Source: Bacteroidota bacterium
Lineage (GTDB): Bacteria; Bacteroidota; Bacteroidia; Chitinophagales; Chitinophagaceae
Direction: 5' to 3'
Length of the DNA: 64,000 nt
NCBI GenBank assembly: GCA_016868455.1
Contig: VGGV01000001.1
Coordinates: 124,001 to 188,000, forward strand
Shown here: one piece after another, positions 1 to 64,000 of the stretch
How the letters are laid out: the number at the start of each line of letters is the position of its first letter
Position numbering within the stretch: position 1 is the first letter of the stretch
Notes under the pieces: model-generated
The model's input: the letters and a program-made list of their open reading frames with translations, nothing else
Told to the model about the DNA's origin: nothing
The model's database searches: none
Position numbers and translations under genes: made by a program

Positions 1-335
1 ACAGGTAGTAAGATTATTCTTTTCATTTGTATAGATATTGTTTTATGGTTCAATTTATCCCGTGAAAGTACAGATTTGCCCAGCATGCTTTAAAAAAAGC
101 AACTGCCGGGCGCCCCTTAACTTATCCGGGGTATGGTGAAAGCGGAACAGCAATAAATTTTTGTTAAGACCGGCTTTCGAAAGCTCCTCTATTGAGGGTA
201 TATCCTGAATATTACGCTGAGGCAGTGCCAGCTTTTGGTTGCAGTTACCTATTAATCTTTCTCTCATTCCCGTTAATTGGTGCTGAATTTGCCTAAAGGA
301 TTCAATTGCAATACTTTTACGTAAAATAATAAGGC

Positions 336-3300
336 CTGAAACGGTTCAAGAAAATACTGAAGTGGTTCTTTCTTATCCTGCTTTTTTTGATAGCGGCTGC
401 CTATATTTTTATTCAAACACCGTTTGGTCAAAACTGGATTGCCCGCCAGGTAACCCAAAGACTTTCAAAAGACCTGCAGACGAAAGTCAGGATTCAGCAT
501 GTTGATTTTTCTCTTTTTAACCGGATGCACCTGGAAGGAGTGCTGATTGAAGACCAGCATGGGGATACTGTTTTATACGCCGGTGATGTGAAGGTGCGTA
601 TTACTGACTGGTTTTTTATGAAAAAAAATGCGGAACTGAAATATATCGGACTGGAGAATGCACTCTTTAAATTTCAGCGGACAGATTCGGTATGGCGGCA
701 GCAATTTCTTATTGACTATTTTTCTTCACCTTCCACCGGCAGCGCCCCGAAAAAAAAGGCGGGTATCCGGTTTCATTTAAAAAAACTGGAGATGAAGAAT
801 GTCACCTTCCTGAAAAAAGACGAATGGAAAGGAGATGATCTGGCAATACAGCTTGGGACGCTTAACCTGGATGCGGATAAACTAAGCCTTTCGGGAAACA
901 TATTTGAGGTGAATTCGCTGACGATAAAAGACCCTGTTGTTGCACTGAATAAATATCCAGGCCGCAGACCTCCCAAAAAAATCACTGCAGATGATGTAAT
1001 GGATGAGATCAGGCAAACCATTTCCTGGAATAAGGGGAATACTATAGTAAGGATAGGTAACCTGAAAATCTCCAACGGCATTTTTAAAGCCGATAAGCAG
1101 GGCAGGGAGCCGTTGGCTTATTTTGACGGAAAGCATATACTTTTTAGCGGCATCAATGGCGAGTGGGCACAGGCCAGCTTTACCGGTGATACCATTTTGG
1201 CCAAAGTGAAACTGGCGGCAAAGGAAAGAAGCGGGTTTGAAGTAAAAAATATGACAGCCGATGTGAAGATGACCCCGCAGGGGATGGCTTTCAGCAATAT
1301 GGAGATCATCACCAACCGGAGTGTGCTGCGGAATTATTACTCCATGTCGTACGACGATTTAAAGGATATGGACGATTATATCCACAAAGTGAAGATGGCA
1401 GCTGTCTTTGAAGATTCATATGTGGACAGTGATGATATTGCATTTTTTGCACCGGCACTTGGCAAATGGAAAAAAAATATTGTTCTGAAGGGCAAAGTAA
1501 GAGGTACGGTAGATGACCTGGCAGGAAGAGAAATGCTGGTTCAGGCCGGCAACGGTACTTTGCTGGACGGCGATATTTCCATGACGGGGTTGCCCGATAT
1601 CAACAAGACATTTATTGATTTCAAATCAAATGATTTCAGAACCACTTACCGTGATGCGGTAAGCATTGTGCCGGCAATGCATCGGGTGAGGGCCCCCGAC
1701 CTGCGAAAAATACAATACCTCCGTTTCAAAGGAAACTTTACCGGCTTTATACGGGACTTTGTAACCTTCGGCACTGTTGAAACCAACCTGGGTACGCTTA
1801 CTTCTGATCTCAATATGAAATTACCCGCCGGACAGGAGCCGGTTTATTCCGGCAACCTGGCTTCTGATGATTTCATGATCGGCGAATTGCTGGGCAACAG
1901 CCGGCTTGGCAATATCTCTTTTTCAGCCATCGTAAAAGGAACAGGGTTCAGTTCCAAAACCCGTAATACGACCTTAGATGGCGCCATTCATTACCTGGAC
2001 TTCAATAAATACCGTTACCACAATATTACCGTGGGCGGAAGGCTGGGAAAAAACATGTTTGAAGGAGTTGCCTCAGTGAAAGATGAAAATGCTGATTTAT
2101 TGCTGAATGGGATTCTCGACTTCAACAAAAAATCGCCCCGTTTCCGGCTGCTTGCCGGTGTGGAGAAGGCTGACCTGCTGCGGCTCCGCCTGCTGAACGA
2201 CAGCATTCAGTTCAGCGGTAAGGCCGACCTGGATATGACCAATATATCACTTGATAATTTTCTGGGGATAGCCAAAATTACCGGGGCGGAAATAAAGAGA
2301 AACGGGCGGAAGCTGGCTTTTGATTCACTGATTGTAACAAGCGGTTATACTGATGGCATAAAAACCTTGTCGGTTTCATCCAGCGAATTCAGGGGAACAA
2401 TAGCCGGGCAATACAGCTTTACCAAACTGCCTTCCGTAGTAACTTATTTTTTGAATAAATACTACCCCGCCTATGTAAAGGCGCCGCAGCGGGTGCCCGA
2501 AAACCAGTCGTTCACTTTTGATATTGAAACATATTATACAGATGAATACCCGCAACTGATCCATCCGGGACTGAGTGGTTTGAACAATACCCGACTGAAC
2601 GGAAAACTTGACCTGTCGCAAAATATACTGCAGCTGGCTGCTGAAGCACCACAGTTTAATTTTAAGGGATATAGTTTTGATAAAGTAAAGCTCACCGCTT
2701 CAGGCAATGCCGACAGTCTTGTGCTGACCGGGCAAACAGATCGAATCCGTATTAACGACAGCCTCCGCATTCCGCAGGCCCTGTTCCGCATCAGTTCCCG
2801 CAATGACTCTTCAAAAGTTTCTGTTTTTGCCGGTACTAACCGTCGGGTTGAAAAAGCGGACCTGCATGCACTGGTTCTTACCTATAATGATGGAGTAAAG
2901 ATTGAATTTGACCCTTCCACTTTTACCATTAACAGTAAAACATGGACGATTGATGAGGACGGAGAACTGGTATTCCGGAGTAATACACCTGCCGCCGGTT
3001 TGCTCTCACTATCCGACGGGCAGCAAAAAGTACTTTTTAAAACACAACCCTCTGCAAAAGGAAGCTGGAACGATATCCGGGCGGAACTGAGCAACGTAAA
3101 CCTGGCTGACTTTGCCCCTTATTTCATGACAAAAAACAGGCTGGAGGGATTGCTGTCCGGGAATATTCTGATTGAAAACCCCACAAATAACCTGAGAATA
3201 ACTTCAGATGATCTGCAAACGAAATTCCTGCGACTGGATAATGATTCACTGGGTGAGGTAAAAGCTTCATTGGTGTATGATGATAAAACCAGGGAATTAA

Positions 3301-5207
3301 AAGTAAAGGGCAACACCCTGAACCAGGAAAATTATCTTGGATTTGATGCCCGTATTTTTATAGGCGATAAGGAGAAGGCGAAGAACAACCTTATCGCCCT
3401 AAGGGCAAATAATTTTCAGATCAAAGTGCTGGAAAGGTTCCTGGGCAACCTGTTTTCTCACATGCAGGGTTATCTTACCGGGGATATTGCCATTACCGGG
3501 GAATTTGATAACCTTTCGGTAACAGGAAAAGGCCGTTTGAAGGATGCAGGACTGAAAGTGAATTTTACCCAGTGTTATTATAAAATCCTGGACACCGACA
3601 TTGAACTCACCCCTTACGAAATCAACCTGGATGGCATTGTTCTGAAGGATACCATAACAGGTAATCCCATATATCTTACCGGCGGGATAGAACATCAGTC
3701 GTTTAAAAAAATGTTTTACAACCTGGATATTTCTACCCGCAAACCGGGTATCAGGGACGATGCGAATAACAGACCGGTACAGTTGCTGAACACAACCTAC
3801 AAAGACAACAAACAGTTTTATGGCAACGTAAAAGGCACTGGTTCCATGTCATTGCTGGGTCCGCAGGCCAATATGTACATGAAGATAGATGCCATTGCAT
3901 CGGAGGAAGACAGCAGCTTTATCACCCTGCCGCCATCTGCCACCCGTGAGTCGGGTATTGCCGATTTCCTGGTTGAAAGAAAATATGGCCGGGAAATGGA
4001 GGCCGGGGATGTCAAGGGCAGCACCAATATTATTTATGATGTGGACCTGACGGTAAATAAAACGCCGGTACCCATGGTATCAGTGAGGGTAATACTGGAT
4101 GAGCTGACCGGTGATGAGATAAAGGGCAAGGGTAGCGGATCGATGAACATCCGCTCCGGCACCACAGAACCATTGCTGCTGCGTGGCCGTTTTGATATTG
4201 AAGAGGGTCTTTATGTTTTTACGTTTCAGTCCTTCTTTAAAAAACCATTTGTGCTCCGCAAAGGAAGCGAAAACTACATAGAATGGAACGGCGATCCTTA
4301 CGATGCCAATGTCCGTTTCAATGCAGTGTATACGGCAGAAAGAGTAAGCTTTGCACCGCTCAGGGATTTGCTGCCTGTAAACAGCAGTGCAGTTGCCGCA
4401 AGGGAAAATGTATATGTGGTGGCATCGTTATCAGACAAATTGTTTAAACCTGCTATTAATTTTTCACTTGACTTTCCAGGCTCCAGTGTGGCGGTAAACG
4501 ATCCGGAACTGGCCCTTGTGGTTCAGCAAATGCAGCGCAATGTGAATGAAATTAACCGGCAGGTTACCTATCTGATCGTATTTAACAGTTTTGCACCGGT
4601 AACTTCGGGAACCGGCACTGCCAACAGCACTATCAACGAATTTGTTTACAGCTCTGTTTCCAGCATACTTTTTAATGAAGTGAGCAAGGTAATTAACTCT
4701 GCTTTCGCCAAACTTTTTAATACGGATAATATCGGGTTAAATATCAGCGGCTCGCTTTATAACAGGAACCTGCTGCAAAATGGCAGCAGTTTTAATCCCA
4801 ACCAGGGGCAGTTGGACATTAACATCCCGATTTCTTTATTCAAAGACAGGTTTCTGATAAAAGTAGGCAGCACACTTGATCTTGCACTTGACGGAGGGCC
4901 GGCAGTTCAGGAAGCGCTGAGGCTTTTGCCCGATGTTACGCTGGAATGGCTTATTAATGAAAGCGGCAGTGTAAGGGCCTCCTTCTTTTACCGGGAAAAT
5001 AATGATTACCTGGTTGCATCCACAACCGGCGCACCGGGCAGGGCCAGAAGGATGGGGGCCGATCTTTCGTACCGCAAAGATTTTGACCGGTTGGGTGATA
5101 TTTTTAAAGGTAAGAGTAAAAAAAGAAAAACATCTGAAACACCGGCATTGCCGCCAGCCGCTGAAATAAAAACGGAGGAGGCACCAAAGAAAGAAAACGA
5201 CGAATAA
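336..5207 (+). CDS. TamB-like translocation/assembly module protein (DUF490 C-terminus); start uncertain
   Basis: 1606-aa ORF (387..5207) with N-terminal TM anchor followed by QTPFGQNW and a C-terminal DUF490-like region (GSLYNRNLLQNGSSFNPNQGQLDINIPISLFKDRFLIKVG). Open frame extends upstream to 333 with LKRFKKILKWFFLILLFLIAAAY, no ATG. Confidence 0.85.
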   Translation: MKRFKKILKWFFLILLFLIAAAYIFIQTPFGQNWIARQVTQRLSKDLQTKVRIQHVDFSLFNRMHLEGVLIEDQHGDTVLYAGDVKVRITDWFFMKKNAELKYIGLENALFKFQRTDSVWRQQFLIDYFSSPSTGSAPKKKAGIRFHLKKLEMKNVTFLKKDEWKGDDLAIQLGTLNLDADKLSLSGNIFEVNSLTIKDPVVALNKYPGRRPPKKITADDVMDEIRQTISWNKGNTIVRIGNLKISNGIFKADKQGREPLAYFDGKHILFSGINGEWAQASFTGDTILAKVKLAAKERSGFEVKNMTADVKMTPQGMAFSNMEIITNRSVLRNYYSMSYDDLKDMDDYIHKVKMAAVFEDSYVDSDDIAFFAPALGKWKKNIVLKGKVRGTVDDLAGREMLVQAGNGTLLDGDISMTGLPDINKTFIDFKSNDFRTTYRDAVSIVPAMHRVRAPDLRKIQYLRFKGNFTGFIRDFVTFGTVETNLGTLTSDLNMKLPAGQEPVYSGNLASDDFMIGELLGNSRLGNISFSAIVKGTGFSSKTRNTTLDGAIHYLDFNKYRYHNITVGGRLGKNMFEGVASVKDENADLLLNGILDFNKKSPRFRLLAGVEKADLLRLRLLNDSIQFSGKADLDMTNISLDNFLGIAKITGAEIKRNGRKLAFDSLIVTSGYTDGIKTLSVSSSEFRGTIAGQYSFTKLPSVVTYFLNKYYPAYVKAPQRVPENQSFTFDIETYYTDEYPQLIHPGLSGLNNTRLNGKLDLSQNILQLAAEAPQFNFKGYSFDKVKLTASGNADSLVLTGQTDRIRINDSLRIPQALFRISSRNDSSKVSVFAGTNRRVEKADLHALVLTYNDGVKIEFDPSTFTINSKTWTIDEDGELVFRSNTPAAGLLSLSDGQQKVLFKTQPSAKGSWNDIRAELSNVNLADFAPYFMTKNRLEGLLSGNILIENPTNNLRITSDDLQTKFLRLDNDSLGEVKASLVYDDKTRELKVKGNTLNQENYLGFDARIFIGDKEKAKNNLIALRANNFQIKVLERFLGNLFSHMQGYLTGDIAITGEFDNLSVTGKGRLKDAGLKVNFTQCYYKILDTDIELTPYEINLDGIVLKDTITGNPIYLTGGIEHQSFKKMFYNLDISTRKPGIRDDANNRPVQLLNTTYKDNKQFYGNVKGTGSMSLLGPQANMYMKIDAIASEEDSSFITLPPSATRESGIADFLVERKYGREMEAGDVKGSTNIIYDVDLTVNKTPVPMVSVRVILDELTGDEIKGKGSGSMNIRSGTTEPLLLRGRFDIEEGLYVFTFQSFFKKPFVLRKGSENYIEWNGDPYDANVRFNAVYTAERVSFAPLRDLLPVNSSAVAARENVYVVASLSDKLFKPAINFSLDFPGSSVAVNDPELALVVQQMQRNVNEINRQVTYLIVFNSFAPVTSGTGTANSTINEFVYSSVSSILFNEVSKVINSAFAKLFNTDNIGLNISGSLYNRNLLQNGSSFNPNQGQLDINIPISLFKDRFLIKVGSTLDLALDGGPAVQEALRLLPDVTLEWLINESGSVRASFFYRENNDYLVASTTGAPGRARRMGADLSYRKDFDRLGDIFKGKSKKRKTSETPALPPAAEIKTEEAPKKENDE

Positions 5208-5266
5208 AAAAACCTCTCAGGGCGGGGTCTGGTTATTTGGAGTTTGTGATTTGGTTCTTGTGGTTT

Positions 5267-6490
5267 TTATTCATCTTCCATTATTTCATGACCCAGTTTA
5301 TCTCTTTTTACGGAAAGGTATTTTTCATTATAAGGATTGGGGTTTATCTCAATGGGGATGTTTTCCACAATTTCCAGTCCGTAACCTATCAGACCAACTC
5401 TTTTGCGGGGATTGTTGGTCATAAGCCTGAGTTTGGTAATACCGAGATGCCTTAATATTTGTGCTCCGAGTCCGTAATCCCGCTGATCCATCTGGAAGCC
5501 GAGGTGAATGTTGGCTTCTACCGTATCCATGCCCTGCTCCTGCAGTCTGTATGCTTTTAGTTTGTTCAGCAAACCAATGCCGCGGCCTTCCTGGTTCATA
5601 TAAAGGATGGCGCCTTTCCCTTCGGCCTGTACCATTTTCATGGCTTTGTGCAGTTGTTCGCCGCAGTCGCAGCGCAGCGAACCCAGGATATCGCCGGTAA
5701 AACAGGAAGAATGCACCCTGATGAGCACCGGTTCATCTTTTGCCCAGGTTCCTTTAATGAGCGCCAGGTGCTCATTGGAGGAAAGCTTTTCTTTAAAAGC
5801 CACCAGCATAAAATCACCATAACGGGTGGGCATTTCCACTCTCACCACTTCTTCAATCAATGAATCTGTTTTGATGCGGTATTCAATCAGGTCTTTAATG
5901 GAAATGATCTTGAAATCAAATTTATTGGCGATGTCCAATAGTTGCGGAAGCCGGGCCATGGTGCCATCATCATTCATAATTTCCACAAGCACTCCTGCAG
6001 CTTCAAGCCCTGCCAGCCTGGCGAGGTCAACGGCGGCTTCTGTATGCCCGGCGCGGCGCAGCACACCCCCCTTTTTTGCCCGGAGAGGAAAAATGTGGCC
6101 CGGTCGTCCCAGATCGGATGGCTGTGTCCGGGGATCAATTAATGCCTGTATGGTTTTAGCCCTGTCATGGGCTGAAATCCCGGTAGTGCATCCATGGCCG
6201 AGCAGGTCAACCGATACGGTAAAGGCTGTTTCATGCAGGGCCGTGTTATTGTTTACCATAAGTTCAAGACCCAGCGCATCACAGCGTTCCTCGGGCAGGG
6301 CGGCACAAATAAGCCCCCTGCCGTATTTACTCATGAAGTTGATGACTTCAGGGGTTACATAACGGGCAGCAGCGACAAAATCACCTTCATTTTCCCGGTC
6401 TTCATCATCAACCACTACCACCAGTTTGCCTTTTTTAATATCTTCAAGGGCGCTGTCAATCAAATCAAGCATAACCACATTTTCCTGCAA
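5267..6490 (-). CDS. ribBA: Bifunctional 3,4-dihydroxy-2-butanone-4-phosphate synthase / GTP cyclohydrolase II
   Basis: 407 aa; [11 protein letters not shown] motif (RibB) and GTP cyclohydrolase II motifs [30 protein letters not shown]. Confidence 0.95.
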
Positions 6491-6654
6491 AAATAGAACA
6501 AAGCAACGGACCCTCTGATTTGAGCGTTTTAAGGCAGCAAAAAAGGGTGGCGGATTGTCATTATAAAGCCTTATTTTTCAGGCTGGATTTGTTAATATTT
6601 GTCTATTTTTATTTTGGGAATATTCCCTTTCTTTGCATCCGAAAACCAATCTAT

Positions 6655-9600
6655 ATGCTTAAGAGAATACTCTTTTTCTTTGCTTTGGCCCTGATGGTCA
6701 GTCCATTCGTATCTGCCCAGATCACTACTTCTACCATCACCGGTACAGTAAAAAGTACTTCAGATGATCCTCTGATAGGGGCTACAGTAGTTGCCACCCA
6801 TGTTCCCACCGGAACCAAATACACAACGGTTTCCCGTGCCGGCGGGGTTATCAGGATTGAGAATATGAGGTCGGGTGGTCCGTATACCATTGAGGTTACA
6901 TTCGTAGGTTATGATAAGGAAACGTACTCAGATATTTATCTGCAGCTTGCTGAATCATTCATTCTTAACCCGGCATTGAAGAAAACAGAAAAAGTTCTGG
7001 AAACCGTAGTGCTGACCTCTACAGGCCGCAGCCAGATTCTGAATAAAAACAGAACAGGCGCTGTAACCAATATTGGACTTCGGCAGATTTCTGAACTTCC
7101 AACTATTACCCGAAGCCTTAATGATATTACAAGAATAACCCCGGAGTCAAACGGGGCATCAATCGGCGGAGGTAATTACCGCCAAAACAATTTTACAATT
7201 GATGGCGCCGACTTCAATAACAGTTTTGGTATTGGTCAGAATCTTCCAGCCGGGGGCCGGCCTATTTCAGTTGATGCAATCGGCGAAATTTCTGTAAACA
7301 TTACTCCTTTTGATGTACGCCAGTCCGGTTTTATAGGAAGCGCCATCAATGCCATCACCCGTTCGGGGACTAATGACTTTTCCGGTTCTGTATATAAATA
7401 TTTCAGGAATGAAAGATACCGCGGCGATAAAGTTGATAAAACTGAATTTATCCGCCCTGTTGAAGATTTTAAGCAATGGGGTTTTCGTTTAGGAGGCCCG
7501 ATTATCAAAAATAAACTTTTCTTCTTTATTAATTACGAAACGGAAAATCAACCCAGAGCTATTCAAACTAATTTTGCTTCATCCACAGCAAGACCATTTG
7601 GAAGTGCGCCAAACATCGCCAGGCCTACTGCTGATTCGTTGAACTTTATCAGCAATTACCTGCTGACTAATTATGGTTATGTAACAGGGTCATTTGATAA
7701 TTACACTCCCAATATTGATCAGGAAAAATATATGGGACGCCTTGACTGGAATATCAGCAACAGGCATAATCTCGTACTTCGTTACAGCCAGGTGGAAGGA
7801 GGGACCCCTAATCCTCTCAGCAGTTCAACAGGCGGAGCAGGGTTTAATTACCCAACCGGGCTTGGGCGTACAAACAATAACTCGCTATGGTTTAAAAACT
7901 CCAACTATTTCCAGGGGGAAAATTTTTATTCGATGGCGGCTGAGCTAAATTCCAACTGGGGAAAAACATCCAACGTTTTCCGTGCAACATACACCTATCA
8001 GAACGATTCCCGTTCTTCTGAAAGCCAGACATTTCCACTGGTGGATATCCTGAGTTCAACAGGTGTCGCTACACCAGCACCTTATACCACTTTCGGATTT
8101 GAGCCGTTTACATTTGGCAACATCAGAAAAGTAAAAGTGTATTCAATTGTTGATAATTTCAGCTGGACCAAGAACAAACACAGCTGGACTGTGGGTGGCC
8201 AGTTTGAGCAAAGTGAAACAATTAACGGCTTCCAGCGGTTTGCCACTAGCTATTATGTTTTCAATACCTGGAACGATTTTGCCAGTGCACTGGACCCCAA
8301 TCCGGCCAATCGCAGAAAACCCGAGCATTTTGTTCTCACTTATTCCCTGTCGAAAAACTTTGCACCTGCCTTTTCTGCATTTAAGTTCAGACAATATTCA
8401 TTATACGGTCAGGATGAAATTGCCATTACAAGGAATTTCAGGTTAACCGTAGGATTAAGACTTGACTTGCCCTCTTACCCGGATGTACCTCAGATACTCA
8501 CTCATCCGCTGGTACTGGCACAAACTTTTGAAGGTGGAGAAAAGGTTAATACAGGTAATCTGCCAAAAGTAAGGTTCATGTGGTCTCCAAGAATGGGCTT
8601 TAACTGGGATCTTTACGGAGATCGTTCTTTACAAATCCGCGGGGGTACCGGTATATTTACCGGCCGGGTTCCTTTTGTATGGATAGTGAGCCAGTCGGGT
8701 GATAATGGAATGATACAAATTACACAGGCATTTAATGGCCAGGCCAACACCCCCGGCCCTTTCAATCCTGACCTCGCTGCATATCGTCCCGGTTCTGTAC
8801 CCCAGGCCGGAACCATTGTGCCTGCATCTGTTACCGCACTTGACCCGGATTTCAGGAACCCGCAAAGCTGGAAATCAAGCATAGCCATGGACGCCAGAAT
8901 GCCATGGGGTATAATCGCAACGGTTGAGGCTATTTTTAATAAAGACCTTAAAACTGTTTATTTCCGCAGCCCCAACTACCAGCTTCCGCAAAATTTGAAT
9001 GTGGCTAACTATCCTGATAACAGGCCGATGTACGGTGCCTCAGTTCCTACCAGGTTCATCAACAGGTTAAATACAGCCGGCGTTTTTGTACCCGGCGGCA
9101 GTGCGGCATTTTCTCCTGTTATTATTGATAATGCACCCAAATCAAAAGGGTATTATGCTTCATTTACCGTAAAAGTTGAAAAACCTTTCAGTAAGGGCTT
9201 CTCCGGTTCGGTGGCCTATACCAAATCACTGGCCGCCAACCTACATGACGGAAGTGGTGACCAGGCCCTGGGCACATACCAAAATACCCAGCAGGTAAAT
9301 ACACTGAATGTTCCTGAGCTTTCTCATGCCAGTTATGTGCTTCCCGACAGATTTGTTGCCTCTCTTTCGTACAGAAAAGAGTACCTGAAACATCTTGCAA
9401 CAACCATCGCCTTCTTTTATCAGGGTTCGGTTAATTACCGTTTCTCCTATGTATATGGCGCTGATTTTAATCGTGATGGTATTAATGGTAATGATCTTAT
9501 CTTTATACCCACTGCGACCCAGGTGCAGCAAATGCAATTTGTGGCTCAAATTATCAACGGGGTAAACTATGACCAGAATGCACAAAGGGCCTTGTTTGAA

Positions 9601-9999
9601 GAATACATCCAGCAGGACAAATACCTGCGGACGCACAGGGGGCAATATGCTGAGCGCAACGGCGCAATGGCACCATGGAGAAACCAACTTGACATTAAAT
9701 TCCTGCAAGACTTATTTGTAAAAACCGGTAAATACCGCAATACGCTGCAGTTTTCAGTTGACATATTCAACGCTGGAAACCTGATTAATCCAAGCTGGGG
9801 TAAGGGAAAGGCAGTTAATGCCACTTCCATTCTGGTTCCTCAAAACCAAAATTCACTGATACCAGGAGGTACAGTAATACCCACTTTCAGGCTGGCAACT
9901 GACAGGGGGCAAATCATTACCCGAACTTTCAGGGATGTGGTAAGCACAGCTTCTACTTACTCTATCCAGTTGGGACTGCGGTATATTTTTAATAACTAA
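6655..9999 (+). CDS. TonB-dependent receptor with carboxypeptidase-regulatory-like N-terminal domain (Oar-like)
   Basis: Signal peptide MLKRILFFFALALMVSPFVSAQ, CarboxypepD_reg-like repeat, plug domain, C-terminal aromatic beta strand (YSIQLGLRYIFNN). ORF track starts earlier at 6520; ATG at 6655 is more likely. Confidence 0.9.
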   Translation: MLKRILFFFALALMVSPFVSAQITTSTITGTVKSTSDDPLIGATVVATHVPTGTKYTTVSRAGGVIRIENMRSGGPYTIEVTFVGYDKETYSDIYLQLAESFILNPALKKTEKVLETVVLTSTGRSQILNKNRTGAVTNIGLRQISELPTITRSLNDITRITPESNGASIGGGNYRQNNFTIDGADFNNSFGIGQNLPAGGRPISVDAIGEISVNITPFDVRQSGFIGSAINAITRSGTNDFSGSVYKYFRNERYRGDKVDKTEFIRPVEDFKQWGFRLGGPIIKNKLFFFINYETENQPRAIQTNFASSTARPFGSAPNIARPTADSLNFISNYLLTNYGYVTGSFDNYTPNIDQEKYMGRLDWNISNRHNLVLRYSQVEGGTPNPLSSSTGGAGFNYPTGLGRTNNNSLWFKNSNYFQGENFYSMAAELNSNWGKTSNVFRATYTYQNDSRSSESQTFPLVDILSSTGVATPAPYTTFGFEPFTFGNIRKVKVYSIVDNFSWTKNKHSWTVGGQFEQSETINGFQRFATSYYVFNTWNDFASALDPNPANRRKPEHFVLTYSLSKNFAPAFSAFKFRQYSLYGQDEIAITRNFRLTVGLRLDLPSYPDVPQILTHPLVLAQTFEGGEKVNTGNLPKVRFMWSPRMGFNWDLYGDRSLQIRGGTGIFTGRVPFVWIVSQSGDNGMIQITQAFNGQANTPGPFNPDLAAYRPGSVPQAGTIVPASVTALDPDFRNPQSWKSSIAMDARMPWGIIATVEAIFNKDLKTVYFRSPNYQLPQNLNVANYPDNRPMYGASVPTRFINRLNTAGVFVPGGSAAFSPVIIDNAPKSKGYYASFTVKVEKPFSKGFSGSVAYTKSLAANLHDGSGDQALGTYQNTQQVNTLNVPELSHASYVLPDRFVASLSYRKEYLKHLATTIAFFYQGSVNYRFSYVYGADFNRDGINGNDLIFIPTATQVQQMQFVAQIINGVNYDQNAQRALFEEYIQQDKYLRTHRGQYAERNGAMAPWRNQLDIKFLQDLFVKTGKYRNTLQFSVDIFNAGNLINPSWGKGKAVNATSILVPQNQNSLIPGGTVIPTFRLATDRGQIITRTFRDVVSTASTYSIQLGLRYIFNN

Positions 10000-10016
10000 A
10001 ATCTAGATTTATCCAT

Positions 10017-10052
10017 AAAAAATCCTGTTGGTATTTCCAGCGGGATTTTTTT
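10017..10052 (+). terminator. Rho-independent terminator after TonB-dependent receptor
   Basis: AAAAAATCCTGTTGG-TATTT-CCAGCGGGATTTTTTT hairpin (with G-U pairs) and T-run 18 bp after the stop. Confidence 0.75.
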
Positions 10053-10126
10053 ATTGTATGCAGATCAATGCTGTAATTTTCCCCAGCCCCACAGTAAAAA
10101 CTCCGGTGCTGGACCATCTTGGCAGC

Positions 10127-10264
10127 AGGCACCGGGTGGCTTATATGCACAAAATGCTGGAGCACGGCACAGGGGCAGACCGCCAGTTAGCCGTATTTGA
10201 AAAAACAAAAAAACTGGCTGAATTGGCCAGTTACATCAACAGCCAGTACCTGGTAGGGATATAG
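10127..10264 (+). pseudogene. C-terminal remnant of a carboxylate-amine ligase (GCS2/YbdK-like)
   Basis: Translation RHRVAYMHKMLEHGTGADRQLAVFEKTKKLAELASYINSQYLVGI resembles only the extreme C-terminus (GTGADRQLxVFExT) of that family; no upstream domain present. Confidence 0.5.
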
Positions 10265-10271
10265 TTTCCTT

Positions 10272-10930
10272 TTATTTTCTTCCAAAAAACTTTCCAATGG
10301 AAATCCCTGCAGCCCGGTGAACAATGCGGGGGGCCGTTATCCGTATTAACAATACTGCCGATACCATGTGTATAGTGAGCAAATATGACAAAACCTCCGG
10401 CAGTTTCATATCCGGCCTGCAGTAAAAGGTTGGCTCCAAAGCGGCCATAATCACCAAAACTGAATTTCATGTTCCGGTTTACCGAACCGCCGCCGCTTTT
10501 ATTGAATTTTTCTTTCCCGAACAGCTGCACATCAATGGAAGGACCGGCCTTGATAAAAAAATGACCGTCTTCTTCACTGAAATTATATTGCAGCATAGGG
10601 GCCAGTTCAAACGTATGCAGGGTTACATCATTATCCACCGCTTAAGAATCCGGAGGAAACGAAGGCCGGGTGAGTTTTACTTTGAAACCCTTCATGCTGT
10701 AAAAGACAGCAGGCGAAAAAAATAATTTTCCTTCAAACTGGATTCTTGCCATTGCGCCTGCCTGAAAGCCATACTTAATCTCTGTTTCCTGTTTTGTTTT
10801 TCCCAGGTTGATTTCGGGAGTGCTGTAAGCAGCATCGGTTATCTGCGGCCCGGCAAAAACGCCGAACTCAGCCTGGCTATAAACATGCATTGCTATAATG
10901 ATGTATAAAAAAGTAATCGTTTTTTTTCAT
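10272..10930 (-). pseudogene. Outer-membrane beta-barrel (PorT-like) protein with three lesions
   Basis: Frames 10642..10890 and 10231..10638 are collinear, separated by in-frame TAA (10642-10644). C-terminal strand APRIVHRAAGISIGKFFGRK* is in another frame after a G6 run (10328-10333). Signal peptide KTITFLYIIIAMHVYSQ joins its ATG (10928-10930) only if the 8-T run at 10920-10927 were 7. Confidence 0.7.
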
Positions 10931-11047
10931 ATTACTGTTATGGTATAAGCGATAAAAGTAGCTATTAAATCCCGTTAGTACAACCTTTGGGGGAATTAAG
11001 TGTGACAGGCAGTTATTGACTGAAATTCAGAAGCCGGTAAAGATTAT

Positions 11048-11596
11048 TTAATATTTTTTGGCAGGGTCTTTTATTTCAGAGGATGTATTATAGGCCTGTG
11101 ATTTTCCTTTGGGTATCGACAGGTTCTTCCAGGCTTTATTTTTGATGATCTTGGCGATATAAATCATCTGTCCCACATGATAGGGATAATGCGCCAGCTG
11201 ACGATTGATGGCATCCGCCACTGTTAACTCCTCCTGTCGTATAGTTACCTTTTTTTTCAGGTCCTTGTTCTTTAAAGATGATAAGGAAGACAGGAAACAA
11301 TCCCATCCTTTTTCCCAAAGTTCAAGTAATTCCTTCTTTGATTGCTGGCCTTTTTCAAACTCTGCATCCCGGTTACGCCATTCCTTTTCGCCGTCTTGTG
11401 TTAAAAAATCAGTCCAGCGGCTCAGCATATTGCCGGCCATATGCTGAATAATGATGGCAACACTGTTGGATTCCTCATTTGGCCGATAATGGAAGTCCCA
11501 GTCATTCAGCTGCTCAAATGTTTTATCGCCGAGGTCTTTATAATACTTCATCCGCCGGATGGCTGTTTGCAGGTATTCTTTTCCAAGTGAGCTCAT
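11048..11596 (-). CDS. DUF1572 / DinB-superfamily protein
   Basis: 182 aa; MSSLGKEYLQTAIRRMKYYKDLGDKTFEQL...QHMAGNMLSRWTDFL...HYPYHVGQMIYIAK pattern. Confidence 0.8.
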   Translation of the reverse strand: MSSLGKEYLQTAIRRMKYYKDLGDKTFEQLNDWDFHYRPNEESNSVAIIIQHMAGNMLSRWTDFLTQDGEKEWRNRDAEFEKGQQSKKELLELWEKGWDCFLSSLSSLKNKDLKKKVTIRQEELTVADAINRQLAHYPYHVGQMIYIAKIIKNKAWKNLSIPKGKSQAYNTSSEIKDPAKKY

Positions 11597-11636
11597 AGTG
11601 ATAAAAGCTGGTTTATTAGTTAAGGGTTAATATTTT

Positions 11637-13394
11637 TCAATAGCCTTCGGCAGCATCTTCACCCCGGTTATCAGCCACGGCTTCAAATTTTCCATCAGGC
11701 AGCACTTTAATGATTTCCGTCCTCCCGATTCCGCTTCTTTCTTTTGAAAAGGTGTATCCCATTTTTTGCATGGCTTCTTTTACCGTTATGGAAAAACCTT
11801 TTTCAATGACCACTTCGTCGGGCAGCCACTGGTGATGAAATTTGGGTTTGTATACAGCATCCCCGGTGCTCATGTTGAATTCAAGTATGTTTACCAGCGT
11901 TTGGAATATTTGGGTAGGGATGGTGGTTCCGCCGGGGGTACCCACTACAATGAAAGGCTTATCATCTTTCAGTACAATGGTCGGTGTCATGGAACTCAGC
12001 ATCCTTTTGCCCGGCTGAATAGCGTTGGCTTCTCCGCCCACTGCTCCATACATGTTCGGCACCCCCGGTTTAATGCTGAAATCATCCATTTCATCATTTA
12101 AAAAGAAACCGGCACCGCCTACCACGGTACGGCTGCCATAGGAGTTATTAAGCGTAGTAGTTACTGCCACGGCGTTCCCATCTTTATCTATTACACTGAG
12201 ATGGGTTGTTTCAGTACTTTCAGCCGCAGACAAAACACCGGGTTTTATTTCAGTACTGGGAGTGGCTTTGGCAGGATCATAGTTTTTCATTCTTTCCTGT
12301 AAGTATGCTTTGCCGGCAAGCATTGCAACCGGAACTTTATAAAAATCCGCATCACCCATGTACTCGGCACGGTCGGCAAAAGCCCTCCGTTCCACTTCCG
12401 TCATCAATTGAACGGCCTGTACAGAATGAAAGCCCATTGACCCGATATTTCGGTCTTCAATCATTGTCATCATCTGGTTCAGCAGCAGCCCGCCGCTGCT
12501 GGGCATGGGCATACCCACAATTTGATAACCTTTATAACTAAATGAATGCGGATCCCTGAATTTTGCCTGGTAGTTCTTCAGATCTTCATGTCTGATGATA
12601 CCCTGCCCTCTTTTCATTTCCTCCACGATAAGTTTTGCGGTTTCTCCTTCATAAAAACCGGCCTGCCCTTTTTCTTTGATTCTTTTTAATGTATTGGCAA
12701 GGTCAGTTTGCACCAATGTATCTCCCGCCTTCCACCCGATAGCTATCGGATTTTCCTTTACAAAAACAGGCATTACTGTGTTCAGCTTTTTTAAATCATC
12801 CTGTAAGCTGTTTAATGACCTTGCTTCCCTCTCACTGATGGAAAAACCTTTTTCAGCCAGTTCAATGGCAGGCTGTATCAGTTTTTCAAAAGGGAGCTTT
12901 CCGTATTTGTGTGAGGCAAACAGGCCTGCAATGGTTCCCGGCACCCCGGATGAAAGATGCCCGTCCTGGCTTTTATCCGTTCTTGCAGTTCCATCAGGAT
13001 CAATATACATATCCCGGTGGGCGGCAGCTGGCGCTTTTTCCCGGTAGTCAAGCGCAATCAGCTGGCCATTACTCAGTCTTGCCACCATAAATCCGCCTCC
13101 GCCCAGATTGCCGGCGTTGGGATAGACCACGGCTAATGCAAGTTGTGTAGCGATAGCTGCGTCAATGGCATTTCCGCCCTGCTTTAAAATTTCTATACCT
13201 ACTTTACTCGCCAGCGGATGGGCTGATACAACAGCGCCATTTTCTGCTATAACTTTTTTCGTACTGCTATACCGGTAAGGATTAATACCAGGCAGGGCCT
13301 GCTGGTTTTTTTGCGATGTTTTGCAGGAAAAAAAAGACAAACAGGCAAGGAGAACCAGGAAAACTGAACGTCGTATCATAATCGTGTTTGGCAA
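11637..13394 (-). CDS. ggt: Gamma-glutamyltransferase, lipoprotein-type signal
   Basis: 585 aa; catalytic Thr region ETTHLSVIDKDGNAVAVTTTLNNSYGSRTVVGGAGFFLNDEMDDF; lipobox-like CLSFFSC near N-terminus. Confidence 0.93.
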   Translation of the reverse strand: MPNTIMIRRSVFLVLLACLSFFSCKTSQKNQQALPGINPYRYSSTKKVIAENGAVVSAHPLASKVGIEILKQGGNAIDAAIATQLALAVVYPNAGNLGGGGFMVARLSNGQLIALDYREKAPAAAHRDMYIDPDGTARTDKSQDGHLSSGVPGTIAGLFASHKYGKLPFEKLIQPAIELAEKGFSISEREARSLNSLQDDLKKLNTVMPVFVKENPIAIGWKAGDTLVQTDLANTLKRIKEKGQAGFYEGETAKLIVEEMKRGQGIIRHEDLKNYQAKFRDPHSFSYKGYQIVGMPMPSSGGLLLNQMMTMIEDRNIGSMGFHSVQAVQLMTEVERRAFADRAEYMGDADFYKVPVAMLAGKAYLQERMKNYDPAKATPSTEIKPGVLSAAESTETTHLSVIDKDGNAVAVTTTLNNSYGSRTVVGGAGFFLNDEMDDFSIKPGVPNMYGAVGGEANAIQPGKRMLSSMTPTIVLKDDKPFIVVGTPGGTTIPTQIFQTLVNILEFNMSTGDAVYKPKFHHQWLPDEVVIEKGFSITVKEAMQKMGYTFSKERSGIGRTEIIKVLPDGKFEAVADNRGEDAAEGY

Positions 13395-13486
13395 TAAAAC
13401 TACTGAAATCAGGGCATTTGCCGGTGCCCAAAAAGGGCTGGTAATTATGCATTGCTTCCTTAACTTGCCAGACTAAAATCGTATCT

Positions 13487-16018
13487 ATGTTTCGAAAGGC
13501 GCTCCTGACTGTACTATCATTTTCTGTTGTTATAGCTGTTTCTGCCCAATTAAAGTCGCCGGAGGATTTTTTAGGATATAAGATGGGAAGCCGGTATACT
13601 CCGCATTTTAAAATTGTCAATTATTTTAATCATGTTGCAGCTAATACTTCCTCAATGGTTAAGCTGGAACAGTATGGTGAAACCAATGAAGGCCGTCCTT
13701 TACTGCTCGCCTTTGTTTCTTCGCCGGAAAATATCCGCCATCTTGAATCCATAAGGTTAAACAACCTTCGCCTGGCCAATCTTGCCAAAGACCGGATGGC
13801 GCCGGCTGAGGATAATGCTCCGGCGATAGTGTGGCTGAGCTATAATGTGCACGGTAATGAACCGGCTTCATCCGAAGCGGCCCTGCTTACGGTGTATGCA
13901 TTAACTGATCCTTCCAATGCCAAAACGAAAGAATGGCTGAAGAACACGGTGGTGATTATTGATCCCTGCCTGAACCCCGATGGCCGGGACCGTTATGTGA
14001 ACTGGTTTAATTCGGCAGTGGGTAAAAATTATAACCCCAACCCGCTGGCAAGAGAACACCGGGAGCCCTGGCCTGCGGGAAGAACGAATCATTACAATTT
14101 TGACCTGAACCGTGACTGGGCCTGGCAAACGCAGGCGGAGACACGGCAACGGATGAAACAGTATTTGCAGTGGATGCCCCATGTGCATGTGGATTATCAT
14201 GAGCAGGGCATCAATGAGCCTTATTATTTTGCCCCGGCCGCAGAGCCTTTTCATGAGGTGATCACTCCGTGGCAAAGGGAGTTTCAGACGACCATTGGAA
14301 AGAATAACGCAAAATATTTTGACAGTAATGCCTGGCTGTATTTCACCAGGATACGATTTGATCTTTTTTATCCATCTTACGGGGATACGTATCCCACTTT
14401 CAATGGTTCCATTGGTATGACCTATGAACAGGGAGGCATTTCCGGCGGTCTTGGTGTAATGAATGATGAGGGGGATACACTCACCCTAACCGACAGGGCC
14501 CTCCATCATTATACCACTTCACTCAGCACAATCGAAATCTCTTCACTTAATGCTGGTAAGCTGGTAAAAGAATTCAGAAAGTATTTCAATCATGCTGTAA
14601 GCAACGGGGTGGGAGAGTATAAAGCTTACATTATTAAGCATGATTCCCAAGATGCCCAGCGTACGGATAAGCTGATGGACCTGCTGGATAAAAATGGCGT
14701 TCATTATTCCACCGGAAGCGGCTCGGGCAGGGGTTACAATTATCATACAGGCAAAGAAGAGCCTTTTACCATTAACAATAATGATATTGTTATCAGTACA
14801 TACCAGCCCCGCTCGGCAATGGTGAAAGTATTGTTTGAACCCGTATCGAAATTGTCTGATTCGGCAACCTACGATATCACTGCATGGTCGCTTCCGTATG
14901 TATATGGGCTTTCGGCTTATGCCAGTAAAGAAAAAGTAACAACCGGCGGGCCGGTGATAAAAACCAAAGTGGTAAACAGCGGTACCGAATACGGGTATGT
15001 GATGCCCTGGAATGGGGTAAGAACGGTAAAGACCGTTGCACAGATGATGAAGAAAGGTGTGCTGTTGCGTTATTCCGAGGCGCCGTTTGTAGTAAACGGC
15101 AACAGGTTTGACCGCGGGGCGGTCATCATCCTGAAAACAGCCAACCGGAAATTTGGAAACGATTTATGGAATGTGGTGAGAGCGGTTGCCGATGAACATA
15201 ATATTCAGCTTTATCCTGTTACCACCGGCCTGGTGGATAAGGGTTTTGATTTCGGCAGCGATAGGGTACACCCGATGAAGGCCCCCCGGATTGTGATGAT
15301 AACCGGGGATGCCATCAGCACTACAGCCGCCGGGGGCATCTGGAGTTTTTTTGAACAGGAACTGGACTATCCGCTTACACAGATAAGCACCAGCGATGTG
15401 CAGCGTATTGACTGGAGCAAAGTGGATGTGGCAATTATGCCGGACGGCAATCACCGCTACCTGAACGATAAAGATGTGTCAGAAAATTTTAAGAACTGGA
15501 TTAAAAAAGGAGGCCGTGTAGTGGCCCTGGAGTCAGCAGCAGCCCAACTGGCGAAAGCTGAAATTGCCTTCAAAGCCAAGAAAGGGGAGGAGACTGAAAA
15601 AAAGGATAAGGAAAAAGATAAGGCGGGTTATGATGCACTGAACAGGTATGAAGAGAGGGAAAGAGATGCCTTATCCGGCATCACTGCGGGGTCCATTTAC
15701 CGGATAGAGCTGGACAATACGCATCCCCTTGCCTTTGGCTATCCGAATTATTATTATGCATTAAAACAGGATGATTACCTGTATGAATTTCTTGGTGAGG
15801 GCGGCTGGAATGTGGGCGTCATCAAAAAAGATAACCAGGTGGCGGGATTTGTAGGGTCCAGCCTCAAATCAAAACTCAAAGACGGGTTGCTTTATGGTGT
15901 GCAGCAGGTTGGCAACGGAACGGTTACCTGTCTTTCAGATGATGTTATCTTCCGGAATTTTTGGGAAAATGGCAAGTTGCTTTTTTGTAATGCAGTGTTC
16001 CTGGTGGGCAATGACTAA
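13487..16018 (+). CDS. Secreted M14-family zinc carboxypeptidase with C-terminal GATase1-like region
   Basis: 843 aa; signal peptide; YNVHGNEPASSEA (HxxE), HVDYHEQG; C-terminal APRIVMITGDAISTTAAGGIWSFFEQ... DVAIMPDG. Confidence 0.85.
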   Translation: MFRKALLTVLSFSVVIAVSAQLKSPEDFLGYKMGSRYTPHFKIVNYFNHVAANTSSMVKLEQYGETNEGRPLLLAFVSSPENIRHLESIRLNNLRLANLAKDRMAPAEDNAPAIVWLSYNVHGNEPASSEAALLTVYALTDPSNAKTKEWLKNTVVIIDPCLNPDGRDRYVNWFNSAVGKNYNPNPLAREHREPWPAGRTNHYNFDLNRDWAWQTQAETRQRMKQYLQWMPHVHVDYHEQGINEPYYFAPAAEPFHEVITPWQREFQTTIGKNNAKYFDSNAWLYFTRIRFDLFYPSYGDTYPTFNGSIGMTYEQGGISGGLGVMNDEGDTLTLTDRALHHYTTSLSTIEISSLNAGKLVKEFRKYFNHAVSNGVGEYKAYIIKHDSQDAQRTDKLMDLLDKNGVHYSTGSGSGRGYNYHTGKEEPFTINNNDIVISTYQPRSAMVKVLFEPVSKLSDSATYDITAWSLPYVYGLSAYASKEKVTTGGPVIKTKVVNSGTEYGYVMPWNGVRTVKTVAQMMKKGVLLRYSEAPFVVNGNRFDRGAVIILKTANRKFGNDLWNVVRAVADEHNIQLYPVTTGLVDKGFDFGSDRVHPMKAPRIVMITGDAISTTAAGGIWSFFEQELDYPLTQISTSDVQRIDWSKVDVAIMPDGNHRYLNDKDVSENFKNWIKKGGRVVALESAAAQLAKAEIAFKAKKGEETEKKDKEKDKAGYDALNRYEERERDALSGITAGSIYRIELDNTHPLAFGYPNYYYALKQDDYLYEFLGEGGWNVGVIKKDNQVAGFVGSSLKSKLKDGLLYGVQQVGNGTVTCLSDDVIFRNFWENGKLLFCNAVFLVGND

Positions 16019-16042
16019 GGTACCCGTACCGGAATGCAAACC

Positions 16043-16062
16043 CGGGGTTAAAACCCCGTTTT
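16043..16062 (+). terminator. Putative terminator between M14 and PIG-L genes
   Basis: CGGGGTT-AA-AACCCCG followed by TTTT. Confidence 0.5.
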
Positions 16063-16125
16063 ACTTTACAGATGGCAGCAGTACCTGGTATTGTTCGTTT
16101 ATATTCGCTGATAATTTTGACTGGA

Positions 16126-18630
16126 ATGAGAAAACTGATTCTTCTTTTGTCTTGTACCTTGTGGCTTGTTGTCCTGAGCTTGCCAAAGGGAGTCTATTCA
16201 CAGGCACCCCAAAGCTGGACCTCCTCCGAAATGTACCAGGCTTTACGAAAGCTGAATGTGCTGGGATCTGTTTTATATATAGCAGCGCATCCTGATGATG
16301 AAAACACCCGGCTGATCTCTTACCTGTCCAAAGACCGGCTGTACAGAACAGGTTATCTTTCACTTACAAGAGGTGATGGGGGCCAGAACCTGATTGGCGA
16401 TGAACAGGGAATTGAACTGGGCCTTATCAGGACACAGGAACTGCTGGCTGCACGGCGTATTGACGGGGTTGAACAATTTTTTACAAGGGCTTACGACTTT
16501 GGTTATTCCAAAACACCGGAAGAGACTTTTACCAAGTGGGATAAAGAGAAAATATGGAGTGATGTGGTTTGGGTGATAAGAAAATATCAGCCGGATGTGA
16601 TCATTAACCGTTTCCCGGTAACAGGAGAAGGCGGTCATGGCCATCATACCGCATCGGGAATTTTGGCCAATGAGGCTTTTGAGGCGGCGGCTGATCCGAA
16701 TCGTTTTCCCGGGCAGTTGAAAGATGTTTCAGTCTGGCAGGCAAAAAGGGTCTTGTGGAATACTTTCAATTTTGGCGGTACGAATACTACAAGAGACGAC
16801 CAGTTTAAGATAGATGTTGGCGGATATAATCCTTTATTGGGAAAAAGCTATGGGGAAATATCTGCCGAAAGCCGCAGCCAGCACAAAAGCCAGGGTTTTG
16901 GTGTGCCTGCTACAAGGGGCGAGGCGCTTGAATATTTCAAGGCAACCAGGGGTGACCAGCCGGTTACTGATTTGATGGACGGAGTTGACCTGACATGGAA
17001 AAGGGTGCCCGGAGGTGAAGTGATTCAGAATATGGTGGACAGCCTAGCTGCCTCATTTGACTTTATTCACCCTGAGAAATCGGTAAAGGGTTTAGTGGGA
17101 TTATACCAGAAGCTGAATGTAATGCCTGAAGGTTACTGGAGAAACAAAAAACTGACTGAAACAAAACAATTGATAGAGCAATGCAGCGGTTTGTTTTTAG
17201 ATGCAACCACTTCGGAACAGTTTGCAGTGCAAACCGATTCTATCCGGTTCAATTTTGTATTCAATAACCGGCTTGGAGCTGATGCTGTTTTGCAAAAAGT
17301 GACCTTGGATAATTTCGACAGCAGCTTTTCCCGCCGGCTGGAGAAGAACAGGAATTTCAGCTTTTCAAAAACCCTGCTTGTTCCGGCTGATAAACCCATT
17401 ACCCAGCCTTACTGGCTGGAGAAGAAAATGGAAGAGGGATATTTTAATGTAACCAACCAGTTATTGATAGGCCAGCCTGACGTTCATTCAGCTTACAATG
17501 CCTTTATACAAATAGAGATTTTTGGTGTGGGCTTTAAATTTACAAGGCCTGTTAAATACAAGTTCACTGATCCGGTGAAAGGTGAATTATATCAGCCCTT
17601 GGTGGTTATTCCCCCGGTGCTGATTGAACCGGACAGCCCGGTAAAGATTTCAACAGTTAATAACAGTTTTGAAGGTGTTCTGAACCTGACAGGGAAGAAA
17701 AAAGGTTTTCAGACATTCTTGAATGACGTAGACCGGGAACAGCCCGACGATGTGAAAGTAAAATATAGTCCTGACAAACTGGTATTCATTGAAAAAAACA
17801 AATCAATACTTGTCAGCTACTCTATACAGGCTGGAAAAGATAATGAGTACCGTTTTGCTGTTGATGCGAATAACGGAAGAAAAGATGCTTATCATGTGGG
17901 TATGAAGGGAATAAAATATGACCACATACCTTATATCAGTTATTTCAATGTGGCTTCTGTAAAAAATCAAAAAATTGACCTTAGGATTTACGGAAAAAAA
18001 ATCGGTTACATCACCGGGGCAGGCGATAAAGTACCCGAAGCCCTGGAACAGATGGGTTACGAGGTAACGCTTCTTGGGAAAAAGGAGCTTTCAAAAAATA
18101 ACCTGAACCAGTTTGATGCCATCATCACCGGTGTGCGGGTCTATAACACCCACGACTGGATGAACAATTATTACGATAAACTAATGAAGTATGTACATGA
18201 AGGCGGCAACCTGATCGTTCAGTACAATACCAGCAGCAACCTGGGGCCCGTAAGAGCCAAGATCGGGCCTCACCCTTTTACTATTACAAGAACAAGAGTA
18301 ACGGATGAAAACGCCCCGGTGAAGTTGTTGAAACCAGATCATCCGGCTTTTAATTTTCCAAACAAAATCACAGATGATGATTTTAAAGGCTGGGTGCAGG
18401 AGCGGGGCATTTACCATGCAAGTGATACTACAGGCAAATTTGAAAAACTGATTGGCATGGCCGACCCCGGGGAAAAATCAGATGACGGAAGTTTGATAGT
18501 AACGAAATACGGGAAAGGCTGGTTCACTTACACAGGTATAGTATTCTTCCGTGAGTTACCTGCGGGGGTGCCGGGTGCCTACCGGCTGCTTGCCAACCTG
18601 ATTGCACTAAATAAAAAGAAAGGTTTTTGA
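16126..18630 (+). CDS. PIG-L family deacetylase with C-terminal GATase1/ThuA-like domain, secreted
   Basis: N-terminal YIAAHPDDENTRLISYLS and HGHHTASG (PIG-L motifs); C-terminal KIGYITGAGDKVPEALEQMGYEVTLL...; start MRKLILLLSC at 16126 gives a signal peptide. Confidence 0.85.
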   Translation: MRKLILLLSCTLWLVVLSLPKGVYSQAPQSWTSSEMYQALRKLNVLGSVLYIAAHPDDENTRLISYLSKDRLYRTGYLSLTRGDGGQNLIGDEQGIELGLIRTQELLAARRIDGVEQFFTRAYDFGYSKTPEETFTKWDKEKIWSDVVWVIRKYQPDVIINRFPVTGEGGHGHHTASGILANEAFEAAADPNRFPGQLKDVSVWQAKRVLWNTFNFGGTNTTRDDQFKIDVGGYNPLLGKSYGEISAESRSQHKSQGFGVPATRGEALEYFKATRGDQPVTDLMDGVDLTWKRVPGGEVIQNMVDSLAASFDFIHPEKSVKGLVGLYQKLNVMPEGYWRNKKLTETKQLIEQCSGLFLDATTSEQFAVQTDSIRFNFVFNNRLGADAVLQKVTLDNFDSSFSRRLEKNRNFSFSKTLLVPADKPITQPYWLEKKMEEGYFNVTNQLLIGQPDVHSAYNAFIQIEIFGVGFKFTRPVKYKFTDPVKGELYQPLVVIPPVLIEPDSPVKISTVNNSFEGVLNLTGKKKGFQTFLNDVDREQPDDVKVKYSPDKLVFIEKNKSILVSYSIQAGKDNEYRFAVDANNGRKDAYHVGMKGIKYDHIPYISYFNVASVKNQKIDLRIYGKKIGYITGAGDKVPEALEQMGYEVTLLGKKELSKNNLNQFDAIITGVRVYNTHDWMNNYYDKLMKYVHEGGNLIVQYNTSSNLGPVRAKIGPHPFTITRTRVTDENAPVKLLKPDHPAFNFPNKITDDDFKGWVQERGIYHASDTTGKFEKLIGMADPGEKSDDGSLIVTKYGKGWFTYTGIVFFRELPAGVPGAYRLLANLIALNKKKGF

Positions 18631-18809
18631 TGGCAGAGGCACAGAAAAAAGGTATTACCAAAAATGAAATGGCCTATATACTGGCCATCATTCTAGGTTT
18701 GATTATCGGCATACTGATAAAGCGGATACGGATCGGCATCATGATCGGCCTGGTACTTTGCCTGCTGATCGGGCTATCCGGTATTATGAGGTTTACCAGA
18801 AATAAATGA
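18630..18809 (+). CDS. Small integral membrane protein
   Basis: 59 aa MAEAQKKGITKNEMAYILAIILGLIIGILIKRIRIGIMIGLVLCLLIGLSGIMRFTRNK; two hydrophobic segments; TGATG-type overlap with PIG-L stop. Confidence 0.7.
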   Translation: MAEAQKKGITKNEMAYILAIILGLIIGILIKRIRIGIMIGLVLCLLIGLSGIMRFTRNK

Positions 18810-18931
18810 ACACACCGGACAACGATAGGGCCCCACTCTTCAAAAGCTGGACAGGCTGGTATGTGCTTGTGATCGCCTTTCTCGCTTTACTGATTATTTT
18901 GTTTTACTTCTTCACCAAACGGTTTGCATGA
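18806..18931 (+). CDS. 41-aa single-TM micro-protein (not in supplied ORF track)
   Basis: ATG at 18806 overlaps previous stop (ATGA); translation MNTPDNDRAPLFKSWTGWYVLVIAFLALLIILFYFFTKRFA; its TGA overlaps ATG of the symporter (ATGA). Confidence 0.7.
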   Translation: MNTPDNDRAPLFKSWTGWYVLVIAFLALLIILFYFFTKRFA

Positions 18932-20664
18932 GCCAGCCTGACTGGATAGTACTGATCGTTACGCTGCTGGCCATTATAACCTATGGTTTGTATAAAAGCC
19001 GTACTTCCCATAACCTCGATGGGTATTTTCTTTCCAACCGAAGCATGCCATGGGGGCTGGTGCTGCTCAGCATCATGGGTACACAGGCCAGCGCCATTAC
19101 TTTTCTTTCAGCTCCGGGGCAGGCATATACCGACGGAATGCGGTTTGTGCAGTATTATTTTGGTCTTCCGCTGGCCATGGTGGTTATCTGCATCTTCTTT
19201 GTACCCATTTTCAGAAAACTGAAAGTATATACTGCATACGAATATTTAGAAACACGGTTTGATAACAAGACAAGAACACTGACTTCTTTTCTTTTCCTGC
19301 TGCAGAGAAGCTTATCAACCGGCATCAGTGTATTTGCCCCTTCCATCATTCTTTCTTCCCTCTTTGGCTGGAATATTTATTATACTAATCTGCTGATGGG
19401 GGGGCTGCTCATCATTTACACCATGAGTGGCGGCGCCAAAGCGGTGGCCTATACACAACAATTGCAGCTCATCATCATTTTCACCGGTATGTTCCTGGCG
19501 GGCTATATGGTGGTGAACCTGCTGCCGGCAAATGTAAGTTTCACCGATGCGCTGAATATTAGCGGGAAAATGGGAAAGCTCAATGTGATTACAACAGGTA
19601 TTGAAAACGGCAGATTCAACTGGAGCGACCAGTACAACCTGCTGAGCGGATTGATTGGCGGTTTTTTTCTGGCTCTTTCATATTTCGGCACTGACCAGAG
19701 CCAGGTGGGCCGTTACCTCACTGCAAAATCACTGAAAGAAAGCCGGGTTGGCCTGCTGATGAATGGGCTGGTGAAAGTGCCCATGCAATTCGCCATTTTG
19801 CTTATCGGGGCGCTGGTATTCACTTTTTACCAGTTCAATAAAGCGCCGGTATTTTTCAATGATGCACAGGTAAGAAAACTGGAACAATCTGTATTTAAAG
19901 ATTCATTTGCACTGGTAAACAGGCAATATGACGCTCTTACGGATCAAAAGATAAAAGCGGTTACAGCTTATGCCGCTGCTGCAAACAGAAATGATGATGC
20001 AGCAGCAACACAATCACTGAATGCACTCAGGCAACTTCAACAGGGCTCTGACAGTCTCCGGAAAAAAGTAAAGAACTGGTTGAATACAAAAGAAGTTGGC
20101 GGCGACGGGAATGATACCAATTACATTTTCCTGCGTTTTGTAGTGGATAACCTGCCCGTGGGCCTGGTAGGGTTATTAATCGCGATTATTTTTCTTGCCT
20201 CCTGGGGAAGCATTGCAGCGGCCATCAATTCGCTGGCCTCATTATCAATGGTTGACTTTCACAAGCGGTTTACCAAAAAGAAGGAGACGGGCGAAGATGA
20301 ATACCAGCTTTCCAAATGGTACACCCTGGCATGGGGTATTTTCTGTATCGTGGTGGCTATGTTTACGTATAATATCGGAAACAGCCTGATTGAAGCAGTG
20401 AATGTACTGGGCTCTCTTTTTTACGGTGTAATCCTCGGTGTTTTTCTTGTAGCTTTCTTTATAAAGAAAATCACAAACGGTCATGTGGTTTTCTGGGCCG
20501 CTGTGCTAGCAGAGATATTAGTGCTGACGGTTTTTATTTTAACGAAGCAGGAAGTATTTAGAATGGGTTTCCTGTGGCTGAACCCCATTGGAGCTTTCGG
20601 GGTTATTCTTTTCAGTTTAGTGCTGCATCCCTCATTCAGGGAAAAGAAAAACTCCGCTTTTTGA
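18928..20664 (+). CDS. Sodium:solute symporter (SSS family)
   Basis: 578 aa, polytopic; N-term DGYFLSNRSMPWGLVLLSIMGTQASAITFLSAPGQAY typical of SSS. Confidence 0.9.
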   Translation: MSQPDWIVLIVTLLAIITYGLYKSRTSHNLDGYFLSNRSMPWGLVLLSIMGTQASAITFLSAPGQAYTDGMRFVQYYFGLPLAMVVICIFFVPIFRKLKVYTAYEYLETRFDNKTRTLTSFLFLLQRSLSTGISVFAPSIILSSLFGWNIYYTNLLMGGLLIIYTMSGGAKAVAYTQQLQLIIIFTGMFLAGYMVVNLLPANVSFTDALNISGKMGKLNVITTGIENGRFNWSDQYNLLSGLIGGFFLALSYFGTDQSQVGRYLTAKSLKESRVGLLMNGLVKVPMQFAILLIGALVFTFYQFNKAPVFFNDAQVRKLEQSVFKDSFALVNRQYDALTDQKIKAVTAYAAAANRNDDAAATQSLNALRQLQQGSDSLRKKVKNWLNTKEVGGDGNDTNYIFLRFVVDNLPVGLVGLLIAIIFLASWGSIAAAINSLASLSMVDFHKRFTKKKETGEDEYQLSKWYTLAWGIFCIVVAMFTYNIGNSLIEAVNVLGSLFYGVILGVFLVAFFIKKITNGHVVFWAAVLAEILVLTVFILTKQEVFRMGFLWLNPIGAFGVILFSLVLHPSFREKKNSAF

Positions 20665-20703
20665 TGCGGGGCCCTCTTTTTATCCGTTGAAAGAAACCAG
20701 GCG

Positions 20704-21540
20704 TTATTTCAGCGTATTCATGATTTCTTCATTCTGCTTTACAAATTCGGGGAACTTTGTTTCAGTTGCAACACGTATTGCATTTTTGGCAGCTGCCATT
20801 GCTTCTTCTTTCTTTCCCATTTTGGCCAGTATCCTTGCTTTCAGCGTATGCACCCAGGGTTGTGCATTGGGGGAAGCATCCACCGCCTTGTTTACCCATG
20901 TGAGCGCCTGATTCAGATCTTTTCCGTTGTCAAAATAATAAGATGCTGCTGAATAATAAGGCCTGTTATCCTTGTTCATAATGTTGTCAATGGACTTCAT
21001 CACTTTGCTGTCCACATCTGCAGTAATCGGGAAGGCTAAATAAACTTTGTCCCACATCAGGCTCAGGTTACAACTGTTGCTCTTCATATCGTCAAAACTG
21101 ATGGTGAAGGTTTCGATAGGAAAAGGCAACTGCATGGGTACAACATTTACCCTCACCACATCCTGCTCCTGCTTATAAGCATTGGGGCTGGTTACATCGG
21201 TTTGTTTGCTGATGATGATAGTCCACTCTTTTTCGCCGGGGATGGAAAGTAAACCGTATTTACCTGCAGGCACTTTAGTTCCGCCGATGGTCACTTCCTC
21301 ACCAAAATTAAGGGTAGTGGCCTGGTTGGCGCCGGTACGCCATACCTGTCCGTAAGGTACCAGGTCGCCAAATACTTTACGGCCCTTGATACCCGGGCGG
21401 GAATAGGAAAGTTCAATGGTGGACAGCCCGAAATTTTGTTTTAAAGTTTGTGTAGGGCTGGGTTGCGGCGTTGTCAGCGTTTGTGCATCAGCAGTCAAAA
21501 AAGCAAAAGCAGCCACAGCTGCGATAAATATTTTTTTCAT
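20704..21540 (-). CDS. DUF2911 domain-containing secreted protein
   Basis: 278 aa; signal peptide; VYGRPGIKGR-like SYSRPGIKGRKVFGDLVPYGQVWRTGANQATTLNF. Confidence 0.85.
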   Translation of the reverse strand: MKKIFIAAVAAFAFLTADAQTLTTPQPSPTQTLKQNFGLSTIELSYSRPGIKGRKVFGDLVPYGQVWRTGANQATTLNFGEEVTIGGTKVPAGKYGLLSIPGEKEWTIIISKQTDVTSPNAYKQEQDVVRVNVVPMQLPFPIETFTISFDDMKSNSCNLSLMWDKVYLAFPITADVDSKVMKSIDNIMNKDNRPYYSAASYYFDNGKDLNQALTWVNKAVDASPNAQPWVHTLKARILAKMGKKEEAMAAAKNAIRVATETKFPEFVKQNEEIMNTLK

Positions 21541-21684
21541 ACAAGCATGTTTTTAGAGAAGGCAAAGGTAGGGCAAAAGGGGAGTTGGTAGTTATTAGTT
21601 AGAAGTCAGGAGCCATTAACCCGGATGAGTGGCTCAAATCAGATTTGAAATGGCAGCCATTATTTAGCAACCCGGTTTCAGGGC

Positions 21685-21852
21685 TCAGAATTCAATTGTA
21701 ACGGTTGTACGGCCTTTTTTGTTGGCGGCCCTTTTCCATTTCGGCCCTTCCTTTACCAGCCGGTTGCCTTTAGCAAACTCCTGGAGGGTTTTAGAAAGCA
21801 AGGTATCATTTCACAGCCGGTTAGTGATTACGGGGCTGGTTTCTACCGGTCC
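21685..21852 (-). pseudogene. C-terminal gene remnant with in-frame TGA
   Basis: Minus-strand frame reads ...GPVETSPVITNRL*NDTLLSKTLQEFAKGNRLVKEGPKWKRAANKKGRTTVTIEF*; protein-like composition but no start and an internal stop; family not recognised. Confidence 0.35.
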
Positions 21853-21879
21853 TTATTTTTAAAATGACAAAACTGCTTT

Positions 21880-22396
21880 ATGTCCAAAAAAATTCAACTC
21901 AGTATTCCCAAACCCTGTCATGAGGACTGGAATGCCATGACGCCAGTTGAAAAGGGAAAATTCTGCGGCTCCTGCCAGAAACAGGTTATTGACTTCAGCA
22001 CTATGAGTGACCGTCAGGTGGCAGAGTTTTTCAAAAAGCCCTCCACAGGTTCTGTATGCAAAAGGGTTATGACCGGCCAGCTTGATCGGGATATTGAAAT
22101 TCCCAAAAAAAGGATACCCTGGCTGAAGTATTTTTTCACCATTGCGCTGCCCGCATTCTTTGTTTCTGTTAAAGCCGGCGCTGACCATTCAATGGGAACA
22201 AACCGAAGAAGGCTACTATACCCTTCAGCTTATAAATTCTTCAGGTCAGGCAGTGTATCAAAAAGAAATATGGATTGATGCCGGGGCCAGGTTGCTGAAC
22301 CTTGAAATACCCCGGGTGGCTGCAGGGAACTATTTTCTCGTATTGGTCAATAAAGAAAGCGGCAGGAAGTATGCTGAGAAGATAATTATTCAGTAG
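21880..22396 (+). pseudogene. T9SS-type secreted protein with passenger deleted: N-terminus joined out of frame to C-terminal sorting domain
   Basis: N-part MSKKIQLSIPKPCHEDWNAMTPVEKGKFCGSCQKQVIDFSTMSDRQVAEFFKKPSTGSVCKR...KYFFTIALPAFFVSVKAGA; overlapping frame gives IQWEQTEEGYYTLQLINSSGQAVYQKEIWID...GNYFLVLVNKESGRKYAEKIIIQ* (type-A T9SS sorting domain-like). Confidence 0.65.
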
Positions 22397-22528
22397 CGGC
22401 TAAGTGCTTCATCTTAGTTTACCAAAATAGCGGCGGAATTCGGAAATTTCCCTGTTGGTATTACGATTGCATCACCGGATTTGATTCTTATTTTCGTGGT
22501 ATATTTTAATCCTTTAAAACAATACCTT

Positions 22529-23059
22529 ATGAAAAAGCTCTTCCACTTATGCCTGCTGGCTGTAATTTCAGCCGGTTTTATTTCCTGTACCAAATCAGCC
22601 GGCGACAGGGCTGCCCCTGTTTCTGAAAATGCAAAAATGTCCCGTTCAAGAGAATCCGCGAACCTCTATGAATTGTGAACAAAAGTATTTAATGAAATTA
22701 ATGAACCCAGGCCTACCGTATTGGGCAATCCTGACTCCTATCTTTTTGAAGGAGACCAGGCAGTATTCTATGTTATCGTTTCAGATGAGCCTCCTTCGGA
22801 TGCCTATACCGGTTCGCTGAACCTGGTGGATGAAGCTACCGGCAACACCATCCAGACCATTCACCTGCTCCCGATGTATGCTCCCGAAGCTGCCAATCTA
22901 AATGTTCCCAGAGATGTGGCTCCGCATCCTTTTATGTTTGCTGCCGTCGATATTGACAGCCAGTATACTGGCAGAACCGTTGCGCTGCAGTCTACGATTC
23001 AGCTGCCTACCGGTGAAGTATCAACAGCCACATTGCCATCCGCATTTATCGTTCAATAA
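22529..23059 (+). pseudogene. Lipoprotein gene with in-frame TGA
   Basis: MKKLFHLCLLAVISAGFISCTKS...ESANLYEL*TKVFNEINEPRPTVLGNPDSYLFEGDQAVFYVIV...; TGA at 22676-22678 with the same frame open on both sides. Confidence 0.6.
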
Positions 23060-23084
23060 TTTTCTGATCATATTATTTTTATCC

Positions 23085-23112
23085 GAAACCCTCCATGTAC
23101 ACGGAGGGTTTC
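23085..23112. terminator. Bidirectional terminator between convergent genes
   Basis: GAAACCCTCC-ATGTACAC-GGAGGGTTTC stem. Confidence 0.75.
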
Positions 23113-24012
23113 TTATTTAAATGCAGGATGAAACTGCTCCAGGGTTTTACGGAGAAAATCCCTGTCAAGGTGAGTATAAATTTCTGTAGTGGTGATGCTG
23201 GCATGGCCGAGCATTTCCTGAACTGCCCGCAGGTCGGCGCCGCCCTTTATCAGGTGGGTGGCAAAGGAATGGCGGAACGTATGCGGTGAAATTGTTTTTT
23301 TGATACCCGCTTTCAGGGCAAGGTCTTTGATAATATAAAATATCATTACCCTTGACATTTTACCACCGCGGCGGTTGAGGAAGAGAATATCCTCATTACC
23401 TTTTTGCGGCAACAGTTGCGGCCGGATATTATTTTTATAGATTTTAATATACTTTACAGCGCTGCTGCCGATGGGTACCAGCCGTTCTTTGTCGCCTTTG
23501 CCCGTTACCCGGATAAAGCCCACATCCAGGTATAACTGGGAAATGCGCAGCCCCGTTACTTCGCTTACCCTCAGGCCACAGCTGTACATGGTTTCCAGTA
23601 TGGCTTTGTTTCTTCCCCCTTCCGGTTTGCTCAAGTCAATAGCGGCGATTATTTTTTCTATTTCATCAAAGCTGAGGGTATCGGGCAATGTTCTTTTTAG
23701 TTTGGGAGCTTCCAGGAGAGCGGTGGGGTCTGTTTTGCAAATGTCTTCCAGCAGGCAATATTTATAAAAGGCCCTGATACCGGAAATTGCCCTTGCCTGT
23801 GAAGTGTCGCTCATACCAAGGCCTGCGATCCATTTAACAAACTGTTGCAGGTCTTTCAGGGTAATATCCCCCGGGCTCTTCAGGTTGTTTTTTTCCTGCA
23901 GGAAAACTGTAAGGTGCTCTATATCCCGCAGGTAAGCTTCAACCGAATTGGCGGAAAGGGATTTTTCCAGTTGCAGATAGGTTTTAAAACCTTTTTTGTA
24001 GGGCTCCCACAT
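23113..24012 (-). CDS. xerD: Site-specific tyrosine recombinase XerD
   Basis: 299 aa; catalytic HTFRHSFATHLIKGGADLRAVQEMLGHASITTTEIYTHLD. Confidence 0.92.
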   Translation of the reverse strand: MWEPYKKGFKTYLQLEKSLSANSVEAYLRDIEHLTVFLQEKNNLKSPGDITLKDLQQFVKWIAGLGMSDTSQARAISGIRAFYKYCLLEDICKTDPTALLEAPKLKRTLPDTLSFDEIEKIIAAIDLSKPEGGRNKAILETMYSCGLRVSEVTGLRISQLYLDVGFIRVTGKGDKERLVPIGSSAVKYIKIYKNNIRPQLLPQKGNEDILFLNRRGGKMSRVMIFYIIKDLALKAGIKKTISPHTFRHSFATHLIKGGADLRAVQEMLGHASITTTEIYTHLDRDFLRKTLEQFHPAFK

Positions 24013-24048
24013 CGGTTAAGAATCCAAAATGCAAATAAAAAATCTCAG

Positions 24049-24720
24049 TTACTCCAGCGCAATCTTCTTCTCCAGTTCCTTCCATTCATTATCCACTTTT
24101 ACTTTTACCCAGATTCTTTGACTGGTTACATTTACCGAATCAATAAATTCATGGATGGCATCATAGTCAATATCCAGCGCCTTGCCAAATGTCATCATAG
24201 CCTTTTTACCTGAACGCACCTGCTCCACATAGATATTGCCCCTGTCGGTGTAGGCTATCATATCTTCGGCTACGGCAAATTTGGGGTCAAAACTGTTGAT
24301 GCCGCTGCTGCGTTTGCTGATATTGCCGGTTTTGCTGAATGGCAGTTTTATCTGGAAACCACGCCCTGTTACACAGTCATTAAAAAGGAGGCAGACAGAA
24401 GAAGTGTCGTTGAATATGCAGCGAATAAAATCTTTATTGATTTTTATTCCCTCAAAGCCAAACGCCGTTTTCAGGCTGGCGCCCATCGCATCGTGGCTGC
24501 GGATGATGCTTTCCGGGCCGCAATTGGCAGCTGTAATATAAACAGAAGGATTCAGTACATGTTCGCCTTCGAATTTCAGCGTATCAGTAAGGCAGGCAGT
24601 ATCACAAAAAGTTGCTGCTTTCGATGAGGAAGACCTGCAGCCAACCATAATCCAAATACCGGCAACGGCGGCAACTACTGCAAATACATATCGCATATAA
24701 AGCAAGTTTGATTCAGACAA
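24049..24720 (-). CDS. Hypothetical lipoprotein/exported protein
   Basis: 223 aa; N-terminal hydrophobic segment followed by MVGCRSSSS lipobox-like. Confidence 0.55.
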   Translation of the reverse strand: MSESNLLYMRYVFAVVAAVAGIWIMVGCRSSSSKAATFCDTACLTDTLKFEGEHVLNPSVYITAANCGPESIIRSHDAMGASLKTAFGFEGIKINKDFIRCIFNDTSSVCLLFNDCVTGRGFQIKLPFSKTGNISKRSSGINSFDPKFAVAEDMIAYTDRGNIYVEQVRSGKKAMMTFGKALDIDYDAIHEFIDSVNVTSQRIWVKVKVDNEWKELEKKIALE

Positions 24721-24809
24721 ATGTAACCATTGATGTCATAACCGGGTAATAATATTGATACAGCCTTGTGCTGCTTTTATCGTTTGTTCATTTCTATTAT
24801 CTTCGGCGC

Positions 24810-25385
24810 ATGGCGATGAAAGAACCTGTAAACCTCCGTTCGTACAAAAAGAAAATGCTCAGAAACAGGAACCGCTTCCGGAAGTTCCTAACCCGTATTG
24901 AAAAAAAGCTCCTGCCGGGATTGCAGGCTCTTCTGCCGGCACTGGAAAAAAGAGTTTGGAATGAACCAGACTGTTTGCAATGCGGCAAATGCTGTAAAAC
25001 CATGAGTCCCACTTATACAGAAAAGAATATCAAAAGAATTTCGGCCCACCTGAAGATGAGCGAAGAGGCTTTTAAGCAAAAATGGCTGCGGCAGGAGCGG
25101 GGTGGCGACTGAGACTGGCTGAATAAGAAAGCACCCTGCCAGTTCCTGGATTTGCGTACCAATATGTGCACCATTTATGAAGTAAGGCCCACTGACTGTG
25201 CAGGATTTCCCCATCAGCAAAAGAAACTGAAAGGTTATATGCATGTTCATAAACAAAATGTGGAACTCTGTCCCGCCACCTATAAAATGGTAGAAAAAAT
25301 GAAGCAATGGGCCGGCGGTGAGCTGGTAATCTCCAAAGCGGAGCAGCAAAAGCACTTTCTTTACCGGGGCATAAGAAAGATATAA
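24810..25385 (+). pseudogene. YkgJ-family Fe-S/zinc-chelate protein with in-frame TGA
   Basis: CLQCGKCCKTMSPTYTEKNI...RQERGGD*DWLNKKAPCQFLDLRTNMCTIYEVRPTDCAGFPH; TGA 25110-25112, same frame continues to TAA at 25383. Confidence 0.7.
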
Positions 25386-25415
25386 CATAGATGCCGGAAA
25401 CCTGGTGCACCTGGT

Positions 25416-25772
25416 TTACAGATAAACGTCTTCTATCAGAAAGAACTCCGCCTTTCCGCCGGGTTGCAGGGTGATGGAAAGAATGTCGTATTGTATCCAC
25501 GGGTGACCGGGATTCAGATGCAGGTATTCATTGGCTGCTTTTTGCAGGTATTTAAATTTCTTCCTGGTTACGCTGTCTTCAGGATGGCCCAGCGATGAGG
25601 CTTTTTTTGTTTTTACTTCCACAAAGTGCAGAAATTTTCCCCTCGCAGCTATGATATCTATTTCGTGGTGCAAATGACGCCAGTTGCGGTGCAGGATTTT
25701 ATAACCCCGTCCGGCAAGCCATTCGGCCGCCATGGCCTCGCCTGCTTTGCCCAGATCATTGTGGTCAGCCAT
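25416..25772 (-). CDS. YraN family protein (UPF0102)
   Basis: 118 aa; GKAGEAMAAEWLAGRGYKILHRNWRHLHHEIDIIA...LHFVEVKTKK. Confidence 0.9.
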   Translation of the reverse strand: MADHNDLGKAGEAMAAEWLAGRGYKILHRNWRHLHHEIDIIAARGKFLHFVEVKTKKASSLGHPEDSVTRKKFKYLQKAANEYLHLNPGHPWIQYDILSITLQPGGKAEFFLIEDVYL

Positions 25773-25808
25773 GCCTTATCTTTACTTCAATATTAAAAAA
25801 AATCGTTC

Positions 25809-26960
25809 ATGCCGGGGATATATCCGTTGAAAGGAGTGATAAAACATTACGACTGGGGCGGGAATTCCTTCATCCCTTCTATGCTGCAGCATGAGAACCC
25901 CGGGCAGCTGCCATTTGCTGAATACTGGATGGGCACCCATCCCGTAGGAATGGCACTGGTGAAAACGACTGAAGGCGAAAAGGAACTTATTTCGCTTACC
26001 GGTTTGCTTTCTTTTCTGTTCAAAGTGCTGGATGTAAAAGATATGCTGTCCATCCAGGTACATCCTTCAAAGCAGGCGGCCGAAAAAGCATTTGCCAGGG
26101 AAAATGCGGAAGGCATTCCGCTGCATTCGCCGCAACGGAATTACAGGGATGCCAATCATAAACCGGAACTGATGGTGGCCCTGGGCGATTTTTGGCTGCT
26201 GCATGGCTTCAAGCCGGCAGAAGAACTGGTTTATACGTTGCTGAATGTAACGGAGCTAAGGGAATTGCTGCCGGTATTCAATCAATCGGGTTATGCCGGT
26301 TTATATAAGCACATTATGGAAATGCCGCAGGCGGAAGTGAACCGGATCCTGCAGCCCTTGATCCATAATCTCTCATCCGTTTATCAAAACAGGGAACCCG
26401 ACCGGTACGATGAAGATTTCTGGGCGGCAAAAGCAGCTAACCTGTTTACTAAAAATGGCAATATTGACCGCGGCATATTTTCCATCTATTTGTTCAACCT
26501 GGTTCATTTAAAAGAAGGGGAGGGAATTTTTCAGGGTGCAGGGGTGCCTCATACATACCTGGAGGGCCGGAACGTTGAAATTATGGCCAGCTCGGATAAT
26601 GTCCTTCGGGGCGGCCTCACCACCAAGCATATTGATGTAAAAGAACTGATGAAACATGTAAAATGCGAAGCTGTTTATCCCGAAATTCTCACTGCGGAAA
26701 ACGGCACAGGTTCTCTGCTGAAATACAAAGTTCCCGTGAGCGACTTTGTGCTGGAAAAAACAGAACTGGCAGCCGGCGACACAATAAATCTGCAGGCAGA
26801 GTCGTCAGAAATTTTGCTGGTAACGGAAGGAGAGGTGCAGGCTGGCGGTATAACGCTTAAGCCCGGACAACCTTCGGCCATTGTGCTGGCAGGAACTGAT
26901 TATACTTTGAAAGGTGTGGCTGCCCGTACCGTAGTTTTCAGGGCGGGGCCGGGCTGTTAA
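25809..26960 (+). CDS. manA: Mannose-6-phosphate isomerase, class I
   Basis: 383 aa; YPLKGVIKHYDWGG, LSIQVHPSKQAAEK, HKPELMVAL, GAGVPHTYLEGRNVEIMASSDNVLRGGLT. Confidence 0.93.
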   Translation: MPGIYPLKGVIKHYDWGGNSFIPSMLQHENPGQLPFAEYWMGTHPVGMALVKTTEGEKELISLTGLLSFLFKVLDVKDMLSIQVHPSKQAAEKAFARENAEGIPLHSPQRNYRDANHKPELMVALGDFWLLHGFKPAEELVYTLLNVTELRELLPVFNQSGYAGLYKHIMEMPQAEVNRILQPLIHNLSSVYQNREPDRYDEDFWAAKAANLFTKNGNIDRGIFSIYLFNLVHLKEGEGIFQGAGVPHTYLEGRNVEIMASSDNVLRGGLTTKHIDVKELMKHVKCEAVYPEILTAENGTGSLLKYKVPVSDFVLEKTELAAGDTINLQAESSEILLVTEGEVQAGGITLKPGQPSAIVLAGTDYTLKGVAARTVVFRAGPGC

Positions 26961-27031
26961 CAGCCGTTGATAAATAGCCCTTTCAATTGGGGCAATTCGT
27001 TTATTTTTGCACTCACTTAATTATTACAGTT

Positions 27032-27601
27032 ATGAAGGCAAATGGTCGAATCATTCTTTTTACCCTGCTGCTAATTGTGCTGCAAACGGCCTGTAAATAT
27101 TTTTTTGCAGCGGAGCCGGCCTGGTCCGGATTTTCACCATTCATTGCCATTGCTCTGTTCTCCGGGTTTATCATAAAACAGAGGAATTTATCCTTCCTGC
27201 TGCCTTTGCTGGCATTGTTTATCAGCGATGCTATTATTCATGTTTTATACCTTAACGGGGACTTTGCCTTTGCAGGGTTTTATCCCGGTCAGTGGAAGAA
27301 TTATTTTGTGCTGCTTGGCTGCACCCTGATGGGCTGGATACTGAGAGCGAAAAAATATTCCACCCTGGCTGCTGGTGCTTTGGCAGCGCCCACATTATTC
27401 TTTCTTATTTCCAACTTTATGGTTTGGCAGGCTGCAACGGAGGCTGTTTATTCAAAAACATTCAATGGCCTTATGACATGTTATGAAGCCGGCCTGCCTT
27501 TTTACAGGAATTCGTTAATTGCAACCATTGTATTCCTGCCCGTGATTTTGCTGCTGTATAATTATTTTACAGGGGAAAAAGCAGAACTGAGACTGGTCTG
27601 A
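27032..27601 (+). CDS. DUF6580-like integral membrane protein
   Basis: Polytopic ~190 aa starting MKANGRIILFTLLLIVLQ; AEPAWSGFSPFIAIALFSG... The ORF track start at 26987 is upstream of the likely ATG. Confidence 0.65.
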   Translation: MKANGRIILFTLLLIVLQTACKYFFAAEPAWSGFSPFIAIALFSGFIIKQRNLSFLLPLLALFISDAIIHVLYLNGDFAFAGFYPGQWKNYFVLLGCTLMGWILRAKKYSTLAAGALAAPTLFFLISNFMVWQAATEAVYSKTFNGLMTCYEAGLPFYRNSLIATIVFLPVILLLYNYFTGEKAELRLV

Positions 27602-27622
27602 TCCATTCATTTTAAGGAAATA

Positions 27623-28105
27623 TCAGAATAACTCTTCATTGCCGGAAGTAAAACCTTTGTCTTCAAGCAAGGTATGGTGCAGGCTATCTGCCGCCTCGGT
27701 TGCCAGTTCATCACAACGGTTATTGTATGGATTGTCGGCATGGCCTCTTACCCAAATAAATTTAATTGTGTGTTTTTTTGAAAGCAGGTAAAATTCTTTC
27801 CACAGATCCGGGTTTTTTTTCTTGCCTTTAAAATTTGTTTTGATCCAGGTGTTCAGCCAGCCTTCTACCCATGCTTTTACCACATATTGGCTGTCGGAAT
27901 AGATCGTCACCTTCATTCCCTCTTTCTTCAGCGCTTTGAGTCCGGCAATTACGGCCATCAGTTCCATGCGGTTATTGGTGGTGAGTTTATAGCCCTGCGA
28001 TAATTCTTTCCGGTGGGTACCGCTCATGAGGATGACGCCATAACCACCGGGGCCGGGATTGCCTCTTGAAGAGCCGTCAGTGTAGATAGTAATAGAGCTG
28101 TGCAT
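27623..28105 (-). CDS. rnhA: Ribonuclease HI
   Basis: 160 aa; IYTDGSSRGNPGPGGYG, NNRMELMAVIAGL, YSDSQYVVKAW, WVRGHADNPYNNRCDELA. Confidence 0.95.
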   Translation of the reverse strand: MHSSITIYTDGSSRGNPGPGGYGVILMSGTHRKELSQGYKLTTNNRMELMAVIAGLKALKKEGMKVTIYSDSQYVVKAWVEGWLNTWIKTNFKGKKKNPDLWKEFYLLSKKHTIKFIWVRGHADNPYNNRCDELATEAADSLHHTLLEDKGFTSGNEELF

Positions 28106-28134
28106 TATTGTTTTAGGATTTTTCCAACTCTTTG

Positions 28135-28250
28135 AGTCTTGTCATGCCGAGGTACGAGGCATCTCAAAGGTTTCCAAAATATTTTCTGTAGTAGTCTTTG
28201 AGACTCCTCCTTCACCTGCCTGCCGTCAGGCAGTTCGGAGTGACAAGACC
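28135..28250. repeat. Long imperfect inverted-repeat element (MITE/REP-like)
   Basis: Outer arms TCTTGTCATGCCGA ... TCGGAGTGACAAGA, inner arms GCATCTCAAAG ... CTTTGAGACTC, with an internal palindrome CTGCCTG-CCGT-CAGGCAG. Confidence 0.65.
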
Positions 28251-28252
28251 CA

Positions 28253-29947
28253 CTAAACTTGAAAAACTCCCGTCTTCAATTCATTGATCATGGGGTTACA
28301 ATTTGCCGCTGCAATCCCTTCACTAATCACTTTTCTCGTCTCCACCGGGTCAATAATAGCATCCACCCACAATCTTGCCGCAGCATAGTAAGGCGAAGTC
28401 TGTTTATCATAGCGGCTCTTTATTTTCTTCAGCAGTTTTTCTTCAGCCTCCGGTGTTATCACTTCTCCTTTTGCCTTCAGCGATGCTTCCTCAATCTGCA
28501 AAAGTGTTTTCGCCGCCGCATCGCCTCCCATCACAGCGATCTTTGCCGTAGGCCATGCATAAATAAACCGGGGATCGTAGGCTTTGCCGCACATGGCATA
28601 GTTACCGGCGCCGTAACTGTTGCCAATGATGATGGTGATCTTTGGTACCACTGAATTCGCCACCGCATTCACCATCTTTGCCCCGTCTTTAATGATGCCC
28701 GCATGTTCACTGCGGCTGCCTACCATAAAACCGGTAACATCCTGCAGAAACACCAATGGAATTTTTTTCTGATTACAATTCAGAATAAACCTTGCAGCTT
28801 TATCAGCGCTGTCATTATAGATAACACCGCCCATCTGCATCTCACCTTTTTTAGTTTTTACAATCAACCGTTGATTCGCCACAATACCAACAGCCCATCC
28901 GTCAATCCTTCCATAACCACACACTATCGTTTTACCATAATCAGGTTTAAATTGTTCAAACGATGATTCAGGTTCTTCACTTGTGCCTTGTGCCTTGTTC
29001 CTTGTGCCTTCAGCAGCATCTACAATACAGTCAATAATATCTAAAACATCATAAGGTTTACCATCCGATGGAAAGATGCCATACAGTTCTTCCGCTTTTT
29101 TCCCTGCCCGTCCGGCAGGCGGGTTCGGCGCTTTTGATTGTATCCTGTCAAACCCGGCTTTTGGTTTTTCGCCGAGCATACTCATCATCTTTTTAATATG
29201 ATCCATGCATTCCTGCTCGGTCCTGAATTTATAATCGGCAATACCGCTGATCTCCGTATGTGTTGCCGCACCACCGAGGGTTTCATTATCTATGTCTTCA
29301 CCGATGGCGGCTTTCACTAAATAAGGCCCGGCCAGGTAAATAGAACCCTTGCCTTCCACCATCAGCGTTTCATCACTCATGATGGGCAGGTAGGCGCCGC
29401 CCGCCACGCAGGGGCCCATTACTGCTGCTATTTGTGTAATGCCCATGCCGCTCATCACCGCATTGTTGCGGAAGATGCGGCCAAAATGTTCTTTGTCGGG
29501 AAATATTTCATCCTGCATCGGCAGGAAAACACCGGCGCTGTCCACCAGGTAAATAACAGGCAAATGATTTTCCATCGCTATCTCCTGCAACCGCAGGTTC
29601 TTTTTACCCGTGATGGGAAACCAGGCACCCGCCTTCACGGTCTGGTCGTTGGCGAGGATCACACACTGGCGGCCGCTTACATAACCTATACCGGCAACGG
29701 TACCACCTGCCGGGCAGCCTCCCTGTTCTTCATACATATCGTAACCGGCAAAAGCGCCGATCTCAATAAAAGGCGCATCGGTATCGCAGAGGTAAGCGAT
29801 CCTTTCTCTCGGCGTCAGTTTATCCTGGCTGCGCTGTTTCTCCATCGCTTTTTTACCGCCGCCCTCGTATATCTTTTCCAGCTTGCGGCGCATATCGCTG
29901 AGGCTGAGTTTCAGTTGGTCCTCGTTTTTGTTGAATTCTAAATTCAT
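28253..29947 (-). CDS. Acyl-CoA carboxylase, carboxyltransferase (beta) subunit
   Basis: 564 aa; RSQDKLTPRERIAYLCD, GGCPAGGTVAGIG, NNAVMSGMGITQIAAVMGPCVAGGAYLPIMSDE, FLQDVTGFMVGSRSEHAGIIKDGAKM. Confidence 0.9.
   Translation of the reverse strand: MNLEFNKNEDQLKLSLSDMRRKLEKIYEGGGKKAMEKQRSQDKLTPRERIAYLCDTDAPFIEIGAFAGYDMYEEQGGCPAGGTVAGIGYVSGRQCVILANDQTVKAGAWFPITGKKNLRLQEIAMENHLPVIYLVDSAGVFLPMQDEIFPDKEHFGRIFRNNAVMSGMGITQIAAVMGPCVAGGAYLPIMSDETLMVEGKGSIYLAGPYLVKAAIGEDIDNETLGGAATHTEISGIADYKFRTEQECMDHIKKMMSMLGEKPKAGFDRIQSKAPNPPAGRAGKKAEELYGIFPSDGKPYDVLDIIDCIVDAAEGTRNKAQGTSEEPESSFEQFKPDYGKTIVCGYGRIDGWAVGIVANQRLIVKTKKGEMQMGGVIYNDSADKAARFILNCNQKKIPLVFLQDVTGFMVGSRSEHAGIIKDGAKMVNAVANSVVPKITIIIGNSYGAGNYAMCGKAYDPRFIYAWPTAKIAVMGGDAAAKTLLQIEEASLKAKGEVITPEAEEKLLKKIKSRYDKQTSPYYAAARLWVDAIIDPVETRKVISEGIAAANCNPMINELKTGVFQV
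28981..29008. repeat. Heptamer tandem repeat (TTGTGCC)x4 inside carboxylase CDS
   Basis: TTGTGCC TTGTGCC TTGTTCC TTGTGCC; encodes GTRNKAQGT on the minus strand. Confidence 0.75.
29102..29119. repeat. 18-bp palindromic insert (CCTGCC...GGCAGG) in carboxylase CDS
   Basis: Minus strand CCTGCC-GGACG-GGCAGG G encodes PAGRAG, in frame. Confidence 0.6.
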
Positions 29948-30044
29948 TGGGAGTTGTTGATGGGCAAAGATAACCGCATTAGGAAACTTCCCCGCCTGGG
30001 CAGGGCGAACTGAGTAAGCTTACTTCTTTGAGAAGTTGGGGTGG

Positions 30045-30200
30045 GTTATGGGCTGTCATCGTTCGGCCTGCCTTCGGGAGCCTTGGCGCAGGCAGGTTCG
30101 CTGCGCTGCTGTAGTTCCGGCTGTTCGCTACAAGTCCTCGTTACGCTTCGCTTCACTGCGGGCTTTCCGCTTCCATCCGGCAGCCTTTGGGCTAAGAATG
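30045..30200. repeat. Dispersed GC-rich intergenic repeat region
   Basis: Non-coding stretch with CCTGCC...GGCAGG arms (30066 and about 30091) and GTTCGCTGCGCTGCTG / TGTTCGCTACAAG / CGTTACGCTTCGCTTC low-complexity pattern; no supported ORF. Confidence 0.4.
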
Positions 30201-30280
30201 TCTATTGAACAAATTAAACATGTTACTTTGTAGCCTTCCCTGAGATGTTCAATAAATATAAAAAATTCTTTTTTGTTCGG

Positions 30281-30314
30281 CTGAGATTTCATCTCAGTCC
30301 GGCTCCTCAGAGCC
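30281..30314. repeat. Two adjacent small hairpins
   Basis: CTGAGAT-TTC-ATCTCAG (30281-30297) and GGCTC-CTCA-GAGCC (30301-30314). Confidence 0.5.
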
Positions 30315-30556
30315 GTCTTTAATAAGGCTTTTTGCCTTTGTTTGTCTTCAAAAGAATAAACGGCCTTTGTTGGTGTTGCGTCAGTCTTGTGAACAGCAAT
30401 TACACCGACAAACGAATAGAGGAAACCTTCACTCCGGCCGTCATGCCTCTGCCGATGCAGACAAATCCGGCAGATAAATTGCCTTTTTGTTAAGCCAGGA
30501 GAGCAAGGCGATTGACGAGCCTTTAAAACCGGTCAATTCAATCATTCCGGGGAAAT

Positions 30557-30586
30557 AAAAAACTCCGGAACTGTTCCGGAGTTTTA
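30557..30586. terminator. Bidirectional-looking Rho-independent terminator
   Basis: AAAAACTCCGGAACTGTTCCGGAGTTTT, near-perfect palindrome, just 3' of the minus-strand gene ending at 30603. Confidence 0.75.
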
Positions 30587-30602
30587 TTGCAAACGCATCT
30601 TT

Positions 30603-31322
30603 TTATTTTGAACTCAGATCAGCCCGGAAAAACAGCATTTCATTCCATCGTTTTTCCACGCATTCGGCATAATCTTCCAGCCAGCGGCTCTAGGCATCTT
30701 CGCCATAAATGGCATTGTATCTTTCATTAAAGGGTTTTCTGTAAGAGGGATCCAGTTCTTTCAGCCCGGCTTTCAGACGGGGAACAGTGGTGATCTGCGG
30801 CTCACCGGAGTTGATTGAATTGTAAACAGCCACAGTTTCATTACCGGCTTCCCATACTTTTTTCATCTTTCTGATCAGCGTATTCAGCTGAGCGATCATT
30901 CCGGGTTTAGGGTAGGTATGGGCAATAATAATCTTATCTGTATAATCCGTAAGCTGTACGGTGCTCATCTCTGCATTAAACTGGCTGTAAGATGATGTGC
31001 CTTCTCCGGTGGTAAGCGGGGCTACATTTTTGCTCCAGTCTAACTGATGCTACACGCTTATTTGGCCGCGGCCATCCATGGCATCCCAGCTGGTTGGGCC
31101 TTCTGTAACATGATAGGCGCCGGATTCAGGACCTGACTGTACTTCAAATACCCGCCATTTAACATCCCCTGTATGGTATTTCTGGGCATGTGCGGCAAGG
31201 GCTTTTTCAAATCCAACAATTTTGTCGGCTTTGGGTGTAACCCGGAATGTGCTGATGACATTTTTGTTTTGGCCTGCTGCCAATAACGGAGCAAGCATGA
31301 TGAAAAGAAAAATCTTTCTCAT
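30603..31322 (-). pseudogene. Exported protein gene with two in-frame TAG codons
   Basis: MRKIFLFIMLAPLLAAGQNKN...GRGQISV*HQLDWSKNVAPLTTGEGTSSYSQFNAEMSTVQLTDYTDKIIIAHTYPKPG...NAIYGEDA*SRWLEDYAECVEKRWNEMLFFRADLSSK*; TAG at 31050-31052 and 30690-30692, one continuous frame. Confidence 0.7.
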
Positions 31323-31576
31323 GTCTTAAGTTTTTGGTGGTTAATAAATGCAGGGGATTGTTAGAACAGGGCGGAAGAATATGTAATATAGAGATAAAAA
31401 CTAATGGAACAGTTTCTGCTTCCGTTTATTTTTTATTCTTTCACCAGGCAACAATCCGCAAAAGCCTGCTGCTGCCGCTTTATATAATTAAAAACTATGG
31501 CCATGTCATAAGCGTTTTACAAATCACCCTGCAATGCATTAGCAGATAATCTGTAACTTTCCTTAAATCGTTTACC

Positions 31577-33169
31577 ATGCGACGAACCGCTATATTGCTT
31601 TATTGTGTTTTTACGAACGTCTTGTTTGCTCAAAACCTGAAATCAGGCGGCCGGCTGAAACCGGAACAGGCTATTATGGATATCCGCCACTATACCGTGG
31701 CGCTGGAAGTTGATCCCGTGCAGAAGAAAATCAGCGGTTATACAGAAATTGATCTAAACCTGCTGAAACCATCGGCTGTTTTACTGTTCGATTTGTGGCA
31801 TGGGCTTACGGTCGGTAAAATTTGGGTAAACGGGAAGGAGCAGTTGTTTGAACATACCGGCGATGATTTGATACAAATATCAATGGCAAATACATTGCCT
31901 GAAGGAAAGGTAAAAGTAAAAATTGCCTATGGAGGCGCCCCCGGCGTGGCATCCCGGCCTCCCTGGGTAGGAGGGTTTCAATGGGAAAAGGATACAAAAG
32001 GCAATCCCTGGATATCCATCACCTGCCAGGGAGAGGGGTCCAAAATATATTTTCCCTGCAAAGACCATCCCAGCGATGAGCCCAATGAAGGGGCAGATAT
32101 GATCATCACCGTGCCCAAAGACCTGGTGGTAACGGCGCCGGGCCTGCTGCAAAAAGTAACTACAAAAAAAGATAAGGCGACCTATCACTGGAAAACAAAT
32201 TATACCATCAGCAACTACTGCATATTATTCAATGCCGGCAAATACAAAGTGGCCAAAAGAATGTATACAACGGTAAACGGAAACAAAGTGCCGATGGAAT
32301 ATTATGTGCTGGAAGAAAACGCTGACAAGGCAGAAAAACTGCTCGACCTGTTTGAACAGTCAAGCAAAATACTGGAAAAATATTTTGGAGAATACCCCTG
32401 GGTAAAGGAGCGTATTGCAGCCTGCGAAACGCCGCACCTGGGCATGGAGCACCAGACCAATATTGCCTATGGCAATAAATACCGTTATGAAAAGCTGGGA
32501 GGCAAAGATTTTGACTGGCTGCTGCACCATGAATACGGACATGAGTGGTGGGCCAATAAAGTAACCAACCGTGACTGGGCCCATATGTGGATACAGGAAG
32601 GAGTTTGTGTTTTTGGTGATGCCATGGCCACCCGGGAACTGGCCGGCGAAGAAGCTTATTTGAAACGTATGCAGCAAACAGCCAGAAGCACCCAGAACAG
32701 GTTCCCGGTGGTAAGGGGAGAAGAAGTGGATTCAGACAGCGCCTATCATGGCGACATTTACGGAAAGGGCGCCTTTTTCATGCATACTCTTCGTTATGTA
32801 ATGGGCGATGATATTTTCTTCCCCACGCTGATGAAACTGGCTACCGGCCCGCAATACACTTATGATAACACGGTGGTGACGGCAGATGTGGAAAAACTCT
32901 TCAGCGGGGCTTATGGCAAAAGTCTTCAGCCCCTGTTTCATCTTTTTCTGTATACCACGGACAAGCTGGAAATACATATCCGGCAAACCGGTGATGATAA
33001 GTACTATGTAAAATTTTTGAACCTGGATATGGCCATACCGCTGGATATTGTAACCGATGCAGGCAGAAAGCGGATGACAGTGGATAAAAAAGGGATCAGT
33101 ATAAACAGTAAAACACCGCCACAGGTTGACCCCGATGTTTTTTATCTGAAAAAACTGATCATAGAATAA
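31577..33169 (+). CDS. M1-family zinc metallopeptidase
   Basis: 530 aa; HLGMEHQTNIAYG (GxMEN-like) and LLHHEYGHEWWANKVT (HExxH). Confidence 0.88.
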   Translation: MRRTAILLYCVFTNVLFAQNLKSGGRLKPEQAIMDIRHYTVALEVDPVQKKISGYTEIDLNLLKPSAVLLFDLWHGLTVGKIWVNGKEQLFEHTGDDLIQISMANTLPEGKVKVKIAYGGAPGVASRPPWVGGFQWEKDTKGNPWISITCQGEGSKIYFPCKDHPSDEPNEGADMIITVPKDLVVTAPGLLQKVTTKKDKATYHWKTNYTISNYCILFNAGKYKVAKRMYTTVNGNKVPMEYYVLEENADKAEKLLDLFEQSSKILEKYFGEYPWVKERIAACETPHLGMEHQTNIAYGNKYRYEKLGGKDFDWLLHHEYGHEWWANKVTNRDWAHMWIQEGVCVFGDAMATRELAGEEAYLKRMQQTARSTQNRFPVVRGEEVDSDSAYHGDIYGKGAFFMHTLRYVMGDDIFFPTLMKLATGPQYTYDNTVVTADVEKLFSGAYGKSLQPLFHLFLYTTDKLEIHIRQTGDDKYYVKFLNLDMAIPLDIVTDAGRKRMTVDKKGISINSKTPPQVDPDVFYLKKLIIE

Positions 33170-33185
33170 CCAATATTGTACATTA

Positions 33186-33815
33186 TTATTTCTTCTTCAA
33201 TTCATCAGCCAGGTTGCTGAAGGTGTTGAAGGGTCCCTTTTCGGCAAAACTGTTGGCCAGCCAGGAAGGTAAACTGCCACCGGGATCCACTTCCAGTATA
33301 TAAACAATATGAAGGGTGCCGGCTGTGGGCATAGTTACTTTCCAGGAGGCTTTATAATGAGGAATTCTTTGCAGACCGGGAAATTCAGGCAGATAGCCCT
33401 TTTGGTGGCTGCCATTTATAGTCAGGAATTTCGGGAGGCTGTCAGTTTTTAACTGCATACGAATAATGACATCCCGGTTATCAAACGGAAAAGGCATGGG
33501 CGTTTTCGAGTAATAAATAAAGTCATACTGGCTGTTCTTTTTCAGTAACTGGCTCCGTTTGTTGTTGTAGATCCACTTGCTGAATCCGGATACATTGGTG
33601 AGCAGCGCAATCAGTTTTGTATAAGTGCCGCCATGGGTGCAATCCACTTTTACCGCTTTGAAGGATGACCCGCTTACTTCTGAAGTATATCCGTTGATGC
33701 CGTTCTTTGATTTTTGCAGTTTCCAGGCGTACTGTGCATTAGCCGAAATACCAAATAAGAAACAGGGAATAAGAAGAAAGGTCGTTATTGTACTGGAACG
33801 ATTTTTCATGGCCAT
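33186..33815 (-). CDS. START-like domain-containing exported protein
   Basis: 209 aa; signal peptide; FPFDNRDVIIRMQLKTD...HYKASWKVTMP pattern. Confidence 0.7.
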   Translation of the reverse strand: MAMKNRSSTITTFLLIPCFLFGISANAQYAWKLQKSKNGINGYTSEVSGSSFKAVKVDCTHGGTYTKLIALLTNVSGFSKWIYNNKRSQLLKKNSQYDFIYYSKTPMPFPFDNRDVIIRMQLKTDSLPKFLTINGSHQKGYLPEFPGLQRIPHYKASWKVTMPTAGTLHIVYILEVDPGGSLPSWLANSFAEKGPFNTFSNLADELKKK

Positions 33816-34074
33816 AGGCGAATATACGTTTTACAGGAACAGGGTGCGACGCTTGCAGGAGTTAAGTCCCCTCTTTTTGTTTTACTTAACAATTGAAATT
33901 ACTTCAGTAAATATAAATGGCGACAGGAAAATTCAGGTACTGATTCCTTAATAATTTTTCCCGAAAAACTTTTGATGAGGTTTTTCATGCATGCAGTTTG
34001 TAATTACGGCATGAAAAATTAATTGCTGATCTGCCGGTTTTTCATAAAAGAGTTAATAAGGCAGCCTTTTGAAT

Positions 34075-34887
34075 TCACCAGCCATTATCCGGAATGGCCA
34101 GCAGCGGAATATTGGTGTGGTAAGACATTTTCTTTGTCATGCTGCTGTTGAAGATGCTGCCTATCAGGGTTCGCTTATGCGTCAGCATCACCAGCATTTC
34201 AATCTGGTTGCTGTCAATCCAGTTTTGCAGGCTTTCCCTGAAACGGCGGCCCGCCAGGTGCACCGCATGAATTTCCGTTCCGGGATATTTTTCTTTCAGT
34301 GAATCCCTGAATGCAGCAATCTTTTTTTCATGTTCTCCGAAATCTTCCACATAATCGTCGTCGGTATCAGTAAATACGGTTACCTGGATGGAAGAAGCAA
34401 ACAGGGCGGCAATGGTGATAACAGGTTTCAATATTCTGTCCGGCACATTGAATTTATTGACGGCCAGTAATATTTTACCCGGAACCTTCCAGTTGCTGAG
34501 CAGCGGGATGGCCAGTACCGGTACCGGGCTTTTACCGATAACAAGACCGGTGCGGCTGCCATAAATCTTTTCTTTCATTCCTGAACTGCCCATCGTACCC
34601 ATTACCACCAGGTGGGGTCTGAACTTTTCAATTGCATCAAGGATACTGTTCACCGATGAATCGGCAAAAACTTCGGTATGGATCCTTACCGCTTCGGTTT
34701 CAGCAATACTTTTTCGAAGCAGCTCCAGTTTTTCTTTTGCTGCGGCCATGGCTTCCTGTTGCTGGTAAGCCTCTACGGCATGTATCAGCGTTATATCTGC
34801 TTTAGCTGCCCTGGCCAGTTGCACGGCATAGTTCAGGGCCTTGCTGGCATTGGGTGAAAAATCGGTGGGTACCAGTATCCGTTTCAT
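34075..34887 (-). CDS. Universal stress protein, tandem UspA domains
   Basis: MKRILVPTDFSPNASKALNYAVQLARAAKADITLIHAVE; VVMGTMGSSGMKEKIYGSRTGLVIGKSPVPVLAIP. Confidence 0.9.
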   Translation of the reverse strand: MKRILVPTDFSPNASKALNYAVQLARAAKADITLIHAVEAYQQQEAMAAAKEKLELLRKSIAETEAVRIHTEVFADSSVNSILDAIEKFRPHLVVMGTMGSSGMKEKIYGSRTGLVIGKSPVPVLAIPLLSNWKVPGKILLAVNKFNVPDRILKPVITIAALFASSIQVTVFTDTDDDYVEDFGEHEKKIAAFRDSLKEKYPGTEIHAVHLAGRRFRESLQNWIDSNQIEMLVMLTHKRTLIGSIFNSSMTKKMSYHTNIPLLAIPDNGW

Positions 34888-35023
34888 TTTTTAGTGTTTT
34901 CAAAGTAAAAGAAGTAACAGTTCGGGGTTCTTGTTTTGACTTTAATCAGCAGCAAGGCTGATTTTTCGACTTTTTGGAGCTATATATCCCGATAAAAAGG
35001 ATATTTAGTACTAAATCAGGTAT

Positions 35024-35296
35024 ATGCAATTCATGGTCATCGAAAAATTTCACCCCGGCAAAGTACAGGAGCTGTACCGCCGCTTTGAGGAAAAAGGCAG
35101 GATGCTGCCGGATGGGGTAATGTACATTAATAGCTGGATCAACGAAGATGTGACCATTTGCTGGCAGGTTATGGAAGCTGCATCAGCAGAAAAATTACAG
35201 GAATGGATAAACAAATGGAATGACCTGGCGGATTTTGAAGTGGTGCCCGTGATTTCGTCTGCACAAGGCAAAGAAAAAGTTCTTTCAGGAACATAG
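35024..35296 (+). CDS. DUF3303-like small protein
   Basis: 90 aa MQFMVIEKFHPGKVQELYRRFEEKGRMLPDGVMYINSWINEDVTICWQVMEA. Confidence 0.65.
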   Translation: MQFMVIEKFHPGKVQELYRRFEEKGRMLPDGVMYINSWINEDVTICWQVMEAASAEKLQEWINKWNDLADFEVVPVISSAQGKEKVLSGT

Positions 35297-35334
35297 CATA
35301 AAGATTTATTTTTACGATCTCAAATATTCAACGT

Positions 35335-35685
35335 ATGAAATTATTTATTCTTCTTCTTGTGAGTTCCTTCCTGTACTGTACAGCCGGTGCCCAATCCAAA
35401 ATCTCTGTTCCTGACAACTCCAAAAAGAAGGACACGGCAGAAGCTTCCTGCGGGCAGTGCCAGTTTAAAATGCAGGGCAAAGGTTGTAACCTTGCCGTAC
35501 GCATCAATGGCAAATCCTATTTTGTTGACGGCACCACCATTGACGACCATGGCGATGCCCATGCAGATGATGGTTTTTGCGAAGCCATCCGCAAAGCAGA
35601 AGTGCAGGGCGAAGTGGTGAACAACCGGTTTAAAGCCACTTACTTCAAACTATTACCTGTTGCAAAGGCCAAACCTGCCCAATAA
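35335..35685 (+). CDS. DUF6370-like small secreted protein
   Basis: Signal peptide + SCGQCQFKMQGKGCNLAVRINGKSYFVDG...FCEAIRKAEVQGEV. Confidence 0.65.
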   Translation: MKLFILLLVSSFLYCTAGAQSKISVPDNSKKKDTAEASCGQCQFKMQGKGCNLAVRINGKSYFVDGTTIDDHGDAHADDGFCEAIRKAEVQGEVVNNRFKATYFKLLPVAKAKPAQ

Positions 35686-35752
35686 GATGTTTTGGATTTA
35701 TTGGGCAATTATCGTAACCTTTCCCTTTTAAAACCTCTTAAACCAAAACAAC

Positions 35753-35965
35753 ATGAGAAAGACCTTTGGTAAGATCCTTGCTGGTGTAATAATGCTTTCT
35801 CTTGTAGCAGCTGCCTGCAACAACAAGAAGGATAAAAAATAAGAACCCGCCAAGGAAGATACCACCATCAAAACAGAACCCACGCCTGCTATTCCTGATA
35901 CCACCCAGATGGACAAGGATACAGGAGATGTGCGCCCGGTTGATCCGAATAAGCCTGGCGAGTAA
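35753..35965 (+). pseudogene. Small lipoprotein with in-frame TAA
   Basis: MRKTFGKILAGVIMLSLVAAACNNKKDKK*EPAKEDTTIKTEPTPAIPDTTQMDKDTGDVRPVDPNKPGE*; TAA 35840-35842, same frame continues for 40 codons. Confidence 0.55.
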
Positions 35966-36021
35966 TGTTGCTGCTCTGAAAATCTGATTTCACCCGTCTT
36001 TATTTTCAGAGGCGGGTGATT

Positions 36022-36511
36022 TTATTCTCCGGAACTTTTTTCCAACTGTACTTTGGCCAGTTCCTTACGGTGTGTGCGGCTGTGGATGAGTTTGTGTATC
36101 ATCCAGTGCTCCAGCCGGTGATGGGCGGGAATAAGTATGGCAGCAAGACCCACAAAAATTAAAATCTCGTAAACCGGAGTATGATTGGTAAGCCGGGCCA
36201 CGGTCGGATGAAGAAGCAGGGTGAGGTACTCAAACAGGAAGAGCAGGGAAAGCACACCGAGCAACCGAATCAGTTTCAACGGCACGGCAATACGGCTCAG
36301 GAATAAAGTAAAGAGAAAAAAACCGGGGATAAAGATGGCAATGAGGAGCATCTGCAATTGCTGAAACCTCTTTTCCCGCTGGATAGCCCTTTCTTCCTCC
36401 AGTTCCAGTTGCTGGAAATTATTTGTGATTCTCTTATTTTATCCCTGCTGTTAACCGAATCGTTCAGCCCCCGCATATAATTCACATAAGAAAAAGCGCT
36501 GCAGTAAAAAT
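36022..36511 (-). pseudogene. C-terminal fragment of TPR-type signalling membrane protein, frameshifted
   Basis: HFYCSAFSYVNYMRGLNDSVNSRDKIRESQ joins NNFQQLELEEERAIQREKRFQQLQMLLIAIFIPGFFLFTLFL... only by adding one A to the AAA run at 36422-36424; no upstream TPR region. Confidence 0.55.
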
Positions 36512-37113
36512 GCTGAAGCTCCGTGACCTCGGATTCCGTGCATGTGAAGGTTATTACAGCCAGCACGAATGCCAGCACCTGGCCCTGCAGCATTACCGAA
36601 ATGCAGCCAAAGGATGGGATGACGGAAGTGCACCGCGACATGATCCTGTGGGCCGACATTGTACTGGTGAGCACCCCCATCCGGTGGGGCAATCCTTCTT
36701 CGCTGTATTTTAAAATGGCAGAGCGGCTAAACTGTGTGCAGAACCAGATTACTATCAGGGACCGGGTACTGATAAAAAACAAAGTGGCTTCTTTCATTAT
36801 CACCGGCGGACAGGATAACATTCAGCAGGTGGCAGGGCAAATGATGATGTTTTTTACCGATCTCGGATATACGTTTCCCCCTTTTAGTTTTTTGGGGTGG
36901 AGCCGGGGATGGACAGCCGAAGACATGGACAAAAACATCCTTCAGTTCAAAAAAAGCGAATACATCCGGCGAACCGTAAAAGAAATTGTAGATAACTGCT
37001 TGGAAACGCTGACCAACATCAAACATATTCATACAGAAAATATTAAAGCGCTCAAACCCCACCGCGAAGATTCATTTACCGCAGGCATGCTTAACCCGGA
37101 TATGAATGTATGA
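36495..37113 (+). pseudogene. NAD(P)H-dependent FMN reductase/flavodoxin-like gene, 5'-truncated and frameshifted
   Basis: KLRDLGFRACEGYYSQHEC joins STWPCSITEMQPKDGMTEVHRDMILWADIVLVSTPIRWGNPSSLYFKMAERL if one C is removed at 36572-36573; N-terminal FMN-binding segment absent. Confidence 0.65.
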
Positions 37114-37202
37114 TTGCCAATTTATACTTAGCTTTAAAGATTGCAGGCAACCATTGCACACCCAATTTGGGTCTATAAAGCATTACCACACAAACCAGGC
37201 GC

Positions 37203-38315
37203 ATGAAAACGATTATTCAGGCTTTTATTCCGCTTATGCTTGCAGGATTTGTACTTCCCGGTGAGGATTGCAGCACATCCCGGCCGCACACCACCCGGCA
37301 TGACGGGCCCTATGTGCTATACAAAGACAACAAGGTTTTTGTAAAATATATCAACGACGATCACGGCGTTAAAAAAGTGCAGGCCGACAGCCTGCCCCTT
37401 GCTCAAAAAGCTGCGCTGACACTGCAGGTAGCCACGGATGATCCGGCAAAAATGTTTATCGTTAAGCTGAAATCTGAGCTGTCAATTGAAAAGACGGATT
37501 ATTCCGGTGCATCTAAGCTGTACATCCTGTCTGATATCGATGGAAATTTTAGCGCATTTAAAAAGCTGCTGCTCGCCGGCGGCATTATTGATGCCGGTTT
37601 CAACTGGACATTCGGCAACGGCCATCTTGTCCTTACCGGAGATTTTGTGGACCGCGGTTCACAGGTAAATGAAGTACTCTGGCTTATCTATTCGCTGGAG
37701 GACAAGGCCAAAGCTGCCGGCGGTTATGTGCATTACATTCTTGGCAACCACGAGATCATGAATATGAACGGCGATCTTCGTTATGTTCATCCTAAATATA
37801 TGGAAAGCGCCGGGCTGCTCAATGAAGGATTCACTTCACTATACGGTGAAAACTCAGAACTGGGCCGCTGGCTGCGTACCAAAAATGTAATGGAAAAGAT
37901 CAATGATATCCTTTTTGTTCATGGCGGAATATCAGCTCCGGTTAACAGGAAGGAATTTTCCGCAAGCAAGCTGAACAAACTGGTAAGACCGCATTATGCG
38001 GACAGCCTGATGGAATTCAAAGACCCTTTTCTTGATACTTTATACAGCGACCTGGGACCTTTCTGGTACAGGGGTTATTATAAAACCAATCCTTCTTCAG
38101 AGGCCGGTACGGTTGACAGCACCCTCAGGTTTTACAGGGTGAAGAAAATTGCCACGGGCCATACTGTTATTGCCGATACCATCAGTGCCGTATTTGACGG
38201 CAAGGTTATCAATACAGATGTGCACCACGTAAAGGGACATTCAGAAGCCCTGCTGGTGGAAGACGGTAAATATTACCGGGTGCTTCCCTCCGGTGAAACG
38301 AAACAGTTGATGTAA
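37203..38315 (+). CDS. Secreted calcineurin-like metallophosphoesterase
   Basis: 370 aa; SDIDGNFSAFKKLL, LTGDFVDRGSQVNEVLWLIYSLE, YILGNHEIMNMNGDLRY, FVHGG. Confidence 0.88.
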   Translation: MKTIIQAFIPLMLAGFVLPGEDCSTSRPHTTRHDGPYVLYKDNKVFVKYINDDHGVKKVQADSLPLAQKAALTLQVATDDPAKMFIVKLKSELSIEKTDYSGASKLYILSDIDGNFSAFKKLLLAGGIIDAGFNWTFGNGHLVLTGDFVDRGSQVNEVLWLIYSLEDKAKAAGGYVHYILGNHEIMNMNGDLRYVHPKYMESAGLLNEGFTSLYGENSELGRWLRTKNVMEKINDILFVHGGISAPVNRKEFSASKLNKLVRPHYADSLMEFKDPFLDTLYSDLGPFWYRGYYKTNPSSEAGTVDSTLRFYRVKKIATGHTVIADTISAVFDGKVINTDVHHVKGHSEALLVEDGKYYRVLPSGETKQLM

Positions 38316-38522
38316 CATATCGTCTGATTCTACCGGGTGCCTATTAATTTTTACCCTAAAGGATATAAGATTAGCTGGATCTATCAGCATTTTTGCATGA
38401 ATACCCTTTGTTTAAAACTCAGGGATTATTTTTTTCCGGTTTCAAAACTTTGGCTAATTTGCTCTGAAAGATTTGACACGGACCGGCCGGGTTCGTTTAT
38501 TGAATAACTATTAAAACCAGCC

Positions 38523-39137
38523 ATGATGAGAAAGCTACTGATCTTTTTATTTACGGTAACCCTTTTTACTGCCTGCAACAACAACAAAGATGACCGCCGG
38601 GCAGAACGGGAAAGAGACGACTACCGCAGCCGTAACAAGGAGGAGGATGATAACAACAATGACCCGGGTCGGGAAGACAAATGGTCGTCCGGTGATATCA
38701 GCGCTTTTAACAGGGACTGCGAAGAAAGTATGGCCGAAGCTAATCTTGACAGGGAGCAGCTAGACCAGGTATGCTCCTGCCTGCTTGAAAAGTTTCAGGA
38801 CAGATACTCTTCTTATGCTGACTTGGAAGAAAACGCATCGGAAGATGAAGGGGAAAAAGCCGGAGAAGAATGTCTTGGAAATATTAGGAAGACTGGGGAT
38901 GATGATAACAATGGGGGCGGGGGGTGGACCCGTTCGGACCAACAGCAATGGATGGATGATTGTGAGTCATCAATAGGTTCAAAAATGAGCAAAGAAAACA
39001 GATACGATTATTGCTGGTGTGTAATGGAAAAACTCGAAAGAAGATATTCAAACTACGATAAGATGAACCGTGAAGGTACACAACAGGAAGGCATTGACCT
39101 TGGGATAGAATGTAAAGGGAAACTGGGACTTGAATAA
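38523..39137 (+). CDS. Lipoprotein with two Cys-rich repeats
   Basis: MMRKLLIFLFTVTLFTACNNNKDDRR lipobox; two W-x-C...C-x-C...C modules. Confidence 0.65.
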   Translation: MMRKLLIFLFTVTLFTACNNNKDDRRAERERDDYRSRNKEEDDNNNDPGREDKWSSGDISAFNRDCEESMAEANLDREQLDQVCSCLLEKFQDRYSSYADLEENASEDEGEKAGEECLGNIRKTGDDDNNGGGGWTRSDQQQWMDDCESSIGSKMSKENRYDYCWCVMEKLERRYSNYDKMNREGTQQEGIDLGIECKGKLGLE

Positions 39138-39173
39138 CACAATATTTTAACCACAATAAAAAAAACCAGCATT

Positions 39174-39509
39174 ATGAGAAAGCTACTGATCTTTTTACTT
39201 GCCGGAACCATTTTTACCGCCTGCAACAACAACAAAGACGACCGCCGTTCCGGCAGGGGCACCAACAACAACCGTGATGATAGATATAACAACGAAGAAG
39301 GATGGTCATCCCAGGTTGTAAGGGCATTTGTTGACAACTGTGTAGAGGAAGCAGAAAACGGATTTACCCCATCCGAGGCTTTGGATTACTGTGAGTGTAT
39401 GCAGAAAAAAATTGAAAGAATGTATCCGGATGCAAATGATTTGGAAAGCCTTGATATGGAATCTCCGCGGGTAAAGCAAATGATCGAAGATTGTGCACCC
39501 CGCCCCTAA
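39174..39509 (+). CDS. Paralogous lipoprotein with one Cys-rich repeat
   Basis: MRKLLIFLLAGTIFTACNNNKDDRR nearly identical leader to 38523 gene; one C...C-x-C...C module. Confidence 0.65.
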   Translation: MRKLLIFLLAGTIFTACNNNKDDRRSGRGTNNNRDDRYNNEEGWSSQVVRAFVDNCVEEAENGFTPSEALDYCECMQKKIERMYPDANDLESLDMESPRVKQMIEDCAPRP

Positions 39510-39589
39510 AGAACGGAACAGAATTTTGGATAAAGCCTGTATTCCGGCAATACAGGCTTTTGCTTTTAGGTTTTATCCCCTTTCACGCC

Positions 39590-39597
39590 TAAATTTG
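39590..39597 (+). promoter_or_regulatory. Putative Bacteroidota -7 element upstream of pdhB
   Basis: TAAATTTG matches TAnnTTTG; weak -33 (TTTTAG) about 20 bp upstream. Confidence 0.35.
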
Positions 39598-39619
39598 TGC
39601 CTCCTAAAAAAGGAAGCAA

Positions 39620-40609
39620 ATGGCCAGATCAATCGCATTCCGGGAAGCGCTGCGTGAAGCAATGAGCGAAGAAATGAGAAGGGATGAAAGGGTGTACCTG
39701 ATGGGTGAAGAAGTGGCCGAATACAATGGCGCCTACAAGGTAAGTCAGGGAATGCTGGCTGAGTTTGGTCCAAAGAGGGTAATTGACACACCTATTTCTG
39801 AGCTTGGTTTTACCGCCGTTGGTGTAGGCTCTGCTCAGAATGGCCTTCGCCCGATTGTGGAGTTTATGACCTGGAACTTCGCCGTGCTGGCTTTAGATCA
39901 AATTCTCAACACAGCTTCTAAAATGCTGGCAATGAGCGGTGGGCAAATCAGTTGCCCGATTGTTTTCAGGGGACCCAACGGTTCAGCCGGACAATTGGGC
40001 GCCCAGCACTCCACTGCATTTGAAAGCCTTTATGCAAATATTCCGGGAATTAAAGTTGTATCACCCGGCAATGGATATGATGCCAAAGGTTTACTGAAAC
40101 AGGCTATCCGTTACGAGGAAGACCCGGTGGTATTTATGGAAAGCGAAGTGATGTACGGAGATAAAACCGAAGTTCCGGAGGAAGAATACTATATCGAACT
40201 GGGAAAGGCTGATATAAAGAGAGCAGGCCGTGATGTTACCATCGTTTCCTTCAATAAAATGATGAAGGTGGCTCTTGGCACTGCTGCAGAACTGGAAAAA
40301 GAAGGTATCAGCGCCGAGGTAATTGATCTCCGCACCATCCGTCCGCTTGACTGGATGACCATTCTGGAAAGTGTAAAAAAAACCAACCGGCTTGTTATTG
40401 TAGAAGAGCAGTGGCCTTTTGCATCTGTTTCTTCAGAGATTACTTACCGCATACAAAAAGAAGGGTTCGATTACCTGGATGCGCCCATCCGCCGCATCAC
40501 CGCAGCTGATGCACCGCTGCATTATGCAGGCAACCTGGTAAACGCCGCACTGCCCGATGTGACCAAAACGGTAAAACTGGTTAAGGAAGTGGTGTATGCA
40601 GTAAAATAA
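39620..40609 (+). CDS. pdhB: Pyruvate dehydrogenase E1 component, beta subunit
   Basis: 329 aa; ALREAMSEEMRRDERVYLMGEEVAEYNGAYKVSQGML, VIDTPISELGFTAVGVG, QLGAQHSTAFESLYANIPGIKVV. Confidence 0.93.
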   Translation: MARSIAFREALREAMSEEMRRDERVYLMGEEVAEYNGAYKVSQGMLAEFGPKRVIDTPISELGFTAVGVGSAQNGLRPIVEFMTWNFAVLALDQILNTASKMLAMSGGQISCPIVFRGPNGSAGQLGAQHSTAFESLYANIPGIKVVSPGNGYDAKGLLKQAIRYEEDPVVFMESEVMYGDKTEVPEEEYYIELGKADIKRAGRDVTIVSFNKMMKVALGTAAELEKEGISAEVIDLRTIRPLDWMTILESVKKTNRLVIVEEQWPFASVSSEITYRIQKEGFDYLDAPIRRITAADAPLHYAGNLVNAALPDVTKTVKLVKEVVYAVK

Positions 40610-40628
40610 TTTGTTTGATATTTCGTCA

Positions 40629-40660
40629 TAAAAAGCTCTGCAAACTGCAGGGCTTTTTTA
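40629..40660 (+). terminator. Terminator after pdhB
   Basis: AAAAAGCTCTGCA-AAC-TGCAGGGCTTTTTT. Confidence 0.75.
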
Positions 40661-40772
40661 TTGAAACGTAGAATTACTAACCCTGAAAAATTTTTTTCGG
40701 TTATGGTGCAGCGTTTTGAACAGTAATCTGCATCTTTGCAATGGTTTTTCATAGGATATTGGATTTTAAAAC

Positions 40773-40805
40773 GAGGCCGGGTTTCTACCCGGCCTCTATT
40801 TTTTT
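40773..40805 (+). terminator. Strong terminator-like hairpin
   Basis: GAGGCCGGGT-TTCT-ACCCGGCCTC then ATTTTTTT. Confidence 0.7.
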
Positions 40806-40813
40806 CCTTGTCC

Positions 40814-40878
40814 TCCATAGCCTTGGCGTAGGAGGATTGTCCACAATAGCTTTAGCGAAGGAGGGTTACCCTCCTTGT
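40814..40878. repeat. Tandem degenerate CTCC...GGAG hairpin repeats
   Basis: TCCATAGCCTTGGCGTAGGAGGA and ACAATAGCTTTAGCGAAGGAGGG in tandem, then AAGGAGGG-TTA-CCCTCCTT. Confidence 0.6.
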
Positions 40879-40981
40879 CTTGGCAAAGATGAGCTGGGTT
40901 TAAGTAAACACAGCACAATAACCGGCAACATCCCTTCTGTAAAGAAATACTGCCGGATATAAATATCCGGGGTGATAAGAG

Positions 40982-41284
40982 TTACAGCACAATCACAGGG
41001 TTGGCGCCGCCGTACATATCCGGGGCTTCGCTGTCGGCTTCAGGCTCATTCAGCCACAGGGCTTCATTCACCAGATATTTGAATTCATGTTTTGTCTGCC
41101 TGGGCAGGTTCACATCGGCGCTGAAACTGCCGTCTTTCTTTTTGGCCATTACAACGGAATGTTGCCAGTCGCTGTTCAGCCCGAGAATTTCCACGCTGCT
41201 GATGGAAGCATCCGCATTTTCTGGTTTAAAGGAGAATTTTACTTTACAATAATCTTTCGTTTTGTAGTAGGTCTTTTGTACCAT
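40982..41284 (-). CDS. Isoamylase early-set / AMPK-beta-like (CBM48) domain protein
   Basis: MVQKTYYKTKDYCKVKFSFKPENADASISSVEILGLNSDWQHSVVMAKKKDGSFSADVNLPRQTKHEFKYLVN. Confidence 0.8.
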   Translation of the reverse strand: MVQKTYYKTKDYCKVKFSFKPENADASISSVEILGLNSDWQHSVVMAKKKDGSFSADVNLPRQTKHEFKYLVNEALWLNEPEADSEAPDMYGGANPVIVL

Positions 41285-41337
41285 TTGTTTCTTTTTTTGA
41301 TTTAGGATCAGATAAACACGGTTCACGGCAAATGGCG

Positions 41338-41378
41338 CCCGGCAGACTTCGGCGTGAGTTCAGTCGAACGCTGCCGGG
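41338..41378. repeat. Palindromic intergenic repeat
   Basis: CCCGGCAG-ACTTCGGCGTGAGTTCAGTCGAACG-CTGCCGGG, 8-bp perfect stem. Confidence 0.65.
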
Positions 41379-41542
41379 CCGCTGGCAATCGTAAATTTCG
41401 CGCCCTTAATACGGTAAGGGCGCAAAAGTAACCCCCTGCATGGCTATTTTCTTTCACCGATTGCAATTTCACCCGCTGACAGCCGTTGTAAATCTGTCCA
41501 TCCCGGAAGCCCGGGGTCCTGTTTAAAACCAATATCCGCTGT

Positions 41543-41794
41543 ATGAACCCGCCATACTGCAATGACCAGGCATATATTGCTGAAGCATTTCAGCTTGATG
41601 AAGATTATATCGGCCAGATGACCCGGTTATCTTTTTTCAAGATCAATTCGTACAAACTTTCTCTCATCAAAGCTTCCTTTTGCAAGACCCGTGATGAACT
41701 GGGGCGAAACCTGCATTCCACCCTGCTGAATTATACCAGCCCTGCTATCATTCTGGCTGATCTCGGTTTCTTCGGCTCGGAAACAGAGAACTGA
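41543..41794 (+). CDS. Small hypothetical protein
   Basis: 83-aa ORF with plausible composition; no recognised family. Confidence 0.3.
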   Translation: MNPPYCNDQAYIAEAFQLDEDYIGQMTRLSFFKINSYKLSLIKASFCKTRDELGRNLHSTLLNYTSPAIILADLGFFGSETEN

Positions 41795-41886
41795 TACACA
41801 TTTCATTCACCATTAGGAACATTTCAACAAGTGTCAGGGATGATTAGGCGCTTCTTTACTAACTTCGGCCTCCAATTTCAACCCCC

Positions 41887-42941
41887 ATGACCGGACAATC
41901 GCACCAACTGGCTGCCATTCTTTTTGCCGACATTGTGGGCTATACAGCCCTGATGCAGGAAAATGAAGAACTGGCCGTAAAAAAGGTGAACCGCTTCCGG
42001 GAAACAGTGGAACTGGTAGCTGAAGAACTCAACGGAAAAATTGTTCAGTATTACGGCGATGGCTCTCTGCTGTTGTTTCAAAGCTCCACCGATGCAGCCG
42101 AATTTGCCAAACTGCTGCAGGAAGACCTGTACAATGAACCGCAGGTACCGGTACGAATCGGCATCCATATGGGCGATGTGCTGGTACTTGCCGGCAATAT
42201 ATTCGGCGATGTGGTCAACATTGCCTCCCGCATTCAAAGCCTGGCTCCGGCAGGCGGCATTTATATTTCCGAAGTGGTGTACCGGAATATTGCCAATAAA
42301 AAAGAACTGGAATCCGCATTTGTAAAAGAAGAAAAACTGAAGAATGTAAAAGACCCCATGCGCATTTACCAGGTGCTTACGGAACCTATGCCGGCCATTA
42401 TCCAGACTAACGGTGTTGCGGCAACCGCTGCAGCCTCTGTAAATGGCAACAGCATTGCCGTATTGCCCTTTGCCAATATGAGCAGCGACCCGCAGCAGGA
42501 TTATTTCAGCGATGGGCTTACCGAAGACATCATCACCCAGCTTTCCAAGATCAGGGCTTTTAAGGTGATTTCCCGTACCTCGGTAATGTAGTATAAAACT
42601 TTACCAAAATCAGTAAAAGACATCGGAAAAGAACTGGGTGTATCCCTTGTGCTGGAAGGCAGTGTGCAGCGGCATGGCGATAAGGTGCGCATCACTGCAC
42701 AGCTCATCAATGCAGTGTCGGATGAACATATCTGGGCCGACTCCTATGACCGCTCACTCAATGATATCTTCAGCATTCAGCCGGTGCAGGGGATAAGGCT
42801 ATTGAGAGTTTTAATAATGCAGTGGCCTTAAAGGAAGCGGCTATATCCTTATTGCTGATCCGTGATTTTGAATATCTCAATATCAAGTACCTCAATATGG
42901 CGCTCATCACCGGGAAGGTGAAGCAGCTGATTAATTTTTAG
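41887..42941 (+). pseudogene. Class III adenylate/guanylate cyclase, TAG-interrupted, with internal deletion
   Basis: [18 protein letters not shown]...GDGSLLLF...[56 protein letters not shown]...SLNDIFSIQ then frame loss; GDKAIESFNNAVALKEAAISLLLIRDFEYLNIKYLNMALITGKVKQLINF* in another frame. Confidence 0.75.
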
Positions 42942-42953
42942 CAGCTTTCGCTA

Positions 42954-43432
42954 TTACGCAGGCGCACTTTGGTACAGCAGCTTGCCTTCATCATCCAGCG
43001 AGTAAACCCCGTCTTTCAGTATGAGTGTAAGCGGGCCTGGCGCCCATTCTGTGGGTTCGCCGCTGCCTTCTTTCCTGCGGATGATCACCGCTTTTTTCTG
43101 TGTGGGTAAAAATATTTCCACCCTTACCCTGTCCTTGCTGAAAATAAGATAAGTGCTGTGGTTTTGTCAAGCGACGGGTCTTTGGGCAGCATTTTGATAC
43201 CTGCTTCAAAAATGCGGATGCAGGTATCCTTCATTACCGACCAGCGGTAGCCGGCTGAGGTAGTGCACCCTTTTTCATCCCTGTCGCTGCCCGCTTGGTT
43301 TACCGGTATGGTATCAGCCTGTGCGGTAACGGATGCATCTTCCTTTATTGCAGCCGGGTTGTTTTTTGCCTCGTTGTTACAGGCCATGCATGCTGTTAAT
43401 GCCAATGCAAAAGTGGTTGCTGTTCGGAACAT
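42954..43432 (-). pseudogene. Lipoprotein gene with -1 frameshift
   Basis: MFRTATTFALALTACMACNNEAKNN...DKTTALILFS then in next frame SKDRVRVEIFLPTQKKAVIIRRKEGSGEPTEWAPGPLTLILKDGVYSLDDEGKLLYQSAPA*; shift near 43148. Confidence 0.65.
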
Positions 43433-43534
43433 GGTTCTTGTTTTTAAAATTGAGCAATATGTTCCTTTCAGTGGGAGCGGCTGGGATATTAAAGATAGTG
43501 AAAGCACAGGCAAACTGAATATCATCGCACAAAC

Positions 43535-44124
43535 CTAATCCTTATAAAACACCGGCTTCTCTTTTTCAGGAATGGTCAGTTTAGTGCTGAGGGTTGGATA
43601 ATACTGTTTCATGGTATGGATACTCTTGCCCTGTGTATCAATAAATTTCCAGTTCATCCCATTGTCAAAGGAAACGCCTACCAGGGTGGAAATGCTGACC
43701 AGTTTGCCTCCCGGAACTTTTAAAACCAGTGTTTCAGGAACGGGGCATTGAAGTTCTTTGCCCGATACCACAATAGGGGAAGGCTCACCAATCTCAACAC
43801 TTATAAGGGTATATCCTTCACTTTCCTGCTCTTGTATTGATGATGAAATCAGTTTCACAATTTCCTTCCCATGCCTCCGTCCTTTATTGTTTTGGGGTGC
43901 ATATATTTTGTAAACTCCGGGTATTTTTTTTCAGCAAGGGCATTCGCCATATCGGTAGCCTGGCTTTTAATTCTCAGCGAAATGGAGTCGGTTGCAATTT
44001 TGGATTGTCCGTAAGCGATATGAACAATGCATAGAGTAATAAAAACTAACCTGCGGATGACTATTATATGATTTGATTTTTGTGAAGTTATTCCTTTTGG
44101 TGGTGAGAGTTTAATTTTAAGCAC
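43535..44124 (-). pseudogene. Exported protein gene with -1 frameshift at a G run
   Basis: ...KYPEFTKYMHPKTIKDGGMG joins GKEIVKLISSSIQEQESEGYTLISVEIGEPSPIVV... if the CCC at 43868-43870 (GGG on minus) were four bases. Confidence 0.6.
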
Positions 44125-44345
44125 ATTTTTTCCAGACTGTGGTCTTACTTTTTGCCCGTTTGCGGCAGACAGTCATCCGCTGTTCGTGCCGACACAAACC
44201 ACGGCAAAAGCGACCAACTCATAACAGTTTTACAAAATCCCGTGCGAAAAACCATCTTTCCACATTTTCTTAAATTTTGTGGAAAACCATGATGTTCAAT
44301 AGATAAACAGGCACATATTCCCGTAAATTCGCCACCGTAACTAAA

Positions 44346-47300
44346 GTGATAATTGTGAGATTAAAGAGCCTAGAAATCAAAGGATTCAAAAGTTTTGCTG
44401 ATAAAACCGTCGTAAGGTTTGATGATAATGTTACCGGCATCGTCGGCCCCAATGGCTGCGGTAAAAGCAATATTGTGGACAGCATCCGCTGGGTAATCGG
44501 TGAGCAAAAGATCAGCCACCTGCGCAGCGAGAACCTCGACAGCCTTGTTTTCAACGGCTCCAAAACCCGCAGCGCCTCCGGCCTCGCCGAAGTAAGCCTC
44601 ACTTTTGAAAACACCAAAAACCTGCTCCCCACTGAGTTTAATGAGGTCACCATCACCCGCAAATTTTACAAAAGCGGCGAAAGCGAATACCGGCTCAACG
44701 ATGTGCAGTGCCGGCTGAAAGATATCCAGAACCTCTTTATTGATACCGGCATCAGCACCGACAGTTATGCCATCATGGAGCTTGCCATGGTGGACGACCT
44801 CATTAAGGACAAGGACAACAGCCGCCGCCGCATGCTGGAGCAGGCTGCCGGTATTTCCATTTATAAAACAAGAAAGAAAGAAGCCAGGCTGAAACTGGAT
44901 GCCACCGAACAGGACCTGGCAAGAATCGAAGACCTGCTTTTTGAAATCAATAACCAGCTAAAGGCACTGGAGAGCCAGGCAAAGAAGGCGGAGAAATTCC
45001 ATGAAATAAAAAAAGAATACCGGGAGCTCAGCATTGAGCTGGCCAAGGCTTCGCTGGAAGGCTTTAACCTTACTTACCGGGAACTGAACCAGCAGCAGGA
45101 TACCGAAACAGCCAAACGGGTAAGACTGGAGGCGGAAATTGCCGGCGACGAAGCGGCGCTGGAGCAGGAAAAACTGGTGTTTGTTGAAAAGGAAAAACAG
45201 TTGCAGGCCATGCAGCATGCTTTTACTGAAATGCTGCAGGCCGTTCGCACTAAAGAAAATGACAAGAACCTTTCGGCCCAGCGGCTGGAGCATTTGAAAG
45301 AAAAAGAAAATAACCTGCAGGACTTTTTGCTAAAAGCAGAGGGTCAACTGAAGGGCATTGAAGAAAGCATACAGTTCACCGGAGCACAGGTAGCTGAAGA
45401 AATGCAAAAGCTGAAACAGCTGAACCATGAACTGGAAAACCATCGCCGCGAAGTGGATGCCAAACGAAATGTGCTGGATGATAAACGCCGCATTGTTGAC
45501 CAGTTGCGCAACGAACAGCAGCAGGTACAGCGCAGCCAGTTTGATGCAGAGAAGAAAGTGGCTGTGGCCGACACATCTGTTCAGAACCTGCAGAGGGTAA
45601 TAGCGCAGACAGAAGAGGAAAGAAAACAAAGGGAGTACCAGCGCCACCAGCTTGACCAGGAAAGGATACTGAAAGAAAAAGAACTCTCCATAAAAAAAGT
45701 GGACCTGGAGCAGTTGCAGCAGCACCAGGAAAATACCAAAGAACAAATTCTGCAGATACAATCCTTACTGGATGGCCTGCGCAATAATCTGGCGGAAGAA
45801 ACAAGGAAACTGGATGCCAAAAAGAACGAACATGACCTGCTGAAGAGCATGATTGATTCCATGGAAGGCTACCCCGACAGTGTGAAGTTCTTGCATAACA
45901 ACACCCGGTGGAACCATACCTCACCGATTCTTTCTGATGTGCTGTATGTAAAGGAAGAATACCGAACTGCGCTGGAAAATGTGCTGGAGCCCTATCTTGG
46001 ATATTATGTGGTGAACAACCTACAGGAAGGTTTGCAGGCCGTACACCTGCTGGATGAGCATAAAAAGGGGAAGGCGAATTTTTTCCTGCTGAACAAATTT
46101 GATGAGAACAGATCTGAAGTAACCGTCCACCGGTTAGAAGGCGGCATACCGGCGCTCAGTGTGGTGGAAGTGGAAGAAAGATACCGCAGGCTGGCCGAAC
46201 ACCTGCTCGGCAATGTATTTATTGCAGAAAGTGAGGAAGTACTGGAGAACAGTAATGGTTTTGTGGTAATTGAAAAGAACGGGAAGTATGTAAAAGGAAA
46301 ATACTCTCTCACCGGGGGCAGCGTGGGGCTGTTTGAAGGCAACAAGATTGGCCGGGCAAAAAACCTGGAGAAGCTGCAGGAAGAAATTACGGCCCAGTCG
46401 GCCGTGGTGGAACTGCTGCGCTCAGAGATACAGGCAAGGCACAATGAAGTGATTGCTTTTAATGAAGAACTGCGGGAAACAGCTGTCCGTGATACTGAAA
46501 AAGAGATACAGCAGCTCACCAACGAGGTATTTGCCCTGCACAATAAACTGGAAAACCTGCACTCTATGCAAACCGGCAGCCAGCACCGGCTTGAGGAACT
46601 GAGTTTGCAGATGCAGCAAACGCATCACTCCGTGGAAGGCGTAAGGAACCAGCTTGCCGGTTACAATGAACAGTTGCTGGTGGCCGCTGCCAAACTGGCC
46701 GAGGCGGAAGAAGCTTTCAGGATAACGGATACAGCTTACAACGAAGCCAGCCGCAAGTACAATGAGTTCAATCTGAATGTAACCAAACAGCAGAGCCGGA
46801 TTGCTGCCTTAAAACAGGAACTTGAATTCAAAGGCACACAGTTAAGCGACCTGAAGCAACAGATAGAAAACAATACTAACCAGCTGACAGAAACAGTTAC
46901 CAGCATTGGGCAGGCATCTCAGTCACTCAAAGAATCTGAAGAAGCGCTGCTGCAAATGATGAAAGATAAGGAGGAAGAGGAGAAAAAACTGAATGAAGCC
47001 GACCAGGCTTATTACAACTTCCGTAACCAACTGAGCGAAAAAGAAAGTGAGATACGCCATAAGGTGAAGGAAAAAGAGCGGGTGGAGCACATGCTTGCGG
47101 CCATCAAGGATAAACTGAATGAGCTGAAGCTGCACCTGGCGGGGATGAAGGAAAGAATGGATGTGGAATTCCGTATCAACCTCGATGATATACTGGGTGA
47201 ATCCAGGACAGGTGAAATACCGGTGGAAGAACTGCAGGATAAAGTTGAAAGGATGAAGAAGCGCCTTGAGAACCTTGGTGAAGTGAACCCCACTGCTATT

Positions 47301-47882
47301 GAGGCTTTTACGGAAATGAAAAAACGCTACGACTTCATCACAGAGCAAAAAACCGACCTGGTAAATGCAAAGGAAAGTTTACTGAAGACGATCGAAGAGG
47401 TAGAAGCCACCGCCAACCAGAAATTCCTGAAAACCTTCAATCTGGTAAGGCAGAATTTTCAGAAAGTATTCCAAACACTTTTTACCGATGATGACCAGTG
47501 TGACCTAGTACTGGAAAACCCGGAGAACATTGCTGAAACAGGTATTGATGTAATTGCCAAACCCAAGGGGAAACGTCCCACCTCACTTACCCAGCTCAGC
47601 GGCGGCGAAAGAACGCTTACGGCAACGGCATTGCTTTTTGCCATTTACCTGATCAAACCGGCGCCTTTCTGTATACTCGATGAGGTGGATGCCCCGCTGG
47701 ATGATGCCAATGTGGGCAAGTTCACCAATATGATACGGCAGTTCAGTGAGAACTCTCAGTTCATCATCGTTACCCACAATAAAATGACGATGAACACCGT
47801 GGATGTGATCTATGGAGTAACGATGCAGGAACCTGGCGTAAGCAAACTGGTGCCGGTGGATTTCAGGAGTCTGGAGAATTAG
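44346..47882 (+). CDS. smc: Chromosome segregation protein SMC
   Basis: 1178 aa; Walker A GPNGCGKSNIVDSIRWVIGEQ; hinge; LSGGERTLTATALLFAIYLIKPAPFCILDEVDAPLDDANV. Confidence 0.96.
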   Translation: MIIVRLKSLEIKGFKSFADKTVVRFDDNVTGIVGPNGCGKSNIVDSIRWVIGEQKISHLRSENLDSLVFNGSKTRSASGLAEVSLTFENTKNLLPTEFNEVTITRKFYKSGESEYRLNDVQCRLKDIQNLFIDTGISTDSYAIMELAMVDDLIKDKDNSRRRMLEQAAGISIYKTRKKEARLKLDATEQDLARIEDLLFEINNQLKALESQAKKAEKFHEIKKEYRELSIELAKASLEGFNLTYRELNQQQDTETAKRVRLEAEIAGDEAALEQEKLVFVEKEKQLQAMQHAFTEMLQAVRTKENDKNLSAQRLEHLKEKENNLQDFLLKAEGQLKGIEESIQFTGAQVAEEMQKLKQLNHELENHRREVDAKRNVLDDKRRIVDQLRNEQQQVQRSQFDAEKKVAVADTSVQNLQRVIAQTEEERKQREYQRHQLDQERILKEKELSIKKVDLEQLQQHQENTKEQILQIQSLLDGLRNNLAEETRKLDAKKNEHDLLKSMIDSMEGYPDSVKFLHNNTRWNHTSPILSDVLYVKEEYRTALENVLEPYLGYYVVNNLQEGLQAVHLLDEHKKGKANFFLLNKFDENRSEVTVHRLEGGIPALSVVEVEERYRRLAEHLLGNVFIAESEEVLENSNGFVVIEKNGKYVKGKYSLTGGSVGLFEGNKIGRAKNLEKLQEEITAQSAVVELLRSEIQARHNEVIAFNEELRETAVRDTEKEIQQLTNEVFALHNKLENLHSMQTGSQHRLEELSLQMQQTHHSVEGVRNQLAGYNEQLLVAAAKLAEAEEAFRITDTAYNEASRKYNEFNLNVTKQQSRIAALKQELEFKGTQLSDLKQQIENNTNQLTETVTSIGQASQSLKESEEALLQMMKDKEEEEKKLNEADQAYYNFRNQLSEKESEIRHKVKEKERVEHMLAAIKDKLNELKLHLAGMKERMDVEFRINLDDILGESRTGEIPVEELQDKVERMKKRLENLGEVNPTAIEAFTEMKKRYDFITEQKTDLVNAKESLLKTIEEVEATANQKFLKTFNLVRQNFQKVFQTLFTDDDQCDLVLENPENIAETGIDVIAKPKGKRPTSLTQLSGGERTLTATALLFAIYLIKPAPFCILDEVDAPLDDANVGKFTNMIRQFSENSQFIIVTHNKMTMNTVDVIYGVTMQEPGVSKLVPVDFRSLEN

Positions 47883-47957
47883 TCAGAAGCCGGCAGCCGA
47901 TAGTCTGTAAGTCTGGCACACCAGCACTTTATTATTTAATCCCCGGGGAAGAAAAAA

Positions 47958-48218
47958 CTATTCCACATCCGATGATTTCTGTATATTCCGCATTTTTTGT
48001 TTGCGGACTATATCTGATTTCATCTTATGGATGCAGGCGCTGGCGATGAAGTATATCCCGGTGCAAAACAAAGCTGCATCGGCCATTCCCCACCAGTACC
48101 AATCATCATTGTCCTGCATTCTTTCAACACCTACAAAAAACAGGAGCATCACGGCCGCAATGATGGCGCCGAAACCAAACAGCAGTTTGGATATATATTT
48201 GTCTTCGTGTCTGGGCAT
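47958..48218 (-). CDS. Small hypothetical membrane protein
   Basis: 86 aa with two hydrophobic segments; plausible start. Confidence 0.5.
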   Translation of the reverse strand: MPRHEDKYISKLLFGFGAIIAAVMLLFFVGVERMQDNDDWYWWGMADAALFCTGIYFIASACIHKMKSDIVRKQKMRNIQKSSDVE

Positions 48219-48374
48219 GATTTACTTTGTTTAGGTTAGAGTTAATGGTCATCAAAAATAGGGGAAAAGTGCCTGACCGGCTTTTCAAATTTTAACGAAC
48301 CGGCTTGTTAATGGTCGCCGGCCCGGCAAACTTAATTTCAGTTCCCCCGTAATTTTGATGCTGAAATAAAAACT

Positions 48375-48959
48375 ATGAAGAAATTTATTGCTGCGGCAGC
48401 GGTTTTGTTTTTTGTTTTCAACGGCATTGCCCAAAAGGCGCCCGAAGGCTTGTTTATTTCATCCAAAGCGCCTGACTTTAAGGCAAAGGACCAGAACGGC
48501 GCAGAGATCCGGTTAAAGGATCTGTTGAAGAAGGGAAAAGTGGTATTGGTATTTTACCGCGGCCACTGGTGTCCTTACTGCAATAAGGCATTGGCCCGCT
48601 TGCAGGATTCTCTATCACTGATAAAAGAAAAAGGGGCTACGCTGCTGGCGGTGTCGCCTGAAAAACCGGAGGGTATTGATAAAACTGCAGAGAAGACGAA
48701 AGCTGAATATTCCATTCTGCACGACGAGGGATTAAAGATCATGAAAGCCTATGATGTGGCTTTTGAAGTGCCGGAAAATACCATTACCCGTTATAAAAAT
48801 GCAGGGCTGGATATTGAAAAGAACAACGGTGATAACGGCAAATACCTGCCGGTGCCGGCCGTGTACATCATTGATGAGGAGTCAACCGTACGCTACCGTT
48901 TTTTTGAAACAGATTATAAGAGACGTCCCAGCGTGAAAGAAATACTGGATAATTTATAA
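48375..48959 (+). CDS. Secreted AhpC/TSA-like peroxiredoxin
   Basis: Signal peptide; APDFKAKDQNGAEIRLKDLLKKGKVVLVFYRGHWCPYCNKALARLQ. Confidence 0.88.
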   Translation: MKKFIAAAAVLFFVFNGIAQKAPEGLFISSKAPDFKAKDQNGAEIRLKDLLKKGKVVLVFYRGHWCPYCNKALARLQDSLSLIKEKGATLLAVSPEKPEGIDKTAEKTKAEYSILHDEGLKIMKAYDVAFEVPENTITRYKNAGLDIEKNNGDNGKYLPVPAVYIIDEESTVRYRFFETDYKRRPSVKEILDNL

Positions 48960-48963
48960 GCGG

Positions 48964-50019
48964 TTATTTCCAAATAATTCTCCCAACCTTCCCATTACTT
49001 CCTGCCAGGTACACAGCGCCGCCCAGCTTGGATGCCCTGCATACATGAAAACCTTCGCTGCTGATCGTTACCCAGGTTTTACCGCCGTCAATAGTTCGGT
49101 CAACCCCATTAAGCCCGCAGGCAAAGGCTTCTGATTTGGAATAATATTCAACCGAACTGCGGTAACCATGCGGCGATACCAGCGGGGCATTCCAGGTAAT
49201 GCCGCCGTCATTGGAATAAAAACAGTTATTCATTCTTGCAGTATCGGATCTGAAATTGCCGCCCACCACTATCATTCTCTTTCCTGCTTTTCTTTTAAAG
49301 TTGTCCCAGATGGCAATGGAATTGGCGCCTGTGGTTTCTTTTCCCTGTACCATGGGCAGCAGTACGGGCTGGTTTTTGGTAAATAATCTTGATTTGGTTC
49401 CACCGCTTACAAAAACAGCTTCATCCTTGTCAAGCACACGGATATTGGTGCCGCTGGCGGCAAAACAGGCCTCGCCGCTGTCGGCCACTAGCCTTTTTTC
49501 AAAGGGAATATCCTGCCAGGTATTTCCGCCGTCAAATGTTCTTGTTATAAAAAACCGGCCGTTAAGCGGGTCGCCAACCACAATACCGGCCTGTTCATTC
49601 CAGAATTCCATTGCATCCAGAAACATTCCTTTTGTTTTGTTTTCATACACCACCTTCCATGATTCGCCTCCGTCGGTTGTTTTCAAAATATAGGCCGGCT
49701 CGGCCACACTCATGATGATGGCGGTGGCTGCATCAAAACCTTCAATATCCCTGAAATCATTTTTTTCAAAACCTGTTACCACACGCCATTGCCATGTTTT
49801 GCCACCGTTCGTAGTGCGGCCCACGGTACCGTTGTGCCCGCAAACCCATACCACATTATCATTGACCACACTCAGACCCCTGAGGCTGCTGTTGGTGCCG
49901 GAAGTAAGTACTTCCACACGGGGAGATGTTTGCGCACTAAGAAAAGAAAAAATCAGGATGGCAGCGGAAAAAAAGAGACCGGCTGTTTTGTTTTGCATAA
50001 AGCGGCTTAAGCAGCACAA
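48964..50019 (-). CDS. Ycf48-like / BNR-repeat beta-propeller exported protein
   Basis: 351 aa; repeated TTNGGKTWQW, TTDGGESWKV, TFDGGNTWQ, SNDGGITWNAP, TIDGGKTWV blades. Confidence 0.8.
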   Translation of the reverse strand: MCCLSRFMQNKTAGLFFSAAILIFSFLSAQTSPRVEVLTSGTNSSLRGLSVVNDNVVWVCGHNGTVGRTTNGGKTWQWRVVTGFEKNDFRDIEGFDAATAIIMSVAEPAYILKTTDGGESWKVVYENKTKGMFLDAMEFWNEQAGIVVGDPLNGRFFITRTFDGGNTWQDIPFEKRLVADSGEACFAASGTNIRVLDKDEAVFVSGGTKSRLFTKNQPVLLPMVQGKETTGANSIAIWDNFKRKAGKRMIVVGGNFRSDTARMNNCFYSNDGGITWNAPLVSPHGYRSSVEYYSKSEAFACGLNGVDRTIDGGKTWVTISSEGFHVCRASKLGGAVYLAGSNGKVGRIIWK

Positions 50020-50024
50020 GCTAC

Positions 50025-50957
50025 TTAGTTTGCCTGATATTTCACCATTGTTCTTTTGGAACTGCCATCATCAAAAAACTCCATAATGGCATAGGCCGGG
50101 TCAAACTCCTGGAAAGTACCTTTCCACCAGTTGCCGGAAACAGCGCCATTACAATAATAACGGATACCGAGGTATTCTATCTCTTCCTGCAGGTGAATGT
50201 GGCCGCTGATACAGGCTTTGATGCTGGGGTATTGTCTGAAAAGTTTTTTCAGCGCCAGGAAATCGGTATGCATCAGGTTCCGCTTTACCAGCAGGTCGCC
50301 ATTGGCTTCTGTTTTATTAAAGAACAGACCCGCACAAATGGAGAGTATGGGGATATGCGATATGATGCAGATAAACCGGCGGGCCGGTACGGATTTCAGT
50401 TCCTCCTGCAGCCAGTTCAGCTGTTCTTCATCCAGCCGGGCAATATACCCGCCTGCGGGGTTCAGTTGTGTACTGTCAAGTACAATAAAATGCCAGTTCT
50501 CCCTGCTAAAACTGTAATACCGGTTTTTCATTTCCAGTGTTTCCACTGCCCATACCTTGCCATACAGCGGGTCACCGGCGGGTTTTTCTCCTTTGATGAA
50601 CCATCCCCAGACATCGTGGTTGCCGATGGTGTGATACACCGGCAGGCTGTTTTCTTTTCGCAGCAGATTTTTAAAAAGGTCCCACTGAACCTGTGTTTGC
50701 TGCCTGTCGGCTTCAAGGGAATCCATGATGGCGTCTCCGCCGTTCACAATAAAATCAACCGGGTTCTTCAGTTGCTGTACGTGGTGCAGGGCTTTGGTCA
50801 TACCTGCCTCAGGTACCTGCCCGGGTTTTACATGTATATCGGTAAGATGCGCAAGGCGGATGGGTTTTTTCTTTTTGCCCGTAGCCAAAACAGAGGCGGG
50901 CAGCAGGCTGCTGCCCGCCAGTGCAGCCGAAGTTTGCAGGAAAGTTTTTCTGTTCAT
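50025..50957 (-). CDS. Calcineurin-like metallophosphoesterase, Tat-type leader
   Basis: MNRKTFLQTSAALAGSSLLPASVLA; RLAHLTDIHVKPGQ, VNGGDAIMD, HTIGNHDVWG, CIISHIPI, CISGHIHLQ. Confidence 0.9.
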   Translation of the reverse strand: MNRKTFLQTSAALAGSSLLPASVLATGKKKKPIRLAHLTDIHVKPGQVPEAGMTKALHHVQQLKNPVDFIVNGGDAIMDSLEADRQQTQVQWDLFKNLLRKENSLPVYHTIGNHDVWGWFIKGEKPAGDPLYGKVWAVETLEMKNRYYSFSRENWHFIVLDSTQLNPAGGYIARLDEEQLNWLQEELKSVPARRFICIISHIPILSICAGLFFNKTEANGDLLVKRNLMHTDFLALKKLFRQYPSIKACISGHIHLQEEIEYLGIRYYCNGAVSGNWWKGTFQEFDPAYAIMEFFDDGSSKRTMVKYQAN

Positions 50958-51217
50958 AAGCAGATTTTACCAATGATTAAGGCTGTGATATAGAGAAAGT
51001 CCGGTACTATTATTGCGCTGAATCTTGCCGGCTGATACTAAAAAAGCCTGCCCGGCGTTTTTCAGCAGTCCCCTCATTTCAAAAATAGCATTGTTTTCCA
51101 TGAAGCTGAATAAGTTGAGTTGCCAATTTGTATCCACTCCGGAAGCGCAGGTAAATAAAATAATCTTATTTTTAGGGATTGAAATATTAAATATCTGACC
51201 TTAGGTAAACATCAACC

Positions 51218-52861
51218 ATGAGAAAACACATCTTTTTCCTGCTGGCGATGGGAATTATCCTGGTAACAGGTTGCCAGAAAGAACTGAGTTTTGAACAACC
51301 CAGCAGCCCGGCAGAGGGCAGCCTGCAGGATGATGCTTCCGGCGATTGCCTTCCCAAAACGGTGAACGGGGCTTATGCTGTGGGGCAGGCGCTAACAGCC
51401 TCCAATACCATTACCGTTGCCGTAAGTGTTACCAAAACGGGAACCTATACGGTTTATACCGATACGGTGAACGGGTATTTCTTCCGTGTCACCGGCACTT
51501 TTACCAACCTCGGCACTACCAACGTTACGCTTCGGGGAAATGGTACTCCATTTGCTGCAGGCATCAACAATTTTGTGGTGACATTTGATACCACTGTTTG
51601 TGATATACAGGTTACCGTTACCCAGCCGGGTGTGGGTACACTGGCCGGCGCTCCTAATGCCTGTGCACCTATTACAGTAAACGGCGCTTATAGCCCCGGG
51701 GCTTCAATGACTGCTGCCCATAATGCAGTAGTTACAGTGAATGTAACCACAGCGGGAGCTTTTAATATTACTACTGATACCGTAGCAGGCATCTGGTTTA
51801 CTTTCTCCGGAGCATTGGGACTGGGTACACAAACGGTGCCCTTACAGGCGCAGGGAGCTATACCGGCAAGTACTACCGCAGGAGCCAAAACATTTACAGT
51901 AAAACTGGGTGCCAGCCGCTGCACTTTTGATGTGCAGGTGACCGCCGCCGCCACCGGAACGGTGGACTGCACCAACCCGGTATTTAGCGGAACATTTACC
52001 GTTGGTGTTGCGATGACAGCGGCCAATACGGTACAAATAAATGTAACGGTGGCCACCATCGGGGCCTATACGATAACCACGGATACTGTGAACGGGGTTT
52101 GGTTTAATGCCAGCGGCAATTTTACGGCAACAGGCCCTGCCACCCTTACCCTTACCGGAAATGGTACTCCGGTTAATTCCGGGCCGTTTACCTATACGGT
52201 AAGATGGGGTACAAGCACCTGTACATTCAGTTGTACATTTAATCCTCCGCCGGATTATTTCCCCCGCACCACTAACAGTAACTGGAGTTATGAGTGGGAT
52301 GATGATCCGGTGGATTCATTGTACAGGAATGTGATTGCAGCTACTCATTCAGCTGCGGGGAATACCTTTAATATTTTTATGTTTGATGATGGCACTGGCC
52401 CCGATTCATCCGGTTATTACCGCAGAAACGGAGGCGATTATTTTGAATGGTTTGACGCAGGGGCATTCATTGGATACAATCCTCCTGAATTATGGGCGCA
52501 GTATATATTCTTAAAGGATAATGTAGCGTTGAATACTAACTGGAAATCGCAGTCTTTTTCAGGGTTTATAGGTCCAACTCCTCTTACTATTCGTTTCAGT
52601 TATACAATCAAGCTTAAAGATGGCCCTCTGTCATTTTCTACTTCAACGGGGAATATGAACTTCACCAATGTAATTGCCGTTGAGGAAAAATATGAAGCTG
52701 AGATCGCCCCCGGCGTATGGCAGGATTTAACTGACCAGGTAGGTTATTTTAAGAGTTACTATGCAAGGAATATCGGGCTGGTGTTATTGGAGTATTATCC
52801 TGATAGTGCTGCTACCATACCTGATAACAAAATGGAACTTCGGCGACACCAGGTATTTTAA
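51218..52861 (+). CDS. Large surface lipoprotein with three tandem beta-rich repeats
   Basis: 547 aa; lipobox GIILVTGCQKE; three repeats of NGAY-x-VG...TVAV...GTYTVYTDTVNG...FTVKLG-x-x-x-CTF. Confidence 0.7.
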   Translation: MRKHIFFLLAMGIILVTGCQKELSFEQPSSPAEGSLQDDASGDCLPKTVNGAYAVGQALTASNTITVAVSVTKTGTYTVYTDTVNGYFFRVTGTFTNLGTTNVTLRGNGTPFAAGINNFVVTFDTTVCDIQVTVTQPGVGTLAGAPNACAPITVNGAYSPGASMTAAHNAVVTVNVTTAGAFNITTDTVAGIWFTFSGALGLGTQTVPLQAQGAIPASTTAGAKTFTVKLGASRCTFDVQVTAAATGTVDCTNPVFSGTFTVGVAMTAANTVQINVTVATIGAYTITTDTVNGVWFNASGNFTATGPATLTLTGNGTPVNSGPFTYTVRWGTSTCTFSCTFNPPPDYFPRTTNSNWSYEWDDDPVDSLYRNVIAATHSAAGNTFNIFMFDDGTGPDSSGYYRRNGGDYFEWFDAGAFIGYNPPELWAQYIFLKDNVALNTNWKSQSFSGFIGPTPLTIRFSYTIKLKDGPLSFSTSTGNMNFTNVIAVEEKYEAEIAPGVWQDLTDQVGYFKSYYARNIGLVLLEYYPDSAATIPDNKMELRRHQVF

Positions 52862-52883
52862 ATAACAGGATTAAAATATTATT

Positions 52884-52914
52884 AAGGCTGCCACCCGGCA
52901 GCCTTTGTTGTTTT
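52884..52914. terminator. Terminator between convergent genes
   Basis: AAGGCTGCC-ACCC-GGCAGCCTT then TGTTGTTTTT. Confidence 0.75.
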
Positions 52915-52916
52915 TA

Positions 52917-54398
52917 TCAAAACCCTTTCTTCTTCCCCGATTCAAGCGGGGGCAGTTTAAAATCATCCACGGCGCTTTTCTGGGAAATCAGTTTCTCAAT
53001 TTCTTCTATTTTTCTGGGAGCAAAACGGGAGAGGAGTTCGTATCCGTCCTGTGTAATCAGCAGGTCGTCTTCAATGCGTACAGCGATGCTCCACCATTTT
53101 TTATCACAAGGGCTGCCTTCGGGTATATAAATACCCGGCTCAATGGTGATCACCATATCTTTTTTCATTGTATCATAACTGCCGCGGTCATGCACATCCA
53201 GCCCGATATGGTGGCCAAGCCCATGCGGAAAATATTTTCCCACATCGGCTTTATTTTTGATGATGCCAAGGTTTACCAATCCGTCGGCAATCACATCCCT
53301 TGCCGCTTTGCCGGCATCAGCCCATTTAGAACCGTCTTTTAATGTTTTTAAAGCTGCTTCCTGCGCATCATATACCAGTTGGTAAATGGCCCGTTCTTCT
53401 TCAGAAAATTTACCGTCAGCAGGTATGGTCCTTGTTACATCGGCTGTGTAGCCATGGTACTCGGCCCCAACATCCATCAGCAGCATCTGGCCTCCGATTT
53501 TTGTTTTGGCATTATCCATATAATGCAGCACACAGCCATTCTCACCGCTTCCGATGATGGAGCCATAGCCCACACCTTCGGCGCCATGTTTTTTGTGTAC
53601 GTATTCATGCAGGCCCTGTATCTCCAGTTCGCTCATGCCCGGGTGTATGGCTTTCATCACTTCATTTTGTCCCTGGCAGGATATTTCCACTGCTTTGCGC
53701 AGCAGATCCAGTTCTTCCGGGGTTTTTATTTCCCTTAACTGGCCGGTGAGTTTTGTATACAGGCGGCTGTCAAAACGGTTTTGCCGGGTCATTTGCTCCG
53801 GCATAGCGACCCTGGTTTTAAAAAGTTCAATCAGATCGTACAGGTCGCTTTTATCCCAGCGGATGTCGGGTACATCCCTGGGCAGGTCATGGTACAGAAT
53901 CTTGCTGAATTTGCTGAAATCAATCTTTACATTTTTAAAATCTTCACCATTATACACCGCGACAAAGCCCAGTTTATTCCTTGCCCCTTCCACACCCAGG
54001 CGCTTTCCGGTCCACTGCTCGGCTTGTGCATTTCTTTTCTGCACAAACAGCATTTCATTGAATGTGTAACTGAGTGAGTCTGTTTGTTCTTCTTTAAATA
54101 TCAGCAACAGCGAATGCGGCTCACGGTAACCACTGAAATAATACATATCAGGATTGGGATGGTACAGGTATTCCACATCATTGGAAAAATTGCGGGTAGG
54201 GTAAGCAAATATTACCGCCACTGAATTGTCGGGCATTATTTTCCGCAGTGCATCCCGCCGGCCCTGGTGAAAGGATGCGGGCAGGTAATCTTTCGGCAAC
54301 GCTTCCTCTGCGGGGATGGGTTGTGCGGGAACAGTAAAGGCTGAGAAAACGGCAGCCGCAGCAACAAAAGTTCTGACGATATGAAAAAACCGGCGCAT
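52917..54398 (-). CDS. Xaa-Pro aminopeptidase (aminopeptidase P family, M24B)
   Basis: 493 aa; LLMDVGAEYHGYTADVTRTIPADGKFSEEERAIYQLV, HGLGHHIGLDVHD, ITIEPGIYIPE. Confidence 0.92.
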   Translation of the reverse strand: MRRFFHIVRTFVAAAAVFSAFTVPAQPIPAEEALPKDYLPASFHQGRRDALRKIMPDNSVAVIFAYPTRNFSNDVEYLYHPNPDMYYFSGYREPHSLLLIFKEEQTDSLSYTFNEMLFVQKRNAQAEQWTGKRLGVEGARNKLGFVAVYNGEDFKNVKIDFSKFSKILYHDLPRDVPDIRWDKSDLYDLIELFKTRVAMPEQMTRQNRFDSRLYTKLTGQLREIKTPEELDLLRKAVEISCQGQNEVMKAIHPGMSELEIQGLHEYVHKKHGAEGVGYGSIIGSGENGCVLHYMDNAKTKIGGQMLLMDVGAEYHGYTADVTRTIPADGKFSEEERAIYQLVYDAQEAALKTLKDGSKWADAGKAARDVIADGLVNLGIIKNKADVGKYFPHGLGHHIGLDVHDRGSYDTMKKDMVITIEPGIYIPEGSPCDKKWWSIAVRIEDDLLITQDGYELLSRFAPRKIEEIEKLISQKSAVDDFKLPPLESGKKKGF

Positions 54399-54578
54399 AA
54401 TAAAAAGTTGATGCTCTAAGTTAGCTGAATTCGGACAGGGGTAACTGAAGTTTTTTACAAACGGGGGAAGGTAACCCGGGGCCGGAAGTCAGAGGTCGGA
54501 AGTTAGCGTTATATGTAGCTTTCCAAAATACGCAAGGAGGACTAACGACAAATTGCTACAGACTATTGACTCAGCAGC

Positions 54579-54848
54579 TCAATCATCATCGTCATCTTCA
54601 TAATAAGCTCCCTGGCTGCTTTTGTACTGTTCTTCCCATTCCTTTACTTTTTCATCGTTCAGGCATTCGATTATGTCGTGCAGGGGGTCTTTTTTCAGCT
54701 TCCATTCAGTGGCAGTAGGATCATCAAAACGCTGTATAAAAAGACAATGGTCTGATTCCACTGACACTTTGATCAGTGTAACTGGTGAGTCTTCTTTCTC
54801 TCTTACCAGGTAATAACAGCCTGTTTCAAGCAAGTCATACGAGTACAT
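54579..54848 (-). CDS. Conserved-looking small hypothetical protein with acidic tail
   Basis: 89 aa ending YYEDDDDD; upstream AAGGAGGGGATT RBS-like sequence. Confidence 0.55.
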   Translation of the reverse strand: MYSYDLLETGCYYLVREKEDSPVTLIKVSVESDHCLFIQRFDDPTATEWKLKKDPLHDIIECLNDEKVKEWEEQYKSSQGAYYEDDDDD

Positions 54849-55107
54849 AATCCCCTCCTTTTTAAATAAATTTTTGTCAGCAGTAATGGGTTGATAAGCA
54901 GAATCAGATGGTTAATAAGCAGTGGGGAACTTGAACGGGTCAGGAGTACAGTTCAAAATTAGGGGAATGGATATAATGCCGGATGTGAAATTTTAGTTAT
55001 CGAGTTTTCGTTATATCAGCGCATTGATTTTTAGGCAGTTATAGCTGAAAACTAAAATACCTTTTGGAACCCGTAAAGGCAGCGAAAGGTATTTTGCGGG
55101 AGAAAAT

Positions 55108-55281
55108 TCAGAGGCTGAACATGCACTTACGGCTGCACTCTTTCTTCTTTTCGGTTTTCTTTTCCGTTGTGCTGTTCGCTTTCTTTTTGCCTGTTTGACT
55201 GGTAGACAGGTTGCTAAAGCTGGCAAAGGCTACCGCCCCGATGCCTGCCATCAGTAAAATCACTACCAGTGCTTTTTTCAT
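55108..55281 (-). CDS. 57-aa exported Lys/Cys-rich micro-protein (not in supplied ORF track)
   Basis: MKKALVVILLMAGIGAVAFASFSNLSTSQTGKKKANSTTEKKTEKKKECSRKCMFSL*; signal-peptide-like N-terminus. Confidence 0.5.
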   Translation of the reverse strand: MKKALVVILLMAGIGAVAFASFSNLSTSQTGKKKANSTTEKKTEKKKECSRKCMFSL

Positions 55282-55409
55282 AGCTGAATATTTAGACTGA
55301 AAAGTTACGGAGATTACCGGGTAACAAGCAAAATGTTTTGATGAATGGCAGCAAGAGGCCGTAAGTCTGAAGTCTGAAGTCAGAGCCTTGCACCAGATTC
55401 ATCTTACTA

Positions 55410-56724
55410 TTACAACTTGGTTACTTTCATCTCCACCCTGCGGTTCTTCGCCCGGTTAGCTTCGGTATCGTTGGGTGCAACCGGCATATCCGGACCATAG
55501 CCTTTGATGGTAATGCGGCCGTCATCAATCCCTTTTGAAACCAGGTAATCTTTGCAACTGCGAACTCTTTTCAGCGATAAATCCTGGTTTAATGCAGCGC
55601 CCCCCTCAGAAGATGTGTGGCCCGACAGCAGGATTTCCATCGAAGCATTTTGCTTCATCAGTGCAGCCAGTTTGTCCAGTTCAGCTTTGCCTGCTGCCAG
55701 CAGCACGGCGCTGTTCACTTCAAACTGAATGGTGTTCAGCACCAGGTTATCGCCTTCCTGCAGTGTTTTATTGTTGAATGAAACTTTACCTGAGCGTTTT
55801 AGTTCCAGTTCAACCGGTTCATGCGTTATGCCTTCAATCACATCTGTTTGTTTTTCATCTGATGAGTAACCCTCAGCGCTTCCTTTCACTATATACAGCC
55901 CGGCGGGAATATCATCAATCATAAAATTGCCTTCTACATCGGCAACAGCGCTGCCGTATTCACCAACGCTGGCCATAGCGCCGGGGATGGGCTCCCGGGT
56001 GGCGGCATCAATGATACGGCCCTGTACTTTTCCCCTGTAAATATATTTGGGGTTAATCAGCAGTTTTACAAAATCAACCGCATAACCATCGCCCTGTTTC
56101 GAAACCGGGTCGTCAATAGCAATGATCAGCGAATCACCGGATACTTTTTGTAACGGTTCCGGTGTAAGTTTAATGGTGATGAGTTTTCCGATTGGCCCTG
56201 TCTGGTTAATCCGGTTGATCATTTTTTCCGCTTCAGTAAATCGCAGGCCGTTCAATTTTACCTGGAATTTTGAATGAAAGGCCGGCGCCTGAAAATCATC
56301 ATTGAAAAACTGAAGGGCGGCAGAATCAACCTTTACATTTTTTAAAGCAGCAAGGGGAATTGAAATGCTTTGGGGATTATTGGCGGGGCGTTTTGTTGTT
56401 TCGGTGTAGCCGTCAGTACCGGCCATTGACCCGTATTTAAAACCTGAAGGAACCATGATACGGTCCTGTCTTTTGCATCATTTATGTTCACTGCCCATGG
56501 AAAGGCATGGGAGGGGGTGGACCAACCGGAAAAAGGGTTGTATTCAGGGTCAAATCCGAAGCCGAGGTTATCAATATCCCCAACACGGATCATCAGGTCA
56601 GCCTCCACGGTATTTCTGAGAACAAGGTATTGTGTGCCCCAGTCGCCATCTGTATCGGTGCTTCGCTGGGAGAAACCGGTAGTTGCAGGAATAAGAAGAA
56701 ACAGAAAAGAATAATTCTTTTCAT
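55410..56724 (-). pseudogene. OmpA-family protein with N-terminal region broken by two homopolymer frameshifts
   Basis: C-terminal OmpA domain NTIQFEVNSAVLLAAGKAELDKLAALMKQNASMEILLSGHTSSEGG...RAKNRRVEMKV. N-terminus MKRIILF|LFLLIPATTGFSQRSTDTDGDWGTQYLVLRNTVEADLMIRVGDIDNLGFGFDPEYNPFSGWSTPSHAFPWAVNINDAK|RQDRIMVPSGFKYGSMAG restored by adding one base at 56705-56708 and one at 56471-56474. Confidence 0.7.
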
Positions 56725-56827
56725 AGAGAGTAATTTTCAGGAAAATTAAACCAAATAACAGGAAATAATACTACTGGGTTTACATTATTTAAAAATTCAC
56801 AGGCAAGATGAAATACATACCAAAACC

Positions 56828-57469
56828 TCATTCATCTGAATTATCCGGCTTAATAAGAATATTTTTGCTGACCAGGCTTTGCACCATCGGTTGCCCATAG
56901 GTGTGGGCAAGAGTATTTTTTCCTGCAATATCAAATGTGCGGCTGCGGGCGGTATAGATCATTTGCCGGCTGTTAAGATCATAGAAATTGTTTTCCCAGT
57001 TGTATTTTGTTTCATCGGCATGATAACCGGGTGTATCAATCCGTTCGCTGACCTCATTCAGGTATCGGTCAAAACGGCCGTAACGGTTATAGTAAGCATA
57101 GTCGGTTATTTTACCGGGAACATAAACCTGTTCTTTTTTTTTATCCAGCGGAACAACAGTCAGTATGCCGTCGAATCCTTTTCCTTCAATGGCGGTTCTT
57201 GCACGGACCGTGTCGCCTTTTGCAAAAGTGCCCGGCGGGAAGATTTTGTTTGCAGCAATGGCGCTATACCCGGGTTCTTTTAAATCGCCGGCAAGGTGGT
57301 CTTCCATTTTTACCTGCAGTTCATTTTCATTGGCAGGCAATACACCCAATACCAGTATTTTTTTATATTTCTTTGGAACAGCATCTTTAGCCGCCCATGG
57401 CTGGGTTATTTTACTGGGCTGGCAGGCAATCAGCAGTTCCACAAAAGGGGAAAAGAGAAGTTTTTTCAT
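56828..57469 (-). CDS. Hypothetical lipoprotein
   Basis: 213 aa; MKKLLFSPFVELLIACQPSK lipobox; KYKKILVLGVLPANENELQVKMEDHLAGDL. Confidence 0.65.
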   Translation of the reverse strand: MKKLLFSPFVELLIACQPSKITQPWAAKDAVPKKYKKILVLGVLPANENELQVKMEDHLAGDLKEPGYSAIAANKIFPPGTFAKGDTVRARTAIEGKGFDGILTVVPLDKKKEQVYVPGKITDYAYYNRYGRFDRYLNEVSERIDTPGYHADETKYNWENNFYDLNSRQMIYTARSRTFDIAGKNTLAHTYGQPMVQSLVSKNILIKPDNSDE

Positions 57470-57587
57470 TGTTATACCTTGAGGAAATAAAAGTACTTTG
57501 CCATGATTCAGTGAATGGTGAGGGACGTCATTTGCAGGCAGGAGCTTTATCGGGTTTCTTTTCCACAGCAGTTAATAATTCCAAATC

Positions 57588-57617
57588 TTGTGTGCAGGAC
57601 CTGTTTTGGTATATTTG
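57588..57617 (+). promoter_or_regulatory. Bacteroidota-type promoter for topoisomerase IV operon
   Basis: TTG (57588) - 19 bp - TATATTTG (57610-57617), matching TTTG/TTG-N19-TAnnTTTG. Confidence 0.55.
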
Positions 57618-57633
57618 CCCAGCCCCTCCCAAA

Positions 57634-57652
57634 TCCTCCCCGAAGGGGAGGA
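57634..57652 (+). repeat. Hairpin in leader between promoter and parE
   Basis: TCCTCCCC-GAA-GGGGAGGA perfect 8-bp stem. Confidence 0.65.
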
Positions 57653-57675
57653 CTTTATTTTTAAAGGAATAATAA

Positions 57676-59574
57676 ATGGCAAGAGAAAAAGATATATCCA
57701 GCCTGTTTAACTACGATGAGAGCAGTATAAAATCCCTGGACTGGAAAGAGCATATCCGCCTGAGACCGGGAATGTATATTGGTAAGCTGGGCGATGGTTC
57801 CTCGCCGGACGATGGCATTTATGTACTGGTTAAAGAAGTAATTGACAACTGCATTGATGAGTTTGCTATGGGTTATGGTAAAACAGTGGAGTTGTCAGTT
57901 GATAAAAAAACTGTAACGATAAGGGACTTCGGCCGCGGCATTCCGCTGGGCAAAGTGGTGGATGTGGTAAGCAAAGTAAACACCGGGGCCAAATTTGACA
58001 GCAAAGTTTTTCAAAAGTCGGTTGGGCTGAACGGGGTGGGCACCAAAGCGGTGAATGCCCTGAGCAATTATTTTAAAGTAACTGCGGTAAGGGAAGGAAA
58101 AGAAAAGACGGCTGAATTTGAAAGAGGCGTATTGATAAAAGAATATAAAGAAGCGAAAACGGGCGAACCGAACGGTACGCTGGTGACCTTTATCCCCGAT
58201 GACATCGTCTTTAAAAACTTCAAATTTCATCCTGAATTTTTGGAGAACCAGGTCTGGAACTATTGCTTCCTGAATGCCGGGTTGAAAATTATTTTCAACG
58301 GTAAAACCTATGTAAGCAAAAATGGTTTGCTGGACCTGCTGCAGCGCAAGACCAATGAAGATGAGCTCCGTTATCCCATTATTCATTTAACGGGTAATGA
58401 TATTGAAGTGGCCCTTTCACACACCAATGATTACGGTGAGGATATTTACAGTTTTGTGAACGGCCAGCACACCACCCAGGGCGGCACACACCAGCAGGCT
58501 TTCCGGGAGGCCTATGTAAAAACAATAAGAGACTTCTTTAAAAAGGACTATGATGCCTCAGATATAAGAACCGGAATAGTGGCGGCTGTTTCTGTCAGGG
58601 TTGTTGAGCCGGTGTTTGAATCACAAACCAAAACAAAACTGGGTTCAGTAAATGTGGATACGGAAGGACCCAGTATGAAACAGTTTGTGGGTGATTTCCT
58701 TGCAAAGGAACTGGATAATTTTCTCCATAAAAATCCTTCCACTGCTGAGGCGCTGAAAAAAAGAATTGAACAAAGCGAAAGGGAACGGAAGGAAATGGCC
58801 GGCATTAAAAAACTGGCGAATGAAAGGGCCAAAAAAGCCAACCTGCACAACCGTAAACTCCGGGATTGCCGCTACCACATGGATGATGAGCCCCCGGCAA
58901 GAGGGAGGGAGGAATTTGTTGCAAAGCAAAATGAAACCACCATTTTCATCACAGAAGGCGACAGCGCCAGCGGCTCTATTACCAAGGCAAGAAATGTGGA
59001 AACACAGGCGGTGTTCAGTCTAAGGGGCAAACCGCTGAACTGTTTCGGCCTGACCAAAAAGGTGGTGTACGAAAATGAAGAGTTCAATTTATTGCAACAT
59101 GCATTGAATATTGAAGAAGGACTGGAAGGCCTGCGCTATAATAATGTGGTGATTGCAACGGATGCCGACGTGGATGGCATGCATATACGCCTGCTGCTGA
59201 TGACCTTCTTTTTACAGTTCTTTCCCGACCTGGTAAAACATGAGAAAGTATATGTGCTGGAAACGCCGTTGTTTAGAGTAAGAAATAAACAAGAAACCAT
59301 TTATTGTTATGATGAAACGGAGAAACAGGCGGCAATGAAAAAACTGGGAGGCAAACCGGAGGTAACAAGATTTAAGGGGCTTGGTGAAATAAGCCCGGAT
59401 GAATTTGCCCAGTTTATCGGTCCGGATATGCGCAAGCAGCTGATGCGGGTGGAAGAGGGTGAGCATATTCAGCAGTTGCTGGAATACTATATGGGCAAGA
59501 ACACACCCGACAGGCAGGAATTCATTATTAATAACCTGAAGATAGAATCGGATGCCCCGGTGGAAGCGGCCTGA
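57676..59574 (+). CDS. parE: DNA topoisomerase IV subunit B (type IIA, ParE/GyrB-like)
   Basis: 632 aa; [73 protein letters not shown]. Confidence 0.93.
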
Positions 59575-60389
59575 TGTTTGAATTTCATGCCGATAGAAAA
59601 AGATATTTTGACATTCAGGTATTGAATGCTGAAAAATATGTAATACCCTTCATTGAAGAAAAATTTCCGGTTAAAGCAGGAATGCGGGTATTGGAAATTG
59701 GCTGCGGAGAGGGAGGAGTGCTGAAAGCGTTCATCAACAAAGGCTGCGTGGGAGTGGGGGTAGAGTTGGATACACCACGGATTGATGAGGCCTTAAAATT
59801 TTTGGCAGAGGATGTGGCTGCAGGAAGGATACGGTTTGTGGCAAAAGATATTTACAATACAGATGTGGAAAGGGATTTTAACGGGCTGTTTGATATTATA
59901 GTGCTGAAGGATGTGATTGAACATATTCATGACCAGGCAAAACTGATCGGTTGGATGAAAAATTTTTTAAAACCTGCCAGAGCAGGCAGGCCCGGTGGTA
60001 TGGTGTTCTTTGGTTTTCCGCCCTGGTACATGCCTTTTGGCGGTCACCAGCAGATGTGCCGGTCAAAACTGTCCCGGCTTCCTTATATCCACTTGCTGCC
60101 ACGAAGTATTTACCGGTGGATATTAAAAAAGGAAAAAGAACCGGTTAATGAGCTGATGGAAATCAGGGATACAGCAATAAGTATTGAACGATTTGAGAGG
60201 ATTTGCAGGAAAGAAGGATACAGGTTGCTGCATCACCGGCATTACCTGCTGAACCCGATTTATGAATGGAAATTCGGCTGGAAGCCGAGAAGGCAGGGCT
60301 TATTGATAAAGGCTATTCCTTTTTTCAGAAATTTTATTACTACCTGTGTGTATTATATCATCACACCGGCCAATAACAATTCAAAATGA
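59574..60389 (+). CDS. Class I SAM-dependent methyltransferase
   Basis: VLEIGCGEGGVLKAFINKGCVGVGVELD; DVIEHIHDQAKLIGWMKNFLKP; overlaps parE stop (TGATG). Confidence 0.8.
   Translation: MFEFHADRKRYFDIQVLNAEKYVIPFIEEKFPVKAGMRVLEIGCGEGGVLKAFINKGCVGVGVELDTPRIDEALKFLAEDVAAGRIRFVAKDIYNTDVERDFNGLFDIIVLKDVIEHIHDQAKLIGWMKNFLKPARAGRPGGMVFFGFPPWYMPFGGHQQMCRSKLSRLPYIHLLPRSIYRWILKKEKEPVNELMEIRDTAISIERFERICRKEGYRLLHHRHYLLNPIYEWKFGWKPRRQGLLIKAIPFFRNFITTCVYYIITPANNNSK
59973..59990. repeat. 18-bp palindrome inserted in methyltransferase CDS
   Basis: CCTGCC-AGAGCA-GGCAGG encodes PARAGR between FLK and PGGMVFFGFPPWYMP, exactly in frame. Confidence 0.65.
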
Positions 60390-61237
60390 TACATATAGTT
60401 TTTAACGAAAGTGAAGTGGCGCTGATGAAGAAAGTGATGCAGCTGGATGGATCGCTTACAGGCGAAACCATATTAATCAGAGATGATTTTGCCGTGGGTC
60501 CGCTGGAAGGCCTTGACACGGAAGAAGGATGGCAGGCCCGTATAGAGTGGTGGAAAGGGTTGATTTCAGGATCACCTTATATGGGTAATATTGGAACTTT
60601 TGATGACAGGGAAACTGTGAAAGAATTAAAAGCAAAACTGGATGCAGATACAAAAGAAGAAGTATGGATATGGATGGGGCAGAACCAGCATGATGTGATG
60701 GGCTATTACTGGCTGATACCGCAACTGCGCAATTACCAGGGCCGGGTGATGGTGCTGTACCTGAACAATCTGCCTTTCATCAATGAAAAGGGACAGATAT
60801 TTTATCCCTCCTGGCTGGAGGAGATACCCCCCAAAGAATTCCAGAAGGCCAAAAAACTGGCCAGGCCTGTAACGCTGAGCGAATTTGAAATTGACCCGGA
60901 TGAATGGAGAAAGATTGCAGAAGAAAACGCCATAGTGCGGGTATTGGAAGGCGGAAAAAAAATTGCAGGCATGGTAGCAAGTTTTTATGACGGGGAAATT
61001 TTAAAAAATAGTACGAGTGAATGGCAGAAAGCCACCCGGGTGCTTACCAATACCCTGCACCGGATGAAAATAAAAACCGGGGATGTATTTATCATGTGGC
61101 GGATGAAGCGCCTGATCAGCGAAGGAAAAATTATGGTGATGGGCGATATGGAAAAGGGCTGGAAGGAATTTGATGTAAAGAAACCGGAGGGCAAACAGGG
61201 GGAGATTTCAGTTGAAAAGGAGGAAGCAGCAGAATAA
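60386..61237 (+). CDS. DUF1835 domain-containing protein
   Basis: MIHIVFNESEVALMKKVMQLDGSLTGETILIRDDFAVGPLEGLDTEEGWQARIEWW; ATGA overlap with methyltransferase. Confidence 0.85.
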   Translation: MIHIVFNESEVALMKKVMQLDGSLTGETILIRDDFAVGPLEGLDTEEGWQARIEWWKGLISGSPYMGNIGTFDDRETVKELKAKLDADTKEEVWIWMGQNQHDVMGYYWLIPQLRNYQGRVMVLYLNNLPFINEKGQIFYPSWLEEIPPKEFQKAKKLARPVTLSEFEIDPDEWRKIAEENAIVRVLEGGKKIAGMVASFYDGEILKNSTSEWQKATRVLTNTLHRMKIKTGDVFIMWRMKRLISEGKIMVMGDMEKGWKEFDVKKPEGKQGEISVEKEEAAE

Positions 61238-61268
61238 ACCGGATTTAAGAAAAAGGGTTTAATTTTTT

Positions 61269-63785
61269 ATGGCTCCAAAAAATAAATTACCGGACACACA
61301 ATTTGATGATAAAGGCCTTTCGGGCCAGTACAAAACCTGGTTTCTTGATTATGCATCTTATGTAATACTCGAACGGGCCGTACCGGCCATAGAGGATGGC
61401 CTGAAGCCGGTGCAGCGCCGCATCCTGCATGCCATGAAGGAAATGGATGACGGCCGGTTAAATAAGGCAGCGAATATCATCGGGCAGACCATGCAGTACC
61501 ATCCGCATGGGGATGCAAGCATCGGCGATGCACTGGTAAACCTGGGACAAAAAGATTTACTGATAGAAACACAGGGCAACTGGGGCGATGTGAGAACCGG
61601 CGATGATGCCGCTGCTCCAAGATATATTGAATGCCGCCTGAGCAAGTTTGCCCTTGAGGTGGCATTTAATAATAAAACTACCGAATGGCAACTTAGTTAT
61701 GACGGCAGAAAAAATGAACCTGTTACGCTGCCGATGAAGTTTCCGTTGCTGCTGGCTCAGGGAGCTGATGGTATTGCGGTAGGTCTTTCCACCAAAATTC
61801 TTCCGCACAATTTCTGTGAACTGATTGAGGCCGCAATAAAATACTTGCGGGGAAAGCGGTTTGAATTATATCCCGACTTTCTTACCGGCGGTATGATTGA
61901 TGTAACGGATTACAATCAGGGAAAACGGGGCGGCAAAGTAAAAGTAAGGGCGCATATTGAAGAAGTGGATAAGAAAACACTGGCCATCCGCAGTGTGCCG
62001 TATGGGGTTACCACCACGCAACTGATGGAGTCCATTGTAAAAGCCAATGACCAGGGAAAAATCAAGATCAAAAAGGTAACGGATAATACAGCGGCTGAAG
62101 TGGAGATACAGGTGGACCTGGCTCCGGGTATTTCAACGGATATCACCATGGATGCCTTATACAAATTCACCGATTGCGAAACATCCATTTCCCCGAATGC
62201 CTGTGTGATTGTTGGCCAGAAACCTCAATTCCTGGGAGTACAGGAACTGTTGAAGTTATCAGTTGATAAAACCAGGGACCTGCTGGAAAAAGAATTAAAA
62301 ATAAAACTGGGCGAGCTGCTGGAAAAATGGCACTACACTTCGTTGGAGAAAATTTTCTTTGAAGAAAAGATTTACAAAGAGCTGGAGAAAAAGCATGAAA
62401 CATGGGATAAGGTGCTGGATGCAATTGATAAGGCCTTTGTTCCTTTTAAGAAGCAACTGAAAAGAGCAATTACACGGGAGGATATTATCAAACTCACCGA
62501 GAAACCTGTCCGCCGTATTTATAAACTTGATATTGACGAGCTGAACGACCAGATTAAAGCACTGGAAGCAGAGATTAAGCAGGTAAAGCATGATTTGGCC
62601 AACCTGGTTGACTTTGCGGTGGCCTATTACGAAAACCTGCTGAAGAAATACGGCAAGGGCCGTGAGAGAACAACAGAGATCAGGCAATTTGAGGTAATTG
62701 AAGCCAAAAGTGTGGCGATTGCCAATACCAAATTGTATGTGAACAGGGAAGAAGGTTTTATCGGTACAGGGCTTAAAAAGGACGAGTTCCTTTTTGACTG
62801 TTCGGACCTTGATGACATCATTGTTTTCAGCAAGAATGGGGTGATGAAAGTGGTAAAAGTGTCCGATAAAGTTTTTATCGGGAAAGGGGTGATGCATGCG
62901 GCCGTTTTTCAGAAGAATGATGAACGCACCACCTATAACATGATCTATATGGACGGCGCCAGCGGTAAAAGTTTTGCCAAGCGTTTCAATGTTACCGGTG
63001 TTACCCGAGATAAGGAATATTTTCTTGTTAAGGAGCATGAAAAAAGCAAAGTGCACTACCTGAGTGTAAACCCCAACGGAGAAGCGGAAATTGTAAGAAT
63101 TATATTAACACCGGGCTGTAAGGCGCATAAAAAAGAATTTGAATTCAATTTTGCGGAGCTGGAAATTACCGGAAGGGCCAGCAAGGGTATTACCGTCACC
63201 AAATACCCGATTAAGTCCGATGGGGTGAAACTGAAAGAAGCCGGCGTATCCACCATAGCCGGGAAAAAATTATGGTATGATGACCAGTTTGGAAGGCTGA
63301 ACACCGATGGGAAGGGGCAATATCTTGGCATGTTTGATGCAGAGGACAGGATACTGGTAATATATAATGATGGCAATTACGAGGTGACCGACCAGGAACT
63401 GACACAAAAACTGGATTCGGAAAAAGTCATCATTATTGAGAAATTCAATCCTGAAAAGATCATAACGGCGGTTTATGCTGATATGAAAAACAAACAGTTC
63501 ATGGTGAAAAGGTTCAGGGTGGAAACCACTACGCTGAAGAACAAGTTTATGTTCATCAAGGAAGGAGAGGGGAATTATGTGGAAGCTGTGACTACGATGG
63601 AAGAACCGGTTTTGGCGATGCAGCAGGGGCGGGGCGCACAGATCAGGAAGGGCAAACTTAAAATTGCGAAAATTGCCGAGATTACCAATTATAAAACGGT
63701 TGGAACAAAGCTTACCGATTACAACAAGTCAACCGAAATGGAATGGGTGAAGGGTAAAGATGATAAACAGGGTGAACTGTTTTAA
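61269..63785 (+). CDS. parC: DNA topoisomerase IV subunit A (ParC/GyrA-like)
   Basis: 838 aa; YASYVILERAVPAIEDGLKPVQRRILHAMKEMDDGRLNKAANIIGQTMQYHPHGDASIGDALVNLGQ; catalytic Tyr region AAPRYIECRLSK. Confidence 0.93.
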   Translation: MAPKNKLPDTQFDDKGLSGQYKTWFLDYASYVILERAVPAIEDGLKPVQRRILHAMKEMDDGRLNKAANIIGQTMQYHPHGDASIGDALVNLGQKDLLIETQGNWGDVRTGDDAAAPRYIECRLSKFALEVAFNNKTTEWQLSYDGRKNEPVTLPMKFPLLLAQGADGIAVGLSTKILPHNFCELIEAAIKYLRGKRFELYPDFLTGGMIDVTDYNQGKRGGKVKVRAHIEEVDKKTLAIRSVPYGVTTTQLMESIVKANDQGKIKIKKVTDNTAAEVEIQVDLAPGISTDITMDALYKFTDCETSISPNACVIVGQKPQFLGVQELLKLSVDKTRDLLEKELKIKLGELLEKWHYTSLEKIFFEEKIYKELEKKHETWDKVLDAIDKAFVPFKKQLKRAITREDIIKLTEKPVRRIYKLDIDELNDQIKALEAEIKQVKHDLANLVDFAVAYYENLLKKYGKGRERTTEIRQFEVIEAKSVAIANTKLYVNREEGFIGTGLKKDEFLFDCSDLDDIIVFSKNGVMKVVKVSDKVFIGKGVMHAAVFQKNDERTTYNMIYMDGASGKSFAKRFNVTGVTRDKEYFLVKEHEKSKVHYLSVNPNGEAEIVRIILTPGCKAHKKEFEFNFAELEITGRASKGITVTKYPIKSDGVKLKEAGVSTIAGKKLWYDDQFGRLNTDGKGQYLGMFDAEDRILVIYNDGNYEVTDQELTQKLDSEKVIIIEKFNPEKIITAVYADMKNKQFMVKRFRVETTTLKNKFMFIKEGEGNYVEAVTTMEEPVLAMQQGRGAQIRKGKLKIAKIAEITNYKTVGTKLTDYNKSTEMEWVKGKDDKQGELF

Positions 63786-63789
63786 CGGG

Positions 63790-64000
63790 CTATGGTTTTT
63801 TCCGCTTTATCCTTATGGTTGCATTCTTTTCCAGGCTGCTGGACAGCCGAAGTTCGTATCTTTTTTTACCATCATTGATCACTGCCAGCGCTGTATTGGG
63901 CGGTATGAGGCCCAGGTTTTCGGCAAACATGGAAAGCTCATTGGATTCAGCCTCAGGGTTCACCGGCAGGCTCAGACGGATGGCTTTGTGTGTAAGCTTC
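63790..64000 (-). CDS. Partial CDS running off the window (C-terminal end)
   Basis: Minus-strand open frame ...KLTHKAIRLSLPVNPEAESNELSMFAENLGLIPPNTALAVINDGKKRYELRLSSSLEKNATIRIKRKKP* with stop at 63790-63792. Confidence 0.5.
   Translation of the reverse strand, partial: KLTHKAIRLSLPVNPEAESNELSMFAENLGLIPPNTALAVINDGKKRYELRLSSSLEKNATIRIKRKKP

Follow-up and report, generated by a model that had tools for sequence, protein, structure and literature searches.

Evidence for recent, lineage-specific gene decay in the genome of an uncultured member of the Chitinophagaceae

Results

Twelve genes in the window, by which we mean the whole 64,000-nucleotide stretch of DNA analysed here (G000:C1:124001-188000), were found to be broken or reduced to remnants. 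They are very probably genuine, lineage-specific pseudogenes and deletion remnants of a lineage that separated recently from relatives with genomes of 3.4-5.5 Mb and is now losing genes. The genome that holds the window, G000, measures 2.64 Mb in 64 contigs (100% complete, 0.16% contaminated) and belongs to an uncultured genus of the Chitinophagaceae. The lesions comprised nonsense mutations, deletions that ranged in size from several hundred bp to about 0.9 kb, and frameshifts, of which several lay in homopolymers; they hit surface, signalling, transport and other accessory functions, the remaining genes being open and constrained. The process is a known one, genome reduction by gene decay, of which G000 is a new example, caught partway.

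Broken genes of the window

The lesions were checked by tblastn of the ORFs of seven genomes of the same genus against the window, together with targeted searches, and pseudogenes were called by orthologue comparison. The first pseudogene caller gave false positives on antisense ORFs, and a filter was added that kept only calls in which third codon positions held most of the mismatches. The initial annotation had named internal stops, frame changes and deletions in about a dozen genes. Nearly all of these were confirmed, the genes being open in up to seven of seven relatives and broken in the window (Table 1); the changes at 36572 and 56705 were inseparable from their neighbours, and the lesions at 35840 and 43868 were found only at lower match thresholds. 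No confirmed lesion was common to any of the relatives compared. Six of the twelve genes carried several lesions or were shorter by hundreds of bases or by the bulk of their sequence, and two (22529-23053 and 42969-43432) were supported by one relative only. Three further candidate lesions were rejected: an antisense overlap at 18602-18897, a start-site extension in one relative at 25419-25868 (YraN) and an upstream extension in one relative at 59399-60362.

Table 1. Decayed and intact genes of the window, and decayed genes of the 400-kb sample taken outside it
Feature	Position	Strand	Lesion or basis
GCS2 (glutamate-cysteine ligase family 2) remnant, last 53-64 aa of 369 aa	10070..10261	+	tblastn
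OMP_b-brl_2 outer-membrane barrel pseudogene	10330..10930	-	TAA 10642-10644; frame changes in T run 10920-10927 and G run 10328-10333
Secreted protein pseudogene, CarbopepD_reg + Por_Secre_tail domains	21880..22393	+	deletion (roughly 190-290 aa) and frameshift near 22175-22181
Lipoprotein-like pseudogene	22529..23053	+	TGA at 22676
YkgJ-type CxxCxxCC metal-cluster protein pseudogene (PF03692)	24810..25301	+	TGA at 25110
239-aa accessory protein pseudogene	30606..31322	-	two TAG stops, 31050 and 30690
Small lipoprotein pseudogene	35744..35962	+	TAA at 35840
TPR/transmembrane protein remnant, C-terminal 150-170 aa of 475-541 aa	36010..36500	-	frameshift near 36417-36424
Adenylate/guanylate cyclase-TPR pseudogene (PF00211)	41884..42938	+	TAG 42589; ~890-bp deletion (about 280 aa) near 42770-42790
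157-aa protein pseudogene	42969..43432	-	frameshift near 43137-43148 plus stops
Secreted protein, probable pseudogene, genus family of 185-222 aa	43550..44061	-	frameshift near 43868
OmpA-family protein pseudogene, 438-452 aa (PF00691)	55413..56722	-	frameshift near 56468-56474
TamB, intact contrast (PF04357)	387..5207	+	full-length match to relatives, no lesion
1178-aa gene, intact contrast (Smc in the initial annotation)	44346..47882	+	coverage 1.00 to 1180-aa relative, no lesion
632-aa gene, intact contrast (ParE in the initial annotation)	57676..59574	+	coverage 1.00 to G022, no lesion
MFS transporter	400-kb sample		two internal deletions
NlpC/P60 protein	400-kb sample		region with catalytic cysteine lost
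USP and NtrC-type regulator, divergent pair	L132 1185-1860		one deletion removed both 5' halves and the intervening region
K+ channel	400-kb sample		only last 123 aa remain
OppA-type substrate-binding protein, 547 aa	400-kb sample		stop codon
DUF5916 protein, 821 aa	400-kb sample		truncated, with stop
Lipoprotein	400-kb sample		internal deletion

The case for decay was strongest for the YkgJ-type, OMP_b-brl_2, OmpA-family, cyclase-TPR and 239-aa genes. The YkgJ-type gene was open in all seven relatives. The orthologues of the OMP_b-brl_2 gene were open in five of five relatives (224-249 aa), and in a comparison of 42 genomes of the genus the window's copy was the sole one with an internal stop among the matches listed for this domain (PF13568). 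Queries from four relatives matched the OmpA-family gene over its full length as two HSPs, in frames -1 and -3. The cyclase-TPR gene encodes 679 aa in G019, and the copies of G019 and G009 were open across the lesions. Four full-length orthologues of the 239-aa gene, in G009, G052, G051 and G044, were open, and the G000 copy held its two TAG codons.

Among the deletion remnants, that of the GCS2 gene had been absent from the initial annotation's list; it showed 64-81% identity to the C-terminus of the G001, G009 and G022 genes, and the intact G001 copy is assigned to PF04107. The secreted protein gene at 21880 gave two HSPs in frames 1 and 2, between which 190-344 aa of the relatives' 357-528-aa proteins were missing, and the deletion junction was visible at the DNA level. 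The TPR/transmembrane remnant was 67-72% identical, in two frames, to genes of G022, G001 and G019, and its N-terminal ~300 aa were not found. The lipoprotein-like gene at 22529 matched an open 192-aa gene of G022 over its full length with 32% identity and one stop, and the small lipoprotein gene matched open genes of 72-77 aa in G022 and G019 with 37-44% identity. The N- and C-terminal halves of the probable pseudogene at 43550 matched the genus loci L269 and L271 in different frames, with a weak identity of 25-34%. The 157-aa gene was open in G022 (157 aa). Its counterpart in G001 (G001:C15, L104 659-823) was a partial match only, so that members of the genus may be able to do without this gene.

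A separate observation concerns an element of ~65 nt on the plus strand at 40743-40810, which is conserved in the genus and includes the invariant stretch GGTTTTTCATAGGATATTGGA. This stretch is followed by a G+C hairpin with compensatory changes (three pairs) and then by a T run, and conserved promoter-like boxes lie upstream. A second copy was present in G022 (C5:313699), and most genomes searched had matches on other contigs. In Rfam the element matched FopS, a family of paralogous Bacteroidetes sRNAs, over its full length and below threshold (22.8 bits, cut-off 56), and other weak Rfam matches were similar. Judged by these sequence features, it is a candidate small RNA.

Size of the decayed genes

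The ~48 kb of intact coding sequence in the window contained zero lesions. The initial annotation had described a decay of mainly small genes, and this description did not hold, as several of the decayed genes originally encoded 370-680 aa and look small because deletions shortened them. The original lengths of decayed and intact genes had medians of 235 vs 315 aa, a difference that was not significant (Mann-Whitney p = 0.31). The TamB, 1178-aa and 632-aa genes of the window were free of lesions; elsewhere in the genome, the genes of the 547-aa and 821-aa proteins were broken.

Decay across the genome and in relatives

The genome outside the window was sampled as 20 stretches of 20 kb (400 kb). 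This sample held ~169 genes with a usable relative, of which 12 were flagged and ~8 were clearly broken on reading of the alignments, so that eight broken genes and some weaker calls add to those of the window. The window-wide decay noted initially is real but not special to the window; it is genome-wide, and the window looks richer in it than the 400-kb sample. The remaining C-terminus of the NtrC-type regulator at L132 was still 90% identical to a relative, and the deletion that it shares with the USP gene therefore looks recent. In an independent scan for MFS_1, stop-bearing matches occurred at two sites of G000 (C8 and C4); G051 had two, G044 one, and G022, G001 and G009 zero. By ORF coverage (ORFs of at least 150 aa), a coarse measure, the window reached 0.77 and the sample 0.79, vs 0.83 for G022.

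In a single-reference test, the broken genes of the window numbered 6 of 33 with queries from G022 and 6 of 29 with queries from G001; queries from G009 gave 7 of 37, one of the seven being a false call on an antisense ORF. The same test on the G022 loci gave 0 of 48 and 0 of 44. The loci of G001 and G009 yielded no convincing call, the few flags being start-site differences, antisense ORFs and weak partial matches. Antisense and start-site false calls aside, the closest relatives had 0-1 broken genes of 41-56 in the regions that correspond to the window. Run on such regions in seven relatives, the same caller made 0-2 supported calls per genome. The excess of broken genes over relatives was strongest in the window, which may be a rich spot, picked since its lesions caught the reader's eye.

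Substitutions at codon positions

dN/dS was approximated by counting substitutions at codon positions, with a closest relative that differed from gene to gene, and this test is independent of the lesions themselves. For the broken genes, the changes seen on the G000 branch alone were spread over positions 1/2/3 as 91/84/132, and those on the branch of the closest relative as 71/49/136. The third-position fraction f3 was 0.43 for G000 and 0.53 for the sister branch (Fisher p = 0.018), a shift toward positions 1 and 2. The intact genes showed no such shift (f3 0.481 vs 0.472 between the branches, p = 0.61). This pooled result supports the relaxed selection that had been proposed for the disrupted genes. 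Taken singly, the signal was clear in two genes only and weak in most others: the YkgJ-type gene (24810-25301) had changes of 12/13/4 on the G000 branch vs 2/4/8 on the sister branch, and the 239-aa gene (30606-31322) had 14/14/14 vs 1/2/10. As most of the signal comes from this pair of genes, they look older, and the other lesions look recent. A size-matched comparison of broken and intact genes inside G000 alone was not significant (p = 0.40).

Placement of the genome

The genomes of the genus (G000-G057) range from 1.5 to 5.5 Mb. In a single-gene tree, the sister of G000 was G022, with 3.6 Mb (support 0.82), and G000 was nested among members of 3.4-5.5 Mb; it is smaller than its closest relatives. 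The members of 1.5-2.1 Mb formed a clade separate from that of G000 in this tree. The nesting of G000 among the larger genomes points to a recent, independent reduction. At the DNA level, the best-conserved gene was 81% identical between G000 and its sister. In the tree of a carboxyltransferase (one gene), the MAG UBA4857 fell inside the genus and Lacibacter cauensis outside it; membership in Lacibacter, the best named match, was rejected on this placement. Genomes of 2.6 Mb (G000, G005, G018 and G020) sit on several branches of the genus tree, which suggests that genome reduction happened repeatedly in the genus.

Discussion

The lesions could in principle have come from sequencing or assembly, with unpolished homopolymer indels and chimeric metagenome joins making intact genes look broken. 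Several lesions do lie in homopolymer runs (10328-10333, 10920-10927 and 56471-56474), and the source is an assembly of 64 contigs. The initial annotation had argued that random error should hit long ORFs in proportion to their length, and the lesion-free intact sequence bears this out: with ~18 lesions placed uniformly on ~55 kb of coding sequence, the probability that all genes of at least 500 aa are missed is ~3e-7, an estimate that takes an approximate number of lesions and treats those within one dead gene as independent, which they are not. Against error stand also the deletions of hundreds of bp, the presence of several lesions in one gene and an excess of substitutions at positions 1 and 2 in the same genes, which error would not yield; MutS, MutL and the marker set were all open. 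We therefore regard error as a very improbable source of the pattern as a whole, and single lesions may reflect strain heterogeneity or a few base errors. The earlier reading of the lesions as real loss of function agrees with the open orthologues, the deletions and the codon shift, but the decay hits genes of all sizes. The reading frames are well conserved on either side of most lesions, as would be expected if programmed frameshifting, readthrough or a reassigned stop kept the genes functional. Against such recoding, the lesions include each of the three stop codons, a point already held against a codon reassignment in the initial annotation, and shift the frame in either direction; no relative shared a confirmed lesion, and the large deletions and missing N-termini lie beyond what recoding can repair; we give it practically no weight.

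A mutator phenotype after loss of mismatch repair, in place of relaxed selection, would account for the frequency of homopolymer frameshifts among the lesions and for the branch of G000 being longer than that of its sister (0.19 vs 0.11, one gene tree). The reading frames of MutS1 (900 aa) and MutL (617 aa) were open, however, and the intact genes showed no excess of private substitutions over relatives, in gene sets some of which include paralogues. A MutS-family protein of ~700 aa (MutS2-like), common in relatives, was not found in G000, G022 or G009; its absence from the undecayed sister G022 speaks against it as the cause, and a mutator origin is hardly likely. An IS burst was not indicated: only two partial matches to DDE_Tnp_1, the one family searched, were found, in short-read assemblies of a kind that lose IS copies. 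Alternatively, the decay may be real but caused by selective streamlining of a free-living oligotroph and not by drift after niche or host restriction. The many genomes of only 1.5-2.1 Mb in the genus and the losses in signalling, transport and surface functions would fit, but the small genomes form a separate clade, and few pseudogenes are described for streamlined free-living oligotrophs (PMC6794327), in contrast to the many of G000. The hallmark of streamlining, few pseudogenes together with high coding density, was not seen in G000, and we consider this cause rather unlikely.

Lineage-specific gene decay thus remains the preferred reading. Purifying selection on these genes would have been relaxed after a change of lifestyle, to a stable niche or to association with a host, or after a fall in population size; a deletion bias would now be clearing pieces of the dead genes. 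It is possible, if doubtful, that G000 represents a free-living lineage in a pseudogene-rich mid-stage of reduction, with no restriction to a host, no mutator status and no burst of IS elements behind it. Genomes pass quickly through the intermediate stages of reduction, and to our knowledge a pseudogene-rich middle stage has seldom been seen in free-living bacteria. If G000 were such a case, its genus would allow separate comparisons with the members of 1.5-2.1 Mb and of 3.4-5.5 Mb. As G000 has a close intact sister and dozens of relatives that span 1.5 to 5.5 Mb, a single genus would make it possible to measure in what order genes are lost, which deletions occur and when drift gives way to streamlining. 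Short annotated ORFs in G000 may be fragments of dead genes.

Comparison with known systems

Recently host- or niche-restricted bacteria such as early-stage symbionts resemble G000 in their many young pseudogenes and intragenic deletions, in losses of surface, transport and regulatory genes and in a genome smaller than those of close relatives (PMC11188291; PMC8032781; PMC4007534). G000 differs in having no known host and in showing no sign of IS proliferation, which is frequent, though not universal, in this type of reduction, subject to the assembly caveat given above. The freshwater streamlining of the Methylophilaceae (PMC6794327) is similar in its reduction within a clade and its loss of sensing and transport, but differs in that streamlined oligotrophs are described as carrying few pseudogenes, and G000 has many. 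Reduced genomes of Bacteroidota have been reported from groundwater, as have raised pseudogene shares in environmental lineages after habitat change (PMC11188291). The groundwater Parcubacteria of the same study, with 9.4% pseudogenes vs 4.9% in a seepage-water relative by Pseudofinder calls, differ from G000 in phylum, in genome size and in method, G000 having been assessed by orthologue comparison; like G000, they are known from environmental assembly and combine a raised pseudogene share with an inferred change of habitat (PMC11188291).
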